64,000 nt of DNA from the NCBI RefSeq assembly GCF_022788695.1, contig NZ_CP085154.1, positions 1,488,001-1,552,000 on the forward strand, written 5' to 3'. A model generated the notes under the pieces. The model searched no databases. It worked only from the letters and a program-made list of their open reading frames with translations, and had not been told where the DNA came from. Both the position numbers and the translations under genes were made by a program. Below are positions 1-64,000 of the stretch, in pieces. Numbering within the stretch: the stretch's first letter is position 1; each line of letters opens with the position of its first letter. Source of the stretch: Pseudosulfitobacter sp. DSM 107133 (GTDB lineage Bacteria > Pseudomonadota > Alphaproteobacteria > Rhodobacterales > Rhodobacteraceae).

Positions 1-569
1 AGCGGGTCGATGACCACTTCCAGCATCTCGTCGCGGTTGCCGGAAATCGGTGCCTCCAGAACAGCATCAAGCGCTTCAAGATCGTCCTGCAAGTCTTTGG
101 CAACGCGTGCCATTGTACGTTCCGGCACAGGGCCGGACAGGTTCACGATGATGATCGGGAATTCGGAAAAGTTGAACTCTTCGATCTTGTATTGGTCGGC
201 CCCGTCGGGGAACTCGGCCTGCGCGTTGTTCAGCGCGTCGCGCGCGTCGGCCATCACCTGGGTCTTGTCCCAGCCGAATTCGAATTCCAGCACGACGTTG
301 GCATAGTTTTCCGCCGCCGTGGCGCTCATTTTTTTCAGGCCGGGCAGATCGGCCAGCTCGGTTTCCATCGGCTTGATCAGCAGGGTTTCGGAATCGGCGG
401 CCGAGATGCCGGGGAAGGTGACCGTGACGATCAGCATCGGAATTTCGATGTCAGGTTCGCCCTCTTTGGGCAGGCTGACATAGGCAAAGGCACCGACCGT
501 CAAGGACAGCACCACAAAGGCCAGAACCATCCGCGCCCGCGACGCGGCCCAGTCGACGATACCGCTCAT
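1..569 (-). CDS. RND efflux transporter, N-terminal part (cut by window edge)
   Basis: This is the first ~189 residues of an inner-membrane RND (AcrB/MMPL-type) permease; the rest lies beyond the left edge. The protein starts MSGIVDWAASRARMV, followed by one hydrophobic segment at about residues 13-31 and then the periplasmic porter-domain start (phrases such as LPKEGEPDIEIP, TVTFPGISAADSE and PMETELADLPGL). That is the standard RND opening. The ATG at 569-567 overlaps the TGA of the upstream adaptor gene (ATGA), so the two are translationally coupled and should form one tripartite pump. Substrate cannot be told from this fragment. Confidence 0.88.
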   Translation of the reverse strand, partial: MSGIVDWAASRARMVLAFVVLSLTVGAFAYVSLPKEGEPDIEIPMLIVTVTFPGISAADSETLLIKPMETELADLPGLKKMSATAAENYANVVLEFEFGWDKTQVMADARDALNNAQAEFPDGADQYKIEEFNFSEFPIIIVNLSGPVPERTMARVAKDLQDDLEALDAVLEAPISGNRDEMLEVVIDP

Positions 570-1852
570 TTGGCAGTCTCCCGAAAGGTGGCGTCAACCT
601 TGACGCCAGCGGTGACATATTCCTGTCCCACCACGATCACGTCAACGGTGTCGGGCAGGCCAGTCAGCCAGGCGCCTTCGGGCGCGTCGCGCAACAGTTT
701 CACAGGCTGGAATTCAACCACGCTGTCCGGGGTCAGGGTGCGCAACCCAAGCGTGCCTTCGTCGTTCAGCGTCAATGCCGACAGCGGCAGCAAATGCGCC
801 GGAGCGCCGTCGGCTGCGATCAGGATTTCAACAGTCTGGCCGTCGCGCAGGCGCAGATCGGGGTTCGGAATTTCGATCTCGACCCGGAAGGTGCGGGTGG
901 TCGGGTCGGCCGCGCGCGACAGGAAGGTCACGCGCCCCTGAACGTCAGCGCCACCTGCCGCCAACCGACCGCCAGCCAGCGCGCCAACATGCACGCGGCC
1001 CACTTCGGTTTCCGGGACAAAGGCCACCAGTTTGATCGGGTCCAGCTGGATCACCGTCGCACACAGCGCGCCGGGCTGCATCAGGCTGCCCAGTTCGGCA
1101 GTGTCGCTTTCCAGCAGCCCCGCAAAGGGTGCGTGGATCTCCAGCCGCTCGATCTCTTTTTGGGCAGCGGCCACGCCCGCCTGTGCTGCCTCGATCCCCG
1201 CATCCGCCGATTGCAGCCCCGATTTGGCCGCCTGCACACCGGCATGGGCCGATTCCAACCCGGCACGGGCCGATGCCACGGTTGCATCGGCGCTTTTGAC
1301 ACGGGTTTCGGCGGCAAAACCGCCTTCGCTAAGCTTGGTCGCGGCGTTCTGGTTGATCAGTGCCTCGTCCAGTCTGGCCTGTGCCTCAGCGACGCGGCTT
1401 TGCGCCTCGGGCACCCGGCTTTGCGCTTCGGCTTTGCCTGCGCGGGCCTCGGACTGGCGCGCCTGCGCTTCGGCCAGCGCCGCACCGCGGGTGCCGGGGG
1501 ACAGTTTGCACAGCAACTGGCCCGCTTCGACAAAGCTGCCTTTTTGCAAGGGTTCGGACAGCACGGTCGACGAGGTTTCGGCCTTGACCTCGACCTGACG
1601 CTGGGCCTGTGTCTGGCCGCGCAACACCACGGCGCTGTCGATATCACGCGCAACCGAGTGCTGGGCGACGACGCGGATCAGCGATTTCGCAGTTGCCGCC
1701 ATTGGCGTGGCGGCGGCCCCGTCATTTTCTGACGCAGGCTGTTCGGTCCCTGCATCGCCTTGCAGATATGCCATCGTTGTCTCGCGTTCGAGGGTAAACG
1801 CAAGAACAATCACAGCGACGACCATTGCCGCCAATACAGAAAAAATACGCAT
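566..1852 (-). CDS. RND efflux periplasmic adaptor (membrane fusion protein, HlyD/AcrA family)
   Basis: A 428-residue membrane fusion protein that links an RND permease to an outer-membrane channel. It has an N-terminal membrane anchor (about residues 5-20), a lipoyl half-motif (VEVKAETSSTVL, QKGSFVEAGQLL), a long alpha-hairpin of near-heptad Ala-rich repeats (about residues 125-235), the second lipoyl half (LEIHAPFAGLL) and a beta-barrel region (DPTTRTFRVEIEIPNP). The hairpin repeat is unusually regular (AQSRVPEAQSRVAEAQ; then GLQSADAGIEAAQAG). It is followed directly by the permease gene with an ATGA overlap. No regulator gene is adjacent, but a palindrome lies upstream at 1927-1938. Confidence 0.92.
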   Translation of the reverse strand: MRIFSVLAAMVVAVIVLAFTLERETTMAYLQGDAGTEQPASENDGAAATPMAATAKSLIRVVAQHSVARDIDSAVVLRGQTQAQRQVEVKAETSSTVLSEPLQKGSFVEAGQLLCKLSPGTRGAALAEAQARQSEARAGKAEAQSRVPEAQSRVAEAQARLDEALINQNAATKLSEGGFAAETRVKSADATVASARAGLESAHAGVQAAKSGLQSADAGIEAAQAGVAAAQKEIERLEIHAPFAGLLESDTAELGSLMQPGALCATVIQLDPIKLVAFVPETEVGRVHVGALAGGRLAAGGADVQGRVTFLSRAADPTTRTFRVEIEIPNPDLRLRDGQTVEILIAADGAPAHLLPLSALTLNDEGTLGLRTLTPDSVVEFQPVKLLRDAPEGAWLTGLPDTVDVIVVGQEYVTAGVKVDATFRETAK

Positions 1853-1926
1853 TTGCGCCCCGATTCGTTGTCGTCCTGTCGCGCCAGGGGCGCAACCTTT
1901 GAGGGTTTATGGACCGAAATACACTA

Positions 1927-1938
1927 AACTGACCAGTT
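1927..1938. promoter_or_regulatory. Candidate TetR-type operator upstream of efflux genes
   Basis: AACTG-AC-CAGTT is a perfect 5+2+5 inverted repeat about 75 nt upstream of the adaptor start, in an AT-rich stretch of the 244-nt divergent gap between the efflux genes and the yfgM-like gene. Short palindromes of the type CTGACCAG are common operators of TetR-family efflux repressors. No regulator gene is in the window, so this is a pattern-based guess. Confidence 0.35.
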
Positions 1939-2096
1939 CAGATTATTATTTTCACGGCTGTGGCGCAATTTCGCAAAACACCGCACGGCAGTTGTCGGAC
2001 TGCGTGCCCCTTGGCTTGGGGCCATGTGCGCGTTAAGAGGGGCGAAACCGTGCCCCACCCGAGGGTCGGACCCTGCGACAGACCCGAGGCCACGCC

Positions 2097-2774
2097 ATGA
2101 GCAATAACGACAGTTTCATTGACGAAGTGAACGACGAGGTCCGCCGTGACCGTCTGTATGGCATGTTGCGCCGCTATGGCTGGATCGCCATTCTGGTCAT
2201 TGTTCTGATCGTGGGCGGGGCGGCATTTTCGGAATGGCGCAAGGCGCAAGCCCGCACCGAGGCCGAAGCCTTGGGCGACGCCATGCTGAACGCGCTGAAA
2301 CTGGATGACAGCGCCGCGCGTGCTGCGGCCTTTTCGAAAATCGAAGCGGGCCAGCCATCGGCCCGTGCGGTGCTGAACTTTCTGACCGCTTCGGAAGAGT
2401 TCGAGGCCGGTGACGCCGCTGACGCCACCGCGCATTTGCAAGAGATTGCGAACAACAATGATGTGCCGCTGATCTACCGTCAGATCGCGTCGTTCAAGAT
2501 GCTGGGGCAAGGCGCTGCGACCATGTCGGTCGAAGACCGCCGCGCCGGCTATGAGGCGCTGGCACAGCCCGGTGTGGCGTTGCGTTTGCTTGCGTCCGAG
2601 CAGCTGGCAATGATCGACATTGAAACCGGCGACACCGATGCGGCCATCGCACGTCTGAAAACCATTTTGGACGACAGCGAAGTGACGCCAGACTTGCAAC
2701 AACGGGCGCTACAGGTGATTGTGGCGCTGGGTGGGGAGCCCGACCTTGGTGCGAATGGCGCCAACGGCAACTAA
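2097..2774 (+). CDS. YfgM-like TPR protein, membrane-anchored
   Basis: A 225-residue protein with a cytoplasmic N-terminus, one transmembrane helix (about residues 27-44, YGWIAILVIVLIVGGAAF) and a periplasmic Ala-rich helical domain of TPR type. Size, topology and position directly before bamB and der match YfgM, the SecYEG-associated periplasmic chaperone partner; that role is from family knowledge. The C-terminal end (TPDLQQRALQVIVALGG) is typical of alphaproteobacterial homologues. It is followed after 36 nt by bamB, probably in one operon. Confidence 0.85.
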   Translation: MSNNDSFIDEVNDEVRRDRLYGMLRRYGWIAILVIVLIVGGAAFSEWRKAQARTEAEALGDAMLNALKLDDSAARAAAFSKIEAGQPSARAVLNFLTASEEFEAGDAADATAHLQEIANNNDVPLIYRQIASFKMLGQGAATMSVEDRRAGYEALAQPGVALRLLASEQLAMIDIETGDTDAAIARLKTILDDSEVTPDLQQRALQVIVALGGEPDLGANGANGN

Positions 2775-2810
2775 ACAAACGATGATTTTGCCTCGGGACC
2801 AGAAACGACA

Positions 2811-4175
2811 ATGAGCACAGCCATGAGATCGAAACCCATGTTCACGGCGCGTTTGCCTCTGGCTCTGGCGCTTGGCGGCAGCTTGATCCTAAGCGCCTGT
2901 ACCGAGCCCGAAGTCATTCTGCCAGGCAAGCGCGAGCCGGTGCGTTCGGTCCTGCAAAACCCTGATCCTGCCGACCTGATTGTCGCACCGACACCTGAAA
3001 ATACCACGCGGGCGATTGCGCTGCCTGCGATGCAGAACAATGCGGCGTGGAGCCATGCGATTGGCACACCCGCCTATCGCACGGTACATCCGGCACTGTC
3101 CGCGGCTCCGCAACTTGCCTGGAGCGCCAAGATCGGTCAGGGCGACAGCCGTCGCCAGCGCATCATCGCCAATCCGGTGGCGGACGCGGGCCGTGTCTTT
3201 ACCCTTGATGCCGGATCAACCGTCACCGCCACCTCGACGTCGGGCGCAACGCTGTGGCAGGCCGATGTGCGCCCCGCACGCGACAACGCGGGCGAGGCCA
3301 CAGGCGGCGGGCTGGCGGTCAAGGATGGCACGCTTTACGTTTCGTCAGGTTACGGCGTGTTGACCGCGCTGGATGCCGCCAACGGCGCCGTGCGCTGGAC
3401 CCAGCAACTGGAAGCCACAGGATCGGGCGCGCCGACGGTATACGGCGACCTGGTCTATCTGATGGCGGGCGACGACACCGGCTGGGCCATCGAGGCCGCA
3501 ACAGGCCGTGTGCGCTGGCAGGCAACAGGGCCCACAACCGTATCGAATATTCTGGGCGCGCCCGCGCCCGCGTTGACAGACGAGCTGGCGATTTTTGCCT
3601 TTGGCTCGGGTGAATTGCAGGCGGTGTTCCGCAAGGGCGGCCTGCGCCGCTGGGATGCCTCGGTGCTGGGCGAGCGCCCCGGGCGGGCCTTGTCCAAGGT
3701 CGATGACGTCACCGGAGCGCCTGTAGTGGTTGGCAATACCGTCTATGCGGGCAACCAGGCGGGGCGCATGGTGGCCATCAATGCCGAATCCGGCCTGCGT
3801 GAATGGACCGCTGATGAAGGTGCCATTGACACGATGTATCCGATCGCAGGCAGCGTTTTCGCGCTGACCGATCGCAACGAGCTGGTGCGTCTGGACGCAT
3901 CCGACGGCAGCCGCATCTGGGGCGCCCGTTTGCCCAACTATGTCAAGGATCGTCCCAAGAAGGTTGCCGCAGTCTATGCCCATCACGGCCCTGTCGTGGC
4001 AGGTGGCCGTGTGCGCGTGGCCTCGTCGGACGGGTTGCTGCGCAGCTTTGATCCGGTCAGCGGGGCGCTTGTCGGCAGCGTGGAAATCCCCGGCGGTGCG
4101 GCCACCGCTCCGGTGGTTGCGGGCGGAACGCTGTACGTTGTCAGCCGCAACGGGCAATTGTACGCTTTCCGTTGA
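2811..4175 (+). CDS. bamB: Outer-membrane assembly lipoprotein BamB (PQQ-like beta-propeller)
   Basis: A 454-residue lipoprotein of the BAM complex that helps insert outer-membrane beta-barrel proteins. The signal peptide ends in lipobox LSAC (Cys about residue 30), followed by repeated beta-propeller blades with the PQQ-like signature (for example TLYVSSGYGVLTALDAANG and VYAGNQAGRMVAINAESG). An ATG at 2823 would remove four residues without changing the signal peptide; 2811 is kept as the longer form. Flanked by the yfgM-like gene and der, the usual order. Confidence 0.9.
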   Translation: MSTAMRSKPMFTARLPLALALGGSLILSACTEPEVILPGKREPVRSVLQNPDPADLIVAPTPENTTRAIALPAMQNNAAWSHAIGTPAYRTVHPALSAAPQLAWSAKIGQGDSRRQRIIANPVADAGRVFTLDAGSTVTATSTSGATLWQADVRPARDNAGEATGGGLAVKDGTLYVSSGYGVLTALDAANGAVRWTQQLEATGSGAPTVYGDLVYLMAGDDTGWAIEAATGRVRWQATGPTTVSNILGAPAPALTDELAIFAFGSGELQAVFRKGGLRRWDASVLGERPGRALSKVDDVTGAPVVVGNTVYAGNQAGRMVAINAESGLREWTADEGAIDTMYPIAGSVFALTDRNELVRLDASDGSRIWGARLPNYVKDRPKKVAAVYAHHGPVVAGGRVRVASSDGLLRSFDPVSGALVGSVEIPGGAATAPVVAGGTLYVVSRNGQLYAFR

Positions 4176-4244
4176 TGTCGAATTGCGCTAGGGGCTGCGC
4201 TTTGGGGCGTGCTTTGTCGCGCCTGACCTGAACCGGAGACTGTC

Positions 4245-5717
4245 ATGTCTTTCACCCTCGCCATTGTCGGGCGGCCCAATGTGGGCAAGTCGACGCTGTT
4301 CAACCGCCTTGTGGGCAAGCGTCTGGCGCTGGTCGACGACCAACCCGGCGTGACCCGCGACCTGCGCGAAGGCGCGGCCCGCCTGGCCGATCTGCGCTTT
4401 ACCGTGATCGACACCGCCGGTCTGGAAGAGGCCACGGACGAATCCCTGCAAGGGCGGATGCGCAAGCTGACCGAACGTGCGGTGGACATGGCTGATGTCT
4501 GCCTGTTCATGATCGACGCGCGGGCAGGGGTCACTCCCACTGATGAAGTGTTCGCGGAAATCCTGCGCAAACGCTCGGCCCATGTGATTCTGGCCGCCAA
4601 CAAGGGCGAAGGTGCCGCCGCCGACGCCGGTGTGATCGAAGCCTATGGCCTGGGTCTGGGCGAACCGATCCGCCTGTCCGCCGAGCACGGCGAAGGTTTG
4701 AACGATCTTTACACCCATCTGATGCCGCTGGCCGACAAATTCGCCGAACGCGCCGCCGAGGATGCGCCTGAAATCGACGTGACGCTGGATGAGGATCTGG
4801 ACGACATGGACGTCGTGCCGGTGCCCACCAACGCCAAGCCGCTGCAAGTGGCCGTCGTGGGCCGCCCGAACGCAGGCAAATCCACGCTGATCAACAAGAT
4901 TCTGGGGGATGAGCGCCTGCTGACCGGCCCCGAGGCGGGCATCACCCGTGACGCGATTTCGCTGCGCATCGACTGGGCAGGCGACGATGGCGAACCTGTG
5001 CCGATGCGGATTTTTGACACCGCCGGGATGCGTAAAAAGGCCAAGGTTCAGGAAAAGCTGGAGAAACTCAGCGTCGGGGACGGGTTGCGCGCGGTCAAAT
5101 TCGCCGAAGTGGTCGTTGTGCTGCTGGACGCGGCCATTCCCTTTGAGCAGCAGGACCTGCGCATTGCCGACCTGGCCGAACGTGAAGGCCGCGCGGTGGT
5201 CATCGCGGTGAACAAATGGGACATCGAGGACGACAAGCAGGACAAGCTGCGCGAGCTTAAGGAAAGCTTCGAGCGGCTGCTGCCGCAGCTGCGCGGCGCG
5301 CCGTTGATCACGGTCTCGGCCAAGACGGGGCGGGGGCTGGACCGTCTGCACGCGGCGATCATGAAGGCCTATGATGTGTGGAACCGGCGCGTGGCCACGG
5401 CTGCGCTGAACCGCTGGCTGAGCGGCATGGTCGAGGCACACCCGCCCCCCGCACCGCAGGGCAAACGGATCAAGCTGCGCTATATGACACAGGCCAAGAC
5501 GCGCCCGCCGGGGTTCGTGGTGATGTGTTCGCATCCCGACAAGGTGCCGGAAAGCTATTCGCGCTATCTGGTGAATGCGTTGCGGATTGATTTTGACATG
5601 CCGGGCACGCCGATCCGCCTGTACATGCGCGGGCAGAACGATTCGAACCCGTACAAGGGGCGCAAGAAGGCGGCGCCGTCGAAGCTGCGCAAACATACCG
5701 ACGGGCGTCGCAGTTAG
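4245..5717 (+). CDS. der: Ribosome biogenesis GTPase Der (EngA)
   Basis: A 490-residue GTPase with two tandem G domains and a C-terminal KH-like domain, needed for 50S subunit maturation. P-loops GRPNVGKST (about residues 8-16) and GRPNAGKST (about 206-214), DTAG switch motifs in both domains, and NKWD in the second domain are visible. The first domain has NKGE in place of the canonical NKxD, at the expected G4 position. The C-terminus is Lys/Arg-rich, as expected for rRNA contact. Length is within the alphaproteobacterial range (about 470-490). Confidence 0.96.
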
Positions 5718-5747
5718 GGTCTGGACCGGGACCCTGCCCCGGACCCC

Positions 5748-5769
5748 GGGATATTTAGAGCCAAAAGAA
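5748..5769 (+). repeat. Short intergenic repeat, copy 1 (GGGATATTT-n3-GCCAAAAGAA)
   Basis: Sits in the short gap between the convergent der and TspO-like genes. It shares GGGATATTT, three variable bases, then GCCAAAAGAA with the copy at 35624-35645 on the other strand; a more diverged copy is at 13372-13400. A CG-rich stretch with CCGGG/CCCGG pairing precedes it. Confidence 0.55.
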
Positions 5770-5780
5770 GTATGGGGGGC

Positions 5781-6476
5781 CTATGGCCTGGGGCGTGTGC
5801 TGCGGATCATGGGCAGTACCATGGCCACTGCGCCAAGCAGCGCCAGCCATGCCACGCCCGCGGTCGCGGTGCCCCAGTTCTGGACCGCCACGGCAATCAG
5901 CGCCCATATCACGGCCAGGCCGTAGGTTGGGGCGCGCCTCAGCAAGGTCTGCACGGTCAAGGCCAGTATGATTGCAAGCCCGACAAAGGCATAGGCGGCT
6001 GTGCTTTGGCTCATCCAGCCGTATCCTGCTGCCAGCAACCCCAGTGAGACGCAGGAGGCGGCGCTGAGCCAACCGGTGTAGAGGGCAAGGGGCCACGCCG
6101 CCCAGGGGGCGTCGGCCACGGGCGCGCGGAACAGTGCAACCAGTGCTGTGAGCAGCATGGCCCAGATCAGCGCAGCAGCCCAGAGCGGGCTGAGCAGCGC
6201 CACCGGCAGCCATGTTGCCCCGATGGCCAGCGAGACCGCGAGCGGGGCGCGCATTGGCTGCCATTCCACAGGGCGACGCAGGCCGAACAGGGCGCCGGCG
6301 ATCAGCCACAGGTAGATCAGACCCCAGATTGAAAATGCATAGCCCGCTGGCTGCACGGGCGGGCTGTCTTGCGGGATCGGGAACTGGTTGGGGTCAAAGC
6401 CGCCAAAGCCCGGCACAAGCAGGGGAGAGGCCGCGAAGGCGGCGCTGAGGAGCAGAACGAGGATGGCGAGGGGCAT
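5781..6476 (-). CDS. TspO/MBR-like multi-pass membrane protein
   Basis: A 231-residue, very hydrophobic protein with about six or seven membrane segments and many Trp residues. The segment QPAGYAFSIWGLIYLWL strongly resembles the W-rich signature of TspO/MBR-type (tryptophan-rich sensory) proteins, but the protein is longer than the ~160-residue bacterial TspO and resembles the longer variants found in several bacteria and eukaryotes. Function (tetrapyrrole or other ligand binding) is inferred from family only. It is convergent with der and divergent from the DUF2235 gene. Confidence 0.65.
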   Translation of the reverse strand: MPLAILVLLLSAAFAASPLLVPGFGGFDPNQFPIPQDSPPVQPAGYAFSIWGLIYLWLIAGALFGLRRPVEWQPMRAPLAVSLAIGATWLPVALLSPLWAAALIWAMLLTALVALFRAPVADAPWAAWPLALYTGWLSAASCVSLGLLAAGYGWMSQSTAAYAFVGLAIILALTVQTLLRRAPTYGLAVIWALIAVAVQNWGTATAGVAWLALLGAVAMVLPMIRSTRPRP

Positions 6477-6558
6477 GATATTTACAATTCTAGCGGGAAA
6501 GCGGATGCTGTCGTATATTCAGATAACCCGTTTCAATTGATTGCCAAGGATTTTCCCC

Positions 6559-7671
6559 ATGACCCGTATCGCTATTTTCTGCGATGGCACCTGGAATTCA
6601 CCCACCATCGAAGAACCCACAAGTGTTCACAAGCTTCACCTTACATTGATCAGCGATCCCGCACAGGGTCAGGTCTCGGCCTATTTCGCGGGGATCGGGA
6701 CCGATGAACGGTTCGACGGGCCGGTAAAACGGTTTTTCAACAAGTATGGGGGCGGGGCTTTTGGCTGGGGCCTGGATGCCAAGGTCAAGCAGGCCTACCA
6801 GTTTATCGCTCAGGTCTATCAGCCGGGGGATGAAATCTATTTGTTCGGTTTCTCGCGTGGTGCGTTCACCGCGCGGTCGGTCGGGGGGATGATCCGCAAA
6901 TGCGGGATCGTCACGGACACCACGCCTGACGGCATCAATGCGGCGTTCAAGCTATATCGCAAGCCCGGTGCCGCCAACCATCCTGACAAGCCGCATATCT
7001 TGCAAGAGCGTCGCAGGCTGTCGCCCCGATTTGCGACTTCGCAGGAAGATCTGGACTGGCGTGCAGACGGCTCGGAGCTGGTCAACATCGCCTATATCGG
7101 GGTGTGGGACACGGTGGGCGCGCGCGGCGTGCCCGTTTCGCTGTTCGGGCCCATCGCATCAATGTGGAATGCGCAATACAAATTTCACGATATGGCCCTG
7201 TCCAGCCTTGTGCGCAGTGCGCGGCACGCTCTGGCTGTGGACGAGCGGCGGGTGTTCTACCGGCCTGCGAAATGGGACAATCTGGACGATCTGGCGGACA
7301 AGAAGGGCCTGAACAAGGGCGACACCAGCCAAAACCGGAAATACCAGCAGGTCTGGTTTGTCGGCACGCACAGCGTGGTGGGCGGCAGCGCCCAGGTGCA
7401 GGCGTTGTCGGTCTATCCGCTGACGTGGATTTATGAAGGCGCCAAGGCGCTGAAGCAGAAGCCGGGTTTGCGTTTTCCCCATGTAGAGGCCGACGCGCTG
7501 GTCGATGCACAGGAACTGGCAGGCAAGAGTGGATGGCTAAGCCGCAAGCTGAGCGCCTGGCGCGAGGGTCCTGTGAACAAATGGGAAATGCACGACAGCA
7601 CCGACGCGCGGGTGCGCGGGCGAACAGATTACCGCCCGCGCAGTCTGCACAGGATGTTTCCGGCCGGTTAG
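6559..7671 (+). CDS. DUF2235 alpha/beta-hydrolase (Tle1-like phospholipase fold)
   Basis: A 370-residue protein starting [15 protein letters not shown], the hallmark opening of DUF2235. The nucleophile elbow GFSRGAF (about residues 97-103) gives a GxSxG serine hydrolase motif; a conserved [13 protein letters not shown] block follows. The ATG at 6559 is preferred over an upstream TTG at 6541 because AAGGA lies 8 nt before it. DUF2235 includes type VI secretion lipase effectors (Tle1), but no VgrG, PAAR or immunity gene is adjacent here, so a housekeeping esterase is equally possible. Its TAG stop overlaps the convergent serS stop. Confidence 0.8.
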
Positions 7672-9098
7672 GCCAGCGTGCCGTCGGCGCCCAGCGTGGT
7701 CTTGCCACCCAGATAGGGGGCCAGAACCGTGGGCAGGGTCACCGAACCGTCCGCCTGCTGGCCGTTTTCCAGCACCGCAATCAGGCAGCGCCCGACCGCA
7801 AGGCCCGAGCCGTTCAGCGTGTGCACGAATTGCGGCTTGCCGCCGTCAGCGGGCTTGAAACGTGCATTCATGCGGCGCGCCTGAAAGTCGCCTGTGGTCG
7901 AAACCGAGCTGATCTCGCGGTAGGCATCCTGACCGGGCAACCATGCCTCGATGTCATAGGTGCGGCGCGCGCCAAAGCCCATGTCGCCGGTGCACAGGAT
8001 CACGGTGCGATAGGGGATGCCCAGCCGTTCCAGCAAATCTTCGGCGCAGCGCAGCATGCGCTTTTGCTCGGCGTCGGAGTCTTCGGGCAGGGTGACGCTG
8101 ACCATTTCGACCTTTTCGAACTGGTGCTGACGCAACATGCCCGCAGTGTCACGCCCCGCGCTGCCCGCTTCCGAGCGGAAACATAGTGTGTGCGCAGTAT
8201 AGCGGATCGGAAGCACACCTGCTTCAAGGGTATCTCCAGCGATCGAATAGGTTAATGGAACTTCCGAGGTTGGTATCAACCAATAGTCTTCTGCCGTGGC
8301 TGCGGCATCGTAGGCTTCTGCTACAATTTGTGTGAGCGAAGCATTTGCAAGCTTTGCCATTACGTCACCACCGCTGGCTACATATTCACTAATAGCTTTC
8401 GCACTTAGTTTTTCGCGCGCTGCCATAGAAGCAGATATGAACGAATCTCCACCAAATTTTGGCAGCTTATCAGTGCCATACATTGCCTCGTCTCTTACCA
8501 GGACGGGACAATTTATTTCGGTCAGCCCGTTCACATCTACGTGCGTGTCCAGCATGAATTGCGCCAGTGCACGGTGGATGCGCGCCACCGCCCCCGACAA
8601 CAGCACAAAGCGGCTGCCCGAGATTTTCGCGGCGGTTTCGAAATCCATCGACGGGGCGACCGATGGCAGGTCGTAATGCTCGCGCGGGGTGAAATCAAAG
8701 TCGCGCGGCGTGCCCCAGCGGTTCACTTCGACGTTATCAGCCTCGTCCGCGCCATCGGGCACATCATCGGCGGGCAGGTTGGGGATGCGCGCCAGCTTGT
8801 CGGTCAGCTGGGCGTCCAGTGCCTTGGCGGCCTCGTTCATCTCAGCGATTTCGGCCTTTTTGGCCGCGACCAGCGCGCGCAGCCGTTCAAACTCGGCCTC
8901 GTCGCCGCGCCCCTTGGCGGCGCCAACCTCTTTGCTGGCCTTGTTCTGTTCGGCCTGCGCGGTTTCGGCGGCAAGGATCTTGCCCCGGCGCGCTTCGTCC
9001 AGCGACAACAGTTCCGAGGACACCGGCGCATCCCCACGGCGGGCAAGGGCCGCATCAAATGCGGCGGGATTTTCACGGATGGCGCGGATGTCGTGCAT
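7668..9098 (-). CDS. serS: Seryl-tRNA synthetase with a low-GC internal insertion
   Basis: A 476-residue class II synthetase charging tRNA-Ser. The N-terminal coiled coil (about residues 30-110), motif 2 region ([14 protein letters not shown] then RQHQFEKVE) and motif 3 ([17 protein letters not shown]) are intact. It is about 45 residues longer than the usual ~430. The extra residues lie at about 213-268, between LPKF and [13 protein letters not shown], where family members normally have a short loop. The DNA for this part (8221-8520) is about 48% GC by my count (143/300) against 60-68% in lines just outside, so the middle of the gene looks recombined or acquired. The reading frame is open throughout. 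Confidence 0.95.
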
Positions 9099-9229
9099 GG
9101 CTCTGCTCCTCTGAGCGATGTGTCTGCTTTGAGTCGGTGCGCGCCTTATGACCCATCACGCGAACGAAAGGTAGCCTTTGGATCATCCGAAACGGGTCCA
9201 GATGCCGCAGTTATGTGCCGGATTGCACC

Positions 9230-9258
9230 TTGCACAGACGCCAAGCCACCCCTAGGTT
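9230..9258 (+). promoter_or_regulatory. Possible sigma70 promoter for yajC-secDF
   Basis: TTGCAC at 9230-9235 and TAGGTT at 9253-9258 are separated by 17 nt and lie about 50 nt before the yajC start, in the divergent gap with serS. The match is to generic -35/-10 consensus only. Confidence 0.3.
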
Positions 9259-9308
9259 CTGCCAAAATCGACAGCAGGCCGTTTCAGGCCGTCAAAAGGA
9301 CCCAATCC

Positions 9309-9587
9309 ATGCAACAAATCGGCCAGTTCGTTCCCCTCATCCTGATCTTTGGTATCATGTATTTCCTGCTGATCCGTCCCCAGCAAAAAAAGGTCAAAGA
9401 ACATCAGGCCATGGTTCAGGCGCTGCGCCGGGGCGATCAGGTCGTGACTCAGGGCGGCATCATCGGCAAGGTGGTCAAGGTCAAGGAAGACAACGAGCTT
9501 GAGATCGAAGTGGCCGACGGCGTGAAAATCCGCGTTGTGCAAAGCACCATCGCGCAGGTGATCTCGAAAACCGAGCCCGCCAAGTAA
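9309..9587 (+). CDS. yajC: Preprotein translocase accessory subunit YajC
   Basis: A 92-residue membrane protein of the SecDF-YajC complex. It has one N-terminal membrane helix (FVPLILIFGIMYFLLI), then the signature RPQQKKVKEHQAMV and a small beta domain (GDQVVTQGGIIGKV). The frame is open far upstream, but the ATG at 9309 gives the family's usual N-terminus (MQQIGQF). secD starts at the very next base after the TAA, so the operon is tight. Confidence 0.95.
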   Translation: MQQIGQFVPLILIFGIMYFLLIRPQQKKVKEHQAMVQALRRGDQVVTQGGIIGKVVKVKEDNELEIEVADGVKIRVVQSTIAQVISKTEPAK

Positions 9588-11249
9588 ATGCTGCAAATCG
9601 GTCTATGGAAGCGGCTGTTCATCTGGGGCCTGGTGGCCCTGGGGTTGCTGCTGGCGCTGCCAAACGCGTTTTATACGCGGGTCGAGCAGTCGAACGACGC
9701 GGTTGCCGCCATCGAGGCCGGTGCCGATACCCCTGAAAATCAGGCAATCGCGGGCCAATGGCCCGAATGGATGCCGTCGAGTCTGGTAAATCTGGGGCTT
9801 GATCTGCGCGGCGGTGCGCATTTGCTGGCCGAAGTGCAGGTGGCAGATGTGTACGAGGCGCGGATGCAGGCCAGCTGGCCGGAGATCCGTGACGCGCTGC
9901 GCCCCGAGCGGGCCACCGTCGGCACGATCCGCCTGCAAGACTCCCAGCCGGGAACTTTGCGCATTCGCATCGGTGAGGCGTCGGGCATGCCCCGTGCGCT
10001 TGAGATCGTGCGCGGACTGGCGCGGCCGGTTCAGACGCTGACGGGGGCCGGCTCAACCGACATCGTTGCCAGCGGGCAGGGGGATATCATCACCGTTACC
10101 CTGAGCGATGCCGAAAAACAGGCCACAGACGAACGTACCTTGCAGCAATCGCTGGAAATCGTGCGCCGCCGGATTGACGAGGTCGGCACCCGTGAACCGA
10201 CGATCCAGCGTCAGGGCGCAGACCGTATCCTGATTCAGGTGCCCGGCATCGGGTCGGCAGCCGAGCTGAAAGCGATCATTGGCACCACGGCCCAGCTGAC
10301 GTTCAACCCCGTTGTCACCCGCACCACCGACGCCAACACCTCTGTTGGACCGGGCGAAAAACTGGTGCCGTCGCTGGACGAAAAGGGCACCTATTATGTG
10401 ATCGAAACGGCGGCTGTCGTCTCGGGCGAGGATCTGGTCGACGCGCAACCTGCCTTTGACCAGAACGGCGGCCCTGCTGTCAGCTTCCGCTTTGACACCA
10501 CAGGCGCACGCCGGTTTGGCGATTACACGGCTGAAAACATCGGCAGCCCTTTCGCCATCGTTCTGGACAATGAAGTGGTCAGCGCGCCGGTTATCCAAAG
10601 CCACATTCCCGGTGGCTCGGGCATTATCACGGGCCGCTTTACCGTCGAGGAGACCACGAACCTTGCGGTTTTGCTGCGCGCGGGAGCATTGCCTGCCAAG
10701 CTGACCTTCCTGGAAGAGCGCACCATCGGCCCCGAACTGGGGCAGGACAGCATCGAAGCGGGCAAGGTCGCCACGGCTGTGGCCTTTGCCGCGGTGCTGG
10801 TCTTTATGCTGCTCAGCTATGGTCTGTTCGGTCTGTTCGCCAACATCGCGCTGGTCATCAATATCGGCCTGATCTTCGGATTGCTCAGCATGATCGGCGC
10901 GACGCTGACCTTGCCGGGGATTGCTGGCATTGTGCTGACCGTCGGCATGGCGGTAGACGCCAACGTGCTGGTGTTCGAACGCATCCGCGAAGAGCTGAAA
11001 TCGGCACGCGGGCCTGCACGGGCCATCGAGCTGGGCTATGAAAAGGCGCTGAGCGCCATTCTGGATGCCAACATCACCACATTCATCACCGCCGTAATCC
11101 TGTTCGTCATGGGCTCTGGCCCGGTGCGCGGCTTTGCCATCACGCTGGGTCTGGGTATTGTCACATCCGTCTTTACCGCTGTCTATGTGACGCGGTTGAT
11201 TGTCGTCATGTGGTATGAACGTCGCCGCCCCAAGCAGATCGAGGTTTGA
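9588..11249 (+). CDS. secD: Protein translocase subunit SecD
   Basis: A 553-residue inner-membrane protein that, with SecF, uses the proton motive force to complete protein export. There is a first membrane helix at about residues 8-25, a large periplasmic P1 domain (DLRGGAHLLAEV; RRRIDEVGTREPTIQRQG; PGI), and a C-terminal block of five membrane helices with GMAVDANVLVFERIREE, the conserved D-x-N signature of TM4. It starts immediately after yajC and is followed by secF after one base. Confidence 0.97.
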   Translation: MLQIGLWKRLFIWGLVALGLLLALPNAFYTRVEQSNDAVAAIEAGADTPENQAIAGQWPEWMPSSLVNLGLDLRGGAHLLAEVQVADVYEARMQASWPEIRDALRPERATVGTIRLQDSQPGTLRIRIGEASGMPRALEIVRGLARPVQTLTGAGSTDIVASGQGDIITVTLSDAEKQATDERTLQQSLEIVRRRIDEVGTREPTIQRQGADRILIQVPGIGSAAELKAIIGTTAQLTFNPVVTRTTDANTSVGPGEKLVPSLDEKGTYYVIETAAVVSGEDLVDAQPAFDQNGGPAVSFRFDTTGARRFGDYTAENIGSPFAIVLDNEVVSAPVIQSHIPGGSGIITGRFTVEETTNLAVLLRAGALPAKLTFLEERTIGPELGQDSIEAGKVATAVAFAAVLVFMLLSYGLFGLFANIALVINIGLIFGLLSMIGATLTLPGIAGIVLTVGMAVDANVLVFERIREELKSARGPARAIELGYEKALSAILDANITTFITAVILFVMGSGPVRGFAITLGLGIVTSVFTAVYVTRLIVVMWYERRRPKQIEV

Positions 11250-11250
11250 T

Positions 11251-12219
11251 ATGCGTTTGAAACTGGTCCCTGACGAAACGCACTTTGATTTCTTCGGCCG
11301 CTGGAAGCTGTGGCTGGGGCTTTCGGCCCTGATGGTCGTGATCGGCTTTAGCTCGTTCCTGTTGCAGGGTCTGAACTATGGCATCGACTTTCGCGGCGGC
11401 ACCACCATCCGCACCGAAAGCACGCAAGCTGTGGACATCGGACAGTACCGCGACGCGATTGCGACGCTGGGCTTGGGTGATATTTCGATCACCGAGGTGT
11501 TCGATCCCAGCTTTGGGCCCGACAAGAACGTCGCGATGATCCGCATTCAGGCTCAGGACGAGCAAGAGGCGGTCACGCCGGAAACCATTGACGCTGTTGA
11601 AGCGGCGCTGGCGGTTGTCGTGCCGGATATCAAGTTCATCTCGGTTGAATCGGTTGGCCCGAAAGTGTCGGGCGAGCTGATCCAGACCGCCGTTTTGGCT
11701 GTGGTTCTGGCGATCGGGGCGGTGCTGGTCTATATCTGGTTGCGGTTCGAATGGCAGTTTGCACTGGGTGCTGTGGTGGCGCTGGTGCATGACGTGGTCC
11801 TGACCATCGGCGTGTTTTCCGAGGTGCAAATCCGGTTCGATCTTGCGATCATTGCTGCACTTCTGACCATCGTCGGCTATTCGCTGAACGATACGGTGGT
11901 GGTGTTCGACCGCGTGCGCGAGAACCTGCGCAAGTACAAGAACCGCCCGCTGAAAGAGGTGTTGAACCTGTCGATCAACGAGACCCTCAGCCGGACGCTG
12001 ATGACATCGCTGACCACGCTGCTGGCGTTGATTGCACTTTATGTGCTGGGTGGCGACGTGATCCGCGGCTTTGTCTTTGCGATGATCTGGGGCGTCGTGG
12101 TTGGCACCTATTCGTCGATTTTTGTGGCCTCGACCATCCTGCTGTATCTGGGCGTCAAGCGCGACTGGACCAAACAGGACGGCAATGCCGGCAATCAATA
12201 CGCCAATATTGATGCCTGA
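11251..12219 (+). CDS. secF: Protein translocase subunit SecF
   Basis: A 322-residue partner of SecD. It starts MRLKLVPDETHFDF at 11251, one base after the secD stop; the longer upstream frame reads through secD and is not needed. Visible features are the first membrane helix, GIDFRGGTTI, the periplasmic domain, and the C-terminal helices with IVGYSLNDTVVVFDRVREN. The next gene starts inside its last 8 nt. Confidence 0.97.
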   Translation: MRLKLVPDETHFDFFGRWKLWLGLSALMVVIGFSSFLLQGLNYGIDFRGGTTIRTESTQAVDIGQYRDAIATLGLGDISITEVFDPSFGPDKNVAMIRIQAQDEQEAVTPETIDAVEAALAVVVPDIKFISVESVGPKVSGELIQTAVLAVVLAIGAVLVYIWLRFEWQFALGAVVALVHDVVLTIGVFSEVQIRFDLAIIAALLTIVGYSLNDTVVVFDRVRENLRKYKNRPLKEVLNLSINETLSRTLMTSLTTLLALIALYVLGGDVIRGFVFAMIWGVVVGTYSSIFVASTILLYLGVKRDWTKQDGNAGNQYANIDA

Positions 12220-12967
12220 TATACTGTCAGAGGCCCTGTCGTTTCCGGGCCTCTGGTTGCTGATCCTTGGCGCATTTGTCGCCGGGATCGTGCGCGGCTT
12301 TTCCGGTTTCGGAACCGCAATGATCTATTTGCCGATCGCGGCACAGGTCATGCCGCCCATCTGGGCCATTCTCTCGCTTGTCATGCTGGATGTGTTCGGC
12401 CCTGTGCCCATTGTACCGCGTGCCCTTCGCGATGCGCACCGGCGCGATCTGGTGCTGTTGCTGGCAGGTACGCTGTGCCTGCTGCCGGTGGGTCTGGCGC
12501 TGCTGGCGCTGATGACGGGCGAAACCTATCGCTATATCGTGTGCATCCTGTCGCTTGCGCTGGTTCTCTGTCTGGCATTGGGCGTGCGCTACACGGGCAA
12601 GTTGACGCCGCCGCTGGTGGGGGGCATCGGCGCGCTTGCAGGGTTCTCGGGTGGGCTAAGCGGCGTGCCGGGGCCGCCGGTGATCCTGTTCTATATGGCC
12701 AGCGCCCTGCCGGTGACGGTGGTGCGGGCGAATGTGTTGTTGTATCTCTTTGCATTCGATTTCCTGCTGGTCGGCGTGCTGGCCCTGCGCGGTGATCTGG
12801 TTTTGACACCCATGGTGATCGGTCTGATGCTGGCGGTCCCGTCGATGATCGGGAATTTGATCGGAGCACGGATTTTCAACCCGAGCAAAGCCGGTGTATA
12901 CCGAGGCGTGGCTTATGTGGTTGTGGCAATTTCTGCGATCATGGGCCTGCCTGTCTGGGGGAATTGA
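12212..12967 (+). CDS. TauE/SafE-family membrane transporter
   Basis: A 251-residue protein with about eight membrane segments in two repeats. Each repeat has the Gly-rich motif of the family (GIVRGFSGFGTAMIYLP near the N-terminus and GFSGGLSGVPGPPVILFYM in the second half). TauE/SafE proteins export sulfite, sulfoacetate or other organic anions; the substrate is not evident here. The start at 12212 overlaps secF by 8 nt, which suggests co-transcription, though a functional link to Sec is not implied. Confidence 0.85.
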   Translation: MPDILSEALSFPGLWLLILGAFVAGIVRGFSGFGTAMIYLPIAAQVMPPIWAILSLVMLDVFGPVPIVPRALRDAHRRDLVLLLAGTLCLLPVGLALLALMTGETYRYIVCILSLALVLCLALGVRYTGKLTPPLVGGIGALAGFSGGLSGVPGPPVILFYMASALPVTVVRANVLLYLFAFDFLLVGVLALRGDLVLTPMVIGLMLAVPSMIGNLIGARIFNPSKAGVYRGVAYVVVAISAIMGLPVWGN

Positions 12968-12968
12968 G

Positions 12969-13325
12969 ATGCGTCTGAACGAAGTGACCTATAACGATGC
13001 CAAGCCGATCGAAGGATACGGCCCCGGCTTTTTCCGCATTGGCGGCGAAGTGTTTCACAGTGCGGTGCTGACAGGACCGGAGGGCACGCAGGCCTGGGGT
13101 GGCTATGACGCCGATCCGCAGGCGCTGCTGGCGCTGGCGGGGCAGATAGACGTGTTGTTCGTGGGCACCGGCGCCGAGGTCGCGCACATCCCTGCCGACC
13201 TGCGCACGCAACTGGAAGAGGCGGGACTGGGCGTCGAAGCCATGTCGTCACCCGCCGCTGCGCGCACCTATAACGTGTTGCTGAGCGAAGGCCGCCGCAT
13301 CGCGCTGGCGATGTTGCCTGTCTGA
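12969..13325 (+). CDS. Mth938-like domain protein (DUF498/NDUFAF3 family)
   Basis: A 118-residue single-domain protein of the Mth938/NDUFAF3 family. It has the GYGPGFFRIGGEVFHSAV block, a central DVLFVGTGAE segment and the C-terminal SPAAARTYNVLLSEGRRIALAML that defines the family. The mitochondrial relative NDUFAF3 is a complex I assembly factor; the bacterial role is not established. It begins one base after the transporter stop and ends the sec-linked operon. Confidence 0.88.
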   Translation: MRLNEVTYNDAKPIEGYGPGFFRIGGEVFHSAVLTGPEGTQAWGGYDADPQALLALAGQIDVLFVGTGAEVAHIPADLRTQLEEAGLGVEAMSSPAAARTYNVLLSEGRRIALAMLPV

Positions 13326-13332
13326 GCGGTAC

Positions 13333-13350
13333 CGGGGGCTGTCTGCCCCC
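13333..13350 (+). terminator. GC-rich hairpin after the sec-linked operon
   Basis: GGGGGC-TGTCT-GCCCCC lies 8 nt after the Mth938-like gene stop, followed by a second GGGCC/GGCCC hairpin. There is no T-run, so it is a weak or Rho-assisted terminator at best. Confidence 0.4.
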
Positions 13351-13371
13351 TCTGGGCCTGCGGCCCATTCA

Positions 13372-13400
13372 CCCCCGAGGATTTATAGAACCAGAGAAGG
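13372..13400 (+). repeat. Short intergenic repeat, diverged copy 2
   Basis: A CCCCCGAGGATTTATAGAACC-like segment ending CAGAGAAGG lies just before ccmA. It resembles the 5748 and 35624 repeats (CC-GGGATATTT-n-GCCAAAAGAA) with several differences. It follows the hairpin pair after the Mth938-like gene. Confidence 0.4.
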
Positions 13401-13437
13401 GGTTTCCGGTTTTGTGTGCATCCGCTAGGTCTGCCTG

Positions 13438-14058
13438 ATGGAATTGAACGTATCCGAACTGTCTGTGGCACGCGGGGGCGTGCCGGTGCTGGCCGGTGTC
13501 GGCCTGTCGCTGGCGCCGGGGCAGGCGCTTGTGCTGCGCGGGGCCAATGGGTCGGGCAAGACGACGCTGTTGCGTACGATTGCCGGATTGCAGCCCGCGC
13601 TGGCAGGCACCGTGACCGGGGCCGAGGACCGGATCGCCTATGCGGGTCATGCCGACGGGCTGAAGGCGATGTTGAGCGTGACCGAGAACCTGAGCTTTTG
13701 GGCGGCAGTCTTTGGCACGCGCGACGTCGGGCGGGCGCTAAAGGCCTTTGCGCTGGAAACTCTGGCCGACCGTCTGGCGGGCACGTTGTCGGCGGGGCAA
13801 AAGCGACGGCTGGGGCTGGCGCGTTTGCTGGTTACGGGGCGGCCCGTCTGGGTGCTGGACGAGCCGACCGTATCGTTGGACGCAGATGCGGTGACCCTGT
13901 TCGCGGATGCGGTGCGGGCGCATTTGGCGGCAGGTGGCATGGCGCTGATTGCTACGCATATTGATCTGGGGCTGGAGGCCGCCGTGCTGGATGTGACGCC
14001 CTATCGGGTGACGGCGGACGCCGCGCGACTGGGCGCCAGCGACGAGGCCTTTCTGTGA
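13438..14058 (+). CDS. ccmA: Haem exporter ATP-binding protein CcmA
   Basis: A 206-residue ABC ATPase of the CcmABCD system, which releases holo-CcmE during cytochrome c maturation. Walker [10 protein letters not shown], signature [14 protein letters not shown] and Walker B VWVLDEPT are present. ccmB starts with a GTG that overlaps the TGA (GTGA). Confidence 0.95.
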
Positions 14059-14711
14059 GGGCGCTGCTGCTGCGCGATTTGCGGCTGGCGCTGCGGGCGG
14101 GGGGCGGCTTTGGTCTGGGCCTTGCGTTCTTCCTGATTGTCGTGGTGCTGGTGCCCTTCAGCGTTGGGCCGCAACCGGAACTGTTGGGGCGCATTGCGGC
14201 GGGGGTGCTGTGGCTGGCGGCCTTGCTGGCCTGCCTGTTGTCGCTGGACCGCATTCTGGCGCTGGATTTCGAAGACGGCACGCTGGACGTTCTGGCCACC
14301 GCCCCCTTGCCGCTGGAAGCCGCGCTGAGCGTCAAGGCGTTGGCGCATTGGCTGACGACGGGTCTGCCGCTGGTGGTGGTTGCCCCCGTACTGGCGGTGC
14401 TGCTGAACCTGCCGGCTGCGGGATATGGCGGGCTGGTCCTGTCGCTGCTGCTGGGCACGCCAGCACTGTCGGTGATCGGCACATTCGGCGCGGCGCTGAC
14501 CGTGGGGATCAAGCGGGGCGGGCTGCTGTTGTCGCTGCTGGTGCTGCCGCTCTATGTTCCGACGCTGATTTTCGGGGCCGAGGCCGCGCGGCGCAGCGCC
14601 GATGGATTGGACGCCACCACGCCGTTGCTTATGCTGGCGGGGATCAGCGCGGGTGTGCTGGCGCTGATGCCCTTTGCCAGCGCCGCTGTACTGCGCGTCA
14701 ACTTGCGGTGA
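14055..14711 (+). CDS. ccmB: Haem exporter membrane protein CcmB
   Basis: A 218-residue protein with six predicted membrane segments, the ABC permease partner of CcmA. The N-terminus [24 protein letters not shown] and the segment [20 protein letters not shown] are typical of CcmB. GTG start in a GTGA overlap with ccmA. Confidence 0.94.
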
Positions 14712-14774
14712 GCGCATTGCCGCAGCTGTGCGTCGGGGATTGAGCCCGTGCGCCGAACACACTAGGAAAACACC

Positions 14775-15506
14775 ATGTCATTGTGGGAATACGCCAATCC
14801 GGTCAAGTTTCTGCGCCTCAGCGAACGGGTTCTGCCGTGGCTGTGGGCGCTGGCGGTGCTGTGTCTGGGCAGCGGGCTGGCCTGGGGATTTTTTGGCACG
14901 CCGGATGACTATCGTCAGGGGGCCACGGTCAAGATCATCTACATCCATGTGCCCGCCGCGCTGATGGCGATCAACGGCTGGTTCATGATGCTGGTCGCCT
15001 CGCTGATCTGGCTGGTGCGCCGCCACCACGTCAGCGCGCTGGCGGCGCGTGCTGCCGCGCCGGTGGGGGTGACCATGACGTTGATTGCGCTGATCACAGG
15101 TGCGGTCTGGGGCCAGCCGATGTGGGGCACCTGGTGGGCGTGGGATCCGCGTCTGACCTCGTTCCTGATCCTGTTCCTGTTCTATCTGGGCTACATGGCC
15201 CTGTGGTCCGCGATCGAGGACCCGGACACCGCCGCCGACCTGACATCGGTGCTGTGCCTTGTTGGATCGGTCTTTGCCATTCTCTCGCGCTATGCGGTGC
15301 TGTTTTGGAACCAGGGGCTGCATCAGGGCGCATCGCTGTCGCTGGACAAGGAAAAGAACGTGGCGGATGTGTTCTATCATCCGCTTCTGCTGTGCATCGC
15401 GGGCTTTGTCATGCTGTTTCTGGCGCTGGTGCTGTACCGAACCGGAACCGAAATCCGCGTCCGGCGCACCCGCGCGCTGCGTGCACGTCAGGGGGCAGGG
15501 GTATGA
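14775..15506 (+). CDS. ccmC: Haem lyase/transporter component CcmC
   Basis: A 243-residue protein with six membrane segments that loads haem onto CcmE. The tryptophan-rich WWD signature is clear (WGTWWAWDPRLTS, about residues 116-128), and haem-ligand His residues flank it (IYIHVPAA and the later NQGLHQGASLS). It starts 63 nt after ccmB; the stop overlaps the ccmD start (ATGA). Confidence 0.96.
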   Translation: MSLWEYANPVKFLRLSERVLPWLWALAVLCLGSGLAWGFFGTPDDYRQGATVKIIYIHVPAALMAINGWFMMLVASLIWLVRRHHVSALAARAAAPVGVTMTLIALITGAVWGQPMWGTWWAWDPRLTSFLILFLFYLGYMALWSAIEDPDTAADLTSVLCLVGSVFAILSRYAVLFWNQGLHQGASLSLDKEKNVADVFYHPLLLCIAGFVMLFLALVLYRTGTEIRVRRTRALRARQGAGV

Positions 15507-15661
15507 TGCCTGAACTGGGAAAATATGCGGTTTCGGTGCTGTCGGCCTATGGTGCGACGGTCCTGTTGCTGGTGGTGCTGGTCGCGGCGACACTGCTGCG
15601 TGGCCGCCGCGTGCGCGCCGAGATGCAGCGCACCGAAGCCGGGGGGCGCACCGATGCCTAA
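15503..15661 (+). CDS. ccmD: Haem exporter small membrane protein CcmD
   Basis: A 52-residue single-pass protein (MMPELGKYAVSVLSAYG, then a hydrophobic helix and the basic tail RGRRVRAEMQR), the expected form of CcmD, which stabilises the CcmABC-CcmE complex. Start ATG at 15503 overlaps the ccmC stop (the second ATG at 15506 would shorten it by one residue). Its stop overlaps ccmG by 8 nt. Confidence 0.93.
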   Translation: MMPELGKYAVSVLSAYGATVLLLVVLVAATLLRGRRVRAEMQRTEAGGRTDA

Positions 15662-16193
15662 GCTGTCGCCAATGATGATCGCGCCGCCCGTGGTTTTTGC
15701 TGCCTTTGTGGCGTTGGCTGCCTTCGGCATGTTCCGCGACGATCCCGAAGGGTTGCCTTCGACACTGGTGGGCCAGCCGGTGCCTGCGATCACCACGGAC
15801 ACGCTTGAAGGCTATCCCGGAGTGACGCCGGATATGTTCAAACATGGTGAAGTGACGCTGGTGAACTTCTGGGCCAGCTGGTGCCCGCCCTGTCGCGCCG
15901 AGCATCCGCGTCTGTTGCAGATGCAGCAAGACGGGCTGACAATCATCGGCGTGAACTACAAGGATCAGAAGGGCACCGCGCAATCCTATCTGGAGGACGA
16001 CGGCAACCCCTTTGCGGCGGTAGCCTTCGACCCCGCAGGGCGTACCGGTATTGATTGGGGCGTCACCGCCCCCCCCGAAACCTTTATCGTGGACGGTGAC
16101 GGGACCGTGCTGTTCCGCTTTGTCGGCCCCCTGGTTGGCAGCGATTATGAACAGCGGTTTTTACCTGCGCTTGATGCGGCTTTGGCGGACTGA
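15654..16193 (+). CDS. ccmG: Thiol:disulfide interchange protein CcmG/DsbE
   Basis: A 179-residue membrane-anchored periplasmic thioredoxin that reduces apocytochrome c cysteines for haem attachment. It has an N-terminal helix (about residues 7-25), the active site NFWASWCPPCRAEHP, and the DsbE-type GVTAPPETFIVDGDG with the cis-Pro. Last gene of the ccm run; no ccmE, F or H is in the window. Confidence 0.95.
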   Translation: MPKLSPMMIAPPVVFAAFVALAAFGMFRDDPEGLPSTLVGQPVPAITTDTLEGYPGVTPDMFKHGEVTLVNFWASWCPPCRAEHPRLLQMQQDGLTIIGVNYKDQKGTAQSYLEDDGNPFAAVAFDPAGRTGIDWGVTAPPETFIVDGDGTVLFRFVGPLVGSDYEQRFLPALDAALAD

Positions 16194-16199
16194 TCTGCT

Positions 16200-16884
16200 T
16201 TACAGCCTGTAGCCCCCCGATACGGTGATGATCTCTCCGGTGATGAACCCTGCGGTGTCCGATGCCAGAAAACGCACCACATTTGCGATGTCTTCTGGCA
16301 GGCCGATGCGGCCCAATGCGGTCATGTCCGCGAAGGCGCGGACCAGATCGGGCGGGCGCGGGCTTTCGGTGCGTTCAATTGCGCCGGGAGCGACGGCGTT
16401 GACGCGGATGCCGCGCGGGCCCAGCTCTTTGGCCATTGCGCGGGTCCACAGGTTCAGCGCGGCCTTGCTGGCAGAATAGGACGCCGCGCCCTTGGCGGGC
16501 AGGGTGGCGTTGATGGAAAGAGATATTGACGATTGTGGCCCCGGCACTCTGATGCGGCAGGGCGGCCGTCAGCAGGGCCATGGGGGCTGCGACGTTGACG
16601 GCGTGGTTCAGGTGGGCGTTGCCATCGTCCATCTCGATTGCGCCAGCGTTGTTCACAATCACGTCCAGCCTGCCGAATTTGGCAATGACGGCGTCGATGA
16701 TGCCGGGGGCGGTGGTTTGGTCACTCAGGTCGGCGTGGATCGCGTGGATGGCGGGATGCTCCGCCAGCAGCGCGTCTGGTGGGGTGGTGTTATGGGTGAC
16801 AGCGACGGCGTGATCGGTTGCCAGATCGCCGGCGATGGCGCGTCCGATGCCGCGTGCGGCGCCTGTGACAAGAACTGTGCGCAT
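16200..16884 (-). pseudogene. Short-chain dehydrogenase/reductase with a +1 frameshift
   Basis: The first half (from ATG at 16884, with AGGAG 7 nt upstream) encodes an SDR Rossmann N-terminus (LVTGAARGIGRAIAG; VNNAGA). The frame breaks after ATIVNIS, and the rest continues in another frame as SINATLPAKGAASYSASKAAL, with the catalytic YxxxK, through to GFITGEIITVSGGYRL. Reading TCTTTCC as TCTTCC (one T fewer; AAA at 16517-16519 on the plus strand) restores a continuous protein of about 227 residues. Either this is a recent inactivating mutation or a homopolymer sequencing error. If intact, it would be an NAD(P)-dependent 3-oxoacyl-ACP reductase-like oxidoreductase of unknown substrate. Confidence 0.88.
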
Positions 16885-17010
16885 GGCGGTCTCCTTTTGG
16901 GGCGACTTTAGATGTGTAATCTGCGGCCTACAACGCAGGGCAGCGCCCGACCGCAGGTGGGCATCACAACATTGGTCTGCGCCAGTATATTTCGGATTTA
17001 TGGCGAGAGG

Positions 17011-17280
17011 ATTAGGGTCAGGACCCATTAATCCTGCGCCGTCAGCGGCAATTTCACGAAATTTCAGTGGTTTGGGTCGTGCAGCCAATAGTGGTTCTAT
17101 TTGCAAGCGGCCCAAGCCGCTGAAATGAAGTGAAATAGCCGCCCTGCGGGTTCGACGGATTTTCCCGATGCCTGCGGCGCATCTGTTTGAAATAGAACCA
17201 CTATTTCTGCGCAGATGCTGCTTGTCAGCGGAAAAATCTGTCGAACTGACGGTGCAGGATTAATGGGTCCTGACCCTAAT
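17011..17280. mobile_element. 270-bp MITE-like element with 35-bp terminal inverted repeats
   Basis: The ends 17011-17045 and 17246-17280 are inverted repeats of 35 bp with one mismatch (outer end ATTAGGGTCAGGACCCATTA). A second nested pair, AATAGTGGTTCTATTT at 17087-17102 and its exact complement at 17190-17205, lies inside. There is no credible coding frame. This is the form of a non-autonomous element mobilised by a transposase elsewhere. No clear target-site duplication was found. It fills most of the 511-nt gap between the SDR pseudogene and acnA. Confidence 0.7.
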
Positions 17281-17339
17281 AACTGCGAAATGATGAAGAA
17301 GCGCCCGCGGGTCATGCCAAGGGCGGGCTTTGAAACATG

Positions 17340-17372
17340 AAAAAGCCCCCGACGCATCTGCGCGGGGGCCAT
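17340..17372 (-). terminator. Intrinsic terminator of acnA
   Basis: Read on the minus strand, GCCCCCGC, an 8-nt loop and GTCGGGGGC are followed by TTTTTC, about 25 nt after the acnA stop. This is a classic rho-independent form. Confidence 0.8.
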
Positions 17373-17395
17373 TCCGTGTTGCGATTTCGCGGAGC

Positions 17396-20185
17396 TTATT
17401 CCGCAGCAACCGCGCTTTCAGCGGCCAGGTTGCGCAGCACATAGTGCAGAACGCCGCCGTGCTCGATGTATTCGATCTCGATGGCCGTATCGATCCGGCA
17501 CTTCAGCGTGATCTCTTTCACCGAACCGTCCGCCATGGTGATGCTGCAAGGCACTTCTTGCAGCGGCTTGATGGTGTCCAGACCGCTGATCGACACGGTT
17601 TCCTCGCCGGTCAGACCCAGCGATTTGCGGGTGTCGCCGTTTGTGAACTCGAACGGGATAACGCCCATGCCCACAAGGTTCGAACGGTGGATACGTTCAA
17701 AGTTTTCCGCGATCACGGCTTTGACGCCCAGCAGCGCCGTGCCCTTGGCCGCCCAGTCACGCGAGGAACCCGCGCCATACTGTTCGCCACCAAAGATCAC
17801 CAGCGGTGTGCCGTTGGCCTGATGCGCCATCGCCGCGTCAAAGATCGAGGTCTGGTTGCCATCGGGGCCCTTGGTATAGCCGCCCTCGACGCCGTCCAGC
17901 ATTTCGTTCTTGATGCGGATGTTGGCGAATGTGCCGCGCATCATCACCTCGTGGTTGCCGCGACGCGACCCGTAAGAGTTGAATTCGCGCACCGGCACCT
18001 GACGTTCCACCAGATACTGCCCGGCAGGCGTGCTTTCCTTGAACGAACCGGCAGGCGAGATGTGGTCGGTGGTGATCATGTCACCCAGAACCGCCAGCAC
18101 TTTGGCGTCCTTGATGTTGCTGATTACGCCCGGTTCCTTGCTCATGTTCTGGAAATAGGGCGGGTTTTGAACATAGGTCGATTGCGGCGGCCAGTCATAG
18201 GTCATGCTGTCCGTCACTTCGACGCCCTGCCATTTTTCGTCGCCCTTGAACACGTCGGCGTATTTTTCCTGGAAGGCGGCGCGCGTCACGGTCTGTTCGA
18301 CCAGATCGGCAACCTCTTTCGATGTGGGCCAGATGTCTTTCAGGTAGACGTCGTTGCCGTCCTTGTCCTGACCCAGCACACCGTTGGCCAGATCGACGTT
18401 CATGTCACCGACCAGCGCATAGGCCACCACGAGGGGAGGCGATGCCAGATAGTTGGCGCGCACATCGGGCGAAATCCGGCCTTCAAAGTTGCGGTTGCCC
18501 GACAGGATCGACGTGCCGATCAGATCGTAGTCATTGATCGCCTTGCTGATCGGTGCTTCCAGCGGACCCGAGTTACCGATGCAGGTGGTGCAACCGTAAC
18601 CGACAAGGTTGAAACCGATGGCGTCCAGATCCTCTTGCAGGCCTGCGGCCTCGAGGTAATGCGACACAACTTGCGACCCGGGGGCCAGCGACGTCTTGAC
18701 CCAGGGCTTGCGGGTCAGACCCAGCGCGCGGGCTTTGCGTGCGACAAGACCCGCACCGATCATCACGTAGGGGTTCGATGTGTTGGTGCAGGATGTGATC
18801 GACGCGATCACGATGGACCCGTCATGCAGCTGGTAATGGCCGTCGTCGGTCATCACATAGCCGCGCTTGTGGTTGCCCGTGTCGCCGGGGATGTCGCGGG
18901 GCTCGGGCTGGCCGCCTTCACCTTCCCAGCGCACTTCCGAGCTGGCCGTGGCATCCGCACCGCCGCGCACGCCCTTGACGTATTCGGCGAATGCAGTGTG
19001 CGCCGAGGTCAGCGCGATATAGTCCTGCGGGCGTTTGGGGCCCGAGATCGCAGGCACAATGGTGCCCATGTCCAGATGCAGGGTGTCGGTATAGATCGGC
19101 GCATAGTCCGCGCCGCGCCAGAATCCGTTTTCCTTGGCATAGGCTTCGACCAGCGCGATGCGGTCCTTGTCGCGGCCTGTGTTGGTCAGGTAGCGCAGGG
19201 TTTCATCGTCAATGGGGAAGAAACCGCATGTCGCGCCGTATTCCGGTGCCATGTTGGCGATGGTCGCACGGTCGGCCAGCGGCAGGCTGTCCAGGCCTGC
19301 ACCGTAGAATTCGACGAATTTACCGACCACGCCTTTTTCACGCAGCATTTCCACGACTTTCAACACCAGATCGGTGCCGGTGGTGCCTTCCATCATGCGG
19401 CCTGTCAGCTCAAAGCCGACAACCTCGGGGATCAGCATCGAAATCGGCTGACCCAGCATCGCGGCCTCGGCCTCGATACCGCCCACGCCCCAGCCCAGAA
19501 CAGCCGCGCCGTTGACCATTGTTGTGTGGCTGTCGGTCCCGACCAATGTGTCGGGATAGGCCACCAGCTCGCCATTCTGGTCTTTGTCGGACCAGACGGT
19601 CTGGGCCAGATACTCCAGGTTCACCTGGTGGCAGATGCCGGTGCCGGGGGGCACAACGCGGAAGTTGTTAAACGCCTTCTGACCCCATTTCAGGAACACA
19701 TAGCGTTCCATGTTACGCTCGTATTCGCGGTCCACGTTCATTTGGAACGCGCGCGGGTTGCCGAATTCGTCGATCATGACCGAGTGGTCGATGACCAGAT
19801 CGACAGGGTTCAGCGGGTTGATCTTTTCCGGGTCGCCGCCCAGTGCCTTCAGACCATCGCGCATCGCGGCCAGGTCAACCACAGCCGGAACGCCGGTGAA
19901 ATCCTGCATCAGCACGCGGGCCGGACGATAGGCGATCTCGCGCGGGTTGTTGCCGCCCTTTGTTGCCCATTCGGCAAAGGCCTTGATGTCGTCGGTTGTG
20001 ACGGTCTTGCCGTCTTCGAACCGCAACATGTTTTCCAGCACCACTTTCAACGCGGCGGGCAATTTCGAGAAATCGCCCAGGCCGGCCTCGGTGGCGGCGG
20101 GAATCGAATAATAGGCAACCGACTGGTCGCCGACGGTCAGGGTCTTGCGGGTTTTGGACGTATCATGGCCAACTGTGATGGGCAT
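17396..20185 (-). CDS. acnA: Aconitate hydratase A
   Basis: A 929-residue [4Fe-4S] enzyme interconverting citrate and isocitrate in the TCA cycle. Cluster cysteines are visible in ITSCTNTSNP and YGCTTCIGNSG; other family blocks are LVIDHSVMID, GTDSHTTMVNG and the C-terminal swivel domain GGEQYGAGSSRDWAAKG. The start at 20185 (MPITVGHDTSKTRKTL) is preferred to an in-frame ATG further upstream because AAAGGAG lies 7 nt before it. A strong terminator follows. The ccm-acnA neighbourhood is common in Rhodobacteraceae. Confidence 0.97.
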   Translation of the reverse strand: MPITVGHDTSKTRKTLTVGDQSVAYYSIPAATEAGLGDFSKLPAALKVVLENMLRFEDGKTVTTDDIKAFAEWATKGGNNPREIAYRPARVLMQDFTGVPAVVDLAAMRDGLKALGGDPEKINPLNPVDLVIDHSVMIDEFGNPRAFQMNVDREYERNMERYVFLKWGQKAFNNFRVVPPGTGICHQVNLEYLAQTVWSDKDQNGELVAYPDTLVGTDSHTTMVNGAAVLGWGVGGIEAEAAMLGQPISMLIPEVVGFELTGRMMEGTTGTDLVLKVVEMLREKGVVGKFVEFYGAGLDSLPLADRATIANMAPEYGATCGFFPIDDETLRYLTNTGRDKDRIALVEAYAKENGFWRGADYAPIYTDTLHLDMGTIVPAISGPKRPQDYIALTSAHTAFAEYVKGVRGGADATASSEVRWEGEGGQPEPRDIPGDTGNHKRGYVMTDDGHYQLHDGSIVIASITSCTNTSNPYVMIGAGLVARKARALGLTRKPWVKTSLAPGSQVVSHYLEAAGLQEDLDAIGFNLVGYGCTTCIGNSGPLEAPISKAINDYDLIGTSILSGNRNFEGRISPDVRANYLASPPLVVAYALVGDMNVDLANGVLGQDKDGNDVYLKDIWPTSKEVADLVEQTVTRAAFQEKYADVFKGDEKWQGVEVTDSMTYDWPPQSTYVQNPPYFQNMSKEPGVISNIKDAKVLAVLGDMITTDHISPAGSFKESTPAGQYLVERQVPVREFNSYGSRRGNHEVMMRGTFANIRIKNEMLDGVEGGYTKGPDGNQTSIFDAAMAHQANGTPLVIFGGEQYGAGSSRDWAAKGTALLGVKAVIAENFERIHRSNLVGMGVIPFEFTNGDTRKSLGLTGEETVSISGLDTIKPLQEVPCSITMADGSVKEITLKCRIDTAIEIEYIEHGGVLHYVLRNLAAESAVAAE

Positions 20186-20471
20186 GGGTGGCTCCTTTGG
20201 CTTATTGTGCCCCAAATGGGAGGGGCAGGTGGCAGGGGGCGGTCTTCGCGCCTGATTTGCATCTTAATCCGGTTCGGATCAACAGGATTCCACCGCTCTG
20301 CGACACTTTTGTATACCGTTGTGTACCGAAAGTGAAGGAATGCACGAAGATATGGCGCTTTGGGCTCATCCTGCACGCGCGCTCGCCATCTTTCAACAAA
20401 GGTTGATTGGTTATTACAGGGTCATGCAGTTAGGAATGATCCACACCAAAAGACCAAAAGGCCACAAATTC

Positions 20472-21164
20472 ATGAAATCAGTCCTGTCCGCCCTTGCTGC
20501 CGCAATGCTGTGTGTTGCCACGCCCGGCGCCGCAGACTCGCCCGTGGTGGTCGAGCTGTATACTTCGCAGGGGTGTTCATCCTGCCCGCCCGCAGACAAA
20601 ATCTTTGCAGAGCTGGCGCAGCGTGACGACGTGATCGCCCTGGCTTTGCATGTGGACTATTGGGATTACATCGGCTGGAAAGACGAATTCGCGGTGCCTG
20701 CCTTTGCCCAACGCCAGCGTGGTTATGCGGCCGCGGCCCATCGCCGGTCGATCTATACGCCGCAGATGGTGGTGGACGGGCAGACCGATATTGTCGGCGC
20801 ACGGCCGATGGAACTGTCGCAGGCGATTGCCGAACATGCGGCCCTGCCGTCCCCTGTGACGCTGGACGTGGCGCGCACTGGCAAGACGCTGCACATCACG
20901 GGGCAGAACCTTGGCGCACAGGGTCCAATGGTGGTGCAACTGGTGCGTTATGCGCCGATGCGCCAGACCAAGATCACCCGTGGCGAAAATGCGGGGCTGA
21001 CGCTGCACTATGCAAATGTCGCCCATGACTGGAAGATTCTGGGCACCTGGGACGGGCGCAGCGATCTGGCGATGACGGCGCAGGTGTCCGGTGACGATCC
21101 GCTGGTGGTGCTGGTTCAACAAGGCACCGACGGGCCGATCCTGGCCGCAGGGGCGCTGCGTTAA
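20472..21164 (+). CDS. DUF1223 secreted thioredoxin-like protein
   Basis: A 230-residue exported protein. The signal peptide (MKSVLSALAAAMLCVATPGAA) is followed by VVVELYTSQGCSSCPPADK, the DUF1223 signature with a CxxC pair in a thioredoxin-like fold, then YWDYIGWKDEFA and YTPQMVVDGQ. In-frame ATGs further upstream exist, but only 20472 gives a clean signal peptide. The molecular function of DUF1223 is not established; a periplasmic redox role is inferred. It is divergent from acnA with a 286-nt gap that holds no other gene I can see. Confidence 0.85.
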   Translation: MKSVLSALAAAMLCVATPGAADSPVVVELYTSQGCSSCPPADKIFAELAQRDDVIALALHVDYWDYIGWKDEFAVPAFAQRQRGYAAAAHRRSIYTPQMVVDGQTDIVGARPMELSQAIAEHAALPSPVTLDVARTGKTLHITGQNLGAQGPMVVQLVRYAPMRQTKITRGENAGLTLHYANVAHDWKILGTWDGRSDLAMTAQVSGDDPLVVLVQQGTDGPILAAGALR

Positions 21165-21181
21165 CCGGCCCCGATACGCCC

Positions 21182-22081
21182 CTATTCCTCGTAAGCCCGC
21201 CAGCGCCGGTGCACCCAGAACCACTGTTCGGGGGTGTCCCGCACCCGCGCCTCCAGGCTGTCGTTTAACGCCTGCGTCATGGTCTGGGCATCGGTATGCG
21301 CAATCGGCGCTTCCAGCACCGTCTCAAAGCTAAGACCGTCAGTCTGCCGGATGCCGTAAAACGGGATCAGCAATGCGTTGAACCGCAGTGCCAGTTCGGC
21401 TGCGGACAGGGCGGTTTTTGCAGGCTGGCCCATGAACTCCAGCACCGTGCCCTCGAACACATGCTGGTCGAACAACAGCACCAACTGCCCGCCGCCGCGC
21501 AGATGGCGCACAAAACCGGATGTTCCACGCCGTCCTTGCGGGAAGACGGGGCCGCCGAATGCCTGCATCGTCTTGACGTAATGGGCGTTGAAATAGGGGT
21601 TGGCCATGTCACGATACAGCCCGCCGACGGCAAAACCCTGTGCCACCAGTGCGGCGCGCGTCGCCTCGTAATTGCCGAAATGGCCCGTCACCAGAATGAC
21701 CGGGCGGTCCGCGGCATCCGCCTCACGCAATGCCTCGAAACCTGCGCCGGTGACCGGCTGGGTTTCCATGCGGGTCAGGAATTCGTCCGAAGAATAATTC
21801 TCGATGATGCTGCGGCCCGCGTTGTTCAGGCAGCCGCGCGCGATGCGCTGCCGGTCGGATGCGGTCATGTCGGGAAAGATCAGGGCCAGATTGGCCTCGG
21901 CGCGGCGGCGATAGCCCACCAATGGCCCCACGATGCGTTCCACGATCCAACCCAGCAATGCCACGCGGGTTGCATAGGGCAGCGCCAGCGCAATACGGAT
22001 CAATGTGTAGATGATTGCATTTGACACATAGTGCCCCGCGCGTTCGCGCAGCGGCAGGGTCGATGGGTCGGCTTTGGCCAT
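21182..22081 (-). CDS. LpxL/HtrB-type lysophospholipid/lipid A acyltransferase
   Basis: A 299-residue inner-membrane acyltransferase. It has the catalytic HxxxxE motif (VTGHFGNYEATR, about residues 127-138), the FDQHVFEGT block and the C-terminal PEQWFWVHRRWR typical of the lauroyl/myristoyl transferase (LpxL/LpxM) family. Start MAKADPSTLPLRERAGHY at 22081 is chosen; the frame is open further upstream but that part (Cys/Arg/Gly-rich) is not family-like. It probably adds a secondary acyl chain to lipid A; other acyl-acceptor roles are possible. Confidence 0.88.
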   Translation of the reverse strand: MAKADPSTLPLRERAGHYVSNAIIYTLIRIALALPYATRVALLGWIVERIVGPLVGYRRRAEANLALIFPDMTASDRQRIARGCLNNAGRSIIENYSSDEFLTRMETQPVTGAGFEALREADAADRPVILVTGHFGNYEATRAALVAQGFAVGGLYRDMANPYFNAHYVKTMQAFGGPVFPQGRRGTSGFVRHLRGGGQLVLLFDQHVFEGTVLEFMGQPAKTALSAAELALRFNALLIPFYGIRQTDGLSFETVLEAPIAHTDAQTMTQALNDSLEARVRDTPEQWFWVHRRWRAYEE

Positions 22082-22399
22082 GGGCGGATCACACCTGAGA
22101 CAGGGCCGGCGCGCGCCGGACGGGTTTCGCCGTGCCAGACATACAGACCCGCCCCCGCGACCACAAGCGCACTGGCCGACGGTCACAAGGTTGCAAGACA
22201 TGCCCCCCCGCCAAAGCGTTTCGGGAAAGGCCGGACTCTCTTGTTCGCGGCCTTTGGCCTGCGGCGCACATGCAAAAAATGATGCCGGATGCCTCACGTT
22301 TTTGCCGAAAAGCTATGGTGCCGGTCCGGCGGGTCTGAGCGATGGCAGAAACCCTGTCATCCAAAGCAACCCGGCAAGACGGGACCGAAACGGGGACAG
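22082..22399. other. 318-nt gap without a supported gene
   Basis: This lies between the acyltransferase start and the fliG-like stop. It should hold the acyltransferase promoter. Open frames on both strands are short, lack ribosome sites and have Arg/Cys-rich composition typical of chance frames in GC-rich DNA. No repeat, tRNA or strong terminator was noticed. Confidence 0.5.
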
Positions 22400-23470
22400 C
22401 TACTCTTCGTCGTCCGACATCAGGATCAATTCGCCCGCAGCCTCCAGTTCGCGAATCGCGGCGACCATGTTGGAGGTTGCGGTGTCGTGATCGGCCGGTT
22501 TTGGCGGGGCGATTTCCTGCATTTCCTCACGCAAGGACGCGGCCATACGTCCCGACATGTTTTCCAGTATGAATTCAGCCGAGGCCTCCATCCCGGCGGC
22601 TTCGGCCCCTGCCATTGCAATCAGCAGATCCGCAGGATCAACCTCGCGCAGAACGCGCGGGATGTCGCGCGGGGCGATGCGTTTGGGAATATTGCCAAAG
22701 GTAAAGATCGCCTTGCGCACCGCATTGGCAAAGCCCTGATCGGTTTCATCCAGCCCTTCCAGCACGTCGTCACGGGTGACAGATGTGGACGAATTCAGGA
22801 TTGCACCCACCCGTTCCACCGGCCCGCTGTCAAAGGCCCCCACCGGCTGCGCGCTCAGCTGCATGGCCAGCGACAACCCGATGCGTTCCACGGCATCGGG
22901 GGTGACAGCGCCGGTCAGCGACACGGCATATGTGATCTGGCGCGCGCGCGGACCGGGCAACATGCTGAGCAGGGCAGCGGCCTTTTTCACGTCAAGCTTG
23001 GACAGCATCACGGCAGAAATCTCGATGCTTTCGCTTTGCAGGATCGGCAGCAGCTTTTCCGCCCCGATTTCGCAAATGCGGGCCCACGGATTGCCGGTTT
23101 GGCGCACGCCGGCCTCTTTGCGCAGGCGTTCGGCGGTTTGCGGGCTGATTTTCCCCTCAAGCGCGTTCAGCGCCCCGGCGATGCCACCGGGAAAACGCAG
23201 GCCGATGCGTTCCACTTCTTGTGCAAATTCCGACACCACCGCAGACAGCGTGTCACGATCAACGGTGCGCATCTGGCCCATGGCCTTGGTCAGGTGGGAT
23301 TGCAGTTCTTCCGGCAGATCCTCAAGCGGGATTTCCGCCCCTTCATTCAGCAACAGCCGCACCACAACAGCGGCCTTTGCGCGGCGGCTAAGCTGGACGG
23401 GTGCGCCGGGCGCGGGCGCGCCAAGGTCCGGCAAGCCGGGCAAAGGGGACGACAGAATCAGATCATTCAC
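22400..23470 (-). CDS. fliG: FliG-like flagellar motor switch protein, away from other flagellar genes
   Basis: A 356-residue protein with FliG-type helical ARM repeats. It has an N-terminal segment (SRRAKAAVVVRLLLNEG), a middle domain, and a C-terminal domain with the charge-bearing motor segment (REVDPADLLIAMAGA, then FILENMSGRMAASLREEM). These match FliG, the rotor ring component that contacts MotA and FliM/FliF. The start is GTG with GAGG about 7 nt upstream. No other flagellar gene is nearby. A perfect 12-bp hairpin and an IS110 element lie directly upstream, so expression may be altered. Confidence 0.78.
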   Translation of the reverse strand: MNDLILSSPLPGLPDLGAPAPGAPVQLSRRAKAAVVVRLLLNEGAEIPLEDLPEELQSHLTKAMGQMRTVDRDTLSAVVSEFAQEVERIGLRFPGGIAGALNALEGKISPQTAERLRKEAGVRQTGNPWARICEIGAEKLLPILQSESIEISAVMLSKLDVKKAAALLSMLPGPRARQITYAVSLTGAVTPDAVERIGLSLAMQLSAQPVGAFDSGPVERVGAILNSSTSVTRDDVLEGLDETDQGFANAVRKAIFTFGNIPKRIAPRDIPRVLREVDPADLLIAMAGAEAAGMEASAEFILENMSGRMAASLREEMQEIAPPKPADHDTATSNMVAAIRELEAAGELILMSDDEE

Positions 23471-23480
23471 CAGAGGGCCT

Positions 23481-23510
23481 CAACACACAGGAAACACGTC
23501 CTGTGTGTTG
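23481..23510. repeat. Perfect 12-bp inverted repeat in the fliG leader
   Basis: CAACACACAGGA and TCCTGTGTGTTG, separated by 6 nt, lie 11-40 nt before the fliG-like start. In RNA they would form a strong hairpin just before the ribosome site; as DNA it could be an operator. It is not followed by a T-run. Confidence 0.75.
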
Positions 23511-23644
23511 TGGCATCTATTGGTGAACAAACTCTGAAATCAGGCGGTGCAAGGCATCAGTTTCGCAGATTGTCGAATGTCGCGCAGCTTTGGCGCGATG
23601 CCTATGATTTTTGAATCCTGTCAACGCACCGCGTCACGCAATGC

Positions 23645-23935
23645 TGGCCCAAAGGTCACGCATTTCTGCCTCGGACCGGTCCCTGGGCACGGTCTGAGGC
23701 AGAGGCAGCAGTGCGGACTTTTGCGCGGCGGCCTGCGGCCTTGTCTCAGACTTTCCGTGGCTCTTCTGCGAAGGTGGAGCCGGTGCCAGCCACCTTTTGG
23801 ATCGCAGGCACCGGCGACGGGTGGATCGTCTGCGGCCAGGTCTTCGAGGACCGTAATCAAGTGAGATCGCCCGTCGTCTTCGCATGAGGCCTGAACGGAT
23901 ACGCAGCAGCTCACAGGCTCTGCACGACAAGCAAA
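23645..23935 (+). ncRNA. Candidate IS110 bridge RNA region
   Basis: Upstream of the recombinase lies a string of strong hairpins. Stem 1 is 23666-23678 with 23690-23702 (13 bp, one G-U, 11-nt loop). Stem 2 is a GGCTC/GAGCC pair near 23759-23781. Stem 3 is GCCGGTGCC at 23779-23787 with GGCACCGGC at 23807-23815, enclosing a 19-nt loop; stems 2 and 3 partly compete. IS110 elements encode a bridge RNA in this place whose loops pair with target and donor DNA. Assigning the loops needs the exact element ends. RNA borders are approximate. Confidence 0.55.
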
Positions 23936-23939
23936 GGAC

Positions 23940-24884
23940 ATGACGAAGATGATCAACGATACCATCGGCATCGACATCTCGAAAGCGCATCTTGACGCGC
24001 ACCGGCTCAGCACCGCAACCCACGCCCGGTTCGACAATACCGCGACAGGCCTGCGCGCCTTCGAGCGCTGGTTGGGGCAGACAACGCCGGAGCGCGTGGT
24101 CTTCGAGCCCACCGGCCCCTACCACCGACGCCTCGAGAGCCATTTCTCAGGCCGCCTGCCGCTCGTCAAGGTGAACCCGCTGCAGGCCCGCCGCTTCGCG
24201 CAGGCCCACGGCACACGCGCTAAGACCGACGCGGTCGATGCCCGCATGCTCGCGCTCATGGGGCGCGCGCTGGAGCTGGTTCCGGACCAGCCAACCGACC
24301 CCAAACAGCGTGAAATCAAGGAGTTGCATGTCGCCCGCACCGGGCTGGTGCGGGATCGTACCGCGCTGATGAACCGCCTTGGCACGCAACAGCTCGACGT
24401 GACCCGCCGCCTGACCCGGGCACGCCTGCGTCAGGTCAACCACCAGATCGACAGGCTTAACGCCGAAATCGAACGGCGAAACCGCGATTGCCCGGAACGC
24501 GCCAGGGCAATCGGCATTCTCACCTCGATCCCCGGGATCGGTGCCATCACCGCACGGGCGCTGCTCAGCGAATGCCCCGAGATCGGCACTCTGGGGTCAA
24601 AGCAGATCGCGGCGCTCGCAGGTCTCGCGCCGATCACGTGTCAGTCCGGTCAGTGGAGCGGAAAGGCCCACATCCAGGGCGGGCGCAGGCTCCTGCGCGA
24701 GAGCCTGTTCATGCCCGCCCTCGTCGCCATGAAGCGAAACCCCGATCTGAGCCAGAAATACGATGCCCTCAGAGCCGCCGGAAAACCCCACAAGGTCGCG
24801 CTCGCCGTCCTCATGCGAAAACTCCTGATCCTCGCAAACACTCTCATAAGCGAAAACAGAGAATGGACACCAAAACACCCTTGA
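23940..24884 (+). CDS. IS110-family DEDD recombinase (transposase)
   Basis: A 314-residue recombinase. The RuvC-like N-terminal DEDD residues are visible: Asp in IGIDISKAHLDAH, Glu in VVFEPTGPYHR, and two Asp in KTDAVDARMLA. A coiled coil follows, then the C-terminal Tnp domain with SIPGIGAITARALLSE and QSGQWSGKAHIQGGRRLLR, which contains the catalytic Ser region. A second ATG at 23949 has better spacing from AAAGGA, so the true N-terminus may be three residues shorter. The gene looks intact. It would act with the upstream bridge RNA. Confidence 0.92.
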   Translation: MTKMINDTIGIDISKAHLDAHRLSTATHARFDNTATGLRAFERWLGQTTPERVVFEPTGPYHRRLESHFSGRLPLVKVNPLQARRFAQAHGTRAKTDAVDARMLALMGRALELVPDQPTDPKQREIKELHVARTGLVRDRTALMNRLGTQQLDVTRRLTRARLRQVNHQIDRLNAEIERRNRDCPERARAIGILTSIPGIGAITARALLSECPEIGTLGSKQIAALAGLAPITCQSGQWSGKAHIQGGRRLLRESLFMPALVAMKRNPDLSQKYDALRAAGKPHKVALAVLMRKLLILANTLISENREWTPKHP

Positions 24885-25029
24885 CCAAGACGGATACTTG
24901 ATTCCGCGCGGGTGGAATGCGGAAAAGGGCTCTTTCCAGACCTTCGCTGCGATCTGCGCGAAGGTCCGGTCTCCCGTTCTGGGTCAGTTCATGGCGCCAA
25001 GGTCAAAGTCTTCCGGCGTCGCACATGGT

Positions 25030-25575
25030 TCAGTAGTTATAGGTCACACCGGTTTCGATGGCCGAGCGCAGCGATTTTGCCGCCCATGTGTCGGCCCCGC
25101 CGCGCGCGTTGATCTCGCGCAATTGCGTCAGCGCCGCAACGGTGTCGCCCTGCGCCACCAGACCCTGACCCATATAGCTGCGTGCCAACAGGTTGTCGGG
25201 GTTGGCATCCAACGCCTGCTGATAAAACACCATCGCCACGTCGACCTGGCCCAGCTTGCGCGCGGTAAAGCCGCGATAGGTCAGCACGCGGTCGTCCGAC
25301 TGGTCGGACATGGCGTCCAGCACCCCTTGGGCGTCTTCATAGCGCCCCGCATAGGCCAGTTCGCGCACCGCCTGATACAACTGGTCGTCGTCCAGCCGCG
25401 ATTCCTTGGGCTTGACGCAGCGCTGTTTTTCTTCGTCCCAGACCCGCACGCCCTTGCAATCCTTGCTGGTCTGGGTCGGCTTTGGGGCAGTCTCGTTGCC
25501 ACCGCCAGCCGCATACAGCGGCGCAGTCACGCACAAGGGCAGGGTAAGGGCCGCAGCCAGAAGGGTAACACGCAT
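25030..25575 (-). CDS. Secreted TPR protein
   Basis: A 181-residue protein with a signal peptide (VTLLAAALTLPLCVTAPLYA), a Cys-containing linker (KDCKGVRVWDEEKQRC) and two to three TPR units (QLYQAVRELAYAGRYEDAQGVLD; VDVAMVFYQQALDANPDNLLARSYMGQGLVAQGD). A periplasmic scaffold or assembly role is likely; no specific partner is evident. The ATG at 25575 with GGGAG upstream is preferred to the adjacent TTG. Confidence 0.8.
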   Translation of the reverse strand: MRVTLLAAALTLPLCVTAPLYAAGGGNETAPKPTQTSKDCKGVRVWDEEKQRCVKPKESRLDDDQLYQAVRELAYAGRYEDAQGVLDAMSDQSDDRVLTYRGFTARKLGQVDVAMVFYQQALDANPDNLLARSYMGQGLVAQGDTVAALTQLREINARGGADTWAAKSLRSAIETGVTYNY

Positions 25576-25668
25576 CAATAATACTCCCGGTTTGAATACT
25601 CGGAACTAAATAGCGCATTTTCCAAAAACACGAGATGTTTTTGCGTTCAACAGGTCGTGAACGGCGTT

Positions 25669-25830
25669 TCAGGTGCTGACGGGAATGCAGGTGCCTGTTG
25701 CGTGGTCAAAATTTGACCCGTCAGCGCAGGACATTGCCTGTTGCTCTTTCATCCCGCCACAGCCTTCGGCCACAGCGAAAACGGGGGCCAATACAAGTGC
25801 CAGCGTGGCGGCGATACCTGTGATTTTCAT
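25669..25830 (-). CDS. Small secreted Cys-rich protein, 53 residues
   Basis: ATG at 25830 has AAGGAG about 9 nt upstream. Translation gives a signal peptide (MKITGIAATLALVLAPVFAVA) ending near residue 21. The mature part is about 32 residues with four Cys, including MSCADGSNFDHATGTCIP, a spacing resembling small peritrophin/chitin-binding-like (CBM14) modules. I recall similar short proteins near purB in related genomes, but cannot confirm this. It could be a secreted structural or carbohydrate-binding peptide; function is unknown. Confidence 0.72.
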   Translation of the reverse strand: MKITGIAATLALVLAPVFAVAEGCGGMKEQQAMSCADGSNFDHATGTCIPVST

Positions 25831-25894
25831 CTGTTCGTCTCCTTGATTGCCAAATGTACCATAGTGTCTGATGGCAATCAGGATACGACAAAGC

Positions 25895-25926
25895 GCGCGA
25901 CGGACCTAATCAATAATCCGTCGCGC
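25895..25926 (-). terminator. Probable terminator of purB
   Basis: GCGCGACGGA and TCCGTCGCGC form a perfect 10-bp stem with a 12-nt loop, 16 nt after the purB stop on the minus strand, followed by a short T-rich tail (CTTTGTCG). Confidence 0.6.
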
Positions 25927-25941
25927 CTGTGTCAAAGGCGA

Positions 25942-27246
25942 TCAGTCGCCGAAAACGCGGGCAAAGATCGTGTCGACGTGTTTGGTGTGGTAATCCATGT
26001 CGAATTTCTCGTTGATCGCATCGGCGCCCAGTGCGGCGACCACATCGGCGTCGGCCAGCAGCTGTTCGCGGAAATCGACCCGCTCTTCCCAGACCTTCAG
26101 CGCATTGCGTTGCACCATGGCATAGGCATCCTCGCGGCTGACACCGGCCTGTGTCAGGGCCAGCAACACCCGCTGGCTCATCACCAGGCCGGGGAATTTG
26201 TTCATGTTGTCCAGCATGTTCTGCGGGAAAATCAGCATCTTGTCGATCACGCCTGTCAGCCGCGCCAGCGCAAAGTCCAGCGTGATGGTCGTGTCAGGCC
26301 CAATCGCGCGCTCGACCGAGCTGTGTGAAATGTCACGCTCGTGCCAAAGCGCTACGTTTTCCATCGCGGGGATCACCGACATGCGCACCAGACGGGCAAG
26401 GCCGGTCAGGTTCTCGGTCAGAACGGGGTTCTTCTTGTGCGGCATCGCGGACGATCCCTTCTGACCCATCGAGAAGAATTCCGCGCCTTCCAGCACTTCG
26501 GTGCGCTGCATGTGGCGGATTTCGATGGCGACGTTTTCGATGGACGAGGCGATGACGCCCAGCACCGCAAAGAACATCGCGTGACGGTCGCGCGGGATCA
26601 CCTGTGTGCTGATCGGCTCGGGCGTCAGGCCCAGCTTAGCGCAGACGTGCTCTTCGACCGCCGGGTCGATGTTGGCGAACGTGCCGACGGCACCGGAAAT
26701 CGCACCGGTCGCAATCTCGGCGCGCGCCGCTTTCAGGCGGTCGCGGTTGCGGTCCATCTCGGCGTAGAAGCGCGCGAACGTCAGGCCCATCGTGGTGGGT
26801 TCGGCGTGAATGCCGTGGCTGCGGCCCACGCGCACGGTGTTCTTATGCTCAAGCGCGCGCTTTTTCAGGGCGGCCAGCAGGGCATCCAGATCGGCCAGCA
26901 GGATGTCGGCGGCGCGGACAAGTTGCACGTTCAGGCAGGTGTCCAGCACGTCAGACGATGTCATCCCCTGATGCACAAAGCGCGCCTCGTCGCTGCCCAC
27001 ATGTTCGGCCAGATGGGTCAGGAACGCGATCACGTCATGTTTGGTGACCGCTTCGATCTCGTCAATGCGGGCCACGTCGAATTCCACGTCCTTGGCCTTC
27101 CAGACGGCATCGGCGTTTTCACGCGGGATCACGCCCAGATCGGCCATTGCATCGCAGGCGTGGGCTTCGATTTCGTACCAGATTTTGAACTTGGTTGCTG
27201 GTTCCCAGATCGCAACCATATCGGGACGGGAATAACGTGGGATCAT
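25942..27246 (-). CDS. purB: Adenylosuccinate lyase
   Basis: A 434-residue homotetrameric enzyme of purine synthesis, cleaving SAICAR and adenylosuccinate with release of fumarate. It has the fumarase/aspartase superfamily signature GSSAMPHKKNPV with the catalytic Ser loop, GRSHGIHAEPTTMG with the catalytic His, and the TSSDVLDTCLNVQL block. The start MIPRYSRPDMVAIW is the usual N-terminus. Confidence 0.97.
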   Translation of the reverse strand: MIPRYSRPDMVAIWEPATKFKIWYEIEAHACDAMADLGVIPRENADAVWKAKDVEFDVARIDEIEAVTKHDVIAFLTHLAEHVGSDEARFVHQGMTSSDVLDTCLNVQLVRAADILLADLDALLAALKKRALEHKNTVRVGRSHGIHAEPTTMGLTFARFYAEMDRNRDRLKAARAEIATGAISGAVGTFANIDPAVEEHVCAKLGLTPEPISTQVIPRDRHAMFFAVLGVIASSIENVAIEIRHMQRTEVLEGAEFFSMGQKGSSAMPHKKNPVLTENLTGLARLVRMSVIPAMENVALWHERDISHSSVERAIGPDTTITLDFALARLTGVIDKMLIFPQNMLDNMNKFPGLVMSQRVLLALTQAGVSREDAYAMVQRNALKVWEERVDFREQLLADADVVAALGADAINEKFDMDYHTKHVDTIFARVFGD

Positions 27247-27321
27247 GGGCGCACCTTTTCATGACTGTTCAGCAGTTGCTGCGGCTCATAAACTGCGCCG
27301 CGACGCATCACAACCTTTCGA

Positions 27322-27777
27322 GTGACAATAGCTGCCTTGACAGTATCCGCACGCACCCTGAACGATTTCGCAGGTCTCTGGCAGTTGGAACGCCGGATTG
27401 TGCAGGACGATGGAACCACAGCACAGTTTTCAGGAACGGCCCGGTGGCTCCCGGACGGCGACCGCTTGCGCTGTGTCGAAGAGGGGACATTGCGCATCAA
27501 CGACAGCGCGCCGATGGTCGGGCAGCAGGTCTATGTCTGGGACGACGATCTGCACGTCTATTTCGCGGACGGACGCCCGTTTCACCGCGTCCCCCCGACA
27601 GGCGGCGAGACGGGTCATTGGTGCGCACCTGACCAGTACGACGGGACGTATGATTTTACCGCATGGCCCGTTTTCACTGTAACATGGCGGGTAAACGGGC
27701 CGCGAAAATCCTACCGAATGGTCACCCGCTACACGGCGTCTGAGAATGCCAGCTTACGGGGAATTTCGCGCTTGTAG
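27322..27777 (+). CDS. DUF6314-family protein
   Basis: A 151-residue protein of a conserved uncharacterised family. Motifs are LNDFAGLWQLERRIVQDDG, AQFSGTARWLPDG, YVWDDDLHVYFADGRPFH and WCAPDQYDGTYDF, giving a likely small beta-barrel (lipocalin/THAP4-like) fold. The start is either GTG at 27322 or TTG at 27337; no clear ribosome site decides. It is divergent from purB. Confidence 0.78.
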   Translation: MTIAALTVSARTLNDFAGLWQLERRIVQDDGTTAQFSGTARWLPDGDRLRCVEEGTLRINDSAPMVGQQVYVWDDDLHVYFADGRPFHRVPPTGGETGHWCAPDQYDGTYDFTAWPVFTVTWRVNGPRKSYRMVTRYTASENASLRGISRL

Positions 27778-27848
27778 AAACCTTGACCCCTTCTATAGAG
27801 AGGGGCGAAGCTTGCCACAGCAAGTGGGGCTGTCGCGTGGAAAAAGCA

Positions 27849-28436
27849 ATGCAGAACAGAGTACTAAGTGATCTTCTTGAATCAGAGGACAAGCTGACAC
27901 TGCGCGCGCGGCAGGTGATCATGGTTGCCGGCGGAATCTTGTTGCTTGCAGTTGCGGCAAAAGTTCACGTGCCGATGTGGCCGGTTCCGATCACCATGAG
28001 CACGTTTGCGGTGTTGCTTGTGGGCGCCGCCTATGGCGCGCAACTGGGTTTGGTGACGATCCTTGGCTATCTGGCTGTCGGTGCGTTGGGCCTGGACGTG
28101 TTTGCGGGGTCATCAGCGCAGACCTATGGTCTGAACTATATGCTGGGCAGCTCGGGCGGCTATCTGGTGGGCTATGTTCTGGCCACCGTCATTCTGGGCT
28201 TTCTGGCCAATCGCGGTTGGGGCCGGTCCATTGGCTGGATGGCGCTGGCGATGTTGATCGCCAATGTTGCGATTTATCTGCCGGGGCTGACATGGCTGGG
28301 GCAACTCTATGGCTGGGACAAACCGATCCTTGCCTGGGGGCTGATCCCGTTCTTGCCGGGCGATGCCGTTAAGCTGGCACTGGCGGCTGTGCTGCTACCC
28401 ACCCTCTGGAAGCTGATCGACCGCGTGCGCGGCTGA
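27849..28436 (+). CDS. bioY: Biotin transporter BioY
   Basis: A 195-residue S-component of a biotin ECF transporter with six membrane segments. Family marks are VHVPMWPVPITMSTFAVLLVGAAYG near the N-terminus, LGSSGGYLVGYVLA and PGLTWLGQLYGWDKPILAWGLIPFLPGDAVKLALA. bioM and bioN are not adjacent; solitary BioY occurs widely. A TCTATAGA palindrome at 27792-27799 lies upstream but is a poor fit to the BioR box. Confidence 0.93.
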   Translation: MQNRVLSDLLESEDKLTLRARQVIMVAGGILLLAVAAKVHVPMWPVPITMSTFAVLLVGAAYGAQLGLVTILGYLAVGALGLDVFAGSSAQTYGLNYMLGSSGGYLVGYVLATVILGFLANRGWGRSIGWMALAMLIANVAIYLPGLTWLGQLYGWDKPILAWGLIPFLPGDAVKLALAAVLLPTLWKLIDRVRG

Positions 28437-28470
28437 TCCGTGCCGGTTCCATTTGAACGATGCGTTCCCA

Positions 28471-28487
28471 AACGGGCGCCGTTTTTT
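28471..28487 (+). terminator. Intrinsic terminator of bioY
   Basis: AACGG-GCG-CCGTT followed by a run of T, 35 nt after the bioY stop and abutting the convergent dddP stop. An outer TGCCGGT/ACCGGCA pair (28441-28447 and 28489-28495) encloses it. Confidence 0.65.
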
Positions 28488-29830
28488 CACCGGCAGCCCA
28501 TCAGCGCAGAATCAAAAGGATATGTCGTCAGGTTCTCGAACCCGTCCTCGGTGATCAGCACCTGATCCTCCAGCTTGATGGTAAAGGCACCGCCCACTTC
28601 GCCCACGGCCGCCTCGACACATAGCACCATGCCGGCCTCCAGCGGATAGTCGAATGCTCCCGGCACCGCCTTGTCAGGGTATGCAACCAGCGGCCATTCA
28701 TCACACAGGCCGACGCCGTGCATCAAACAGCCGTATTTCTGCGCCTGAAACCTGTCGTCCAGCCGATGCGCATTGGCGGTCAGATCGGGGATCATCACAC
28801 CGGGTTTCAGCATTTGCATGTTGGTCATGATGTGGTCGTGCGCATGCTGCATCGCATAGACCATGTCGGCTGGCGGGGCGGCATCACCAATCCACCAACT
28901 GCGTGAGATATCGACGCAAATGCCGTATGAGCCAACCAGATCCGTGTCAAAGCTGACGATCTCGTTTGGCTGGATCACGCGCGGGCCGCATTCCTGAAAC
29001 CACGGGTTCGTGCGCGGCCCCGATGACAGCAGCCGCGTTTCGATCCATTCGCCGCCACGGCGGATGTTTTCGGCGTGCAGCACCGCCCAAACATCATCTT
29101 CGCAGGTGTGCCCGTCTCCCACATGGCTGCGCGCGAAATCCTCCATTGCACGTACCGCCACCTCGCAGGCATGTGATGCACAACGCATTGCCTTGATCTC
29201 GTCAGGGCCTTTGACAGCGCGCGATTTCTCGGTGACCTCTTCCCCGTCCATGATGCACAGTCCCTGTGCCTCAAGCGCGCGCAGTCCGTGCAACATGATC
29301 TTGTCCACCGCCAGCCGCCGCGTACCGCCACCGTGTTCGGCCAGCAGGATGCGCACCTCGTTGGAAAAGACATCGGCGGCCAGGTCAATCCTGTCTCCCC
29401 GGTCGAAATAAAACAGATCTGCCCCCGCGCGTTGTTCGCGCACCAGCGGGTTGAACCGGCTGAGAAATGGCGAATTCTTGTAATCCCAGATCACCATGTA
29501 GCCGTCGGCGCACAGCAGCACCGCGCGAAACGGGTTGTGGGTGTTCCAAAGCTGCATGTTGGTGCTGTCGGTGGCATAGCGGATGTTCAGCGGGTCGAAC
29601 ATCAGCAACCCGTCATAGCCACGCGCGACGATGTGGTGCGTCAGCCTTTGCCAGCGGTGGCGGCGCATTTGGTGCAGGTCGGGCAGCTCCAACCCTGCGG
29701 CGGCCCATTCGGCAAAGGCCAGCTGCGTGGGGCCGATTTCGATCCGGTCAGCATCGTTGGGTGAATTGTCCCCCAGCAGGGGGCCGCGCGTTGGGTCGAT
29801 CTTGCGGGTATCACGCTGGTGTATGTTCAT
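28487..29830 (-). CDS. dddP: DMSP lyase DddP (M24-family)
   Basis: A 447-residue metalloenzyme that cleaves dimethylsulfoniopropionate to dimethyl sulfide and acrylate. The N-terminus (RKIDPTRG, IEIGPTQLAFAEWA), the RYATDSTNMQLWNTHNPFRAV block and the metal site (Asp pair in SFDTDL and CVDISRSWW, His in MHGVGLCDEWP, Glu in VLCVEA and in IKLEDQVL) agree with DddP and separate it from generic M24 creatinases or Xaa-Pro peptidases. The ATG at 29830 gives the expected DddP length; the longer upstream frame runs into the divergent gene and is not used. No other ddd or dmd gene is adjacent. Confidence 0.92.
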   Translation of the reverse strand: MNIHQRDTRKIDPTRGPLLGDNSPNDADRIEIGPTQLAFAEWAAAGLELPDLHQMRRHRWQRLTHHIVARGYDGLLMFDPLNIRYATDSTNMQLWNTHNPFRAVLLCADGYMVIWDYKNSPFLSRFNPLVREQRAGADLFYFDRGDRIDLAADVFSNEVRILLAEHGGGTRRLAVDKIMLHGLRALEAQGLCIMDGEEVTEKSRAVKGPDEIKAMRCASHACEVAVRAMEDFARSHVGDGHTCEDDVWAVLHAENIRRGGEWIETRLLSSGPRTNPWFQECGPRVIQPNEIVSFDTDLVGSYGICVDISRSWWIGDAAPPADMVYAMQHAHDHIMTNMQMLKPGVMIPDLTANAHRLDDRFQAQKYGCLMHGVGLCDEWPLVAYPDKAVPGAFDYPLEAGMVLCVEAAVGEVGGAFTIKLEDQVLITEDGFENLTTYPFDSALMGCR

Positions 29831-29965
29831 GGCAGCACCTTTTGTCTCTGATGCCAGCCTTGCGGGGTTTTGCGGGGTTTGGTTGCTGGTTTGCGACGTA
29901 AACGGCGCTTTTGGCCCGTCAACTGTGCTCTTGCCCCCGTCTTTGCGCAGCGCTAGCCATGGCGC

Positions 29966-30703
29966 ATGACCGTTTTGCACCACTCGATCCCCTATGATGT
30001 CAGCACACGCGCCTTGCCCGGTATCCAGCCGGTCAAAGAGCCGTGGCTGCGTGTCGACGAAGCCTATGCCGGGCAGATGGCGCGCCGCAGTGAACTGTTG
30101 GACAGCAAAGCCGGCGAAGTGTTGTATCTGGAACCGCAGGCGCGGGCTGCCGCATCGGAACTGTTGGACATGGTGCTGACCCTGTTGCCGGACCTGGGTT
30201 TTGAACAAGCGGGCGCGGTGGTCCTTTGTCCTGATGGCCGGCGCGTGACGGTGGACCATGCCAACCCGATGGCGACGCTGGGGCGGTTGGTGCAATGTGA
30301 TTTCGTGCTGCTGGACAAACGCGGCGATGAACATGTGCTGACCGGTGCGGTGCTGTGCTTTCCGGCCAGCTGGCGGCTGGACGAAAAGGCGGGGCAGCCG
30401 CTGGTAGCAATCCATACGCCCGTAGATAGCTATGACGACAACATCGCCAAACGGGTGCAGCGGTTGTTTGACGGCATCCAGCCGGACCGCCCGCTGTGGC
30501 GCTTTAACGGGCTGTGGTATGTCGACCCCGAGCTGCACCAACCCCGCAGCGTCACCGAACCGCGCCGCCAACGCGACGGCGCGGGGTATTTCCGGTCGGA
30601 ACGCCAGACGCTGCTGCGGCTGCCGCAGTCGCGCACGGTGGTCTTTGCCATCCACACCTATCTGATGCGCGCTGAGGATGTGGACAAAGACGCGGCCAGC
30701 TAG
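29966..30703 (+). CDS. DUF3445 haem-dependent oxidative N-demethylase-like protein
   Basis: A 245-residue protein of the DUF3445 family, which includes the haem-containing dimethylamine monooxygenase/N-demethylase. Motifs: WLRVDEAYAGQMARR, EHVLTGAVLCFPASWRLDEKAG, SYDDNIAKRVQRLFDGIQPDRPLWRFN and QTLLRLPQSRTVVFAIHTYL. The partner reductase subunits of the characterised enzymes are not nearby. Its TAG overlaps the stop of the convergent gene (CTAG). Divergent from dddP. Confidence 0.85.
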   Translation: MTVLHHSIPYDVSTRALPGIQPVKEPWLRVDEAYAGQMARRSELLDSKAGEVLYLEPQARAAASELLDMVLTLLPDLGFEQAGAVVLCPDGRRVTVDHANPMATLGRLVQCDFVLLDKRGDEHVLTGAVLCFPASWRLDEKAGQPLVAIHTPVDSYDDNIAKRVQRLFDGIQPDRPLWRFNGLWYVDPELHQPRSVTEPRRQRDGAGYFRSERQTLLRLPQSRTVVFAIHTYLMRAEDVDKDAAS

Positions 30704-31131
30704 CCCATGTCGATGACCATCTGCGGCTGACCGTCCGAGGTCTTGCGGGGGCTGGCACCGCTGGCATCCACCGTACAGTTCACCTGTTGGCGAAAGTTGC
30801 TGAAATGCTGCGAGGTCACCACATCGACAGGCCGGTCAAAGCGCAGCGTCAGCTGCCAGTGCCCGTGTGCCATCATCCGCGCCGCTTTGACCTGTCCGGT
30901 AAAGTGCTGGCCCAGATAGCGGCCCGAAACGCCCATGCCGGGGGCAAACCCCGCAGGCGCATCATTGCCCAACCGGGCCGACAGCGTGTTCCAGTCACGC
31001 GCCCCCCATTGGTGGGCAAGTGTTTCCAACGCCTGCGCGTGGGTAATCGGCGTGCCGATGGCCGCCAGATCGGCGCGCAAACGCCTGGCCTGTGCCTTGA
31101 GCGCATCGCGCGAGGGAAGAGAGGTATCCAT
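30700..31131 (-). CDS. Small glyoxalase-superfamily-like protein
   Basis: A 143-residue soluble protein. The N-terminal helix-turn segment (ALKAQARRLRADLAAIGTPITHAQALETLAHQWGARDWNTL) matches a widespread small module annotated as glyoxalase-related; the C-terminal half has beta character (GQVKAARMMAHGHWQLTLRFDRPVDVV). Function is not established. It shares its stop (CTAG) with the convergent DUF3445 gene. Confidence 0.65.
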   Translation of the reverse strand: MDTSLPSRDALKAQARRLRADLAAIGTPITHAQALETLAHQWGARDWNTLSARLGNDAPAGFAPGMGVSGRYLGQHFTGQVKAARMMAHGHWQLTLRFDRPVDVVTSQHFSNFRQQVNCTVDASGASPRKTSDGQPQMVIDMG

Positions 31132-31262
31132 GTCTTCAATCCTGTCAGGATCGCAAGGTGGTGCCGGGTGCCTGCATTGCCGGTGTCCGATGCGATCAAA
31201 AGGGGATCAGACGGGACATATTCGCCAAGGCTTCACCACATGCAGGCGGCAGGGGCCCTGGA

Positions 31263-31288
31263 CCCTTGCGCCGGATATGGCGCAGGGG
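31263..31288. repeat. 10-bp stem hairpin in the gap downstream of the transglycosylase gene
   Basis: CCCTTGCGCC-GGATAT-GGCGCAGGGG, one T-G wobble. It lies between two minus-strand genes with no T-run on either side, so its role as a terminator is uncertain. Confidence 0.45.
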
Positions 31289-31353
31289 TGGGTTAATTTC
31301 AAGTCTTTCGGCGATAGGCCGGCGTATTCAGCCCTTGCTGCGGCACCGATGCA

Positions 31354-32166
31354 TCAGCCGTCGATGCGCGCGCCCATGATCGCGATGGCTTGCTGATAGA
31401 CTGTGGCCGCGTTCCATTGCTTGATCACCGCAAAGTTCGGCTGGCCTTCCTGATAGCCCTGACCGGGTTGCCAGCCCTTCGAGCGCAGGAAATTCGCAGT
31501 CGACGCCAGTGCGTCGGCCTGATTATAGAAATCCACCCGCCCGTCGCCATTGGCGTCCACGCCGTATTTCAGCGCATTGCCGGGCAGGAATTGCGTGTGG
31601 CCCAGCTCGCCGTGTTTGGCACCTTTGGTCGCGCCATTGATCGCACCCCGGTCCACCAGCATCAACGCCCCGATCGCATGGGGCTGGAAAAACGCCGAGC
31701 GGCGGCAGTCATAGGTCAGCGTGGTGATGGCCGAGACCACGGAAGAATCGCCCATGAACCCGCCAAAGGCGGTTTCCATGCCGTGAATGGCAATAATAAC
31801 CCCTGCCGGCACGCCGTACTGGGCCTCAAGCGATTGATAGAACGAAGGGCTTTTTGCTTTGCGTTTGCGCCCCTGGGCCACAATCGTATCGGCCCCACGG
31901 ATCTGCATGAATTTCGAAAGCGTATATTTGAAAGACTTCTGGTTGCGGTCCGCCGCGATGGTCGACGAGGCGTAGCGGGCCTGCGCCAGCGCATCCAGTC
32001 CGCGTTGTTGCACACCGGCGCGCTGTGCTTCGGCTGCAAATTCGCGTTTCCACGCCTCAAACCCCGAGGCGGTGTTTCCGCAGTTCGCGGCATGAACCGC
32101 AGGCGTCAGGGTGACAACAGTGGCAACCGACAGGGCGAGGGATTGGGCAATGGTACGAAATGACAT
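31354..32166 (-). CDS. Lytic murein transglycosylase (MltB-like, SLT_2 domain)
   Basis: A 270-residue exported enzyme cleaving peptidoglycan glycan strands to 1,6-anhydro products. It has a signal peptide (LALSVATVVTLTPAVHA), the catalytic Glu in IIAIHGMETAFGGFMGD (about residue 131), and MltB-type ALMLVDRGA, HGELGHTQFLPG and VDANGDGRVDFYNQADALAS. No lipobox or C-terminal peptidoglycan-binding domain is present, so this is a short soluble periplasmic version. Confidence 0.92.
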   Translation of the reverse strand: MSFRTIAQSLALSVATVVTLTPAVHAANCGNTASGFEAWKREFAAEAQRAGVQQRGLDALAQARYASSTIAADRNQKSFKYTLSKFMQIRGADTIVAQGRKRKAKSPSFYQSLEAQYGVPAGVIIAIHGMETAFGGFMGDSSVVSAITTLTYDCRRSAFFQPHAIGALMLVDRGAINGATKGAKHGELGHTQFLPGNALKYGVDANGDGRVDFYNQADALASTANFLRSKGWQPGQGYQEGQPNFAVIKQWNAATVYQQAIAIMGARIDG

Positions 32167-32252
32167 GAAAAAATCTTCCCGGTATCAATAAAGGACAGCC
32201 CAGTATTGCCGCATTCCCCACAACGCGTAAAGCGTTTGGTCCCTGCGGCACC

Positions 32253-33416
32253 CTATGGTTGCGCGGTTCCTTGCGCGGGGTTGCCTCCGCGGTCGAGTGC
32301 GCGCTGCTGCACCGTTTCGGGCTGTGGCAAAGCCGTGGCCAAAGACACGGGCCGGGGCGTGGTTGCGAACGTGTAATAAAGCACCAGCAAAACGGCGGGC
32401 ACCACCACGCCGCGCACCATCAGCGGAAACATCAAGCGCGACAGCAGGTTTTTGCGCGGGCGGGCGTCTTGCGCGACCTTGTCCTGAATGTCGATGGCCA
32501 AGCGGTTCTTGCCGCGCGTCCCGCTACTGAGACGCGACAGGCGGTCTTCGAACCCGTCGGCATCGGTGGCGGTGGCGACCCGCGCCTGTGGTGGCGTCAG
32601 GCCAATGCAAATGCGGCCCGGCTTGTCGGCAGAGCCTGCTTTTTCGTGGCGCACATGCAAAAGCGTGCCATCGCTCAGTTCCAGACTGTCGCCATGCGCC
32701 AGCCGGATGCGGCCCTCGTGATGTTCATTCAGCATCGACACCATCTGGCGAAATCCTGCCGCCTGATCGCGCGGCAGGGGATCGAGATGCAGCGTCTTGC
32801 CCAGCAGATGTTCGGAATACCCTGCAACCATGCCCAAACGGGCAGCGCCATCAATGTCAGCGCGCGCGGGACGGGGCAGGGGATGGATCACCAGCGAAAA
32901 CGGCAGATCTCTGCCCTGCCACAGCGCCAGTTCGGCGGGCACAAAGACCATATCCGATTGCACCCAATGCACCAGCGACACCGGCACGGTGTCAATCAAT
33001 GCATCCAGCGCAGCCTTGAGCACCCGCAGACGCAGCACAAGCGGCAGGGGTTCACTGGTTGTCTCACCGGGTGCAGCGCCATGGCCCACGTCCAGCGTGA
33101 CATAGCCGGAATGGGCGGCGAACAGCTGGTCATAATCGGCAAGCCGCGCCTTGGTGATGGGGCTGGCCAAAGCACCGGCAAGCACATTACGCGGCAGCTT
33201 GCGGCGGTGGGTGACTATCGACAGATGCACACGCGGGTGGCCGAACAGCGCCTGACCCTTGGGCTGGTCTGGAACGGCACCCAGCGACAGTCCGGTATCT
33301 TTGATCGCCGCATTCACCTTCGCGGCCAGATCATCAAATTCGCACCGCACGGCGCGCGCACTCAGCGCATGGGCTGATGCAAGCACATCCGTGTGCATTG
33401 GCAATGTATCCGCCAT
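32253..33416 (-). CDS. Uncharacterised protein with C-terminal membrane segment (possible DUF4261)
   Basis: A 387-residue protein I cannot name with confidence. The first ~230 residues look globular; LVHWVQSDMVFVPAELALW and the surrounding pattern resemble DUF4261-type proteins. A linker follows, then a single hydrophobic segment (about residues 335-355, VVVPAVLLVLYYTFA) and a short Pro/Gln-rich tail. The start MADTLPMHTDVLASAHALSA at 33416 has GGAG about 6 nt upstream; the frame is open for 40 more codons. No signal peptide was seen, so it may be tail-anchored. Confidence 0.55.
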   Translation of the reverse strand: MADTLPMHTDVLASAHALSARAVRCEFDDLAAKVNAAIKDTGLSLGAVPDQPKGQALFGHPRVHLSIVTHRRKLPRNVLAGALASPITKARLADYDQLFAAHSGYVTLDVGHGAAPGETTSEPLPLVLRLRVLKAALDALIDTVPVSLVHWVQSDMVFVPAELALWQGRDLPFSLVIHPLPRPARADIDGAARLGMVAGYSEHLLGKTLHLDPLPRDQAAGFRQMVSMLNEHHEGRIRLAHGDSLELSDGTLLHVRHEKAGSADKPGRICIGLTPPQARVATATDADGFEDRLSRLSSGTRGKNRLAIDIQDKVAQDARPRKNLLSRLMFPLMVRGVVVPAVLLVLYYTFATTPRPVSLATALPQPETVQQRALDRGGNPAQGTAQP

Positions 33417-33557
33417 GGTGTCTCCGCTTGGCATGGGACGTTCAACGGCAGGTTGACACAGCGAAGCGGCAAGATTGCGGCAGAGCTTGGCCTGAAATGG
33501 GAAAAGCCACCCGTGCGCGCGATAATAGCGCCGCATGGCAGTCCTTTGGCCAGCCTA

Positions 33558-33590
33558 AAAGAAAAAGGCGCCCGCAACGGGACGCCTTTT
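33558..33590 (-). terminator. Intrinsic terminator of glnBA
   Basis: Stem AAGGCG(T)CCCG / CGGG(C)GCCTT with a TTG loop is followed on the minus strand by TTTTCTTT, about 40 nt after the glnA stop. The other strand also carries a T-run, so it may act both ways. Confidence 0.75.
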
Positions 33591-33629
33591 CCAAAGTCTT
33601 GCGGATGCGGGGCAACGCCCGCAGTCCGA

Positions 33630-35033
33630 TCAGCAGGAGTAGTACATTGCGAACTCGACCGGGTGGGGCGTGTGTTCGTAACGGTGCACTTCTTCCATTT
33701 TCAGATCGACATAGCCTGCAATCTGGTCGCGGGTGAACACGTCACCTGCCAGCAGGAAGTCCATGTCTTTTTCCAGCTCTTCCAGGGCTTCGCGCAGCGA
33801 TCCGCAAACCGTGGGGATGCCGGCCAGCTCTTCTGCGGGCAGGTCGTACAGGTTCTTGTCCATGGCTTCGCCGGGATCGATCTTGTTCTGGATGCCGTCA
33901 AGGCCGGCCATCAGCAGGGCCGCAAAGCACAGGTAGGGGTTCGCCGACGGATCGGGGAAACGGGCTTCGACGCGCTTGGCTTTGGGGCTTTCTGTCCACG
34001 GAATACGCACGCAACCCGAACGGTTGCGGGCCGAATAGGCGCGCAGAACGGGCGCTTCGAAACCGGGGATCAGACGCTTGTAGCTGTTGGTGCCGGGGTT
34101 GGTGAAGGCGTTCAACGCTTTGGCGTGGGACAGGATGCCGCCGATGAAATACAGCGCTTCCTGGCTCAGGTCGGCGTATTTGTCGCCTGCGAACAGGGGC
34201 TTGCCGTCTTTCCAGATCGACATGTTCACGTGCATGCCGGTGCCGTTGTCGCCCGCGATGGGTTTCGGCATGAAGGTTGCGGACTTGCCATAGGCGTGGG
34301 CCACGTTGTGGATCACGTATTTGTATTTCTGCAGCTCGTCGGCCTGTTTGGTCAGGCTGTCAAAGATCAGGCCCAGCTCGTGCTGGCACGACGCAACCTC
34401 GTGGTGGTGCTTGTCGACCTTCATGCCCAGACGTTTCATCGTCGACAGCATTTCCGAGCGCAGGTCTTGCGCTTCGTCGGTGGGGTTCACAGGGAAATAG
34501 CCGCCCTTGACGCCGGGGCGGTGGCCCATGTTGCCCATTTCGTATTCGGTGTCGGTGTTCCAGGCCGCGTCGGACGCGTCCACCTGATACGACACTTTGT
34601 TCATCGAAACCTGGTAACGCACGTCGTCGAACAGGAAGAATTCAGCCTCGGGGCCCATATAGGCCACATCGCCGATACCCGAAGACTTCAGGTAGGCTTC
34701 GGCTTTCAGGGCCGTGCCGCGCGGGTCACGCTCGTAGGCTTCGCCGGTGTCGGGCTCAACCACCGAGCAATGCACGCAGATGGTTTTTTCAGCATAGAAG
34801 GGATCAACATAAGCGCTGTCCAGATCGACCATCAGCTTCATGTCCGACGCTTCGATCGACTTCCAGCCTTCGATCGACGAGCCGTCGAACATAAAGCCTT
34901 CTTCGAGGAAATCCTCGTCGACCTGATCGGCGATCAGGGTCACGTGCTGCAATTTGCCACGCGGGTCGGTAAAACGGATGTCGACGTATTCGGCGCCTTC
35001 ATCCTTGATCATGTCGAGAACTTTGTTTCCCAT
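33630..35033 (-). CDS. glnA: Glutamine synthetase type I
   Basis: A 467-residue dodecameric enzyme making glutamine from glutamate and ammonium. Motifs are [25 protein letters not shown], the ATP site [14 protein letters not shown] and NRSGCVRIP. The adenylylation Tyr lies in [10 protein letters not shown] (about residue 397), so it should be controlled by GlnE/PII. Start [13 protein letters not shown] at 35033 follows an upstream glnB by 34 nt, so the two form the usual glnB-glnA operon. Confidence 0.98.
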
Positions 35034-35067
35034 GTGTGTCTGTCCTTCTTGTGCAGAAATTGTACGT

Positions 35068-35463
<396 letters not shown>

Positions 35464-35623
35464 CTATGAGGGGCGACCGGAATGCAAGAGCGCGCGGCGG
35501 TTTTGGAAATCAAGAGGGCATTTTTTGTGCGAAGTGATGAAATAATATGCAGTTTAAGAAAAAGTGGCGCGATGCGCCGCCAATCCACCCGACTCGCGTT
35601 TTCAGGGCGGCGGCGGTGATGAT

Positions 35624-35645
35624 TTCTTTTGGCGCCAAATATCCC
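35624..35645 (-). repeat. Short intergenic repeat, copy 3 (GGGATATTT-n3-GCCAAAAGAA)
   Basis: The reverse complement matches the 5748 copy in GGGATATTT, three variable bases and GCCAAAAGAA. It lies 17 nt upstream of the dehydratase start in the glnB divergent gap. Confidence 0.55.
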
Positions 35646-35662
35646 TGCCGGAGGCTCCCTTG

Positions 35663-36517
35663 ATGTCAACGCAATTGATCACCCGCGACAGCTTGCCCGA
35701 CCTTGGCAAAGCTCAGGGTCACAAATTCGATCACGGGCACGCGCTGGTGCTGTCCGGCGGGGCGGGGCGCACCGGGGCGGCACGGTTGGCCGCGCGCGCG
35801 GCGTTGCGCGTGGGGGCTGGGTTGGTGACGCTGGGCGTGCCCCCCACGGCACAGATGGAGGTGGCGGTTCAGGTAACCGCGATCATGCTGCGCCGGCTGC
35901 GCGACGCGAATGCCCTGCGTACAGTGCTGGACGACTCTCGTCTGAACGCGCTTTGTATCGGGCCGGGGTTGGGCTTGAACGCCCATGCCGCTGATCTGGT
36001 GCGCGTGGTGCTGCAAAGCCGGCGCGCATGCCTGCTGGACGCCGACGCGCTGACCCTGATTGCGCGTGATGCCACGTTGATGCAACTCCTGCATTCGGGC
36101 TGTGTGCTGACCCCGCATGGTGGTGAATTCAAGCGTCTGTTTGACACTCTTGCCGATGGGCCGGGACCGGATGCATCCCTTGACGCGAAACGAGACGCCA
36201 CCCGCAAAGCCGCCGTGCAGTCGGGGGCCGTGGTGCTGTTCAAGGGGGCCGAAACCGTGATCGCGCTTCCCGATGGCACCTGCGCGCGACACAGCGCAAC
36301 AGGACCGCGCGCGGCCCCCTGGCTGGCCACGGCGGGGGCAGGGGACGTGCTGGCGGGGATCATCACAGGGCTGCTGGCGCGCGGCTACGCACCATTCGAG
36401 GCCGCTAAGGCCGGTACATGGCTGCATGTGTCTTGTGCACTTCAGTTCGGCCCCGGCTTAATTGCCGAAGATTTGCCGGAATGCCTTCCGGCAGTGTTGC
36501 GCGATCTGGAGCGGTAA
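35663..36517 (+). CDS. nnrD: ADP/ATP-dependent NAD(P)H-hydrate dehydratase, stand-alone
   Basis: A 284-residue carbohydrate-kinase-like enzyme repairing hydrated NAD(P)H. Motifs: GHALVLSGGAGRTGAARLAARAALRVGAGLVTL, ALCIGPGLG, LTPHGGEFKRLF, LFKGAETVIALPDG and ATAGAGDVLAGIITGLLARG. In many bacteria this is the C-terminal half of a fused protein with an N-terminal NAD(P)HX epimerase (YjeF_N) domain; here that domain is absent and the ORF has its own ribosome site (CGGAGG). The epimerase may be encoded elsewhere. It is divergent from glnB. Confidence 0.9.
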   Translation: MSTQLITRDSLPDLGKAQGHKFDHGHALVLSGGAGRTGAARLAARAALRVGAGLVTLGVPPTAQMEVAVQVTAIMLRRLRDANALRTVLDDSRLNALCIGPGLGLNAHAADLVRVVLQSRRACLLDADALTLIARDATLMQLLHSGCVLTPHGGEFKRLFDTLADGPGPDASLDAKRDATRKAAVQSGAVVLFKGAETVIALPDGTCARHSATGPRAAPWLATAGAGDVLAGIITGLLARGYAPFEAAKAGTWLHVSCALQFGPGLIAEDLPECLPAVLRDLER

Positions 36518-36523
36518 AGCCTT

Positions 36524-37027
36524 TCAGGCGGCCATTTCCCGTACCGGAACCATGGCCGGCACCGACAGTTCCAACCCGTCGGCATATACCACATGCGGCG
36601 CATCAAAACCCAACTGGACCAGCAACATATTGCGCAGACCCAGATCGGTGATGAATTCGCCGTCAATCAGGCATCCCGCGGGCAACACCGCCTGCGCAGC
36701 CCCCGCCAGCGCCTTGGCGCGCCAGTCGCGGATCAGCACCTGTTGGGCGGCGGGCAGGATCACGTTGCTTTGGGGGCGCATCTGCCCAAGCGATCCGGCG
36801 GCAATGGCGACAGCGGCCGCTTGCGCCCGCGTGCTGGCAACCGCTTTCAGCGTCACCAGACCCGCGTTGCGGGTGATGATCCGGTCACCCGGCGACAGAT
36901 ATTCCACCGGAATTTCGCCGTCTGATGTCAGAAGGATTGTACCGGCCGCCAGGCCGACGTGAATGATTTCTGCGCGCAGTTGCGGAGCTTGTCCGCTATC
37001 GACGCGCCCGACCGTTTTCGGTTTCAT
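36524..37027 (-). CDS. Hint-domain protein
   Basis: A 167-residue protein with a Hint (hedgehog/intein-type) fold: LAAGTILLTSDGEIPVEYLSPGDRIITRNAG is the Hint N-terminal block, followed by NVILPAAQQVLIRDW. The catalytic N-terminal Cys of inteins is replaced by an AAGT context, so self-splicing is not expected. Such short Hint proteins are common in Rhodobacteraceae, often with secreted or calcium-binding proteins. Function is not established. It is convergent with the dehydratase gene with a 6-nt gap. Confidence 0.75.
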   Translation of the reverse strand: MKPKTVGRVDSGQAPQLRAEIIHVGLAAGTILLTSDGEIPVEYLSPGDRIITRNAGLVTLKAVASTRAQAAAVAIAAGSLGQMRPQSNVILPAAQQVLIRDWRAKALAGAAQAVLPAGCLIDGEFITDLGLRNMLLVQLGFDAPHVVYADGLELSVPAMVPVREMAA

Positions 37028-37208
37028 GGGCGTCTCTCTCTTTTGCAACCTGCCTCAAGGTTGACAACAATGTAGCCCAACAATCGGTTAATGTCGCCAG
37101 AAAATTACCAGTAAAATTTTCCGCACCGCGCTGTGGCATTTTTGGTCTCGCCTATTGTGCGCGGCTTTGCTATCTGACGCGCCAGCGCTTGCAGTGCAAA
37201 GCGCCTGT

Positions 37209-37292
37209 GCGGGTGTGGCGGAATTGGTAGACGCACCAGATTTAGGTTCTGGCGCCTTTGGCGTGGGGGTTCGAGTCCCTTCACCCGCACCA
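37209..37292 (+). tRNA. tRNA-Leu (anticodon UAG)
   Basis: The 7-bp acceptor stem GCGGGTG pairs with CACCCGC, followed by A and an encoded CCA. The D-loop contains GGCGGAATTGGTAGACGC, the anticodon stem CCAGA/TCTGG encloses TTTAGGT (anticodon TAG, reading CUA), there is a long class II variable arm, and the T arm is GGTTCGAGTCC. All parts fit tRNA-Leu. Confidence 0.96.
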
Positions 37293-37455
37293 TTTTTTCA
37301 CTGACTTTGAAACATCGAACCACGGATCGACCCAGCGAGCCCGCTTGCTTGGCTATGCCATTGCAGCCGGGCAGGCTGTCTGCTTTTATGATCCTCAGGT
37401 TTTCAGATCATCCGGGGCAATGCATTGGGCCCAAACAGAAAGGGCGCGCGTCGTC

Positions 37456-39030
37456 ATGGAATTGACAAGTCACGGCGTGCCACTGTTGTGGTTGACCAGG
37501 CAAGGTGCAGGTGTTGCGCAAACGGGGCAGGCGTCATGGCGGTCGGGGCCAGCGCTGCCTGATACGGTCGGTCGGCTGCATGCGGCATGGGACTGGGACG
37601 GTTCCACGCTGAACGCCAATGTGGACAGACACGGATTTCACAGCCTGTTCGTCTATCAAAAGGGCGATGAACTGGGCATTTCACCGTCGCTGCTGGCGCT
37701 GGTGGCGGCGGGTGCCGACACAACGCCCGACACCCGCGCACTCGCCGTGTTTCACCGGATCGGTGTGTTTATCAATGACGACACGCCCCTGAAGCACATC
37801 CGAACGCTGCCGCCCAACGGGCGGTTGACGTGGCAGGGAGGCGCGGCGCAGATCTCTGGCGACGTGGTGATGCCCAAAGCGCAAACCATCACCCGCGCCG
37901 ATGCGGTTGACGGGATGACCCATTACTTTCGCCAATCCATGCAGCGTGTTTTGTCTGCATGGGACGGCCCGCTGTTCCTGCCGCTCAGCGGCGGGCGGGA
38001 TTCGCGCCACATTCTGCTTGAGATGCTGCATCAGGGCCGGCAGCCGCAGGCCTGTGTGACCTTTCATCACAACGGCGCTGCCATGAACGGCGAAGCATTG
38101 GCCGCACGCGCCATTGCCACGCGGGCCGGTGTTGCGCACGACGTTCTGGGCCACGCACGCCCGCGTCTGGCAGATGCATTGCGCGCGGTGTTGATGACCA
38201 GCCTGTGTTCGGATGAACATGCGCAGATGATGCCCTTGCACGACTATATGATGGCGGCGGGCGGCGCGTCTTTTGACGGGGTTGCGGGCGATATTCTGAC
38301 CAACCCCGATGACGACGCCGAGGCGTTCTTCCGACTGGCGGAAAAGGACGACTTTACCGGCATTGCGCGCGGACTGACCTCGGGCCATGCGCGGGTGATT
38401 TCCGAAGGCGTTTGGGGGCAGGGCGCGGGGCCGATCCTGTCGCCCGGACAGGATGACGAGGTGCATGAATACATCGCAAGCGCCGTGCGCAAATATGCCA
38501 ATGCACCAGATCCTTACCAGATGTTCTGGATGTACCACCGCACCCGCCGCGAGATCAATTTTGTGCCGCAGGCCATTCTGTCGCCCGCCAGTCCGGTGTT
38601 CTGCCCCTATCTGGACCGCGACTTTGCCGATTTCTGCCTGTCGCTGCCCTATAGCGTGACGCGCGACCAGTTGCTGCATGACGACGTGATTGCCACCGCC
38701 TATCCCGATTTTGCCGATATCCCCTTTGCCGCCGGTTTCCCTGCGCCCGCAGCGCGCAGTGGTGGGGTGATGCACAAGCTGCGCAGCGTTGCCGATGTCA
38801 TGCGCATCACCGCGTCGTTGGGCGCAGAGGCCAGGCAACACCGCCGCGCGTTCCTGCGTCCGCCGCCGCAACTGAAACGCGGGCCGGATACGATGTTGCG
38901 CCTGCACACGCTTTGCCTTGACGGGCTGGATGCGGCGCGCGCGACACAGCTGCTGGACATTGCGGCCCAGCTTGAGGCCGCGCGCCCGAAACAGCTGGTT
39001 TCGGACGCAATTCCGTCAGGTGGCGCATGA
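37456..39030 (+). CDS. Asparagine synthetase-like amidotransferase in polysaccharide locus
   Basis: A 524-residue AsnB-like protein. The C-terminal ATP-pyrophosphatase half has the PP-loop LPLSGGRDSRHIL (about residues 176-188). The N-terminal glutaminase-like domain lacks the Cys directly after Met that class II glutaminases need, at either candidate start (37456 or 37420), so it probably uses ammonia or is a divergent amide synthetase. Similar proteins occur in surface-polysaccharide loci, where they may amidate uronic acids; this is inference. Its stop overlaps the next start (ATGA), so it is the first gene of a three-gene unit. Confidence 0.72.
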   Translation: MELTSHGVPLLWLTRQGAGVAQTGQASWRSGPALPDTVGRLHAAWDWDGSTLNANVDRHGFHSLFVYQKGDELGISPSLLALVAAGADTTPDTRALAVFHRIGVFINDDTPLKHIRTLPPNGRLTWQGGAAQISGDVVMPKAQTITRADAVDGMTHYFRQSMQRVLSAWDGPLFLPLSGGRDSRHILLEMLHQGRQPQACVTFHHNGAAMNGEALAARAIATRAGVAHDVLGHARPRLADALRAVLMTSLCSDEHAQMMPLHDYMMAAGGASFDGVAGDILTNPDDDAEAFFRLAEKDDFTGIARGLTSGHARVISEGVWGQGAGPILSPGQDDEVHEYIASAVRKYANAPDPYQMFWMYHRTRREINFVPQAILSPASPVFCPYLDRDFADFCLSLPYSVTRDQLLHDDVIATAYPDFADIPFAAGFPAPAARSGGVMHKLRSVADVMRITASLGAEARQHRRAFLRPPPQLKRGPDTMLRLHTLCLDGLDAARATQLLDIAAQLEAARPKQLVSDAIPSGGA

Positions 39031-40142
39031 TCGGGGAGGTGAAACTGCGGCTGGCCCGAACGCTGCACCGACGCAAACGCGCAGGGGCATTTCGCCGGCC
39101 CTTTGACGCGACGGCGACGCACAAGGTGCTGCTGCTCAGCGTCGATCATCCGATTCCGCAAAGCCAGATTTTCGGGTTCCACTATTATGCCAAGGCATTC
39201 CGCGACCAGATGGATGCCGACATACGCGAACACCCGGTCGAACAGGATCTGGATCCGGTAGCGTTGGGCGAAGCAACAACCATCTGTTTCCAAACCTATT
39301 TTGATATTTCCGATGCCGCACTTAACGATTTGGTCGGGCGCATTCGCGCAGGCAATCCGACGGCGCGGCTGGTCTATCTGGATTGGTTCGCGCCGACCGA
39401 CCTGCGTCTTGCCGCGCGGGTGGGGCCGCTGGTTGATGCCTATGTGTCCAAACATCTGTTGCGGGATCGCGGCCTGTATGGGCAGCCGACTTTTGGCGAC
39501 ACATCCCTGATGGATTATTACGGCCGCAGGCATGATCTGGACCACGAAGAACAGCGCTTTGCCATTCCCGACGGCTTTATGGACAAGCTGCACCTTGGCC
39601 CGTCGTTCATGACCGCGGATTTCATGCTGCCAGCCTTTGATCGGGGGCGTCTGCCACAGGGCGCGCGTCCGCTGGACCTGCATGCCCGTATCGCGGTAAA
39701 CGGTTCTCCCTGGTATGCCACCATGCGGCAGGCCTGCGTGGATGCGGTGAATGCGCTTGAGGGGGTCAACAGTGTGACGGGCATTGGCATTGGCCACGCC
39801 CGTTTCATGCGTGAAATCCGCGCCTCCAAGGTCTGTTTCAGCGCCTTTGGCTACGGCGAGGTCTGCTGGCGTGACTACGAGGCGATTGTCTGCGGTTCGG
39901 TGCTGCTGAAACAGGACATGGCCCATGTAGACACCGCGCCTGACATCTTTGTTCGGGACGAAACCTATGTGCCGGTCAAATGGGACCTGTCTGATTTTTC
40001 CAAGCGTTTGCAGTGGCTTTTGGATGACACGGCGGCACGTCAGCGGATTTCCCGCAATGCGTTCGGGGTGCTGCAAGATTATGCCCGCTCGGGCGCGTTC
40101 GTGAACCAGATGGCCCCGGCATTGTTCGGCGCGGCCCCATGA
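39027..40142 (+). CDS. Glycosyltransferase-like protein (GT-B C-terminal type)
   Basis: A 371-residue soluble protein. The C-terminal region has ASKVCFSAFGYGEVCWRDYEAI and GSVLLKQDMAHV, as in exostosin-like and DUF3880/GT1-like glycosyltransferases, where it binds the nucleotide sugar. The N-terminal half is divergent (KVLLLSVDHPIPQSQIFGFHYYAKAFRDQ). It overlaps its neighbours by 4 nt at both ends, so it is part of a coupled unit with the Asn-synthetase-like gene and the GT2 gene. Confidence 0.68.
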   Translation: MIGEVKLRLARTLHRRKRAGAFRRPFDATATHKVLLLSVDHPIPQSQIFGFHYYAKAFRDQMDADIREHPVEQDLDPVALGEATTICFQTYFDISDAALNDLVGRIRAGNPTARLVYLDWFAPTDLRLAARVGPLVDAYVSKHLLRDRGLYGQPTFGDTSLMDYYGRRHDLDHEEQRFAIPDGFMDKLHLGPSFMTADFMLPAFDRGRLPQGARPLDLHARIAVNGSPWYATMRQACVDAVNALEGVNSVTGIGIGHARFMREIRASKVCFSAFGYGEVCWRDYEAIVCGSVLLKQDMAHVDTAPDIFVRDETYVPVKWDLSDFSKRLQWLLDDTAARQRISRNAFGVLQDYARSGAFVNQMAPALFGAAP

Positions 40143-41083
40143 CTGCGCAGGTCGATGCGGTTGTGATCGGGCGCAACGAGGGCGCGCGCCTGATCGCCTG
40201 TCTTGCGTCTTTGCAAGGGCAGGTGGGGCGGATCATCTATGTCGACAGCGGCAGCACCGATGGCAGCGTCCAGGCGGCGACGCAGGCGGGGGCCGAGGTT
40301 GTGCCGCTGGACCTGTCGCAGCCCTTCACGGCGGCGCGGGCGCGCAATGCGGGGCTGGCGCTGTGTCGCGCCGATTTTGTGCAGTTCATCGACGGCGATT
40401 GCAGGGTTCAACCCGGTTGGGTGGCCGCAGCACTGGCGCATCTGCAAGCTGATCCTGCCTGCGCCGTCGTCTGTGGGCGGCGCCGCGAGACCGATGCCGC
40501 CGCCAGCGTCTACAACCGTCTGTGCGATATCGAATGGAACACGCCGGTTGGGGCCGCCCTTGCCTGTGGTGGCGACGCGCTGATGCGCCGTGCGGCGCTT
40601 GCTGACGTTGACGGCTTTGACCCTGCGTTGATCGCCGGAGAAGAGCCCGACTTGTGCCTGCGCCTGCGCGCGGCGGGGTGGGGCGTGTGGCGGCTGGACG
40701 CTGAAATGACCCTGCACGATGCGAACATCCACAGCTTTGGCCAATGGTGGCGGCGCACCCGCAGGGCCGGCTATGCTTTCGCCCAGGGGGCCGCGCGCCA
40801 TGGTGCACCGCCAGAGCGTCATTGGGTAACAGAAACGCGGCGCGCGCTGGTCTGGGGCGTGTTGCTGCCCCTGGGGATCGTGTTGGGGGCGCTGGTCTGG
40901 TGTCCGCTGGCGCTGCTGGCGCTGGCCTATCCGGTGCAGGTGTTGCGGCTGGCATGGCGCAGTGGCGATTGGTCCTGGGCGCTGTTCACAGTCTTGGGCA
41001 AGTTTGCCGAAGGCGGCGGCGCACTGCGTTACTATCTGGACCGCCTGCGCAAACGGCGCGGCGGGCTGATCGAATACAAGTAG
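40139..41083 (+). CDS. Glycosyltransferase family 2 with C-terminal membrane segments
   Basis: A 314-residue GT-A enzyme. The N-terminus AVVIGRNEGARLIACLASLQ, YVDSGSTDGSVQAA and the DxD-type motif FIDGDCRVQPGW mark the nucleotide-sugar site; GEEPDLCLRLRAAG is the ED-type catalytic block. Two hydrophobic segments (about residues 240-275) suggest membrane association. Likely builds a repeat unit on a lipid carrier. Confidence 0.88.
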   Translation: MTAQVDAVVIGRNEGARLIACLASLQGQVGRIIYVDSGSTDGSVQAATQAGAEVVPLDLSQPFTAARARNAGLALCRADFVQFIDGDCRVQPGWVAAALAHLQADPACAVVCGRRRETDAAASVYNRLCDIEWNTPVGAALACGGDALMRRAALADVDGFDPALIAGEEPDLCLRLRAAGWGVWRLDAEMTLHDANIHSFGQWWRRTRRAGYAFAQGAARHGAPPERHWVTETRRALVWGVLLPLGIVLGALVWCPLALLALAYPVQVLRLAWRSGDWSWALFTVLGKFAEGGGALRYYLDRLRKRRGGLIEYK

Positions 41084-41084
41084 C

Positions 41085-41834
41085 CTAGCGCGCCCGCCAC
41101 GCCCGCCACATCAGCCCGGGCAGGATCGCGAAACATTTGGCATAGCGTGGCACCATGCGCGCGGGACTGGTGGCGGCGCGCCACAGCCATTCCAGCGCCA
41201 GAATGCGCAGGATGCGCGGGGCGCGTGTCTGGTGACCGGCCAGAAAATCCAGCCCCGCACCAATCGACACCATCCCCACCGAAGGGGCCAGCAGTGCGGC
41301 GCGTGCGGCCAGACGTTCCTGTTTGGGCGCGCCAAAGGCCAAAAAGCACAGCCCCGCGCCCGAGGCCTCAAGATCGCGCAGAATGTCACCGGCGGCGTCA
41401 CTGTCCACATCAAACCCCATGGCGGGCGCGTGGCGATAGGCCACCGTGAGGTCGGGCACATGCGCGCGCAGATGCGCCTCCGCGCCGCTCAGCGCGGCGT
41501 CGCTGCTGCCGATCATGGCGATACTGCGACCGGCCTGTGCTGCCTGACGGGACAGCGGCACAATCAGGTCCGAACCTGTGATGACCTCGACAGGCTGGCC
41601 AGCCAATTGTGACATCCAGCGAATGGGCCGCCCGTCGGCCACGACAATATCGTGTTGGGCATAGGCGTCGGCAAAGACGTTGTTGCTGGCGATCTGTACA
41701 AGGTGGTCGAGGTTGACCGTGGCGAGGCGAAAGCCGGTCATGGTGTCCAGATGCGCGCGCACATCACGCAACAGGGCATCGCGGCGCGCATGGCTGATGG
41801 CCACTTTGCGACCGTTTTCTGTAATCAGGAACAT
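41085..41834 (-). CDS. WecB/TagA/CpsF-family glycosyltransferase
   Basis: A 249-residue GT26 enzyme that typically adds a second sugar to an undecaprenyl-linked primer. Family blocks: ATVNLDHLVQIASN, VVADGRPIRWMSQLAG, VITGSDLIVPLSRQAA, GAGLCFLAFGAPKQERLAAR and VSIGAGLDFLAGHQTRAPRI. It lies on the minus strand inside the polysaccharide locus, convergent with the GT2 gene (1-nt gap) and divergent from the polymerase-like gene. The start MFLITENGRKVAIS at 41834 is chosen over a longer open frame. Confidence 0.92.
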   Translation of the reverse strand: MFLITENGRKVAISHARRDALLRDVRAHLDTMTGFRLATVNLDHLVQIASNNVFADAYAQHDIVVADGRPIRWMSQLAGQPVEVITGSDLIVPLSRQAAQAGRSIAMIGSSDAALSGAEAHLRAHVPDLTVAYRHAPAMGFDVDSDAAGDILRDLEASGAGLCFLAFGAPKQERLAARAALLAPSVGMVSIGAGLDFLAGHQTRAPRILRILALEWLWRAATSPARMVPRYAKCFAILPGLMWRAWRAR

Positions 41835-41959
41835 GCACTTGCCACCCTTGTTTGTCGTGCCTTGATACTGTCCCCAAGCGACAATGCAAATGCCGACATG
41901 CGGGACAAGAGGCGCGGGGCGTGCTAAAGCCCCCGCAACTCTGATCTGCTGGACACCCA

Positions 41960-43423
41960 ATGCCCAACACGCTTGCCTACCTGATGTTGATGATCTGGCC
42001 ATTGGTCTGCCTGCTGTTCTGTCGTTTCATGCCGACCGAACGCGCAGTGATCTGGAGCATTCTGGGCGGCTATCTGCTGTTGCCGCCCGCCACCGGTTTC
42101 GATCTGCCGCTGGTGCCCGAGATGAACAAGACGTCAATCCCCAACATCTGCGCCTTTGCTCTGGCGATCACCTATCTGGGCCAGCGCGTGTCCCTGTGGC
42201 CGCAGGGATGGCCGATGCGCATCCTTGTGCTGCTGTTTGTGGCCGGTGTGATCCCGACGGTTCTGACCAACGGCGATGCGATCGTGTTTACCGGGCCGAT
42301 CCAGTCGGCCTCGGTGACGGGCACATCATTGCCGGGTCTGGGGCTGCGCGATTTGCTGTCCGTGATCGTGGGGCAGGTGATTGTGTTGCTGCCGTTCTTT
42401 CTGGGGCGCAGCCTGCTGGCCAGCGAAACGGGCCTGCGGGAACTGTTGCTGGCACTGGTGGTTGGCGCGCTGATCTATTCGGTGCCCGCATTGATCGAGA
42501 TCCGTCTGAGCCCTCAAATCAACATCTGGGTCTACGGGTTCTTTCAGCACAATTTCGAGCAGATGATGCGGCAGGGCGGTTTTCGCCCCATCGTTTTCCT
42601 GCCCCACGCACTGTGGCTGGCGTTTTTCGTGATGAGCGCGGCAATGGCGGCCTTTGCGCTGGGCCGCGGGGCCGATCAGCGCAGCACGATGCGTTATGTC
42701 GGTGTGGGGCTTTACCTGCTGGTGCTGCTGGTGCTGTGCAAAAGCGCCGCATCGCTGTTGTATGCCATGACACTGGCCCCTTTGATCCTGTTTGCTTCGG
42801 TCAAAATGCAGGTGCGTCTGGTGCTGGTGATCGCGCTGGTTGCGATGATTTATCCCATGTTGCGAAACAATGGGATGATCCCGACACAGGCGATTTTGGA
42901 GAAAGTCGAGGCCTATAATCCCGACCGCGCCCAGTCATTGGGATACCGGTTTGACAACGAAGAACGGTTGCTGGACCGCGCCGATGCCAAGCCGCTTTTC
43001 GGTTGGGGCGAATGGGGCCGCAACCTTGTGCGTGACAGCCGCTCGGGCCGGATTCTGACCATTCCGGACGGCGAATGGATCATCGTTTTCGGCAGTTTCG
43101 GTTGGGTTGGCTACATCGCACAGATGGGGCTGATCGGGGGGCCATTGATCCTGCTTTGGTGGGGGTTCGGGAACCTTCAGGTCGGTGCGCAATCGCGCTA
43201 TCTGGCGCCGGTGGCGATCCTGCTTTCCATCACCATGATCGACATGTTGCTGAACGCGATCCTGACGCCCTATACTTGGCTGATGGCGGGGGCCATTCTG
43301 GGAATCAGCGAAGCGCGCGTTCCCGCGGCGCCCGAAAAATGGCGCCGTCGGGTGGTCATCGGGCAGCGCAATCCCGACCGTTCAGGGGCCGTGCCAAGCG
43401 GTCGAATATCTGCAAGCCGCTGA
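41960..43423 (+). CDS. Wzy/O-antigen-ligase-like membrane protein
   Basis: A 487-residue protein with about ten to twelve membrane segments and a larger extracytoplasmic loop (YNPDRAQSLGYRFDNEERLLDRADAKPLFGWG, with the FGWGEWGRN and PDGEWIIVFGSFGWVGY segments). Topology and these motifs fit polysaccharide polymerases/O-antigen ligases, which are poorly conserved. The C-terminal tail is Arg-rich and cytoplasmic. It precedes the PKS gene by a 251-nt regulatory gap. Confidence 0.75.
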   Translation: MPNTLAYLMLMIWPLVCLLFCRFMPTERAVIWSILGGYLLLPPATGFDLPLVPEMNKTSIPNICAFALAITYLGQRVSLWPQGWPMRILVLLFVAGVIPTVLTNGDAIVFTGPIQSASVTGTSLPGLGLRDLLSVIVGQVIVLLPFFLGRSLLASETGLRELLLALVVGALIYSVPALIEIRLSPQINIWVYGFFQHNFEQMMRQGGFRPIVFLPHALWLAFFVMSAAMAAFALGRGADQRSTMRYVGVGLYLLVLLVLCKSAASLLYAMTLAPLILFASVKMQVRLVLVIALVAMIYPMLRNNGMIPTQAILEKVEAYNPDRAQSLGYRFDNEERLLDRADAKPLFGWGEWGRNLVRDSRSGRILTIPDGEWIIVFGSFGWVGYIAQMGLIGGPLILLWWGFGNLQVGAQSRYLAPVAILLSITMIDMLLNAILTPYTWLMAGAILGISEARVPAAPEKWRRRVVIGQRNPDRSGAVPSGRISASR

Positions 43424-43431
43424 TTCTATTG

Positions 43432-43451
43432 AAATGTGTCTCAAATGTGTC
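43432..43451. promoter_or_regulatory. Tandem AAATGTGTC direct repeat upstream of the PKS operon
   Basis: AAATGTGTC occurs at 43432-43440 and again at 43443-43451, an 11-bp period (one helical turn), at the head of an AT-rich stretch (about 43424-43560) that probably carries the operon promoter. It could be a regulator site. No confident -35/-10 pair was picked. Confidence 0.4.
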
Positions 43452-43631
43452 ATTATCCACGTTTGTTAATCAATTTGTTCAGAACCTGAATTTTGTAGCT
43501 GCTGCGGCGTTTTGCTGATTTTTGCGACATTTCCAAGAACACCGTATTATCAGTCGCTTGTGTGTCGGGAATGCGGCTGGAAAGAAACACTACTTCGTTG
43601 CCGGCGTGCCTTGCTGTATCTGTAGTCAGGC

Positions 43632-43651
43632 CCCCGAATGCCTGTTCGGGG
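43632..43651 (+). promoter_or_regulatory. Leader hairpin before the PKS start
   Basis: CCCCGAA, 6-nt loop, TTCGGGG, extended by flanking GG/CC with a bulge, ends about 23 nt before the chosen PKS start at 43675. It could affect translation or mRNA stability. Confidence 0.45.
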
Positions 43652-43674
43652 CCAGATGGAGTTTGATTATTGTC

Positions 43675-46600
43675 ATGAGTATGTCTTCTGTTCCTTCCAA
43701 GGTTTCGCCGCGCACAAACAGTGGCGACATTGCCATTGTCGGCATGGCGGCAGACGTGCCGGGCGCTGGCGATATCGCACAGTTCTGGTCGAACCTGGCA
43801 GGCGGTGTTGAAAGCATCGTTAAGATGGATCGTGACGCGCTGATTGCGGCGGGCGAGGATCCTGCAAAAATCGGGCAACGCAACTATGTGCCTTTTGCCG
43901 CGCCTCTGGGCGGCTTTGCCGACTTCGACGCCGAGTTCTTTGGCTTTGGCCCGCGCGAGGCGGCGATCCTTGATCCGCAGCACCGCAAGTTCCTGGAAGT
44001 GACCTGGACCGCGATGGAGCAGGCGGGCCATCCGCCGCGCAGCTTTGACGGGCGTATCGGCGTTTTTGCCGGCTGCGGGCAGGGCAGCTATTTTCACGAC
44101 AACATCCGCACCAATCCCGCGCTGGTCGAGGACGTGGGCCTGTTTCTTTTGCGCCATACTGGAAACGATAAAGATTTCATGTCGACGCGCGTCAGCCATG
44201 TGTTCGACCTGAAGGGGCCCAGCGTTTCGCTTCAGACCGCCTGTTCAACGTCGCTGGTGGCGATCCACTATGCGCGTCAGGCGCTGATGAACGGCGAATG
44301 TGACATGGCGCTGGCGGGGGGTGTCACCATCGAACTGCCGCAGGGGCGGGGATATCTGTACAAGGAAAATGAAATCCTGTCGCCCGACGGGCATTGCCAT
44401 GCTTTCGATCACCGCGCCAAGGGCACGGTATTCGGCAGCGGCGCCGGTGCCGTCGCGCTGCGGCGTCTGGAAGACGCGCTTGCCGATGGCGACCACATCT
44501 GGGGTGTGATCAAGGGCAGTGCGGTCAACAATGACGGCGCGGCCAAGGCGGGGTATCTGGCCCCCAGCGTCGAAGGGCAGGCAGACGCCATTCGCACTGC
44601 CCTGCACGATGCCAATGTCGCGCCCGAGACCATTGGGTATATCGAATGCCACGGCACCGGCACCTATCTGGGTGATCCGATCGAGGTGGCCGCCCTTGAC
44701 GCGGCACATGGTCCGGCGGGCGGCGTGGCCTGCCACATCGGCTCGGTCAAGACGAACATTGGTCACACCGACACCGCCGCGGGGGTTATCGGCCTGATCA
44801 AGACCACGCTGTCGCTGTACAACGCCCAGATTCCGCCCAGCCTGAATTACGAGGCACCCAACCCCGAGATCGACTTTGCAGGCTCTCGATTTGCGGTGGC
44901 CGACCGGCTGATCGACTGGCCCGAACCCGCAGATGCACCCCGCCGCGCGGCGGTCAATTCGCTGGGCGTGGGCGGCACCAATGCCCATGTCATTCTCGAA
45001 GAAGCCCCTGCGCGCGCACTGTCGGAAGAAAGCGATTTTCCGTTTCAGATCATGATCCTGTCGGCGCGAAGTAAAGTGGCGCTTGATGCGGCTTCAACTG
45101 CTTTGGCCGCGCATCTGCGCGCCCATCCCGAACAGCCTCTGGCCGACATCGCCTATACCCTGAAAGAGGGTCGTCACGGCTTTGGAATGCGCCGCGTGCT
45201 GGTCGCCCAGACCCATGAAGAGGCCGCCGCCCTGCTTGAATCAGGCGACCCGCAGCGCGTCCATACCCACACCGCCCGCGAGACCACACCGCAACTGGTT
45301 TTCATGTTTCCGGGCGGCGGCGCGCAATATCCCAACATGGCGCGCGATCTCTACGAGACCGAGCCGGTCTTTGCCGAATGGATGGACCGCGGGCTGGATC
45401 ACCTTGCACCGCAACTGGATTATGACATTCGCGCCCTGTGGTTTCCCGAACCGGGCCAAGAGGACGCTGCCGCCAAGACGCTGACCCGGCCGTCGGTGCA
45501 ATTGCCGCTGATCATGATCACCGAATTTGCGCTGGCGCAGCTGTGGCTGAGCTGGGGCGTGCGCCCCGCAGCGCTGGTTGGGCATTCGATGGGCGAAAAC
45601 ACCGCCGCCGCACTGGCCGGTGTGATGTCCTTCGAAGACTGTATTGATCTGGTGCTGTTGCGCGGCAAGCTGTTCGACACGGTGCCGGCGGGGGGCATGT
45701 TGTCGGTTCCGCTGACGCAAGAGGCGCTTTTGCCGCTGCTGGGCGCGGATCTGGATATTGCCAGCGTCAACGCGCCGGGTCTGTGTGCCGTGTCCGGCCC
45801 GCAGGCGGCGCTGGACGCACTGGCCGCACGGTTGACCGAACAGGGCATCGAAAGCCAGCGCGTTTCCATCGACATCGCCGCCCATTCGCGGATGCTGGAT
45901 GACATCCTGCCGCAGTTCCGCTCGCATCTTCAGGGCATGACCCTGCACGCGCCGCAGATGCAGATCATGTCGAACCGCACCGGCGCACCGCTGAGCGACG
46001 CGCAGGCGACAGACCCCGAGTATTGGGTCCAACAACTGCGCCAGACCGTGCATTTTGCCGATTGCATTGATGCGCTGGCCGCGCGCCCGTCGGTCTTTCT
46101 TGAGGTCGGGCCGGGCCGTGCGCTGGCCTCCCTGGCGCAGATGGGCCAAGCGGTTCAGCCGGGACAGGCGTTCAGCACCCTGCGCCATGCCAATCAGCCC
46201 ATTGCAGACGATGCACAGTTTCAGGCGGTGATCGGCAGGCTTTGGGCCTGCGGGATCAATGCCGACTGGGACCAGATCTGGGGCGGCGCACGGCGCAACC
46301 GCGTGGTGTTGCCAGGCTACCAGTTCCAGCGCAGCCGCTATTTCATCGAACCGGGCCAGCCCGCTGTAACACAGGCGCGCGCACTGTCGCGCACTGACGA
46401 CGTAAGCGCATGGGGCTATACCCCGCGCTGGCGTCCTGAAGCGGCCGATTGCGACATCGAAACCGAAGAAACACTGGGCAGCCCGCGCAACTGGCTGGTC
46501 TTTGCAGATGCGGCAGGTGCCGCAGCGCCCGCCATCGCCGCCTTGCGCTCCGCAGGCCACAGCGTTGTTACCGTCACATCCGGTGACAGCTTCCAGCGGC

Positions 46601-49600
46601 GCGGCGCACAGGACTATATCCTGTCGCCCGAACAGGGCCGCGCAGGATACGAGGCGCTGATGGGTGCGCTGGCCGTGGACGGCTTGCTGCCCCGGCGCAT
46701 CGCGCATTTCTGGGGCGTGACAGCGGGCGAAACCTTCCGCCCCGGCTCCAGCTTTTTTGATCGCAATATCGAACATGGTTTCTACAGCCTGACCCATCTG
46801 GCGCAGGCGCTGGAAAGCGTCGAGCTGCCCGACGGGTGCCACATTACCGTGGTGACCTCGGGGGCGCTGCGGGTCCGTGACGAGGGGCCGTTCTATCCGG
46901 AAAAGGCCTGTGTTCTGGGACCTGTCGGCGTCATCCCGCGTGAATTTCCGAATGTGACCGTGCAACTGGTCGACATCGAACGCCCGGACATGGCGCCGCC
47001 CCGCCGTGCGCGCAAGCAAGCGGCGCAGGTGGACCCGTCGCAGCGCCTGCTGATGCGCGATTTGCTGGCCGAGCCCGCAAACGGCGTCGCGGCCCTGCGC
47101 GGTGGTGAACGTCTCGCCTCGGTCCTGCGTGCTGTGCCCCTGGCTGAAACTGCAGACGCGCCGGTGTACAAGGATGGCGGGCTTTATCTGATCACCGGCG
47201 GCTTTGGCGGTATCGGTCTGGCCATCGCCCGCGACATCGCGCGCCGCACACAGGCGCATATCGTGCTGCTGTCGCGCAGCGCCGTGCCGCCGCGCGCCGA
47301 ATGGGCCCGCTATGAGGGGGCCGCAGCTGGCCCCGCAACAGGGCGCACCGCACGCAAGATTGCCGCAATCCGCGAGATCGAAGAGCTGGGCGGGCGTATC
47401 ACCTGTCTGACCGGCGATGTGACCGATGTGCAGCAGATGCAGGCTGTGCGCGCGCAGCTGGCCGAGATTGGCCCGCTGAACGGGATCATCCATGCGGCAG
47501 GCGTTGTTGACGATGCGCCGTTGTTGACCAAGGACGAAGCTGGGATGCAGGCGGTGCTTGCGCCCAAGATTGCAGGCCTGCGCGTTCTGAACGAGGTGTT
47601 CCCCGATGGCAGCGCCGATCTGCTGGTGCTGTGTTCATCGACCAGCACGCTGACCACGCCAGCGGGGCAGGTCGATTATGTTGCCGCCAATGCCTATCTT
47701 GACGCGGTCGCGCAAGCGCGGCGGGGCGGGCAAACCCGCACGCTGGCGATCAACTGGGGCGTCTGGTCAGACACCGGCATGGCAGTCGATGCGATGGCGG
47801 CCCGCACCGGAGACGCCGCAGCACCGCGCGCCCTGGACACACCGATGCTGGAGGACGTGACCGAAGCTGCCGATACTTCGGAACGCTTCGCGCTGAACCT
47901 GTCACCCGAGGACGACTGGGTGCTGGCCGAGCACCGCACGCGCGCGGGCCATGTCCTGTTGCCCGGCACCGCCGTGATTGAACTGGCGGCCGAAGCGATG
48001 GCGGCGGGGGGTGGCTTCCGTCCCTTTACGCTCAGCGAACTGCATTTCCTGCGCCCTTTCACCACCACGCCGGGAACGCGGCAAGCGGGCGTTCTGCGTC
48101 TGGGCGCAGGTCGGCAGGATCGCGCGCTGTCGTTGCATCGCTGCGTCACTCTGGACGGGCGCACCGGTGAAGTCACAACCGCCGAGGCACGCATTGCGGC
48201 GCTCAGCGAAACCGCGCCGCAGATCGACCTTCGGGCCATTGAAGCCCGTTGTGAAGCCAACGGGTCCGGCGATTTCACTTCGCCGCAAGAGGCGCATCTG
48301 GACTTTGGTCCGCGCTGGCGGGTTGTCACCGGCACCGCTACGGGCAAGGGCGAGGGCATCGCCCGTCTGGCGCTTCCTGCCGCGTACCACGGGGATATTG
48401 GTGCGGGCTGGCTGGCCCATCCCGGCCTGCTGGATCTGGCGACGGGCTGGGCGATTGGGCTGCACGACAGCTATGATCCGGCGGATCTGTGGGTGCCTGC
48501 AAGCTACGGCGAACTGCACATGTTTGCGCCGCTCCCGGCCGAGATTGTCAGCTGGATGCGCCTGTCGCCCGCTGCCGCGCAGGGCGTTGATGCGCAAAGC
48601 GTGATGTTCGACATTATTTTGGCCACGCCATCCGGCGCGGTTCTGATCGAAGTGCGCGGCCTGCGCATGTTGCGTCTGCCGGCTTCGGCGCTGGCGGGTA
48701 TTGACGCCGCCCCTGCGCCCAGCGAGATCGACTTTGCCAATGGCAAAGCCGCACCGCTGTCGCTGGCCGAAACCCGTCTGTTGGCGCAAGTCGCCCAAGG
48801 CATCACCGCCGCGGAAGGCCCCGAGGCACTGGCGCGCGCGCTGAGATTGTCGGCGTCGGACGGATTGGCACGCATTGCCATTTCGCCCGTCGATCTGCAC
48901 GGGCTGATCGCCGAGGCCGCCGCCGGACCCGAAGACGTGGCGCAGGCTGGCGCCAGCTTCGAACGCCCCACGCTTGAGGCTGACTACATCGCCCCCAAAG
49001 AGGGCACCGAAGCCAGCCTTGCCGCCATTTGGTCAACGCTGCTGGGCATTTCGCAGGTGGGGGCCGAAGACAGTTTCTTCGACCTCGGGGGGCATTCCCT
49101 GCTGGCGGTGCGCCTGTTTGCACAGGTCAAGCAGCGCCACGGCATCGACTTTCCCCTGTCGGTTCTGTTCGAGGCCCCGACCATCGCAGCGCTGGCCGCG
49201 CGTATCGACGCGGCAGGTGGCGGGATCGCAGTGCACGCAGACGAAGCGTCGACACCTGAGGCCGTGCCACAGGATGCACCTCAGCATCTGGTGGCGCTGC
49301 ATCCGGGTAAATCGGGTGGCCACACGCCGCTGTTCATCGTGGCGGGCATGTTCGGCAACGTGCTGAACCTGCGCCAGCTGGCCTTTGCCATCGGACGCGA
49401 CCGCGCCGTTTGGGGCTTGCAGGCGCGGGGTCTGATGGGCGGTGCCGACCCGCACACGCGCATGGAGACCGCCGCCGCCGATTACATCGCGGAGATGCGT
49501 CGGGTGCAACCTGAGGGGCCCTATTACCTTGCCGGTTTCTCGGGCGGTGGCATCACCGCGATGGAGGTGGCCCAGCAACTGCGCGCAGCCGGTGAAGAGG

Positions 49601-50142
49601 TGGCGATGCTGGCCTTGCTTGACACGCCGCTGCCGCACCGCCCCGCGCTAAGCCGTGCCGACAAGGTGTTGATAAAATTGCAGGAACTGCGCAGCAAGGG
49701 GCCTGGGTTCCTTGTGGAATGGGCCCGCAACCGGATCGACTGGGAGCTGTCCAAACGCAACGCGCATGCCCCTGCCGAGGAAGCAGGCAGTTTCCACAAT
49801 GCCGCCATTGAACAGGCGTTCCGCGCCGCCGCCGCTGCCTATCAGCCGCGCCAGTGGGATGGTCCGGTTACACTGTTCCGCCCCAAGCTGGACCAGAAAT
49901 GGCGCGGCACCGGCGGTGCCTGGATCAGTTCCGAACGTGAATATGTCATTCCCGACAACGGCTGGGGCCGGTATTGCCCCAACCTCGACGTGATCGAGGT
50001 GCCGGGGGATCATGACGGGATGGTTCTGGTGCCCAACGTCTCGACATTGGCTGGCCACATCGCGGCGCTGGCCGCTGATGCCGATGCAATGGCCGTGCGT
50101 GGCGATACGTCCGACTGGGCCAGCCGCACAGCGGCAGAGTGA
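43675..50142 (+). CDS. Type I polyketide synthase, single module with thioesterase (KS-AT-KR-DH-ACP-TE)
   Basis: A 2155-residue protein. The ketosynthase (about 19-440) has Cys190 in TACSTSL, His326 in HGTGT and His364 in IGHTD. The acyltransferase (about 540-840) has Ser638 in GHSMGEN and an AAHS motif at the specificity position. The ketoreductase (about 1170-1370) has TGGFGGIG, an AGVVDD segment suggesting a B-type KR, and the YVAANAYLDA Tyr/Asn. The dehydratase (about 1395-1670) has EHRTRAGHVLLPGTA and HPGLLD. The ACP has Ser1808 in LGGHSLL; the thioesterase has Ser1956 in GFSGGG. KR precedes DH, unlike the canonical order; no ER is present. A frame extends upstream, but 43675 gives a natural N-terminus. 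Confidence 0.93.
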   Translation: MSMSSVPSKVSPRTNSGDIAIVGMAADVPGAGDIAQFWSNLAGGVESIVKMDRDALIAAGEDPAKIGQRNYVPFAAPLGGFADFDAEFFGFGPREAAILDPQHRKFLEVTWTAMEQAGHPPRSFDGRIGVFAGCGQGSYFHDNIRTNPALVEDVGLFLLRHTGNDKDFMSTRVSHVFDLKGPSVSLQTACSTSLVAIHYARQALMNGECDMALAGGVTIELPQGRGYLYKENEILSPDGHCHAFDHRAKGTVFGSGAGAVALRRLEDALADGDHIWGVIKGSAVNNDGAAKAGYLAPSVEGQADAIRTALHDANVAPETIGYIECHGTGTYLGDPIEVAALDAAHGPAGGVACHIGSVKTNIGHTDTAAGVIGLIKTTLSLYNAQIPPSLNYEAPNPEIDFAGSRFAVADRLIDWPEPADAPRRAAVNSLGVGGTNAHVILEEAPARALSEESDFPFQIMILSARSKVALDAASTALAAHLRAHPEQPLADIAYTLKEGRHGFGMRRVLVAQTHEEAAALLESGDPQRVHTHTARETTPQLVFMFPGGGAQYPNMARDLYETEPVFAEWMDRGLDHLAPQLDYDIRALWFPEPGQEDAAAKTLTRPSVQLPLIMITEFALAQLWLSWGVRPAALVGHSMGENTAAALAGVMSFEDCIDLVLLRGKLFDTVPAGGMLSVPLTQEALLPLLGADLDIASVNAPGLCAVSGPQAALDALAARLTEQGIESQRVSIDIAAHSRMLDDILPQFRSHLQGMTLHAPQMQIMSNRTGAPLSDAQATDPEYWVQQLRQTVHFADCIDALAARPSVFLEVGPGRALASLAQMGQAVQPGQAFSTLRHANQPIADDAQFQAVIGRLWACGINADWDQIWGGARRNRVVLPGYQFQRSRYFIEPGQPAVTQARALSRTDDVSAWGYTPRWRPEAADCDIETEETLGSPRNWLVFADAAGAAAPAIAALRSAGHSVVTVTSGDSFQRRGAQDYILSPEQGRAGYEALMGALAVDGLLPRRIAHFWGVTAGETFRPGSSFFDRNIEHGFYSLTHLAQALESVELPDGCHITVVTSGALRVRDEGPFYPEKACVLGPVGVIPREFPNVTVQLVDIERPDMAPPRRARKQAAQVDPSQRLLMRDLLAEPANGVAALRGGERLASVLRAVPLAETADAPVYKDGGLYLITGGFGGIGLAIARDIARRTQAHIVLLSRSAVPPRAEWARYEGAAAGPATGRTARKIAAIREIEELGGRITCLTGDVTDVQQMQAVRAQLAEIGPLNGIIHAAGVVDDAPLLTKDEAGMQAVLAPKIAGLRVLNEVFPDGSADLLVLCSSTSTLTTPAGQVDYVAANAYLDAVAQARRGGQTRTLAINWGVWSDTGMAVDAMAARTGDAAAPRALDTPMLEDVTEAADTSERFALNLSPEDDWVLAEHRTRAGHVLLPGTAVIELAAEAMAAGGGFRPFTLSELHFLRPFTTTPGTRQAGVLRLGAGRQDRALSLHRCVTLDGRTGEVTTAEARIAALSETAPQIDLRAIEARCEANGSGDFTSPQEAHLDFGPRWRVVTGTATGKGEGIARLALPAAYHGDIGAGWLAHPGLLDLATGWAIGLHDSYDPADLWVPASYGELHMFAPLPAEIVSWMRLSPAAAQGVDAQSVMFDIILATPSGAVLIEVRGLRMLRLPASALAGIDAAPAPSEIDFANGKAAPLSLAETRLLAQVAQGITAAEGPEALARALRLSASDGLARIAISPVDLHGLIAEAAAGPEDVAQAGASFERPTLEADYIAPKEGTEASLAAIWSTLLGISQVGAEDSFFDLGGHSLLAVRLFAQVKQRHGIDFPLSVLFEAPTIAALAARIDAAGGGIAVHADEASTPEAVPQDAPQHLVALHPGKSGGHTPLFIVAGMFGNVLNLRQLAFAIGRDRAVWGLQARGLMGGADPHTRMETAAADYIAEMRRVQPEGPYYLAGFSGGGITAMEVAQQLRAAGEEVAMLALLDTPLPHRPALSRADKVLIKLQELRSKGPGFLVEWARNRIDWELSKRNAHAPAEEAGSFHNAAIEQAFRAAAAAYQPRQWDGPVTLFRPKLDQKWRGTGGAWISSEREYVIPDNGWGRYCPNLDVIEVPGDHDGMVLVPNVSTLAGHIAALAADADAMAVRGDTSDWASRTAAE

Positions 50143-50148
50143 GATGAC

Positions 50149-51180
50149 ATGACCCGGCAAACGCCCACCGTCCTTGTTGTCGTGCTGAACTATCGCACGC
50201 CGGAACTGGCCCTGAAATCCGCAGGTTGCGCCGTCACCGCGATGCAGGGGATCGCGGGCAGCATCACTATCGTTGACAACGCCTCGGGCGATGGCAGCGA
50301 CAAGATCATCGCCAAGGGGATCGCTGACGCGGGCTGGGATCGGGTGACCTTTCTGCAGTCACCGCACAACGGCGGCTTTGGTGCGGGCAACAATCTGGCC
50401 ATGCGCGCAGGCCTGCCTGACGGGACTGCCCCCGATTTCGTCTATTTGCTGAATTCCGACGCATGGCCGCGCCCCGATGCCATCCGCGTGCTGCTGGACA
50501 CGCTTGCAGCGCATCCCGAAGCGGGTATGGCCGGAAGCCGTATCGTCGGGGACGACGGCGTGCTGCACCACACATGTTTCCGCTTTCCGTCGATCTTGGG
50601 TGAATTCGAAGGCGCGGTGCGCACGGGTATTTTCACGCGCCTGCTGCGCAACTGGGTGGTGCCTTTTCCGGTGCCCGAGGCGACAGCGCCCGTTGATTGG
50701 GTGGCGGGTGCGTCGATCATGATGCGCCAGCCGATGCTGGACGCGGTTGGGCTGTTTGACGAAAGCTTCTTTCTATACTTCGAGGAAACCGACCTGTGTT
50801 TGCGCGCCGCGCGGGCAAAGTGGACATGTCTGTATGTGCCCGCCTCCGAGGCCGAGCATCTGGGGTCGGTGTCGACCGGCATGAAAGAATGGGCGCGCAC
50901 GCCGGGCTATTGGTTTGACTCGCGCATGCATTATTTTGTGCAGAACCACGGGCGCGCCTATGCGCTGGCCGCGACAGTGTCGCGGGCGCTGGGCGAGGGG
51001 CTGTGGCGGTTGCGCTGTCTTCTGACGGGCCGGGCCCGCGACACGGCCCCGTATTTTCTGCGCGATCTGATTGCCCACGGTTTGCGGCGCGGTCAGGCGG
51101 GCCGGTCAAACCGTGCCATTCCATTCAACAACGCGGCGCTGCTGCGCAACCACGATGTGCCGACAGGAGGCAACCTATGA
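50149..51180 (+). CDS. Glycosyltransferase family 2 (rhamnosyltransferase-like)
   Basis: A 343-residue GT-A enzyme. VLVVVLNYRTPELALKSA, SITIVDNASGDGSDK and the nucleotide-binding YLLNSDAWPRPDA are followed by a GASIMMRQPMLDAVGLFDESFF and EETDLCLRAARAKW block, the pattern of WbbL-type rhamnosyltransferases. It lies 6 nt after the PKS stop and overlaps the NRPS gene (ATGA). Its place inside the PKS/NRPS operon suggests it glycosylates the assembly-line product or joins it to the glycan; this is inference. Confidence 0.9.
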   Translation: MTRQTPTVLVVVLNYRTPELALKSAGCAVTAMQGIAGSITIVDNASGDGSDKIIAKGIADAGWDRVTFLQSPHNGGFGAGNNLAMRAGLPDGTAPDFVYLLNSDAWPRPDAIRVLLDTLAAHPEAGMAGSRIVGDDGVLHHTCFRFPSILGEFEGAVRTGIFTRLLRNWVVPFPVPEATAPVDWVAGASIMMRQPMLDAVGLFDESFFLYFEETDLCLRAARAKWTCLYVPASEAEHLGSVSTGMKEWARTPGYWFDSRMHYFVQNHGRAYALAATVSRALGEGLWRLRCLLTGRARDTAPYFLRDLIAHGLRRGQAGRSNRAIPFNNAALLRNHDVPTGGNL

Positions 51181-54100
51181 GCCTATTTTCATGTGTTCTG
51201 ATCGGAGACGAAAGCCTGACCATCGCCTGCGGTGCCCGGTTGATCGAACGTGGTGCTGACATTCGTGCCGTTGCCACACGCGATGCCGACGTGGCGCGCT
51301 GGGCCGAAGGCGCGGGGCTGACGGTGACACAGCGCATAGCCGATCTGCCTACGCTTGTGCAGGACGGGATCGACTGGGTGCTGAGCATCGCCAACCTGCG
51401 CATCGTGCCAAAGGCGGTGCTGGACTGGCCCGCGCGCGGTGCGGTCAACTTTCACGACGGGCCGCTGCCCGATTATGCGGGCATCAACACGCCGGTCTGG
51501 GCCATTCTGAACAGGCGCAAAAGCCATGGTGTGACCTGGCATTTCATGACCAGCGGCATCGACGAAGGCGACATCATCCTGTCGCGCGCCTTCGACATGC
51601 CGCGCGACGTGACCGCCCATGCCCTGAATGCACGCTGCTATGCCGAGGGGCTGGACAGCTTTGGCGCGGTGCTGGACGAACTGGCCGCGCCCGATCCGCA
51701 GCGCATGGCGCAGGATTTCAGCACCCGTCAGCTGTTCACCCGCGCGCAACTGCCGCCTGCCGCCGGATACATTGATTTCGACAGCACCGTACAAGACGCG
51801 CGCGCATTGGTCAGCGCGCTTGATTTTGCTTCCCATGCCAACCCCGTGGCCTGTGCCCGCATCCGTCTGGACGGCGCGGCGGTACAGGTACGGCGCGCCG
51901 AACCTGCCGAGGGGCAGGGCGCTCCCGGCCTTGTTGTCGCTGTCGGCGAGGGCAGGCTGACTGTTATGTGCGCGGACGGCGCGCTGCGTCTGTCGGGGCT
52001 GAGCCGGATGGACGGGCGCACGCCCCGCATTGATGTGGTTGCGGGCGATACCCTGGAGCGTCCCGACGTAGACCTTGACGCCATCGCCTCGCTTGCCAAA
52101 CACGAAGACCACTGGCGCGCTCTCCTGAGCACGGCAAAGCCGCTGGCCGTCCCCCTGGCGGGTGGCGCAACCGGTGCCGCTGACTGGCAGAGCCGCGAGA
52201 TTGCAAGCCCCGCAGGGCTGGAGCGCGATACCGCACTTGAGCGCATAGCGCGCTGGGCCGCGCAGGGCGCAGGTGCTGCCGGATACATGGCCTATCGCAA
52301 CAGGGCGCTGGCGGCACTGGCGGCGAAAGCGCCGCACGAGATTGCCGACTGGCTGCCGTTGCGCAGCGATGCGGCGCTTGAGGATGCGGCCGAAGCCGCG
52401 AACCGTCCGGGCATGGCCGCTGATCTGGGCCTGCGTCTGGCGGGTGGTCCCGGCCTCGAAAGACCTGCCATGGGCATCTGTGAAGACGGCACGCCCGTCG
52501 AGGGCACCGCTGTCAGCGTTCTGTGGCCCGAGGGGCGCCTGATGTTTGATGCCACACGCATCAGCCCCGCTGCCGCCGATCTGCTGGCCGCGCGTCTGGC
52601 CGAGACGCTTGCGGGCAGCACCCGCGCGGTGTCGCAAGCGGACGCGGCCTTGCAGGCGATATGGCATGGCACACCGGCCCAACCCGCCGGCGCGCTGACC
52701 GTCCACGGTGCGATCACGGCACAGGCCAAACGCACGCCGGAGGCGCAAGCGCTGGTGTTCGAGGATACGATCCTGACCTACGCCGCGCTTGAGGCGCGCG
52801 CCGATGCGGTGGCGGCGGCCTTGCAGGGCGCGGGTGTGACCAAAGGCACCCATGTGGCGCTGTGCCTGTCGCGCGGTCCCGATCTGGTGATCGGCGCGCT
52901 GGGCATTCTCAAGGCGGGCGGGGCCTATGTGCCGCTTGATCCCGATTATCCGGCTGCGCGGCTGGCCCATGCCATCACTGACAGCCAGGCCCCCATCGTG
53001 CTGACCGAGGCCGCACTGGAAAACACCCTGCCGCAGACCGGCGCACGCCTGATGCGTATCGCGGATTGTGCGCAGAGCCATGCGCCGGTGCAGGATGTGG
53101 CCGGGCTCGATGACACCGCCTATCTGATCTACACCTCGGGTTCGACCGGCACACCCAAGGGCGTGCGTGTCAGCCACGGCAATGTCGCAAATTTCCGCGC
53201 CGGCATGGATGAACATATCGACGCTGATGCGGGTGGTGTCTGGCTGGCGGTCACCAGCATCGCCTTTGATATCTCGGTGCTTGAGCTGTGGCACACGCTG
53301 GCGCGCGGTTTCAAGGTTGTGCTGTCGGGCGGCGAGACCCGCGCGGCGGTGTCCGGCACCTCGCAAATGGGGGGCACCAGCCGTGGCGGGCTGAAGTTCG
53401 GCCTGTATTACTGGGGCAATGATGGCGGCGTGACGGCGGACAAATACCACCTGCTGCTGGAGGGCGCGAAATTTGCCGATGCCAACGGCTTTACCTCGCT
53501 CTGGACACCCGAGCGGCATTTCCACGCCTTCGGCGGATCCTACCCCAATCCGGCAGTGACGGGGGCGGCTGTGGCGGCGGTGACACGCAACCTTGATGTG
53601 CGCGCGGGCAGCTGCGTGGCGCCGCTGCACCATCCGGCGCGCATTGCCGAGGAATGGGCGGTGATCGACAATCTGACAGGCGGACGCGCAGGCATTGCCT
53701 TTGCCTCGGGCTGGCAGCCTGACGACTTTGTGCTGCGTCCCGAAAACACGCCCCCTGCGAACAAACCGGCCCTGTACAGCACGCTGGAACAGGTCCGTGC
53801 CCTGTGGCGCGGCGAAGAGGTCAGCTTTGCCACCCAGTCCGGTGCGCCGCACAGCGTGATGACCTATCCGCGCCCCGTGCAGGCCGAATTGCCCGTCTGG
53901 GTCACCACGGCGGGCAATCCCGACACATGGCGCGAGGCCGGTGCGCTGGGTGCGCATGTGCTGACGCACCTGCTGGGCCAGACCATCGAAGAGGTGCGCG
54001 GCAAGATCGAGATTTATCATGAAGCCCTACGCGGCGCCGGCCACAATCCGGCTGATTTCCAGGTGACCATGATGCTGCACAGCTATCTGGCCGACACGCG

Positions 54101-55712
54101 GGAAGCAGCACGCGAGGTCGCGCGCGGCCCGATGAAGGATTACTTGCGCAGTGCCGCAGGGCTGATCAAGCAATACGCCTGGGCCTTTCCGGCCTTCAAG
54201 AAACCCGCAGGGGTCGCTTCGCCCATGCAGATCGACCTGGCCGGACTGGCCGAGGACGAAATGGAAGCGATCCTTGATTTCGCCTTTGAACGTTATTTCG
54301 AGGATGCGGGCCTGTTTGGCACCGTCGACGACGGACTTGCGCGGGCTGAACAACTCGCCGGGATCGGCGTGACCGAGATCGCCTGCCTGATCGACTATGG
54401 CATTGACGCCGCCACCGTGCTGGAAGGTTTGCGCCCGCTGGCCGAGGTGCTGCGCCGCGCCAATGCGCCCGACGTGCTGGACGCCGACGATTTCTCGCTG
54501 GCGGCACAGATCGTGCGTCATGGGGTGACCCATCTGCAATGTACGCCCAGCATGGCCCGTATCCTGACCATGAACCCCGAGGCACGCAGCGCGCTGGGGC
54601 GGGTGCGCCATTTGTATCTGGGGGGCGAGGCGCTGCCCGGTGATCTGGTGGACGAGGTGCGCCGCGCCACACCTGCGCGTATCCTGAACATGTACGGTCC
54701 GACCGAGACCACCATCTGGTCGACAGTGCAGCCTGTTGAGGGTCCGGTGAACGGCACAGCCCCCATCGGTGCGCCGATTGTCGGCACGGTTTGCCATGTG
54801 CTGGACGAAACAGGTGCGCCGGTGCCGATCGGTGTCCCAGGCCAGCTGTGGATTGGCGGCGCGGGTGTGACCCAAGGGTACTGGCAGCGCCCCGAACTGA
54901 CAGCCGAGCGGTTCCGTGCCCTGTCGGGGCTGGCGGGGGGAACCCTGTACGACACCGGCGATCTGGCGGCCTGGCGGGCCGATGGTACGCTGGACTTTAT
55001 CGGGCGTGACGATGGCCAGATCAAGATACGCGGCCACCGCATCGAACTGGGCGAGATCGAGGCACATATGGCGGCCTTTGCCGGTATCACGGGCGCTGTC
55101 GTTACGGCCACCGGCACCGGCAAGGATGTGCGGCTGACGGGCTATTTCACCGCCAATGCCCCAATAGATGCCGAGGCCCTGCGTCAACATCTGGCGCACA
55201 GCATGCCGCCCGCGATGGTGCCGGCAGCTTTGGTCGCGCTTGAGGCATTCCCGTTGACGCCAAACAAGAAAATTGACCGTGCCAGCCTGCCGATGGCGGC
55301 CAGGCCGCAAGCCAAAGTCCTGTCCACGCCACAGGCCCAAACACGGGCCCTGCCGATCACCACGGGTGCAGCAAGCACTGCCGTGCCCGAGGATCTGATG
55401 AATCGCATTTCTGCGATCTGGTGCAATGTGCTGGGCGTGGCCGAGGTGCGGGCCGATGACAACTTCTTTGCGCTCGGTGGTCATTCGCTGCTGGCTGTAC
55501 AGATGCACCGCGACATCCGCGCTGTCCTGCCTGATGTAAAGCTGTCGATTGCGGATGTGTTCCGCTTTCCGGTGCTGGCCGATCTTGCCGCTCATCTGGG
55601 CGGGCCGTCAAACACCGATGCCGTTCCCACTCCTGCCGCCATCGGTGCCCGTGACGAGGTGATGGAACGCCGTCGTGCCATGCGCGCCGCGCGCAGGGGC
55701 GGGGCGACGTGA
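51177..55712 (+). CDS. NRPS loading-type protein: formyltransferase - adenylation split by luciferase-like monooxygenase - PCP
   Basis: A 1511-residue protein. Residues about 1-220 form a formyltransferase like methionyl-tRNA formyltransferase, with Asn91, His93 and Asp129 spaced exactly as Asn106, His108 and Asp144 of E. coli Fmt. Residues about 220-500 are poorly recognisable; I see no HHxxxDG, so no working condensation domain. Adenylation starts near 510, with YTSGSTGTPKG near 652 and AFDISVLELW near 696. A flavin luciferase-like monooxygenase of MupA/Atu3671 type is inserted at about 735-1095 (LKFGLYYWGND, WTPERHFHAFGG, GRAGIAFASGWQPDDF). Adenylation resumes at FSLAAQIVRHGVTH, NMYGPTETT and NKKIDR. 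The PCP has Ser1437 in LGGHSLLAV. AGGAGG precedes the ATG. Confidence 0.92.
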   Translation: MSLFSCVLIGDESLTIACGARLIERGADIRAVATRDADVARWAEGAGLTVTQRIADLPTLVQDGIDWVLSIANLRIVPKAVLDWPARGAVNFHDGPLPDYAGINTPVWAILNRRKSHGVTWHFMTSGIDEGDIILSRAFDMPRDVTAHALNARCYAEGLDSFGAVLDELAAPDPQRMAQDFSTRQLFTRAQLPPAAGYIDFDSTVQDARALVSALDFASHANPVACARIRLDGAAVQVRRAEPAEGQGAPGLVVAVGEGRLTVMCADGALRLSGLSRMDGRTPRIDVVAGDTLERPDVDLDAIASLAKHEDHWRALLSTAKPLAVPLAGGATGAADWQSREIASPAGLERDTALERIARWAAQGAGAAGYMAYRNRALAALAAKAPHEIADWLPLRSDAALEDAAEAANRPGMAADLGLRLAGGPGLERPAMGICEDGTPVEGTAVSVLWPEGRLMFDATRISPAAADLLAARLAETLAGSTRAVSQADAALQAIWHGTPAQPAGALTVHGAITAQAKRTPEAQALVFEDTILTYAALEARADAVAAALQGAGVTKGTHVALCLSRGPDLVIGALGILKAGGAYVPLDPDYPAARLAHAITDSQAPIVLTEAALENTLPQTGARLMRIADCAQSHAPVQDVAGLDDTAYLIYTSGSTGTPKGVRVSHGNVANFRAGMDEHIDADAGGVWLAVTSIAFDISVLELWHTLARGFKVVLSGGETRAAVSGTSQMGGTSRGGLKFGLYYWGNDGGVTADKYHLLLEGAKFADANGFTSLWTPERHFHAFGGSYPNPAVTGAAVAAVTRNLDVRAGSCVAPLHHPARIAEEWAVIDNLTGGRAGIAFASGWQPDDFVLRPENTPPANKPALYSTLEQVRALWRGEEVSFATQSGAPHSVMTYPRPVQAELPVWVTTAGNPDTWREAGALGAHVLTHLLGQTIEEVRGKIEIYHEALRGAGHNPADFQVTMMLHSYLADTREAAREVARGPMKDYLRSAAGLIKQYAWAFPAFKKPAGVASPMQIDLAGLAEDEMEAILDFAFERYFEDAGLFGTVDDGLARAEQLAGIGVTEIACLIDYGIDAATVLEGLRPLAEVLRRANAPDVLDADDFSLAAQIVRHGVTHLQCTPSMARILTMNPEARSALGRVRHLYLGGEALPGDLVDEVRRATPARILNMYGPTETTIWSTVQPVEGPVNGTAPIGAPIVGTVCHVLDETGAPVPIGVPGQLWIGGAGVTQGYWQRPELTAERFRALSGLAGGTLYDTGDLAAWRADGTLDFIGRDDGQIKIRGHRIELGEIEAHMAAFAGITGAVVTATGTGKDVRLTGYFTANAPIDAEALRQHLAHSMPPAMVPAALVALEAFPLTPNKKIDRASLPMAARPQAKVLSTPQAQTRALPITTGAASTAVPEDLMNRISAIWCNVLGVAEVRADDNFFALGGHSLLAVQMHRDIRAVLPDVKLSIADVFRFPVLADLAAHLGGPSNTDAVPTPAAIGARDEVMERRRAMRAARRGGAT

Positions 55713-56449
55713 GTGCAGGGCACAGTTTCAACGCCCCTGCCACCGCGCGCGATGCGGTGTCTGACCCCGCGCGGGCAGATGTGCTGCGCGGGCTGTTTCC
55801 ACCCGCCGTGGAAATAGCACTCAGCAACCCGCGCGCACCGCAACCCGCGCTGTGGCCTGATGAGGCGTCAGCCATCGCCCGTGCGGTGCCCGCCCGCGCA
55901 CAGGAATTCGCCGCAGGCCGCGCCGCTGCCCGCGCGGCTTTGGGCGCGCTGGGCCATCCGCCCGCTGCCATCCCCATGGCCCCCGACCGCGCGCCGGTCT
56001 GGCCCGCAGATGTGGTGGGCAGTATTTCGCACACCGCTGATCTGTGTGCAGCCGCCCTGGCACCCGCAGCCGCGTTTCGCGCCATTGGTATTGATCTGGA
56101 AGACCATGCGGATTTGCCTGCGGATCTGTTGCCCATGGTCTGCACGCTGGACGAACGTGCATGGCTTGCCAGCCAGCCACGGGACGCGGCGGGTATTCTT
56201 GCGCGGCTGATCTTTTCAGCCAAGGAATGCGCTTACAAATGCCAGTACCGGATGACGGAAACTTTGTTTGATTTTGATACGTTAGAGGTCACGCCCGACC
56301 TTGATACCGGCCAGTTCGAGGCGACCTTTACGCGCCAGATCGGCGCGTTCGGGGCCGGTGCCAGACTTGCAGGACGCTTTGTCATCACGCAGGATCTGAT
56401 TGCCTGTGGCATGGCGCTGGGCAGCACCCCCGGCGCGGCGCGGGGATAA
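55709..56449 (+). CDS. 4'-phosphopantetheinyl transferase (EntD/Sfp type)
   Basis: A 246-residue PPTase that would convert the PKS ACP and NRPS PCP to their holo forms. Visible blocks are EFAAGRAAARAALGALG, VVGSISHTADLCAAAL, AIGIDLEDHADLP (Mg-binding Asp and Glu) and LARLIFSAKECAYKCQYRMT (the FSAKE catalytic motif), the EntD-like arrangement. The GTG start overlaps the NRPS stop (GTGA), so it is made together with its substrates. Confidence 0.93.
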   Translation: MSAGHSFNAPATARDAVSDPARADVLRGLFPPAVEIALSNPRAPQPALWPDEASAIARAVPARAQEFAAGRAAARAALGALGHPPAAIPMAPDRAPVWPADVVGSISHTADLCAAALAPAAAFRAIGIDLEDHADLPADLLPMVCTLDERAWLASQPRDAAGILARLIFSAKECAYKCQYRMTETLFDFDTLEVTPDLDTGQFEATFTRQIGAFGAGARLAGRFVITQDLIACGMALGSTPGAARG

Positions 56450-56467
56450 GGGAATGACAAGACTGTT

Positions 56468-57397
56468 ATGAACCAGCGCATGAAGATCTGGATCGGTGCG
56501 GGCGCGGTCGCTTTGGCCGGCATCGTGGCTGTTCTGGCCCCTGCCGCACAGGCAGGCACGCGCCAGAGCGCTGCGGCACCGGATACCGCACCTGTCGGGG
56601 GGCTGAATGTCTATCATCTGGGGCATTCGCTGGTCGGGCGCGATATGCCTGCGATGCTGGCACAGTTCGCGCCAGACGGGCACAGCTATCACAGTCAGCT
56701 GGGCTGGGGGACACCCCTGCGTGCGCATTGGGAGCCCGACGTGGAAATCAACGGCTTTGACACCGAAAACGCCCATCCGGCGTTTCGCCCTGCACGCATT
56801 GCGATTGGCAGCGGGGCCTTTGACGCGGTGGTTTTGACCGAAATGGTCGAGATCGAAGACGCCATTCGCCATCACGACAGTGCCCGGTATCTGGAAAAAT
56901 GGGCGACACTGGCGCGCAGCAACAATGCCGGTGCGCGGGTCTATCTGTATGAAACGTGGCACCAGCTGGACGACCCCAAAGGATGGCTTGAGCGTATCGA
57001 CAGTGATTACGCGGCACTTTGGCTGGGACAGGTCGTGCAACCGGCGCAGGGGGCAGGTGCTGTGCGCATCATCCCCGCGGGGCAGGTCATGGCGGCGCTG
57101 GTGCGCAGGGTCGAAGCGGCGGGCGGCGTCGGGCCGATGCAGACCCGTCACGACCTGTTTCGCCGCAACGCAGATGGCACGCAGGACATGATCCACCTGA
57201 ATGATCTGGGCAATTACCTTGTCGCGCTGACGCATTATGCGGTCCTGTATCACCGCACGCCTGTGGGCCTGCCATATGAGATGCGCCGCGCCGATGGCAG
57301 CGCTGCGGTATCGGTGGGGCCGGCGCTGGCTGGCATGATGCAGGAAACCGTGTGGCAGGTGGTCAGCACCCGCCCTGAAACCGGAGTCGCGCCATGA
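56468..57397 (+). CDS. Exported SGNH/GDSL-like protein
   Basis: A 309-residue protein with an N-terminal signal anchor (about residues 6-29, IWIGAGAVALAGIVAVLAPAAQA). The mature part opens with LNVYHLGHSLVGRDMPAML, where the Ser in GHSL is the likely block I nucleophile; a late IHLNDLGNYLVALTHY may supply the catalytic His. It could be a periplasmic esterase or acyl/acetyltransferase acting on the glycan or lipopeptide. It starts 18 nt after the PPTase gene and overlaps the next start by 4 nt. Confidence 0.62.
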   Translation: MNQRMKIWIGAGAVALAGIVAVLAPAAQAGTRQSAAAPDTAPVGGLNVYHLGHSLVGRDMPAMLAQFAPDGHSYHSQLGWGTPLRAHWEPDVEINGFDTENAHPAFRPARIAIGSGAFDAVVLTEMVEIEDAIRHHDSARYLEKWATLARSNNAGARVYLYETWHQLDDPKGWLERIDSDYAALWLGQVVQPAQGAGAVRIIPAGQVMAALVRRVEAAGGVGPMQTRHDLFRRNADGTQDMIHLNDLGNYLVALTHYAVLYHRTPVGLPYEMRRADGSAAVSVGPALAGMMQETVWQVVSTRPETGVAP

Positions 57398-59082
57398 AGT
57401 TAAGCCGTCGCACCCTGTTGGCCGGTCTGACAGCCGTGCCGTTCATTCCGCATATGGGCGCGACTGCGCCGGGGACGCGGCTGGCCATGAACCTTGCGCC
57501 GATCAATGACTGGAGCACGCAGCAACCGTTTATTGACGTGTTCAAGACCGCGCGGCGCTGGATCGGACATTTGCCCGGGCGCTGGGGCGGGCAGGACTAT
57601 GCCGCATTGGTCGCGCGTGGGCTGCTGGACGGCGATGGCTGGCCGACGCAGGTGCCGGGTGATCTGTCATCCATCGGGACAGTGATCCTGACCGATCTGC
57701 CCGTCGCGGCCACAGCTCTGTCGGGCCGCTATCACCTCAGCTTTGACGGTGCGGGCATTGTCGAGGTGACGGGGCGGGCGCACAATGTGCGCTATGGCGA
57801 CAACTCGGTCAGTTTTGATTTTACACCGGGGCAAGGGCCGGTCGAGGTGCGCGTGCAACGCAGCGACCCCTTTGGCGTCGGGGATTATATACGCAATATC
57901 AGTGTTGTGAGAGATGATCTTCAAGCGTTGCACAAGCAGGGGGCGCTGTTCCGGCCTGACTGGGCAAATGGGCTGAAAGGTCTTGCCAGTCTGCGCTTTA
58001 TGGACTGGATGAACACCAACAACTCTGACGCACAGGATTGGGACAGCCGCGCCAAAATCGGCGATTTTTCCTATGCGCGCCACGGCGCCCCGATCGACGT
58101 GATGATGGCGCTTGCCCGCGAGACTGGGGCAGAGCCGTGGATTTGCGTGCCGCATCTGGCGGGTGACGCCTATGTGCGCGCCATGGCCGAAGCGGTGCGG
58201 GCGGCGCTGCCGGATGGCCTGCGCGTGCATGTCGAGTTTTCCAACGAGGTCTGGAACTGGCAGTTTGCGCAAACCGAATGGGCCGACGCGCAGGCGCGCA
58301 CGCTTTGGGATGTTGCGGACCGTGGCGCGCAGTTCCATGGCCTGCGCGCCGCCGAGGTGGCGCGGATCTGGTCGGATGTCTTTGCACAGGACCGGGCGCG
58401 GCTGGTCAATGTGATTGCCACACAGACCGGCTGGATGGGGCTGGAAGCGGATATTCTGACCGCGCCGCTGGCGGTGGCCGATGGCTGGGACGCGCCGGTC
58501 GAGGCCTTTGATGCCTATGCGATCACCGGCTATTTCGGTCATATCCTTGGCACCGACAAGCGGCGGGCGTTAATTGCGGATTGGTTGAGCGACAGTGCCA
58601 AGGAGGCTGCCGACAAGGGGCAGTCGGAAGGTTTAACAGGGGATGCGCTGACTGAATATGTTGCCGCGCACCGTTTTGATCTGGCAACCGAACGCGCTGC
58701 AGGCGAGCTGCGCAACGGTGCCGAAAGCGGCGAGGTCTCTGACACCATTCACGATCTGGTCACCCGCGTCTGGCCCTATCATGTCGCAGTGGCGCAGCGG
58801 CACGGGCTGGACCTGACCATGTACGAAGGCGGCAGCCATGTGGTTGGCCTTGGCACACAGATAGATGACGCAGAGCTGACCGCGTTCTTTGTTCATCTCA
58901 ACTACAGCAGCGAAATGGGTGCGCTTTACCGCGACCTGATGGCGGGCTGGGCAAAGTTGGGGGCAGGGCCGTTCAACCAGTTCAACGATCTGGCCGCCCC
59001 CGGCAAATGGGGCAGTTGGGGCGCGATGCGCTGGCCGGGCGATACCAACCCGCGCGCCCAGGCAATCGAGGCGCACAAGTGA
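57394..59082 (+). CDS. Tat-exported glycoside hydrolase-like protein
   Basis: A 562-residue protein with a twin-arginine signal (MKLSRRTLLAGLTAVPFIP). The central region, MDWMNTNNSDAQDWDSR, PWICVPHLAGDAYVRAMAEAV and VHVEFSNEVWNW, resembles (beta/alpha)8 glycoside hydrolases, with the Glu in EFSNEVWN as the likely acid/base and a later MYEGGSHVVG Glu as a possible nucleophile. A beta-sandwich-like part precedes it (about residues 90-180). It may trim or remodel the exported glycan; the family cannot be assigned by eye. It overlaps both neighbours by 4 nt. Confidence 0.62.
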   Translation: MKLSRRTLLAGLTAVPFIPHMGATAPGTRLAMNLAPINDWSTQQPFIDVFKTARRWIGHLPGRWGGQDYAALVARGLLDGDGWPTQVPGDLSSIGTVILTDLPVAATALSGRYHLSFDGAGIVEVTGRAHNVRYGDNSVSFDFTPGQGPVEVRVQRSDPFGVGDYIRNISVVRDDLQALHKQGALFRPDWANGLKGLASLRFMDWMNTNNSDAQDWDSRAKIGDFSYARHGAPIDVMMALARETGAEPWICVPHLAGDAYVRAMAEAVRAALPDGLRVHVEFSNEVWNWQFAQTEWADAQARTLWDVADRGAQFHGLRAAEVARIWSDVFAQDRARLVNVIATQTGWMGLEADILTAPLAVADGWDAPVEAFDAYAITGYFGHILGTDKRRALIADWLSDSAKEAADKGQSEGLTGDALTEYVAAHRFDLATERAAGELRNGAESGEVSDTIHDLVTRVWPYHVAVAQRHGLDLTMYEGGSHVVGLGTQIDDAELTAFFVHLNYSSEMGALYRDLMAGWAKLGAGPFNQFNDLAAPGKWGSWGAMRWPGDTNPRAQAIEAHK

Positions 59083-59897
59083 GCCTGTCTGCAACGGTTG
59101 TCATTCCGGCCCATGACGAGGCGGCCTATATCGGTGCCTGCCTTGATGCGGTCTTTGCCTCGGATCTTGGGGGCGCTGAACTGCAAGTGGTTGTGGTGGC
59201 CAACGGCTGCCATGACAGAACCGCGCATATTGCGCGCAGCCATGCAGCGCCAGGGCGCAAGCTTGAGGTGATCGAGACGCCGCGCGGTGACAAGCTGCAC
59301 GCGCTGGATCTGGGTGATGTGGCGGCCAGCTTTGGCACGCGGATCTACCTTGATGCCGATGTGATCGTTTCCGAGGGGTTGCTGGCCCAACTGATTGCGG
59401 CGCTTTCGGGCGATGCGGCCTGCTATGCCAGTGGGACGCCGGTGATTTCGCGCGCCCAAAGCCGTCTGACCCGCGCCTATGCACGGTTCTGGCAGCGCTT
59501 GCCGTTCTTTTCGCAGGATGTTCCGGGTTTTGGCATATTTGCGATGAACCGTGCAGGGCGCGCGCGTTGGGGCGCGTGGCCGCGGATCATTTCGGACGAC
59601 ACATTTGTGCGGCTGCATTTCACCCCGTCCGAGCGGGTCCGCGTGCCGGCGCGCTATGAATGGCCCATGGTCGAGGGCTGGGAGCGTCTGGTGAAGGTGC
59701 GGCGACGGCAGGATCGCGGCGTGGCCGAGATTGGCGAACGCTATCCGGCGCTGCTGGTCAATGATGGCACAGAACCGTTGGGGGCTGGCAGGATCATGGC
59801 GCTGGCGGCGCGTGATCCGGTCGGCTTTGCGGTTTATGCGGCGGTGTCGCTGGCGGTGCGCTTGCCCGGGCCTGCGGGCTGGGTGCGCGGGCGATGA
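59079..59897 (+). CDS. Glycosyltransferase family 2
   Basis: A 272-residue GT-A enzyme beginning SLSATVVIPAHDEAAYIGACLDAVF (GTG start in a GTGA overlap with the hydrolase-like gene). VVVVANGCHDRTAHIAR and IYLDADVIVSEGLL mark the sugar-nucleotide site; IISDDTFVRLHF is the ED-like catalytic segment. It is the last gene of the operon. Its 3' end overlaps the convergent GT4 gene by 64 nt. Confidence 0.88.
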   Translation: MSLSATVVIPAHDEAAYIGACLDAVFASDLGGAELQVVVVANGCHDRTAHIARSHAAPGRKLEVIETPRGDKLHALDLGDVAASFGTRIYLDADVIVSEGLLAQLIAALSGDAACYASGTPVISRAQSRLTRAYARFWQRLPFFSQDVPGFGIFAMNRAGRARWGAWPRIISDDTFVRLHFTPSERVRVPARYEWPMVEGWERLVKVRRRQDRGVAEIGERYPALLVNDGTEPLGAGRIMALAARDPVGFAVYAAVSLAVRLPGPAGWVRGR

Positions 59898-61099
59898 TCT
59901 GCGGCGGTGCGGATATGGGTGGCCAGCTTGCCCGCTTCGGTGTCGACATCATGACGCGCCAGCACGCGGCTGCGGGCGGCGGCCCCCATCGCGGCCAGCT
60001 CTGGGCCGGGCGTTTGCGCCATCGCGACCCATGCATCGGCCAAGGCGTCGGTATCGCCCGCAGGCACCAGCCAGCCGGTCGTGCCATGCTGCACCAGCTC
60101 GGGGGTTCCCGCGATATAGGTGGCGATCACGGGGCGGGCGGCGGCCATTGCCTCCATCACGACCATCGGCAGACCTTCGGCAAAGCTGGGCATCATCAGC
60201 CCGTGCGCCGCCGCCAGCCTGTCGCGCACGCCTGCCTCGTCCAGCCAGCCGGTCAGCGTGACATACGCGCCCAGTCCGGCCTGCGCAATCTGCGCCTCAA
60301 GCACCGGGCGCAAGGGGCCATCCCCGATCAGGGTCAGATGCAGATCGGGTGCGCGTTCCAGTGCAGCCTTCAGCGCGGGCACCAGCATCATCTGGCCCTT
60401 TTGCTCGACAAAGCGGCCGATGGCGACAAGGTGCAGCGGGCCGTCGGGCATCGGCGCAGGGTCGGCAAAGCGCGCGGGTTCGATGCCGCAATGCACCACC
60501 TTGATGCGATCCCAGATCTCGTGACCGACCAGACGGCTCAGCTGCGAGCGGCCAAAGCTGCTGATGGCGACGGTGAATGCCGATCGGGTGATTTTATCCC
60601 CCAGCGACAGCGCGCGGGGCGCATCGAATTCTTCGGGTCCGTGGACGGTAAAGCTGTAGTGCGGCCCGCCCATGGCGTGCGCCAGCATGGCCACCGTCGC
60701 GGCATTGGTGCCAAAATGGGCATGGCAATGCAGCGTTGCCCGCGCGGCGCAGCGGCGGGTGATATGTGCGGCCTCAACAAGGTAGATCAAATGTCTCAGA
60801 CGTCCGACCTCGCTGCGCCCGCCATGTCGCCAGGCAAGACGCAGCGCGTCCAACATGGCGCGCGGCGCATGCAGGGTTTGGCACAGCAGATCGCGCAGCA
60901 GGGCCGGCGCGCCGGTCTTCAGCACATAATGGGTCGCCGCTGCCTCGGCGCGGTCGCCGTCATCGACCAGTTCCGTGTCCGCAGCGCGCATGGCAATGCG
61001 GTCCACCTCGAACCCCTGACGTTCCAGCGCCTGCACCTCGCGGCGGATAAAGCTGTGCGAGGGCTGGGGATAGGTGTTGAGAACATAGGCGATCTTCAT
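59834..61099 (-). CDS. Glycosyltransferase family 4
   Basis: A 421-residue GT-B enzyme. The N-terminus MKIAYVLNTYPQPSHSFIRREV is typical of colanic acid-type GT4 transferases. The C-terminal half has LVAIGRFVEQKGQMML, LTLIGDGPLRP and the EX7E region FAEGLPMVVMEAMAAARPVIAT. It is on the minus strand, with its start facing the flippase gene. Confidence 0.93.
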   Translation of the reverse strand: MKIAYVLNTYPQPSHSFIRREVQALERQGFEVDRIAMRAADTELVDDGDRAEAAATHYVLKTGAPALLRDLLCQTLHAPRAMLDALRLAWRHGGRSEVGRLRHLIYLVEAAHITRRCAARATLHCHAHFGTNAATVAMLAHAMGGPHYSFTVHGPEEFDAPRALSLGDKITRSAFTVAISSFGRSQLSRLVGHEIWDRIKVVHCGIEPARFADPAPMPDGPLHLVAIGRFVEQKGQMMLVPALKAALERAPDLHLTLIGDGPLRPVLEAQIAQAGLGAYVTLTGWLDEAGVRDRLAAAHGLMMPSFAEGLPMVVMEAMAAARPVIATYIAGTPELVQHGTTGWLVPAGDTDALADAWVAMAQTPGPELAAMGAAARSRVLARHDVDTEAGKLATHIRTAADHRPRTQPAGPGKRTASDTAA

Positions 61100-61221
61100 G
61101 GGGCGGTGCTCCGGCTTGACTGGGGGCAGGGTAGTTGCGCGGGCGCGCGGTACAAGTCGATTGCGCTGCATCGCGGTATTTTGGCGCCCGCAGGTGGCAT
61201 TTGCGCCCCGCAAGGCCGCAC

Positions 61222-62580
61222 ATGAAACGGGTGGTCACAGCCTTTGCCGGCAACCGCCTGACCGCGCGCATTCTGCGCAGCGCGTCGTGGGTGATGGTGG
61301 GCTATGGCGGTGCGCAGGTGATCCGGCTGGCGTCGAACCTGATCCTGACGCGGCTGCTGTTCCCCGAGGCCTTTGGCCTGATGACACTGGTCACGGTGGT
61401 GACGGTGGGCTTGATGATGTTCTCTGACGTGGGCATCGGCCCTTCGATCAGCCAGTCCAAACGCGGGGATGATCCCGATTTTCTGAACACCGCTTGGACG
61501 ATTCAGGTCATGCGCGGCTTTGCCCTGTGGATGGTGACGCTGATTTTGGCGGTGCCGATGGCGCGGATCTATGACGAACCGTTGCTGACCACCTATCTGC
61601 CGCTGGCAGGGGTGGCGCTGGTGATATCGGGGTTCATGCCGACACGGATCGAAACGGCGCACCGCCACCTTGTTTTCGGGCGGCTGACCATGCTGGACCT
61701 TGCCGCGCAGGCGATTGGTGTGCTGGCCATGATCGTGCTGGCGCTGGCCACGCGGTCGGTTATCGCGCTGGTGCTGGGCAGTCTTATCACCGTGCTGGTC
61801 AGGCTGACCCTGACCTCGCTGTTCCTGCCGGGGGCGGGCAACCGGTTCCGGCTGGAACGTGCTGCGGTGACCGAGCAGTTGCACTATGGCAAGTGGATCT
61901 TCCTGAGCACCGCATTCGGCTTTGTCAGCGCGCAGGGTGACAAGGCGGTGCTGGGTGCGCTGGTCGATCTGGGCACGCTGGGGATTTACAACATCGGCTA
62001 TTTCCTCGCCAGTTTTCCGGTGCTTCTGGGCGGCACGCTGGCGGCGCAGCTGCTGATCCCTATCTATCGTGACCGCCCCCCGTCCGAGAGTGCTGCCAAC
62101 CGCGCACGCCTGCGCAAGATGCGGATGCTGATGACAGGCGGCATTTTCGGGATGCTGGCGGTGATGGCCCTGGGCGGGCCCTGGCTGGTCGGCTTTATGT
62201 ATGATGCCCGCTATGCGCCTGCGGGTGGCATGATGGTGCTGATTGCGCTGGCGTTTCTGCCGCAAGCGATTGGCCTGAGCTATGACCGCGCGGCGCTGGC
62301 AGCAGGGGATTCACGCGGGGCCTTTGTCTATTCGGCGCTGCGTTCGTCGTTACAGATCGTGATGCTGTGGGCGGGCTTCCAGATCTTCGGGCTGGTCGGC
62401 GCGCTGATCGCCGTGGGGCTGGCGCTGTTGCTGTCCTATCCGGTGCTGGTGCGGCTGGCACGGCGGCATGGCGCATGGGACGGGCTGCACGATGCGGTGT
62501 TTGCCGGCTTGGCGCTGGGGCTGACAGCACTGGCGCTGTGGCTGCACTGGGCCGATTTGACAGCCCTGCAAAGCCTCTAG
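61222..62580 (+). CDS. Wzx-like polysaccharide flippase (MATE/MOP superfamily)
   Basis: A 452-residue membrane protein with about 12 to 14 helices. The N-terminus ASWVMVGYGGAQVIRLASNLILTRLLFPEAFGLM is the hallmark of Wzx/PST-type flippases. It would move lipid-linked repeat units, possibly carrying the PKS/NRPS group, to the periplasm. Divergent from the GT4 gene; its TAG shares a CTAG with the convergent chain-length gene. Confidence 0.92.
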   Translation: MKRVVTAFAGNRLTARILRSASWVMVGYGGAQVIRLASNLILTRLLFPEAFGLMTLVTVVTVGLMMFSDVGIGPSISQSKRGDDPDFLNTAWTIQVMRGFALWMVTLILAVPMARIYDEPLLTTYLPLAGVALVISGFMPTRIETAHRHLVFGRLTMLDLAAQAIGVLAMIVLALATRSVIALVLGSLITVLVRLTLTSLFLPGAGNRFRLERAAVTEQLHYGKWIFLSTAFGFVSAQGDKAVLGALVDLGTLGIYNIGYFLASFPVLLGGTLAAQLLIPIYRDRPPSESAANRARLRKMRMLMTGGIFGMLAVMALGGPWLVGFMYDARYAPAGGMMVLIALAFLPQAIGLSYDRAALAAGDSRGAFVYSALRSSLQIVMLWAGFQIFGLVGALIAVGLALLLSYPVLVRLARRHGAWDGLHDAVFAGLALGLTALALWLHWADLTALQSL

Positions 62581-63821
62581 CGGCGACGCAGGGGCCGGGG
62601 CAAAAGCCCGCGCCGCCGGTTTTTCCTGGGCCGCATCTGCGGGATCGACACCACAGGGCGCAGACCCAGCGTATGTTCCATCTGGGCGGCCGAGCGTATC
62701 ACCGGATGGCGCAGATCCAGCAGGAAGGCAGTCGCGACGGCGGCAATCATACTGGCCACAGCGCCAAGCAGGGCAAGCACCTTGCGCGAGCGGGTATAAG
62801 GATATTCGGGCAGCGCCGCGGGTTCCAGCACGGTCAGCCGGTCAGCCTGGCGCTGTGTTTCAAGACGGTAGGCGATCTCGGCCTCCTTGCGGCGGGCCGT
62901 GGCGGCTTCAAGTTCCGCCTGAAGCGCGGTGCGCTTGCGGTCATAATCATCAAGCTGGCGCTGCGCTTCGGGTGTTCCCTGGATGGTGCTGTTCATCGCT
63001 TCAAGATTGCTGGTCAGCAACGCGCGCTGTGCGGTCAGGGTGTCCAGCTCTTCTTGTTGTTGTTCCCGATTGCGCCGCTCGACCCGCGATTGGGGCGCAA
63101 TGGCAATCTGGCGCTGAAGGGCGATCATCTGGCGGTCAATGGCCAGGATCGACTCGTTCAGGGTTGCAATCTCGTTTTGCACACGGATCGCATTGCCGGG
63201 CAGGGCGATGTCATTACTGGCGCGGAACTGGCTGATCTCGCGTTCCAGCTTGTCGATCGCAAGGCCTGCCTCCTGTTCCTGTGCGGAAAAGAAATCCAGC
63301 GCATCACGCGAGCGCACAAGCCTTGTGTTGGTGCTAAGCTCCATCGTGCGTTGCGCCACATATTGAGCAAGCGACTGTGCCCCTTCGGCAGTGGGCCAGT
63401 CGACACTGATGCGCACAAGCGACACTTCGCCATCGTCATTAAATCCCTGACGGGCAGCGCTGACTTCGGAAATTCTGACCGCATTGCGGAATGCGACCAC
63501 TTTTTCTGACTCGGTCAGCGCGGGCTGGTCGGCGAACAGGTCCAGTTCCTTGGCAATTTCCAGAATGGCCGTGCGCGACATGATTTGCTGTTCGATCAGC
63601 TGAAGCCTGCGAGCATCCGATCCCTGAACGGTCGTGGCGGCCATTTCTCCGGGAATGATGGCGCCCTGCATCTGAAGCACTTCGGACGAGGAATACATAT
63701 GGCGCTGGGACGCGGCAACATACAGGGACAATATGCAGCCAAGCACAAAAACCAAAAACACGACGCGGCGGCGTCGGGCCAGCATGTCGAGAAAATCGGC
63801 TACCGAAAAGACAGACCCCAT
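62577..63821 (-). CDS. Wzz/GumC-type chain-length determinant protein
   Basis: A 414-residue inner-membrane protein with TM1 at about residues 20-37, a long periplasmic coiled coil (about 160-330, including DALDFFSAQEQEAGLAIDKL and ELEAATARRKEAEIAYRL) and TM2 near 345-370 after the Pro-rich PAALPEYPYTRSRK. It ends in an Arg-rich tail (RKNRRRGLLPRPLRRR). It sets glycan length and pairs with the tyrosine kinase encoded just upstream; the gap between the two genes is 3 nt. Confidence 0.92.
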   Translation of the reverse strand: MGSVFSVADFLDMLARRRRVVFLVFVLGCILSLYVAASQRHMYSSSEVLQMQGAIIPGEMAATTVQGSDARRLQLIEQQIMSRTAILEIAKELDLFADQPALTESEKVVAFRNAVRISEVSAARQGFNDDGEVSLVRISVDWPTAEGAQSLAQYVAQRTMELSTNTRLVRSRDALDFFSAQEQEAGLAIDKLEREISQFRASNDIALPGNAIRVQNEIATLNESILAIDRQMIALQRQIAIAPQSRVERRNREQQQEELDTLTAQRALLTSNLEAMNSTIQGTPEAQRQLDDYDRKRTALQAELEAATARRKEAEIAYRLETQRQADRLTVLEPAALPEYPYTRSRKVLALLGAVASMIAAVATAFLLDLRHPVIRSAAQMEHTLGLRPVVSIPQMRPRKNRRRGLLPRPLRRR

Positions 63822-63824
63822 CCG

Positions 63825-64000
63825 TCAGCTGCCCTTTGCGGGACGGGTGCGATTCAGGATAATGCCCATGATGTTTGTCTTGCCTTCCAGCCGTCGTTCA
63901 CACTCGGTGATTTGGGCGCCCACTGTCTGCGTGGCATCGGCCACCAGCAGCACGCCGTCCACCTGAGGCAGGAACGCCTCGAGATCGTCATGTTCTAGCA
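63825..64000 (-). CDS. CpsD/CapB-type tyrosine autokinase, C-terminal end (cut by window edge)
   Basis: Only the last ~58 codons are present. The reading LEAFLPQVDGVLLVADATQT, TECERRLEGKTNIMGIILNRTR matches the C-terminal part of exopolysaccharide BY-kinases/ParA-like ATPases, where VDGVLLVADATQT follows the P-loop core. The stop is at 63825-63827, 3 nt before the Wzz-like start, so the two are cotranscribed. The P-loop itself lies outside the window. No Tyr cluster is seen in the short tail. Confidence 0.82.
   Translation of the reverse strand, partial: LEHDDLEAFLPQVDGVLLVADATQTVGAQITECERRLEGKTNIMGIILNRTRPAKGS

Follow-up and report, generated by a model that had tools for sequence, protein, structure and literature searches.

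A polyketide-peptide assembly line within an exopolysaccharide locus of Rhodobacteraceae: a candidate source of a sugar-coat substituent

What is a polyketide-peptide assembly line doing among the genes for a sugar coat? The window analysed here, a stretch of 64,000 nucleotides from Pseudosulfitobacter sp. DSM 107133, holds a Wzx/Wzy-type exopolysaccharide (EPS) locus (37456-63821) that extends beyond the window end and encloses a type I polyketide synthase (PKS) and a nonribosomal peptide synthetase (NRPS)-like protein. An earlier note on this DNA proposed that a small polyketide-peptide group is made here and attached to, or carried by, an exported glycan; taken as a whole, that interpretation is partly supported. 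The likely product of the assembly line is a small chemical group destined for the sugar coat, not a free antibiotic.

Genes of the locus

The genes are as follows; fractions give occurrence in 30 related genomes.

37456-39030, plus strand: asparagine-synthase-like protein, a local addition (1/30); PF00733 at 21 bits, at the cut-off, with the best NCBIfam match below cut-off
39027-40142, plus: putative glycosyltransferase, a local addition (1/30); weak PF13524 (0.0013)
40139-41083, plus: GT2 glycosyltransferase a (27/30, within the 40 kb fetched per genome); PF00535 (4e-19)
41085-42002, minus: WecG/TagA/CpsF-family glycosyltransferase (28/30); PF03808 (7.6e-40); the start may be 41834
41960-43423, plus: Wzy polymerase or O-antigen-ligase-like membrane protein (22/30); PF04932 (2.5e-07; 31.1 bits against a cut-off of 31.7)
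43675-50142, plus: type I PKS, one module, KS-AT-KR-DH-ACP-TE by Pfam domains
50149-51180, plus: GT2 glycosyltransferase b (GT2b), between PKS and NRPS in the EPS-linked clade; PF00535 (5.6e-10)
51177-55712, plus: NRPS-like protein, formyltransferase, spacer, split adenylation (A) domain, carrier
51177-52076, plus: formyltransferase domain of the NRPS-like protein; PF00551/PF02911
53397-54449, plus: MupA/Atu3671-type flavin monooxygenase inside the A domain; TIGR04020 (residues 741-1091, E 3.7e-138)
55709-56449, plus: Sfp-type phosphopantetheinyl transferase (PPTase); PF17837, PF01648
56468-57397, plus: SGNH esterase-like protein with an N-terminal helix, probably exported; weak fold matches
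57394-59082, plus: exported clan GH-A glycosidase-like protein ("TatX"); export signal read by eye
59079-59897, plus: GT2 glycosyltransferase c (GT2c); PF00535 (6.6e-14); GTGA start
about 59834-61171 (stretch to 61213), minus: GT4 glycosyltransferase, EpsE-like; PF13692 (1.7e-34), EpsE family below cut-off
61222-62580, plus: Wzx flippase; PF13440 (4.1e-40)
62577-63821, minus: Wzz-like chain-length protein; TIGR03007 (6.3e-27, below cut-off), Pfam Wzz E 0.14
G000:C1:1551825-1553532, past the window end: CpsD-like/kinase-like protein (PF01656 and TIGR03018 2e-22, both below cut-off) and initiating polyprenyl-phosphate sugar transferase (PF02397, 1.5e-56)

The gene types named in the earlier note are all found where it placed them: three GT2s, WecG/TagA, Wzy/ligase-like, PKS, NRPS, PPTase, Wzx, and Wzz-like. 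It had also described the run 43675-59897 as joined mostly by ATGA/GTGA junctions, and this holds: four 4-base start/stop overlaps (GT2b/NRPS, ATGA; NRPS/PPTase, GTGA; SGNH/glycosidase, ATGA; glycosidase/GT2c, GTGA) accompany two gaps of 6 and 18 bases. A plus-strand open reading frame at 59894-61225 was rejected as a gene: it has no Pfam or NCBIfam match, and the GT4 gene occupies the minus strand there. Pfam scans recognised no acyltransferase in the window for joining a group to a sugar. A Wza/OPX outer-membrane export protein is annotated in the corresponding loci of Aminobacter and Shinella.

The assembly line and the exported enzymes

The earlier note's one-module PKS does have one module, to which Pfam adds ketoreductase (KR), dehydratase (DH), and thioesterase domains. 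The motifs TACST (KS), GHSMGE (AT), and HGTGT are kept in all 104 aligned PKS rows (some genomes enter twice among these rows and among the 85 NRPS rows used below). The AT fingerprint is IAAHS, which matches neither the usual malonyl nor the usual methylmalonyl motif; malonyl as the extender is therefore a guess. The DH lies after the KR and, judged by eye, its His motif carries one extra residue in the window, so reduction may end at the hydroxyl.

The NRPS-like protein contains the formyltransferase, adenylation, and carrier domains previously described, along with a feature that had been missed: an FMN luciferase-like monooxygenase (TIGR04020) that splits the A domain in 85/85 aligned rows. 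The closest solved structure to this monooxygenase is PuwE (6ket, 1.1e-98). The protein opens with a formyltransferase and Pfam finds no condensation domain in it, so it should serve only to start a chain. Residues Asn91, His93, and Asp129, presumably the catalytic Asn, His, and Asp of formyltransferases, are kept in 84/85 rows, the remaining row being gapped. Taken alone, this domain is nearest to ArnA and FMT among PDB structures, and LgrA is absent from its list of 44 PDB matches; the 200-residue spacer that follows is poorly conserved. Across the 85 rows the A-domain code reads DILQ-x-GM(I/V)WK. In 21 of them it is exactly DILQLGMIWK, the code given in the consulted portion of PMC12283262 for all four glycine-activating MOX domains of its set; the window's DILQYGMIWK agrees at 9/10 positions.

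A second possible role for the assembly line would be to supply a lipid or terminal anchor for the polysaccharide, not a substituent of the repeat unit. Such a role has been proposed for RkpA-type capsule PKSs. Precedent comes from type I PKS genes within the surface-polysaccharide synthesis and export clusters of rhizobia (rkp) and Burkholderia (wcb), according to an excerpt of PMC3908369. Against this, one module and a glycine starter predict a short polar group and not a lipid, and the usual carrier is supplied by Wzx, the Wzy- and Wzz-like proteins, and the polyprenyl-phosphate sugar transferase. We regard an anchor as improbable here.

Two further proteins of the run are predicted to act outside the cell. 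The SGNH-like protein (predicted model pLDDT 90.8) has GHS54 and D240-x-x-H243 invariant in 26/26 sequences; its model gives weak fold matches to CE3, CE2, and GDSL enzymes and to the periplasmic domain of a lipopolysaccharide acetyltransferase (Foldseek E 6e-4 at best). The 57394-59082 protein adopts a TIM-barrel fold with two catalytic Glu, as in clan GH-A. PDB sequence searches gave no match for the GH-A alignment or for GT2b.

Linkage across genomes

Is the proximity of assembly line and EPS genes more than an accident of one genome? Of 295 family genomes, about 102 have the NRPS, counting matches that span roughly half of the protein or more. This figure is the 112 matching genomes minus ten partial ones (G022, G068, G085, G097, G114, G147, G155, G244, G258, and G263), and it still takes in G144, a divergent line. 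(G097, dropped as partial, has pieces of PKS, GT2b, and NRPS in its EPS locus.) Gene order was compared in 30 genomes and in 80 named loci; the latter are the best 80 of at least 543 confirmed relatives and thus biased towards close kin, and at least six genomes fall in both sets. The order PKS-GT2b-NRPS is kept in 29/30 genomes and 79/80 loci, GT2b itself in 29/30 and 80/80, and the PPTase in 28/30 and 74/80.

Genes from a set of nine EPS genes (the SGNH and GH-A genes among them) flank the assembly line in 29/30 genomes and 80/80 loci, versus none in a control of 20 arbitrary stretches (20 kb each, from 12 related genomes, positioned manually outside the locus). With the SGNH and GH-A genes left out, the count is 78/80; the two loci without a match are L091, a 9.9-kb contig, and L139, which has a mannose-1-phosphate guanylyltransferase-like gene. 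The arrangement is conserved across Roseobacteraceae and Paracoccaceae (NCBI names), plasmids of Hyphomicrobiales, and Hydrogenophaga; in Shinella and Aminobacter, which belong to another order, the association recurs. The PKS/NRPS-EPS linkage is real. That two unrelated loci adjoin by chance in this genome is refuted by synteny and by the arbitrary-stretch control, as well as by this taxonomic breadth; nothing turned up in its favour, and we give it almost no credence.

The earlier note would have been contradicted by PKS/NRPS genes that travel as a mobile block independently of the polysaccharide genes; close relatives present a different picture. Locus layouts follow the PKS+NRPS tree: it needs 10 changes, where shuffling gives a mean of 33.6 and 0/200 shuffles were as low (of 81 rows, the 80 loci and the window, the tree has the 70 in which both proteins are complete). 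The number of changes is only approximate, since labels reflect the content of the fetched loci only: L140 and L158 are labelled C because their loci are cut at contig ends, and L098 is labelled apart because its Wzx is located elsewhere. A cassette moving freely between EPS loci is thereby rejected as the main picture. Layouts A and B both occur within Roseovarius, so whole loci do move. Synteny, layouts, and co-occurrence together support the view that in the window's clade the assembly line has evolved as a single unit with the polysaccharide genes.

The exported enzymes extend the pattern. The SGNH gene occurs in 53/295 genomes, with an NRPS match in 53/53, while 59 of the 112 NRPS-positive genomes do without it. 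For the GH-A gene the count is 105/295, of which 97 are NRPS-positive and 8 lack an NRPS match; eight of the 112 NRPS-positive genomes lack both genes. Both co-occur with the NRPS even where unlinked to it. The GH-A genes of G193 and G215, two genomes without an NRPS match, count against strict coupling: each adjoins TamB, Omp85, and uricase genes, with no PKS or NRPS among nine open reading frames scanned nearby. (G193 has a 40% PPTase relative beside its GH-A gene; a 33% "NRPS" match in G215 proved to be an AMP-binding enzyme.)

Outside the clade the chemistry itself is not tied to EPS, which speaks against the earlier note. G144, Aliiroseovarius, Methylobacterium, and G705 have NRPS/PKS genes (39-47% identity) unaccompanied by close relatives of the EPS genes; conversely, in G104 an EPS stretch that shares many of these families has no PKS/NRPS match. 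The distant genes are what one would expect if the product were a free secreted molecule, glycosylated by GT2b and perhaps exported by the flippase, with the EPS genes as mere neighbours. The PKS thioesterase could simply hydrolyse, and NRPS-like/T1PKS clusters of related species are read as possible antibiotic or antitumor pathways in the consulted text of PMC10584327. However, the assembly line has EPS-set genes around it in 29/30 genomes and in every one of the 80 loci; the GH-A and SGNH genes keep company with it even when unlinked; and Pfam scans of the run found no dedicated exporter or resistance gene. A free molecule is thus unlikely.

A proposed pathway and its relation to known systems

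We favour, with moderate confidence, an EPS locus whose polymer or lipid-linked repeat carries a small group from the embedded assembly line. The likeliest product is an oxidised diketide primed with formylglycine, which the EPS would carry. The chemical steps, the order of transfer, and the attachment are what we infer from observed genes, motifs, glycine/MOX code, linkage, and co-occurrence. The PPTase would activate the carriers; the A domain would load glycine, to be formylated by the N-terminal formyltransferase domain; and the embedded monooxygenase would hydroxylate the alpha carbon. The hydroxyl may be kept, or the intermediate may break to carrier-bound glyoxylate, as is reported of myxothiazol. 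Lacking a condensation domain, the NRPS would pass its starter to the PKS, which would add and then reduce one malonyl unit, and the thioesterase would transfer or release the diketide. GT2b might glycosylate the diketide or build its acceptor sugar. Wzx, Wzy, and Wzz would carry out export and polymerisation, and the exported GH-A enzyme and SGNH protein could trim or re-acylate the polymer outside.

More tentatively, the EPS-linked PKS/NRPS genes of Rhodobacteraceae could be a glycan-decorating set, not makers of a secreted bioactive: a formylglycine- or glyoxylate-derived diketide would sit on every repeat unit of a family-wide EPS. A dedicated glycosyltransferase would belong to the set, as would two dedicated exported enzymes that recognise the polymer in its decorated form. 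If true, an abundant family of aquatic bacteria commonly holds PKS/NRPS clusters that shape the cell surface and have been misread as possible antibiotic genes, and assembly-line diketides join the known ways of decorating bacterial glycans. The prediction is defined: a glycine-derived substituent on the EPS. Glycan decoration can matter for how cells attach to surfaces, for phage binding, and for interactions with algae.

Among known systems, the linear gramicidin initiation module LgrA has the order formyltransferase-adenylation-carrier and is not known to have an embedded monooxygenase. The NRPS-like protein shares this domain order, and LgrA is its best whole-protein PDB match (9be3, 1.3e-167). 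At the level of the locus, the Wzz-, kinase-, and asparagine-synthase-like parts resemble families associated with XrtA in XrtA/PEP-CTERM EPS loci, all below cut-offs.

Related clusters have been reported. The consulted text of PMC10584327 places orphan hybrid NRPS-like/T1PKS clusters in 18/37 species of Roseibaca and relatives, notes low similarity to MIBiG entries for that of R. domitiana, and in its main text makes no mention of polysaccharide; part of PMC4062626 lists P. inhibens PKS Inhi_1972 and NRPS Inhi_1974, tags one gene apart. These published clusters may be the same genes as the window's. Titles and abstract openings among the open-licence matches listed contain no link of this cluster to EPS, and the consulted part of PMC4359443 has nothing specific to this system.

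RkpA and WcbR, compared by description only, are likewise type I PKSs inside surface-polysaccharide clusters; the descriptions, in the portions consulted, mention no glycine-loading F-A-MOx-T partner, GT2b, or SGNH/GH-A pair. Myxothiazol and melithiazol share with the window a monooxygenase inside a glycine A domain and the Gly-MOX code DILQLGMIWK. There, according to part of PMC11342130, a terminating thioesterase releases cleaved, carrier-bound glyoxylate, whereas here a formyltransferase stands at the start and no condensation domain is present. The puwainaphycin monooxygenase PuwE, proposed in an excerpt of PMC4219810 to give a 2-hydroxy group, lies between a PKS and an NRPS module; in the present protein its counterpart lies inside the A domain.

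The locus and its assembly line

The exopolysaccharide (EPS) locus begins at 37456, fills the rest of the window, and continues beyond it to G000:C1:1553532 on the same genome's contig. Its genes stand in this order:

5' part: asparagine-synthase-like protein; putative glycosyltransferase; GT2a; WecG-type glycosyltransferase (minus); Wzy-like protein
43675..50142 (+): PKS
50149..51180 (+): GT2b
51177..55712 (+): NRPS
55709..56449 (+): PPTase
56468..57397: SGNH-like protein (esterase-like)
57394..59082: GH-A protein (exported, glycosidase-like)
GT2c
3' part: GT4 (minus); Wzx; Wzz-like protein (minus); CpsD-like protein (minus); initiating sugar transferase (minus)

The run 43675-59897, described in the earlier note as having mostly ATGA/GTGA junctions, has four 4-base overlaps and two gaps (6 and 18 bases). 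Immediately upstream of the locus (36524-37292) lie a Hint-domain gene (36524-37048) and a tRNA-Leu gene (37209-37292), a possible insertion boundary; a Parasedimentitalea plasmid locus also has a Hint-domain gene close to its edge.

Pfam gives the PKS domain order KS-AT-KR-DH-ACP-TE. The KS motifs TACST and HGTGT, AT GHSMGE, carrier GGxS, and TE GxSGGG each occur in all 104 aligned rows, in which some genomes are represented twice. The PKS C-terminus (window 50131-50142) ends in AAE, with varied codons, in 97 of 135 frames, a tail that could serve in docking or reflect a ribosome-site effect.

The NRPS comprises a formyltransferase, a poorly conserved stretch of about 200 residues, an A domain split by a TIGR04020 flavin monooxygenase, and a carrier (F-A-MOx-T). 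The embedded monooxygenase is present in 85/85 aligned rows, and the formyltransferase Asn/His/Asp triad in 84, the remaining row being gapped at the site. In the window, the ten code letters of the A domain read DILQYGMIWK; across the 85 rows DILQMGMIWK (49) and DILQLGMIWK (21) prevail, followed by DILQFGMIWK (7), the window's form (4), and others (4). An excerpt of PMC12283262 gives DILQLGMIWK as common to all four Gly-activating domains with MOX. For myxothiazol and melithiazol, passages of PMC11342130 describe MOx in glycine A domains hydroxylating the alpha carbon, after which the N-C bond breaks and a TE frees the carrier-bound glyoxylate. By analogy with these published domains, the best reading is that the NRPS would load glycine and oxidize its alpha position. 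Pfam finds no condensation domain in the NRPS, which therefore would provide a chain starter only; the 200-residue stretch, judged from the alignment, is possibly a C-domain remnant. A basic, MSKRRAMRAxR-like segment follows a variable linker at the C-terminus (window 55652-55712; 76/85 rows by loose regex), and may be a docking piece. Three NRPS frames contain one in-frame stop (G250:C2:520600, G025:C8:115948, and G377:C77:25235), reflecting either decay or sequencing error.

Spread and linkage to polysaccharide genes

NRPS matches at E <= 1e-60 occur in 112 of 295 family genomes (one genome per genus), and in 102 of these the match spans roughly half the protein at least. Among the named relatives of the NRPS listed, Roseovarius scores best. 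Order-level and class-level draws gave 85/196 (E <= 1e-150) and 5/289 (E <= 1e-200), one of the five lying outside the family.

Synteny was examined in 30 family genomes, in a 40-kb stretch surrounding the NRPS gene. The order PKS-GT2b-NRPS is found in 29, and the PPTase in 28; the sole exception to the order, G144, carries a divergent line. Each of the 29 has four or more members of a nine-gene EPS set (GT2a, WecG, Wzy, GT2c, GT4, Wzx, Wzz, SGNH, and GH-A), and G144 has none. Among named loci (the best 80 of 543 relatives, with at least six genomes overlapping the 30), GT2b and NRPS are present in 80, PKS in 79, and PPTase in 74; the single locus lacking PKS sits on a contig of only 8.7 kb. 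All of these best 80 of 543 contain at least one EPS-set gene, 73 contain three or more, and 78 contain at least one when SGNH and GH-A are left out, versus 0/20 arbitrary 20-kb stretches from 12 related genomes. The genomic linkage of PKS/NRPS with polysaccharide genes described in the earlier note is borne out in the window's clade. Locus layouts group on the PKS+NRPS tree (10 changes versus a shuffled mean of 33.6; 70 rows), which argues that the assembly line and EPS genes have mostly been inherited jointly.

One EPS stretch (L215; G104:C1:3520000-3539999) matches Wzx-like, GT2a, GT2b-like, Wzy, GT4, GT2c, and WecG genes, along with GH-A (34%), sugar transferase, Wzz-like, and kinase genes. 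This stretch has no PKS or NRPS match and is possibly an undecorated relative.

Distant relatives and plasmid loci

A mobile PKS/NRPS block independent of the polysaccharide genes, which the earlier note said would refute the link, does not fit the picture in close relatives. Against an exclusive tie to EPS, more distant NRPS/PKS genes (39-47%), in G144, Aliiroseovarius M344, Methylobacterium bullatum, and G705, are without close EPS-gene relatives; in the M. bullatum and G705 loci, examined by match only, the one EPS-gene match is GT4 at 26-27%. The F-A-MOx-T/PKS chemistry may therefore be older than the EPS setting or have departed from it, the GT2b-containing clade being the putative EPS-bound one. 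F-A-MOx-T relatives (~45% identity) in L170 (13441-27180) and G144:C1:394557 adjoin NRPS/PKS proteins of large size; the EPS genes of the window are missing there, and these relatives perhaps belong to a free natural-product pathway. The Aliiroseovarius relative is close to XrtD.

Further afield, PKS, NRPS, and PPTase genes adjoin flippase, OPX, and O-antigen-ligase genes on Aminobacter and Shinella plasmids (Hyphomicrobiales), Shinella additionally having a WecG-type glycosyltransferase and a polyprenyl sugar transferase. By tblastn, two Shinella loci contain relatives of most window families, including GH-A (29-32%), and Aminobacter contains fewer. Paracoccus, Ruegeria, and Parasedimentitalea plasmids carry PKS-GT2-NRPS adjoining polysaccharide genes, with inconstant PPTase annotation. 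The betaproteobacterium Hydrogenophaga has the assembly line with GT2, WecG, GT4, and sugar transferase genes. Extra NRPS proteins in Hydrogenophaga (L136, 18753-24758; A, PCP, C, A, PCP, TE) and, by annotation, Paracoccus (L168, 1-3262) mean that the product may be larger there. Near PKS/NRPS on the Ruegeria SCSIO 43209 plasmid (L218, 26745-30659), consecutive UbiA, GtrA, FAD oxidoreductase, and SDR genes resemble the mycobacterial polyprenyl-phospho-arabinose set, a row made notable by the best fold match of the GH-A enzyme, GH51.

Predicted product and known systems

Having no loading module, the PKS would be the natural receiver of the NRPS-made starter. The predicted product is an acyl group, short and polar, in which an N-formyl-(hydroxy)glycyl or glyoxylyl starter is extended by one C2 unit and reduced. 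With a single PKS module and a predicted glycine starter, a lipid anchor is less likely. A free secreted molecule is possible, because no enzyme that attaches the group to EPS was recognised in the window and the PKS TE could simply act as a hydrolase. Carriage on EPS, our main reading, would account for the PKS/NRPS-EPS linkage, for the glycosyltransferase that constantly separates PKS from NRPS, and for the enzymes resembling esterases and glycosidases that co-occur with the assembly line.

Among the papers listed, no title or abstract start links the present PKS/NRPS cluster to EPS. Excerpts of PMC10584327 report hybrid NRPS-like/T1PKS orphan clusters in Roseibaca and related species (18/37 species), and mention antibiotic and antitumor peptides in discussing such clusters; "polysaccharide" has no match in the main text as searched. 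Phaeobacter inhibens has PKS Inhi_1972 and NRPS Inhi_1974 (PMC4062626, in part), and their spacing, compared by tags only, fits the PKS-GT2b-NRPS triad. Capsule clusters containing type I PKS are already described (wcb/rkp; PMC3908369, in part), and, like the window locus, place the PKS among surface-polysaccharide genes.
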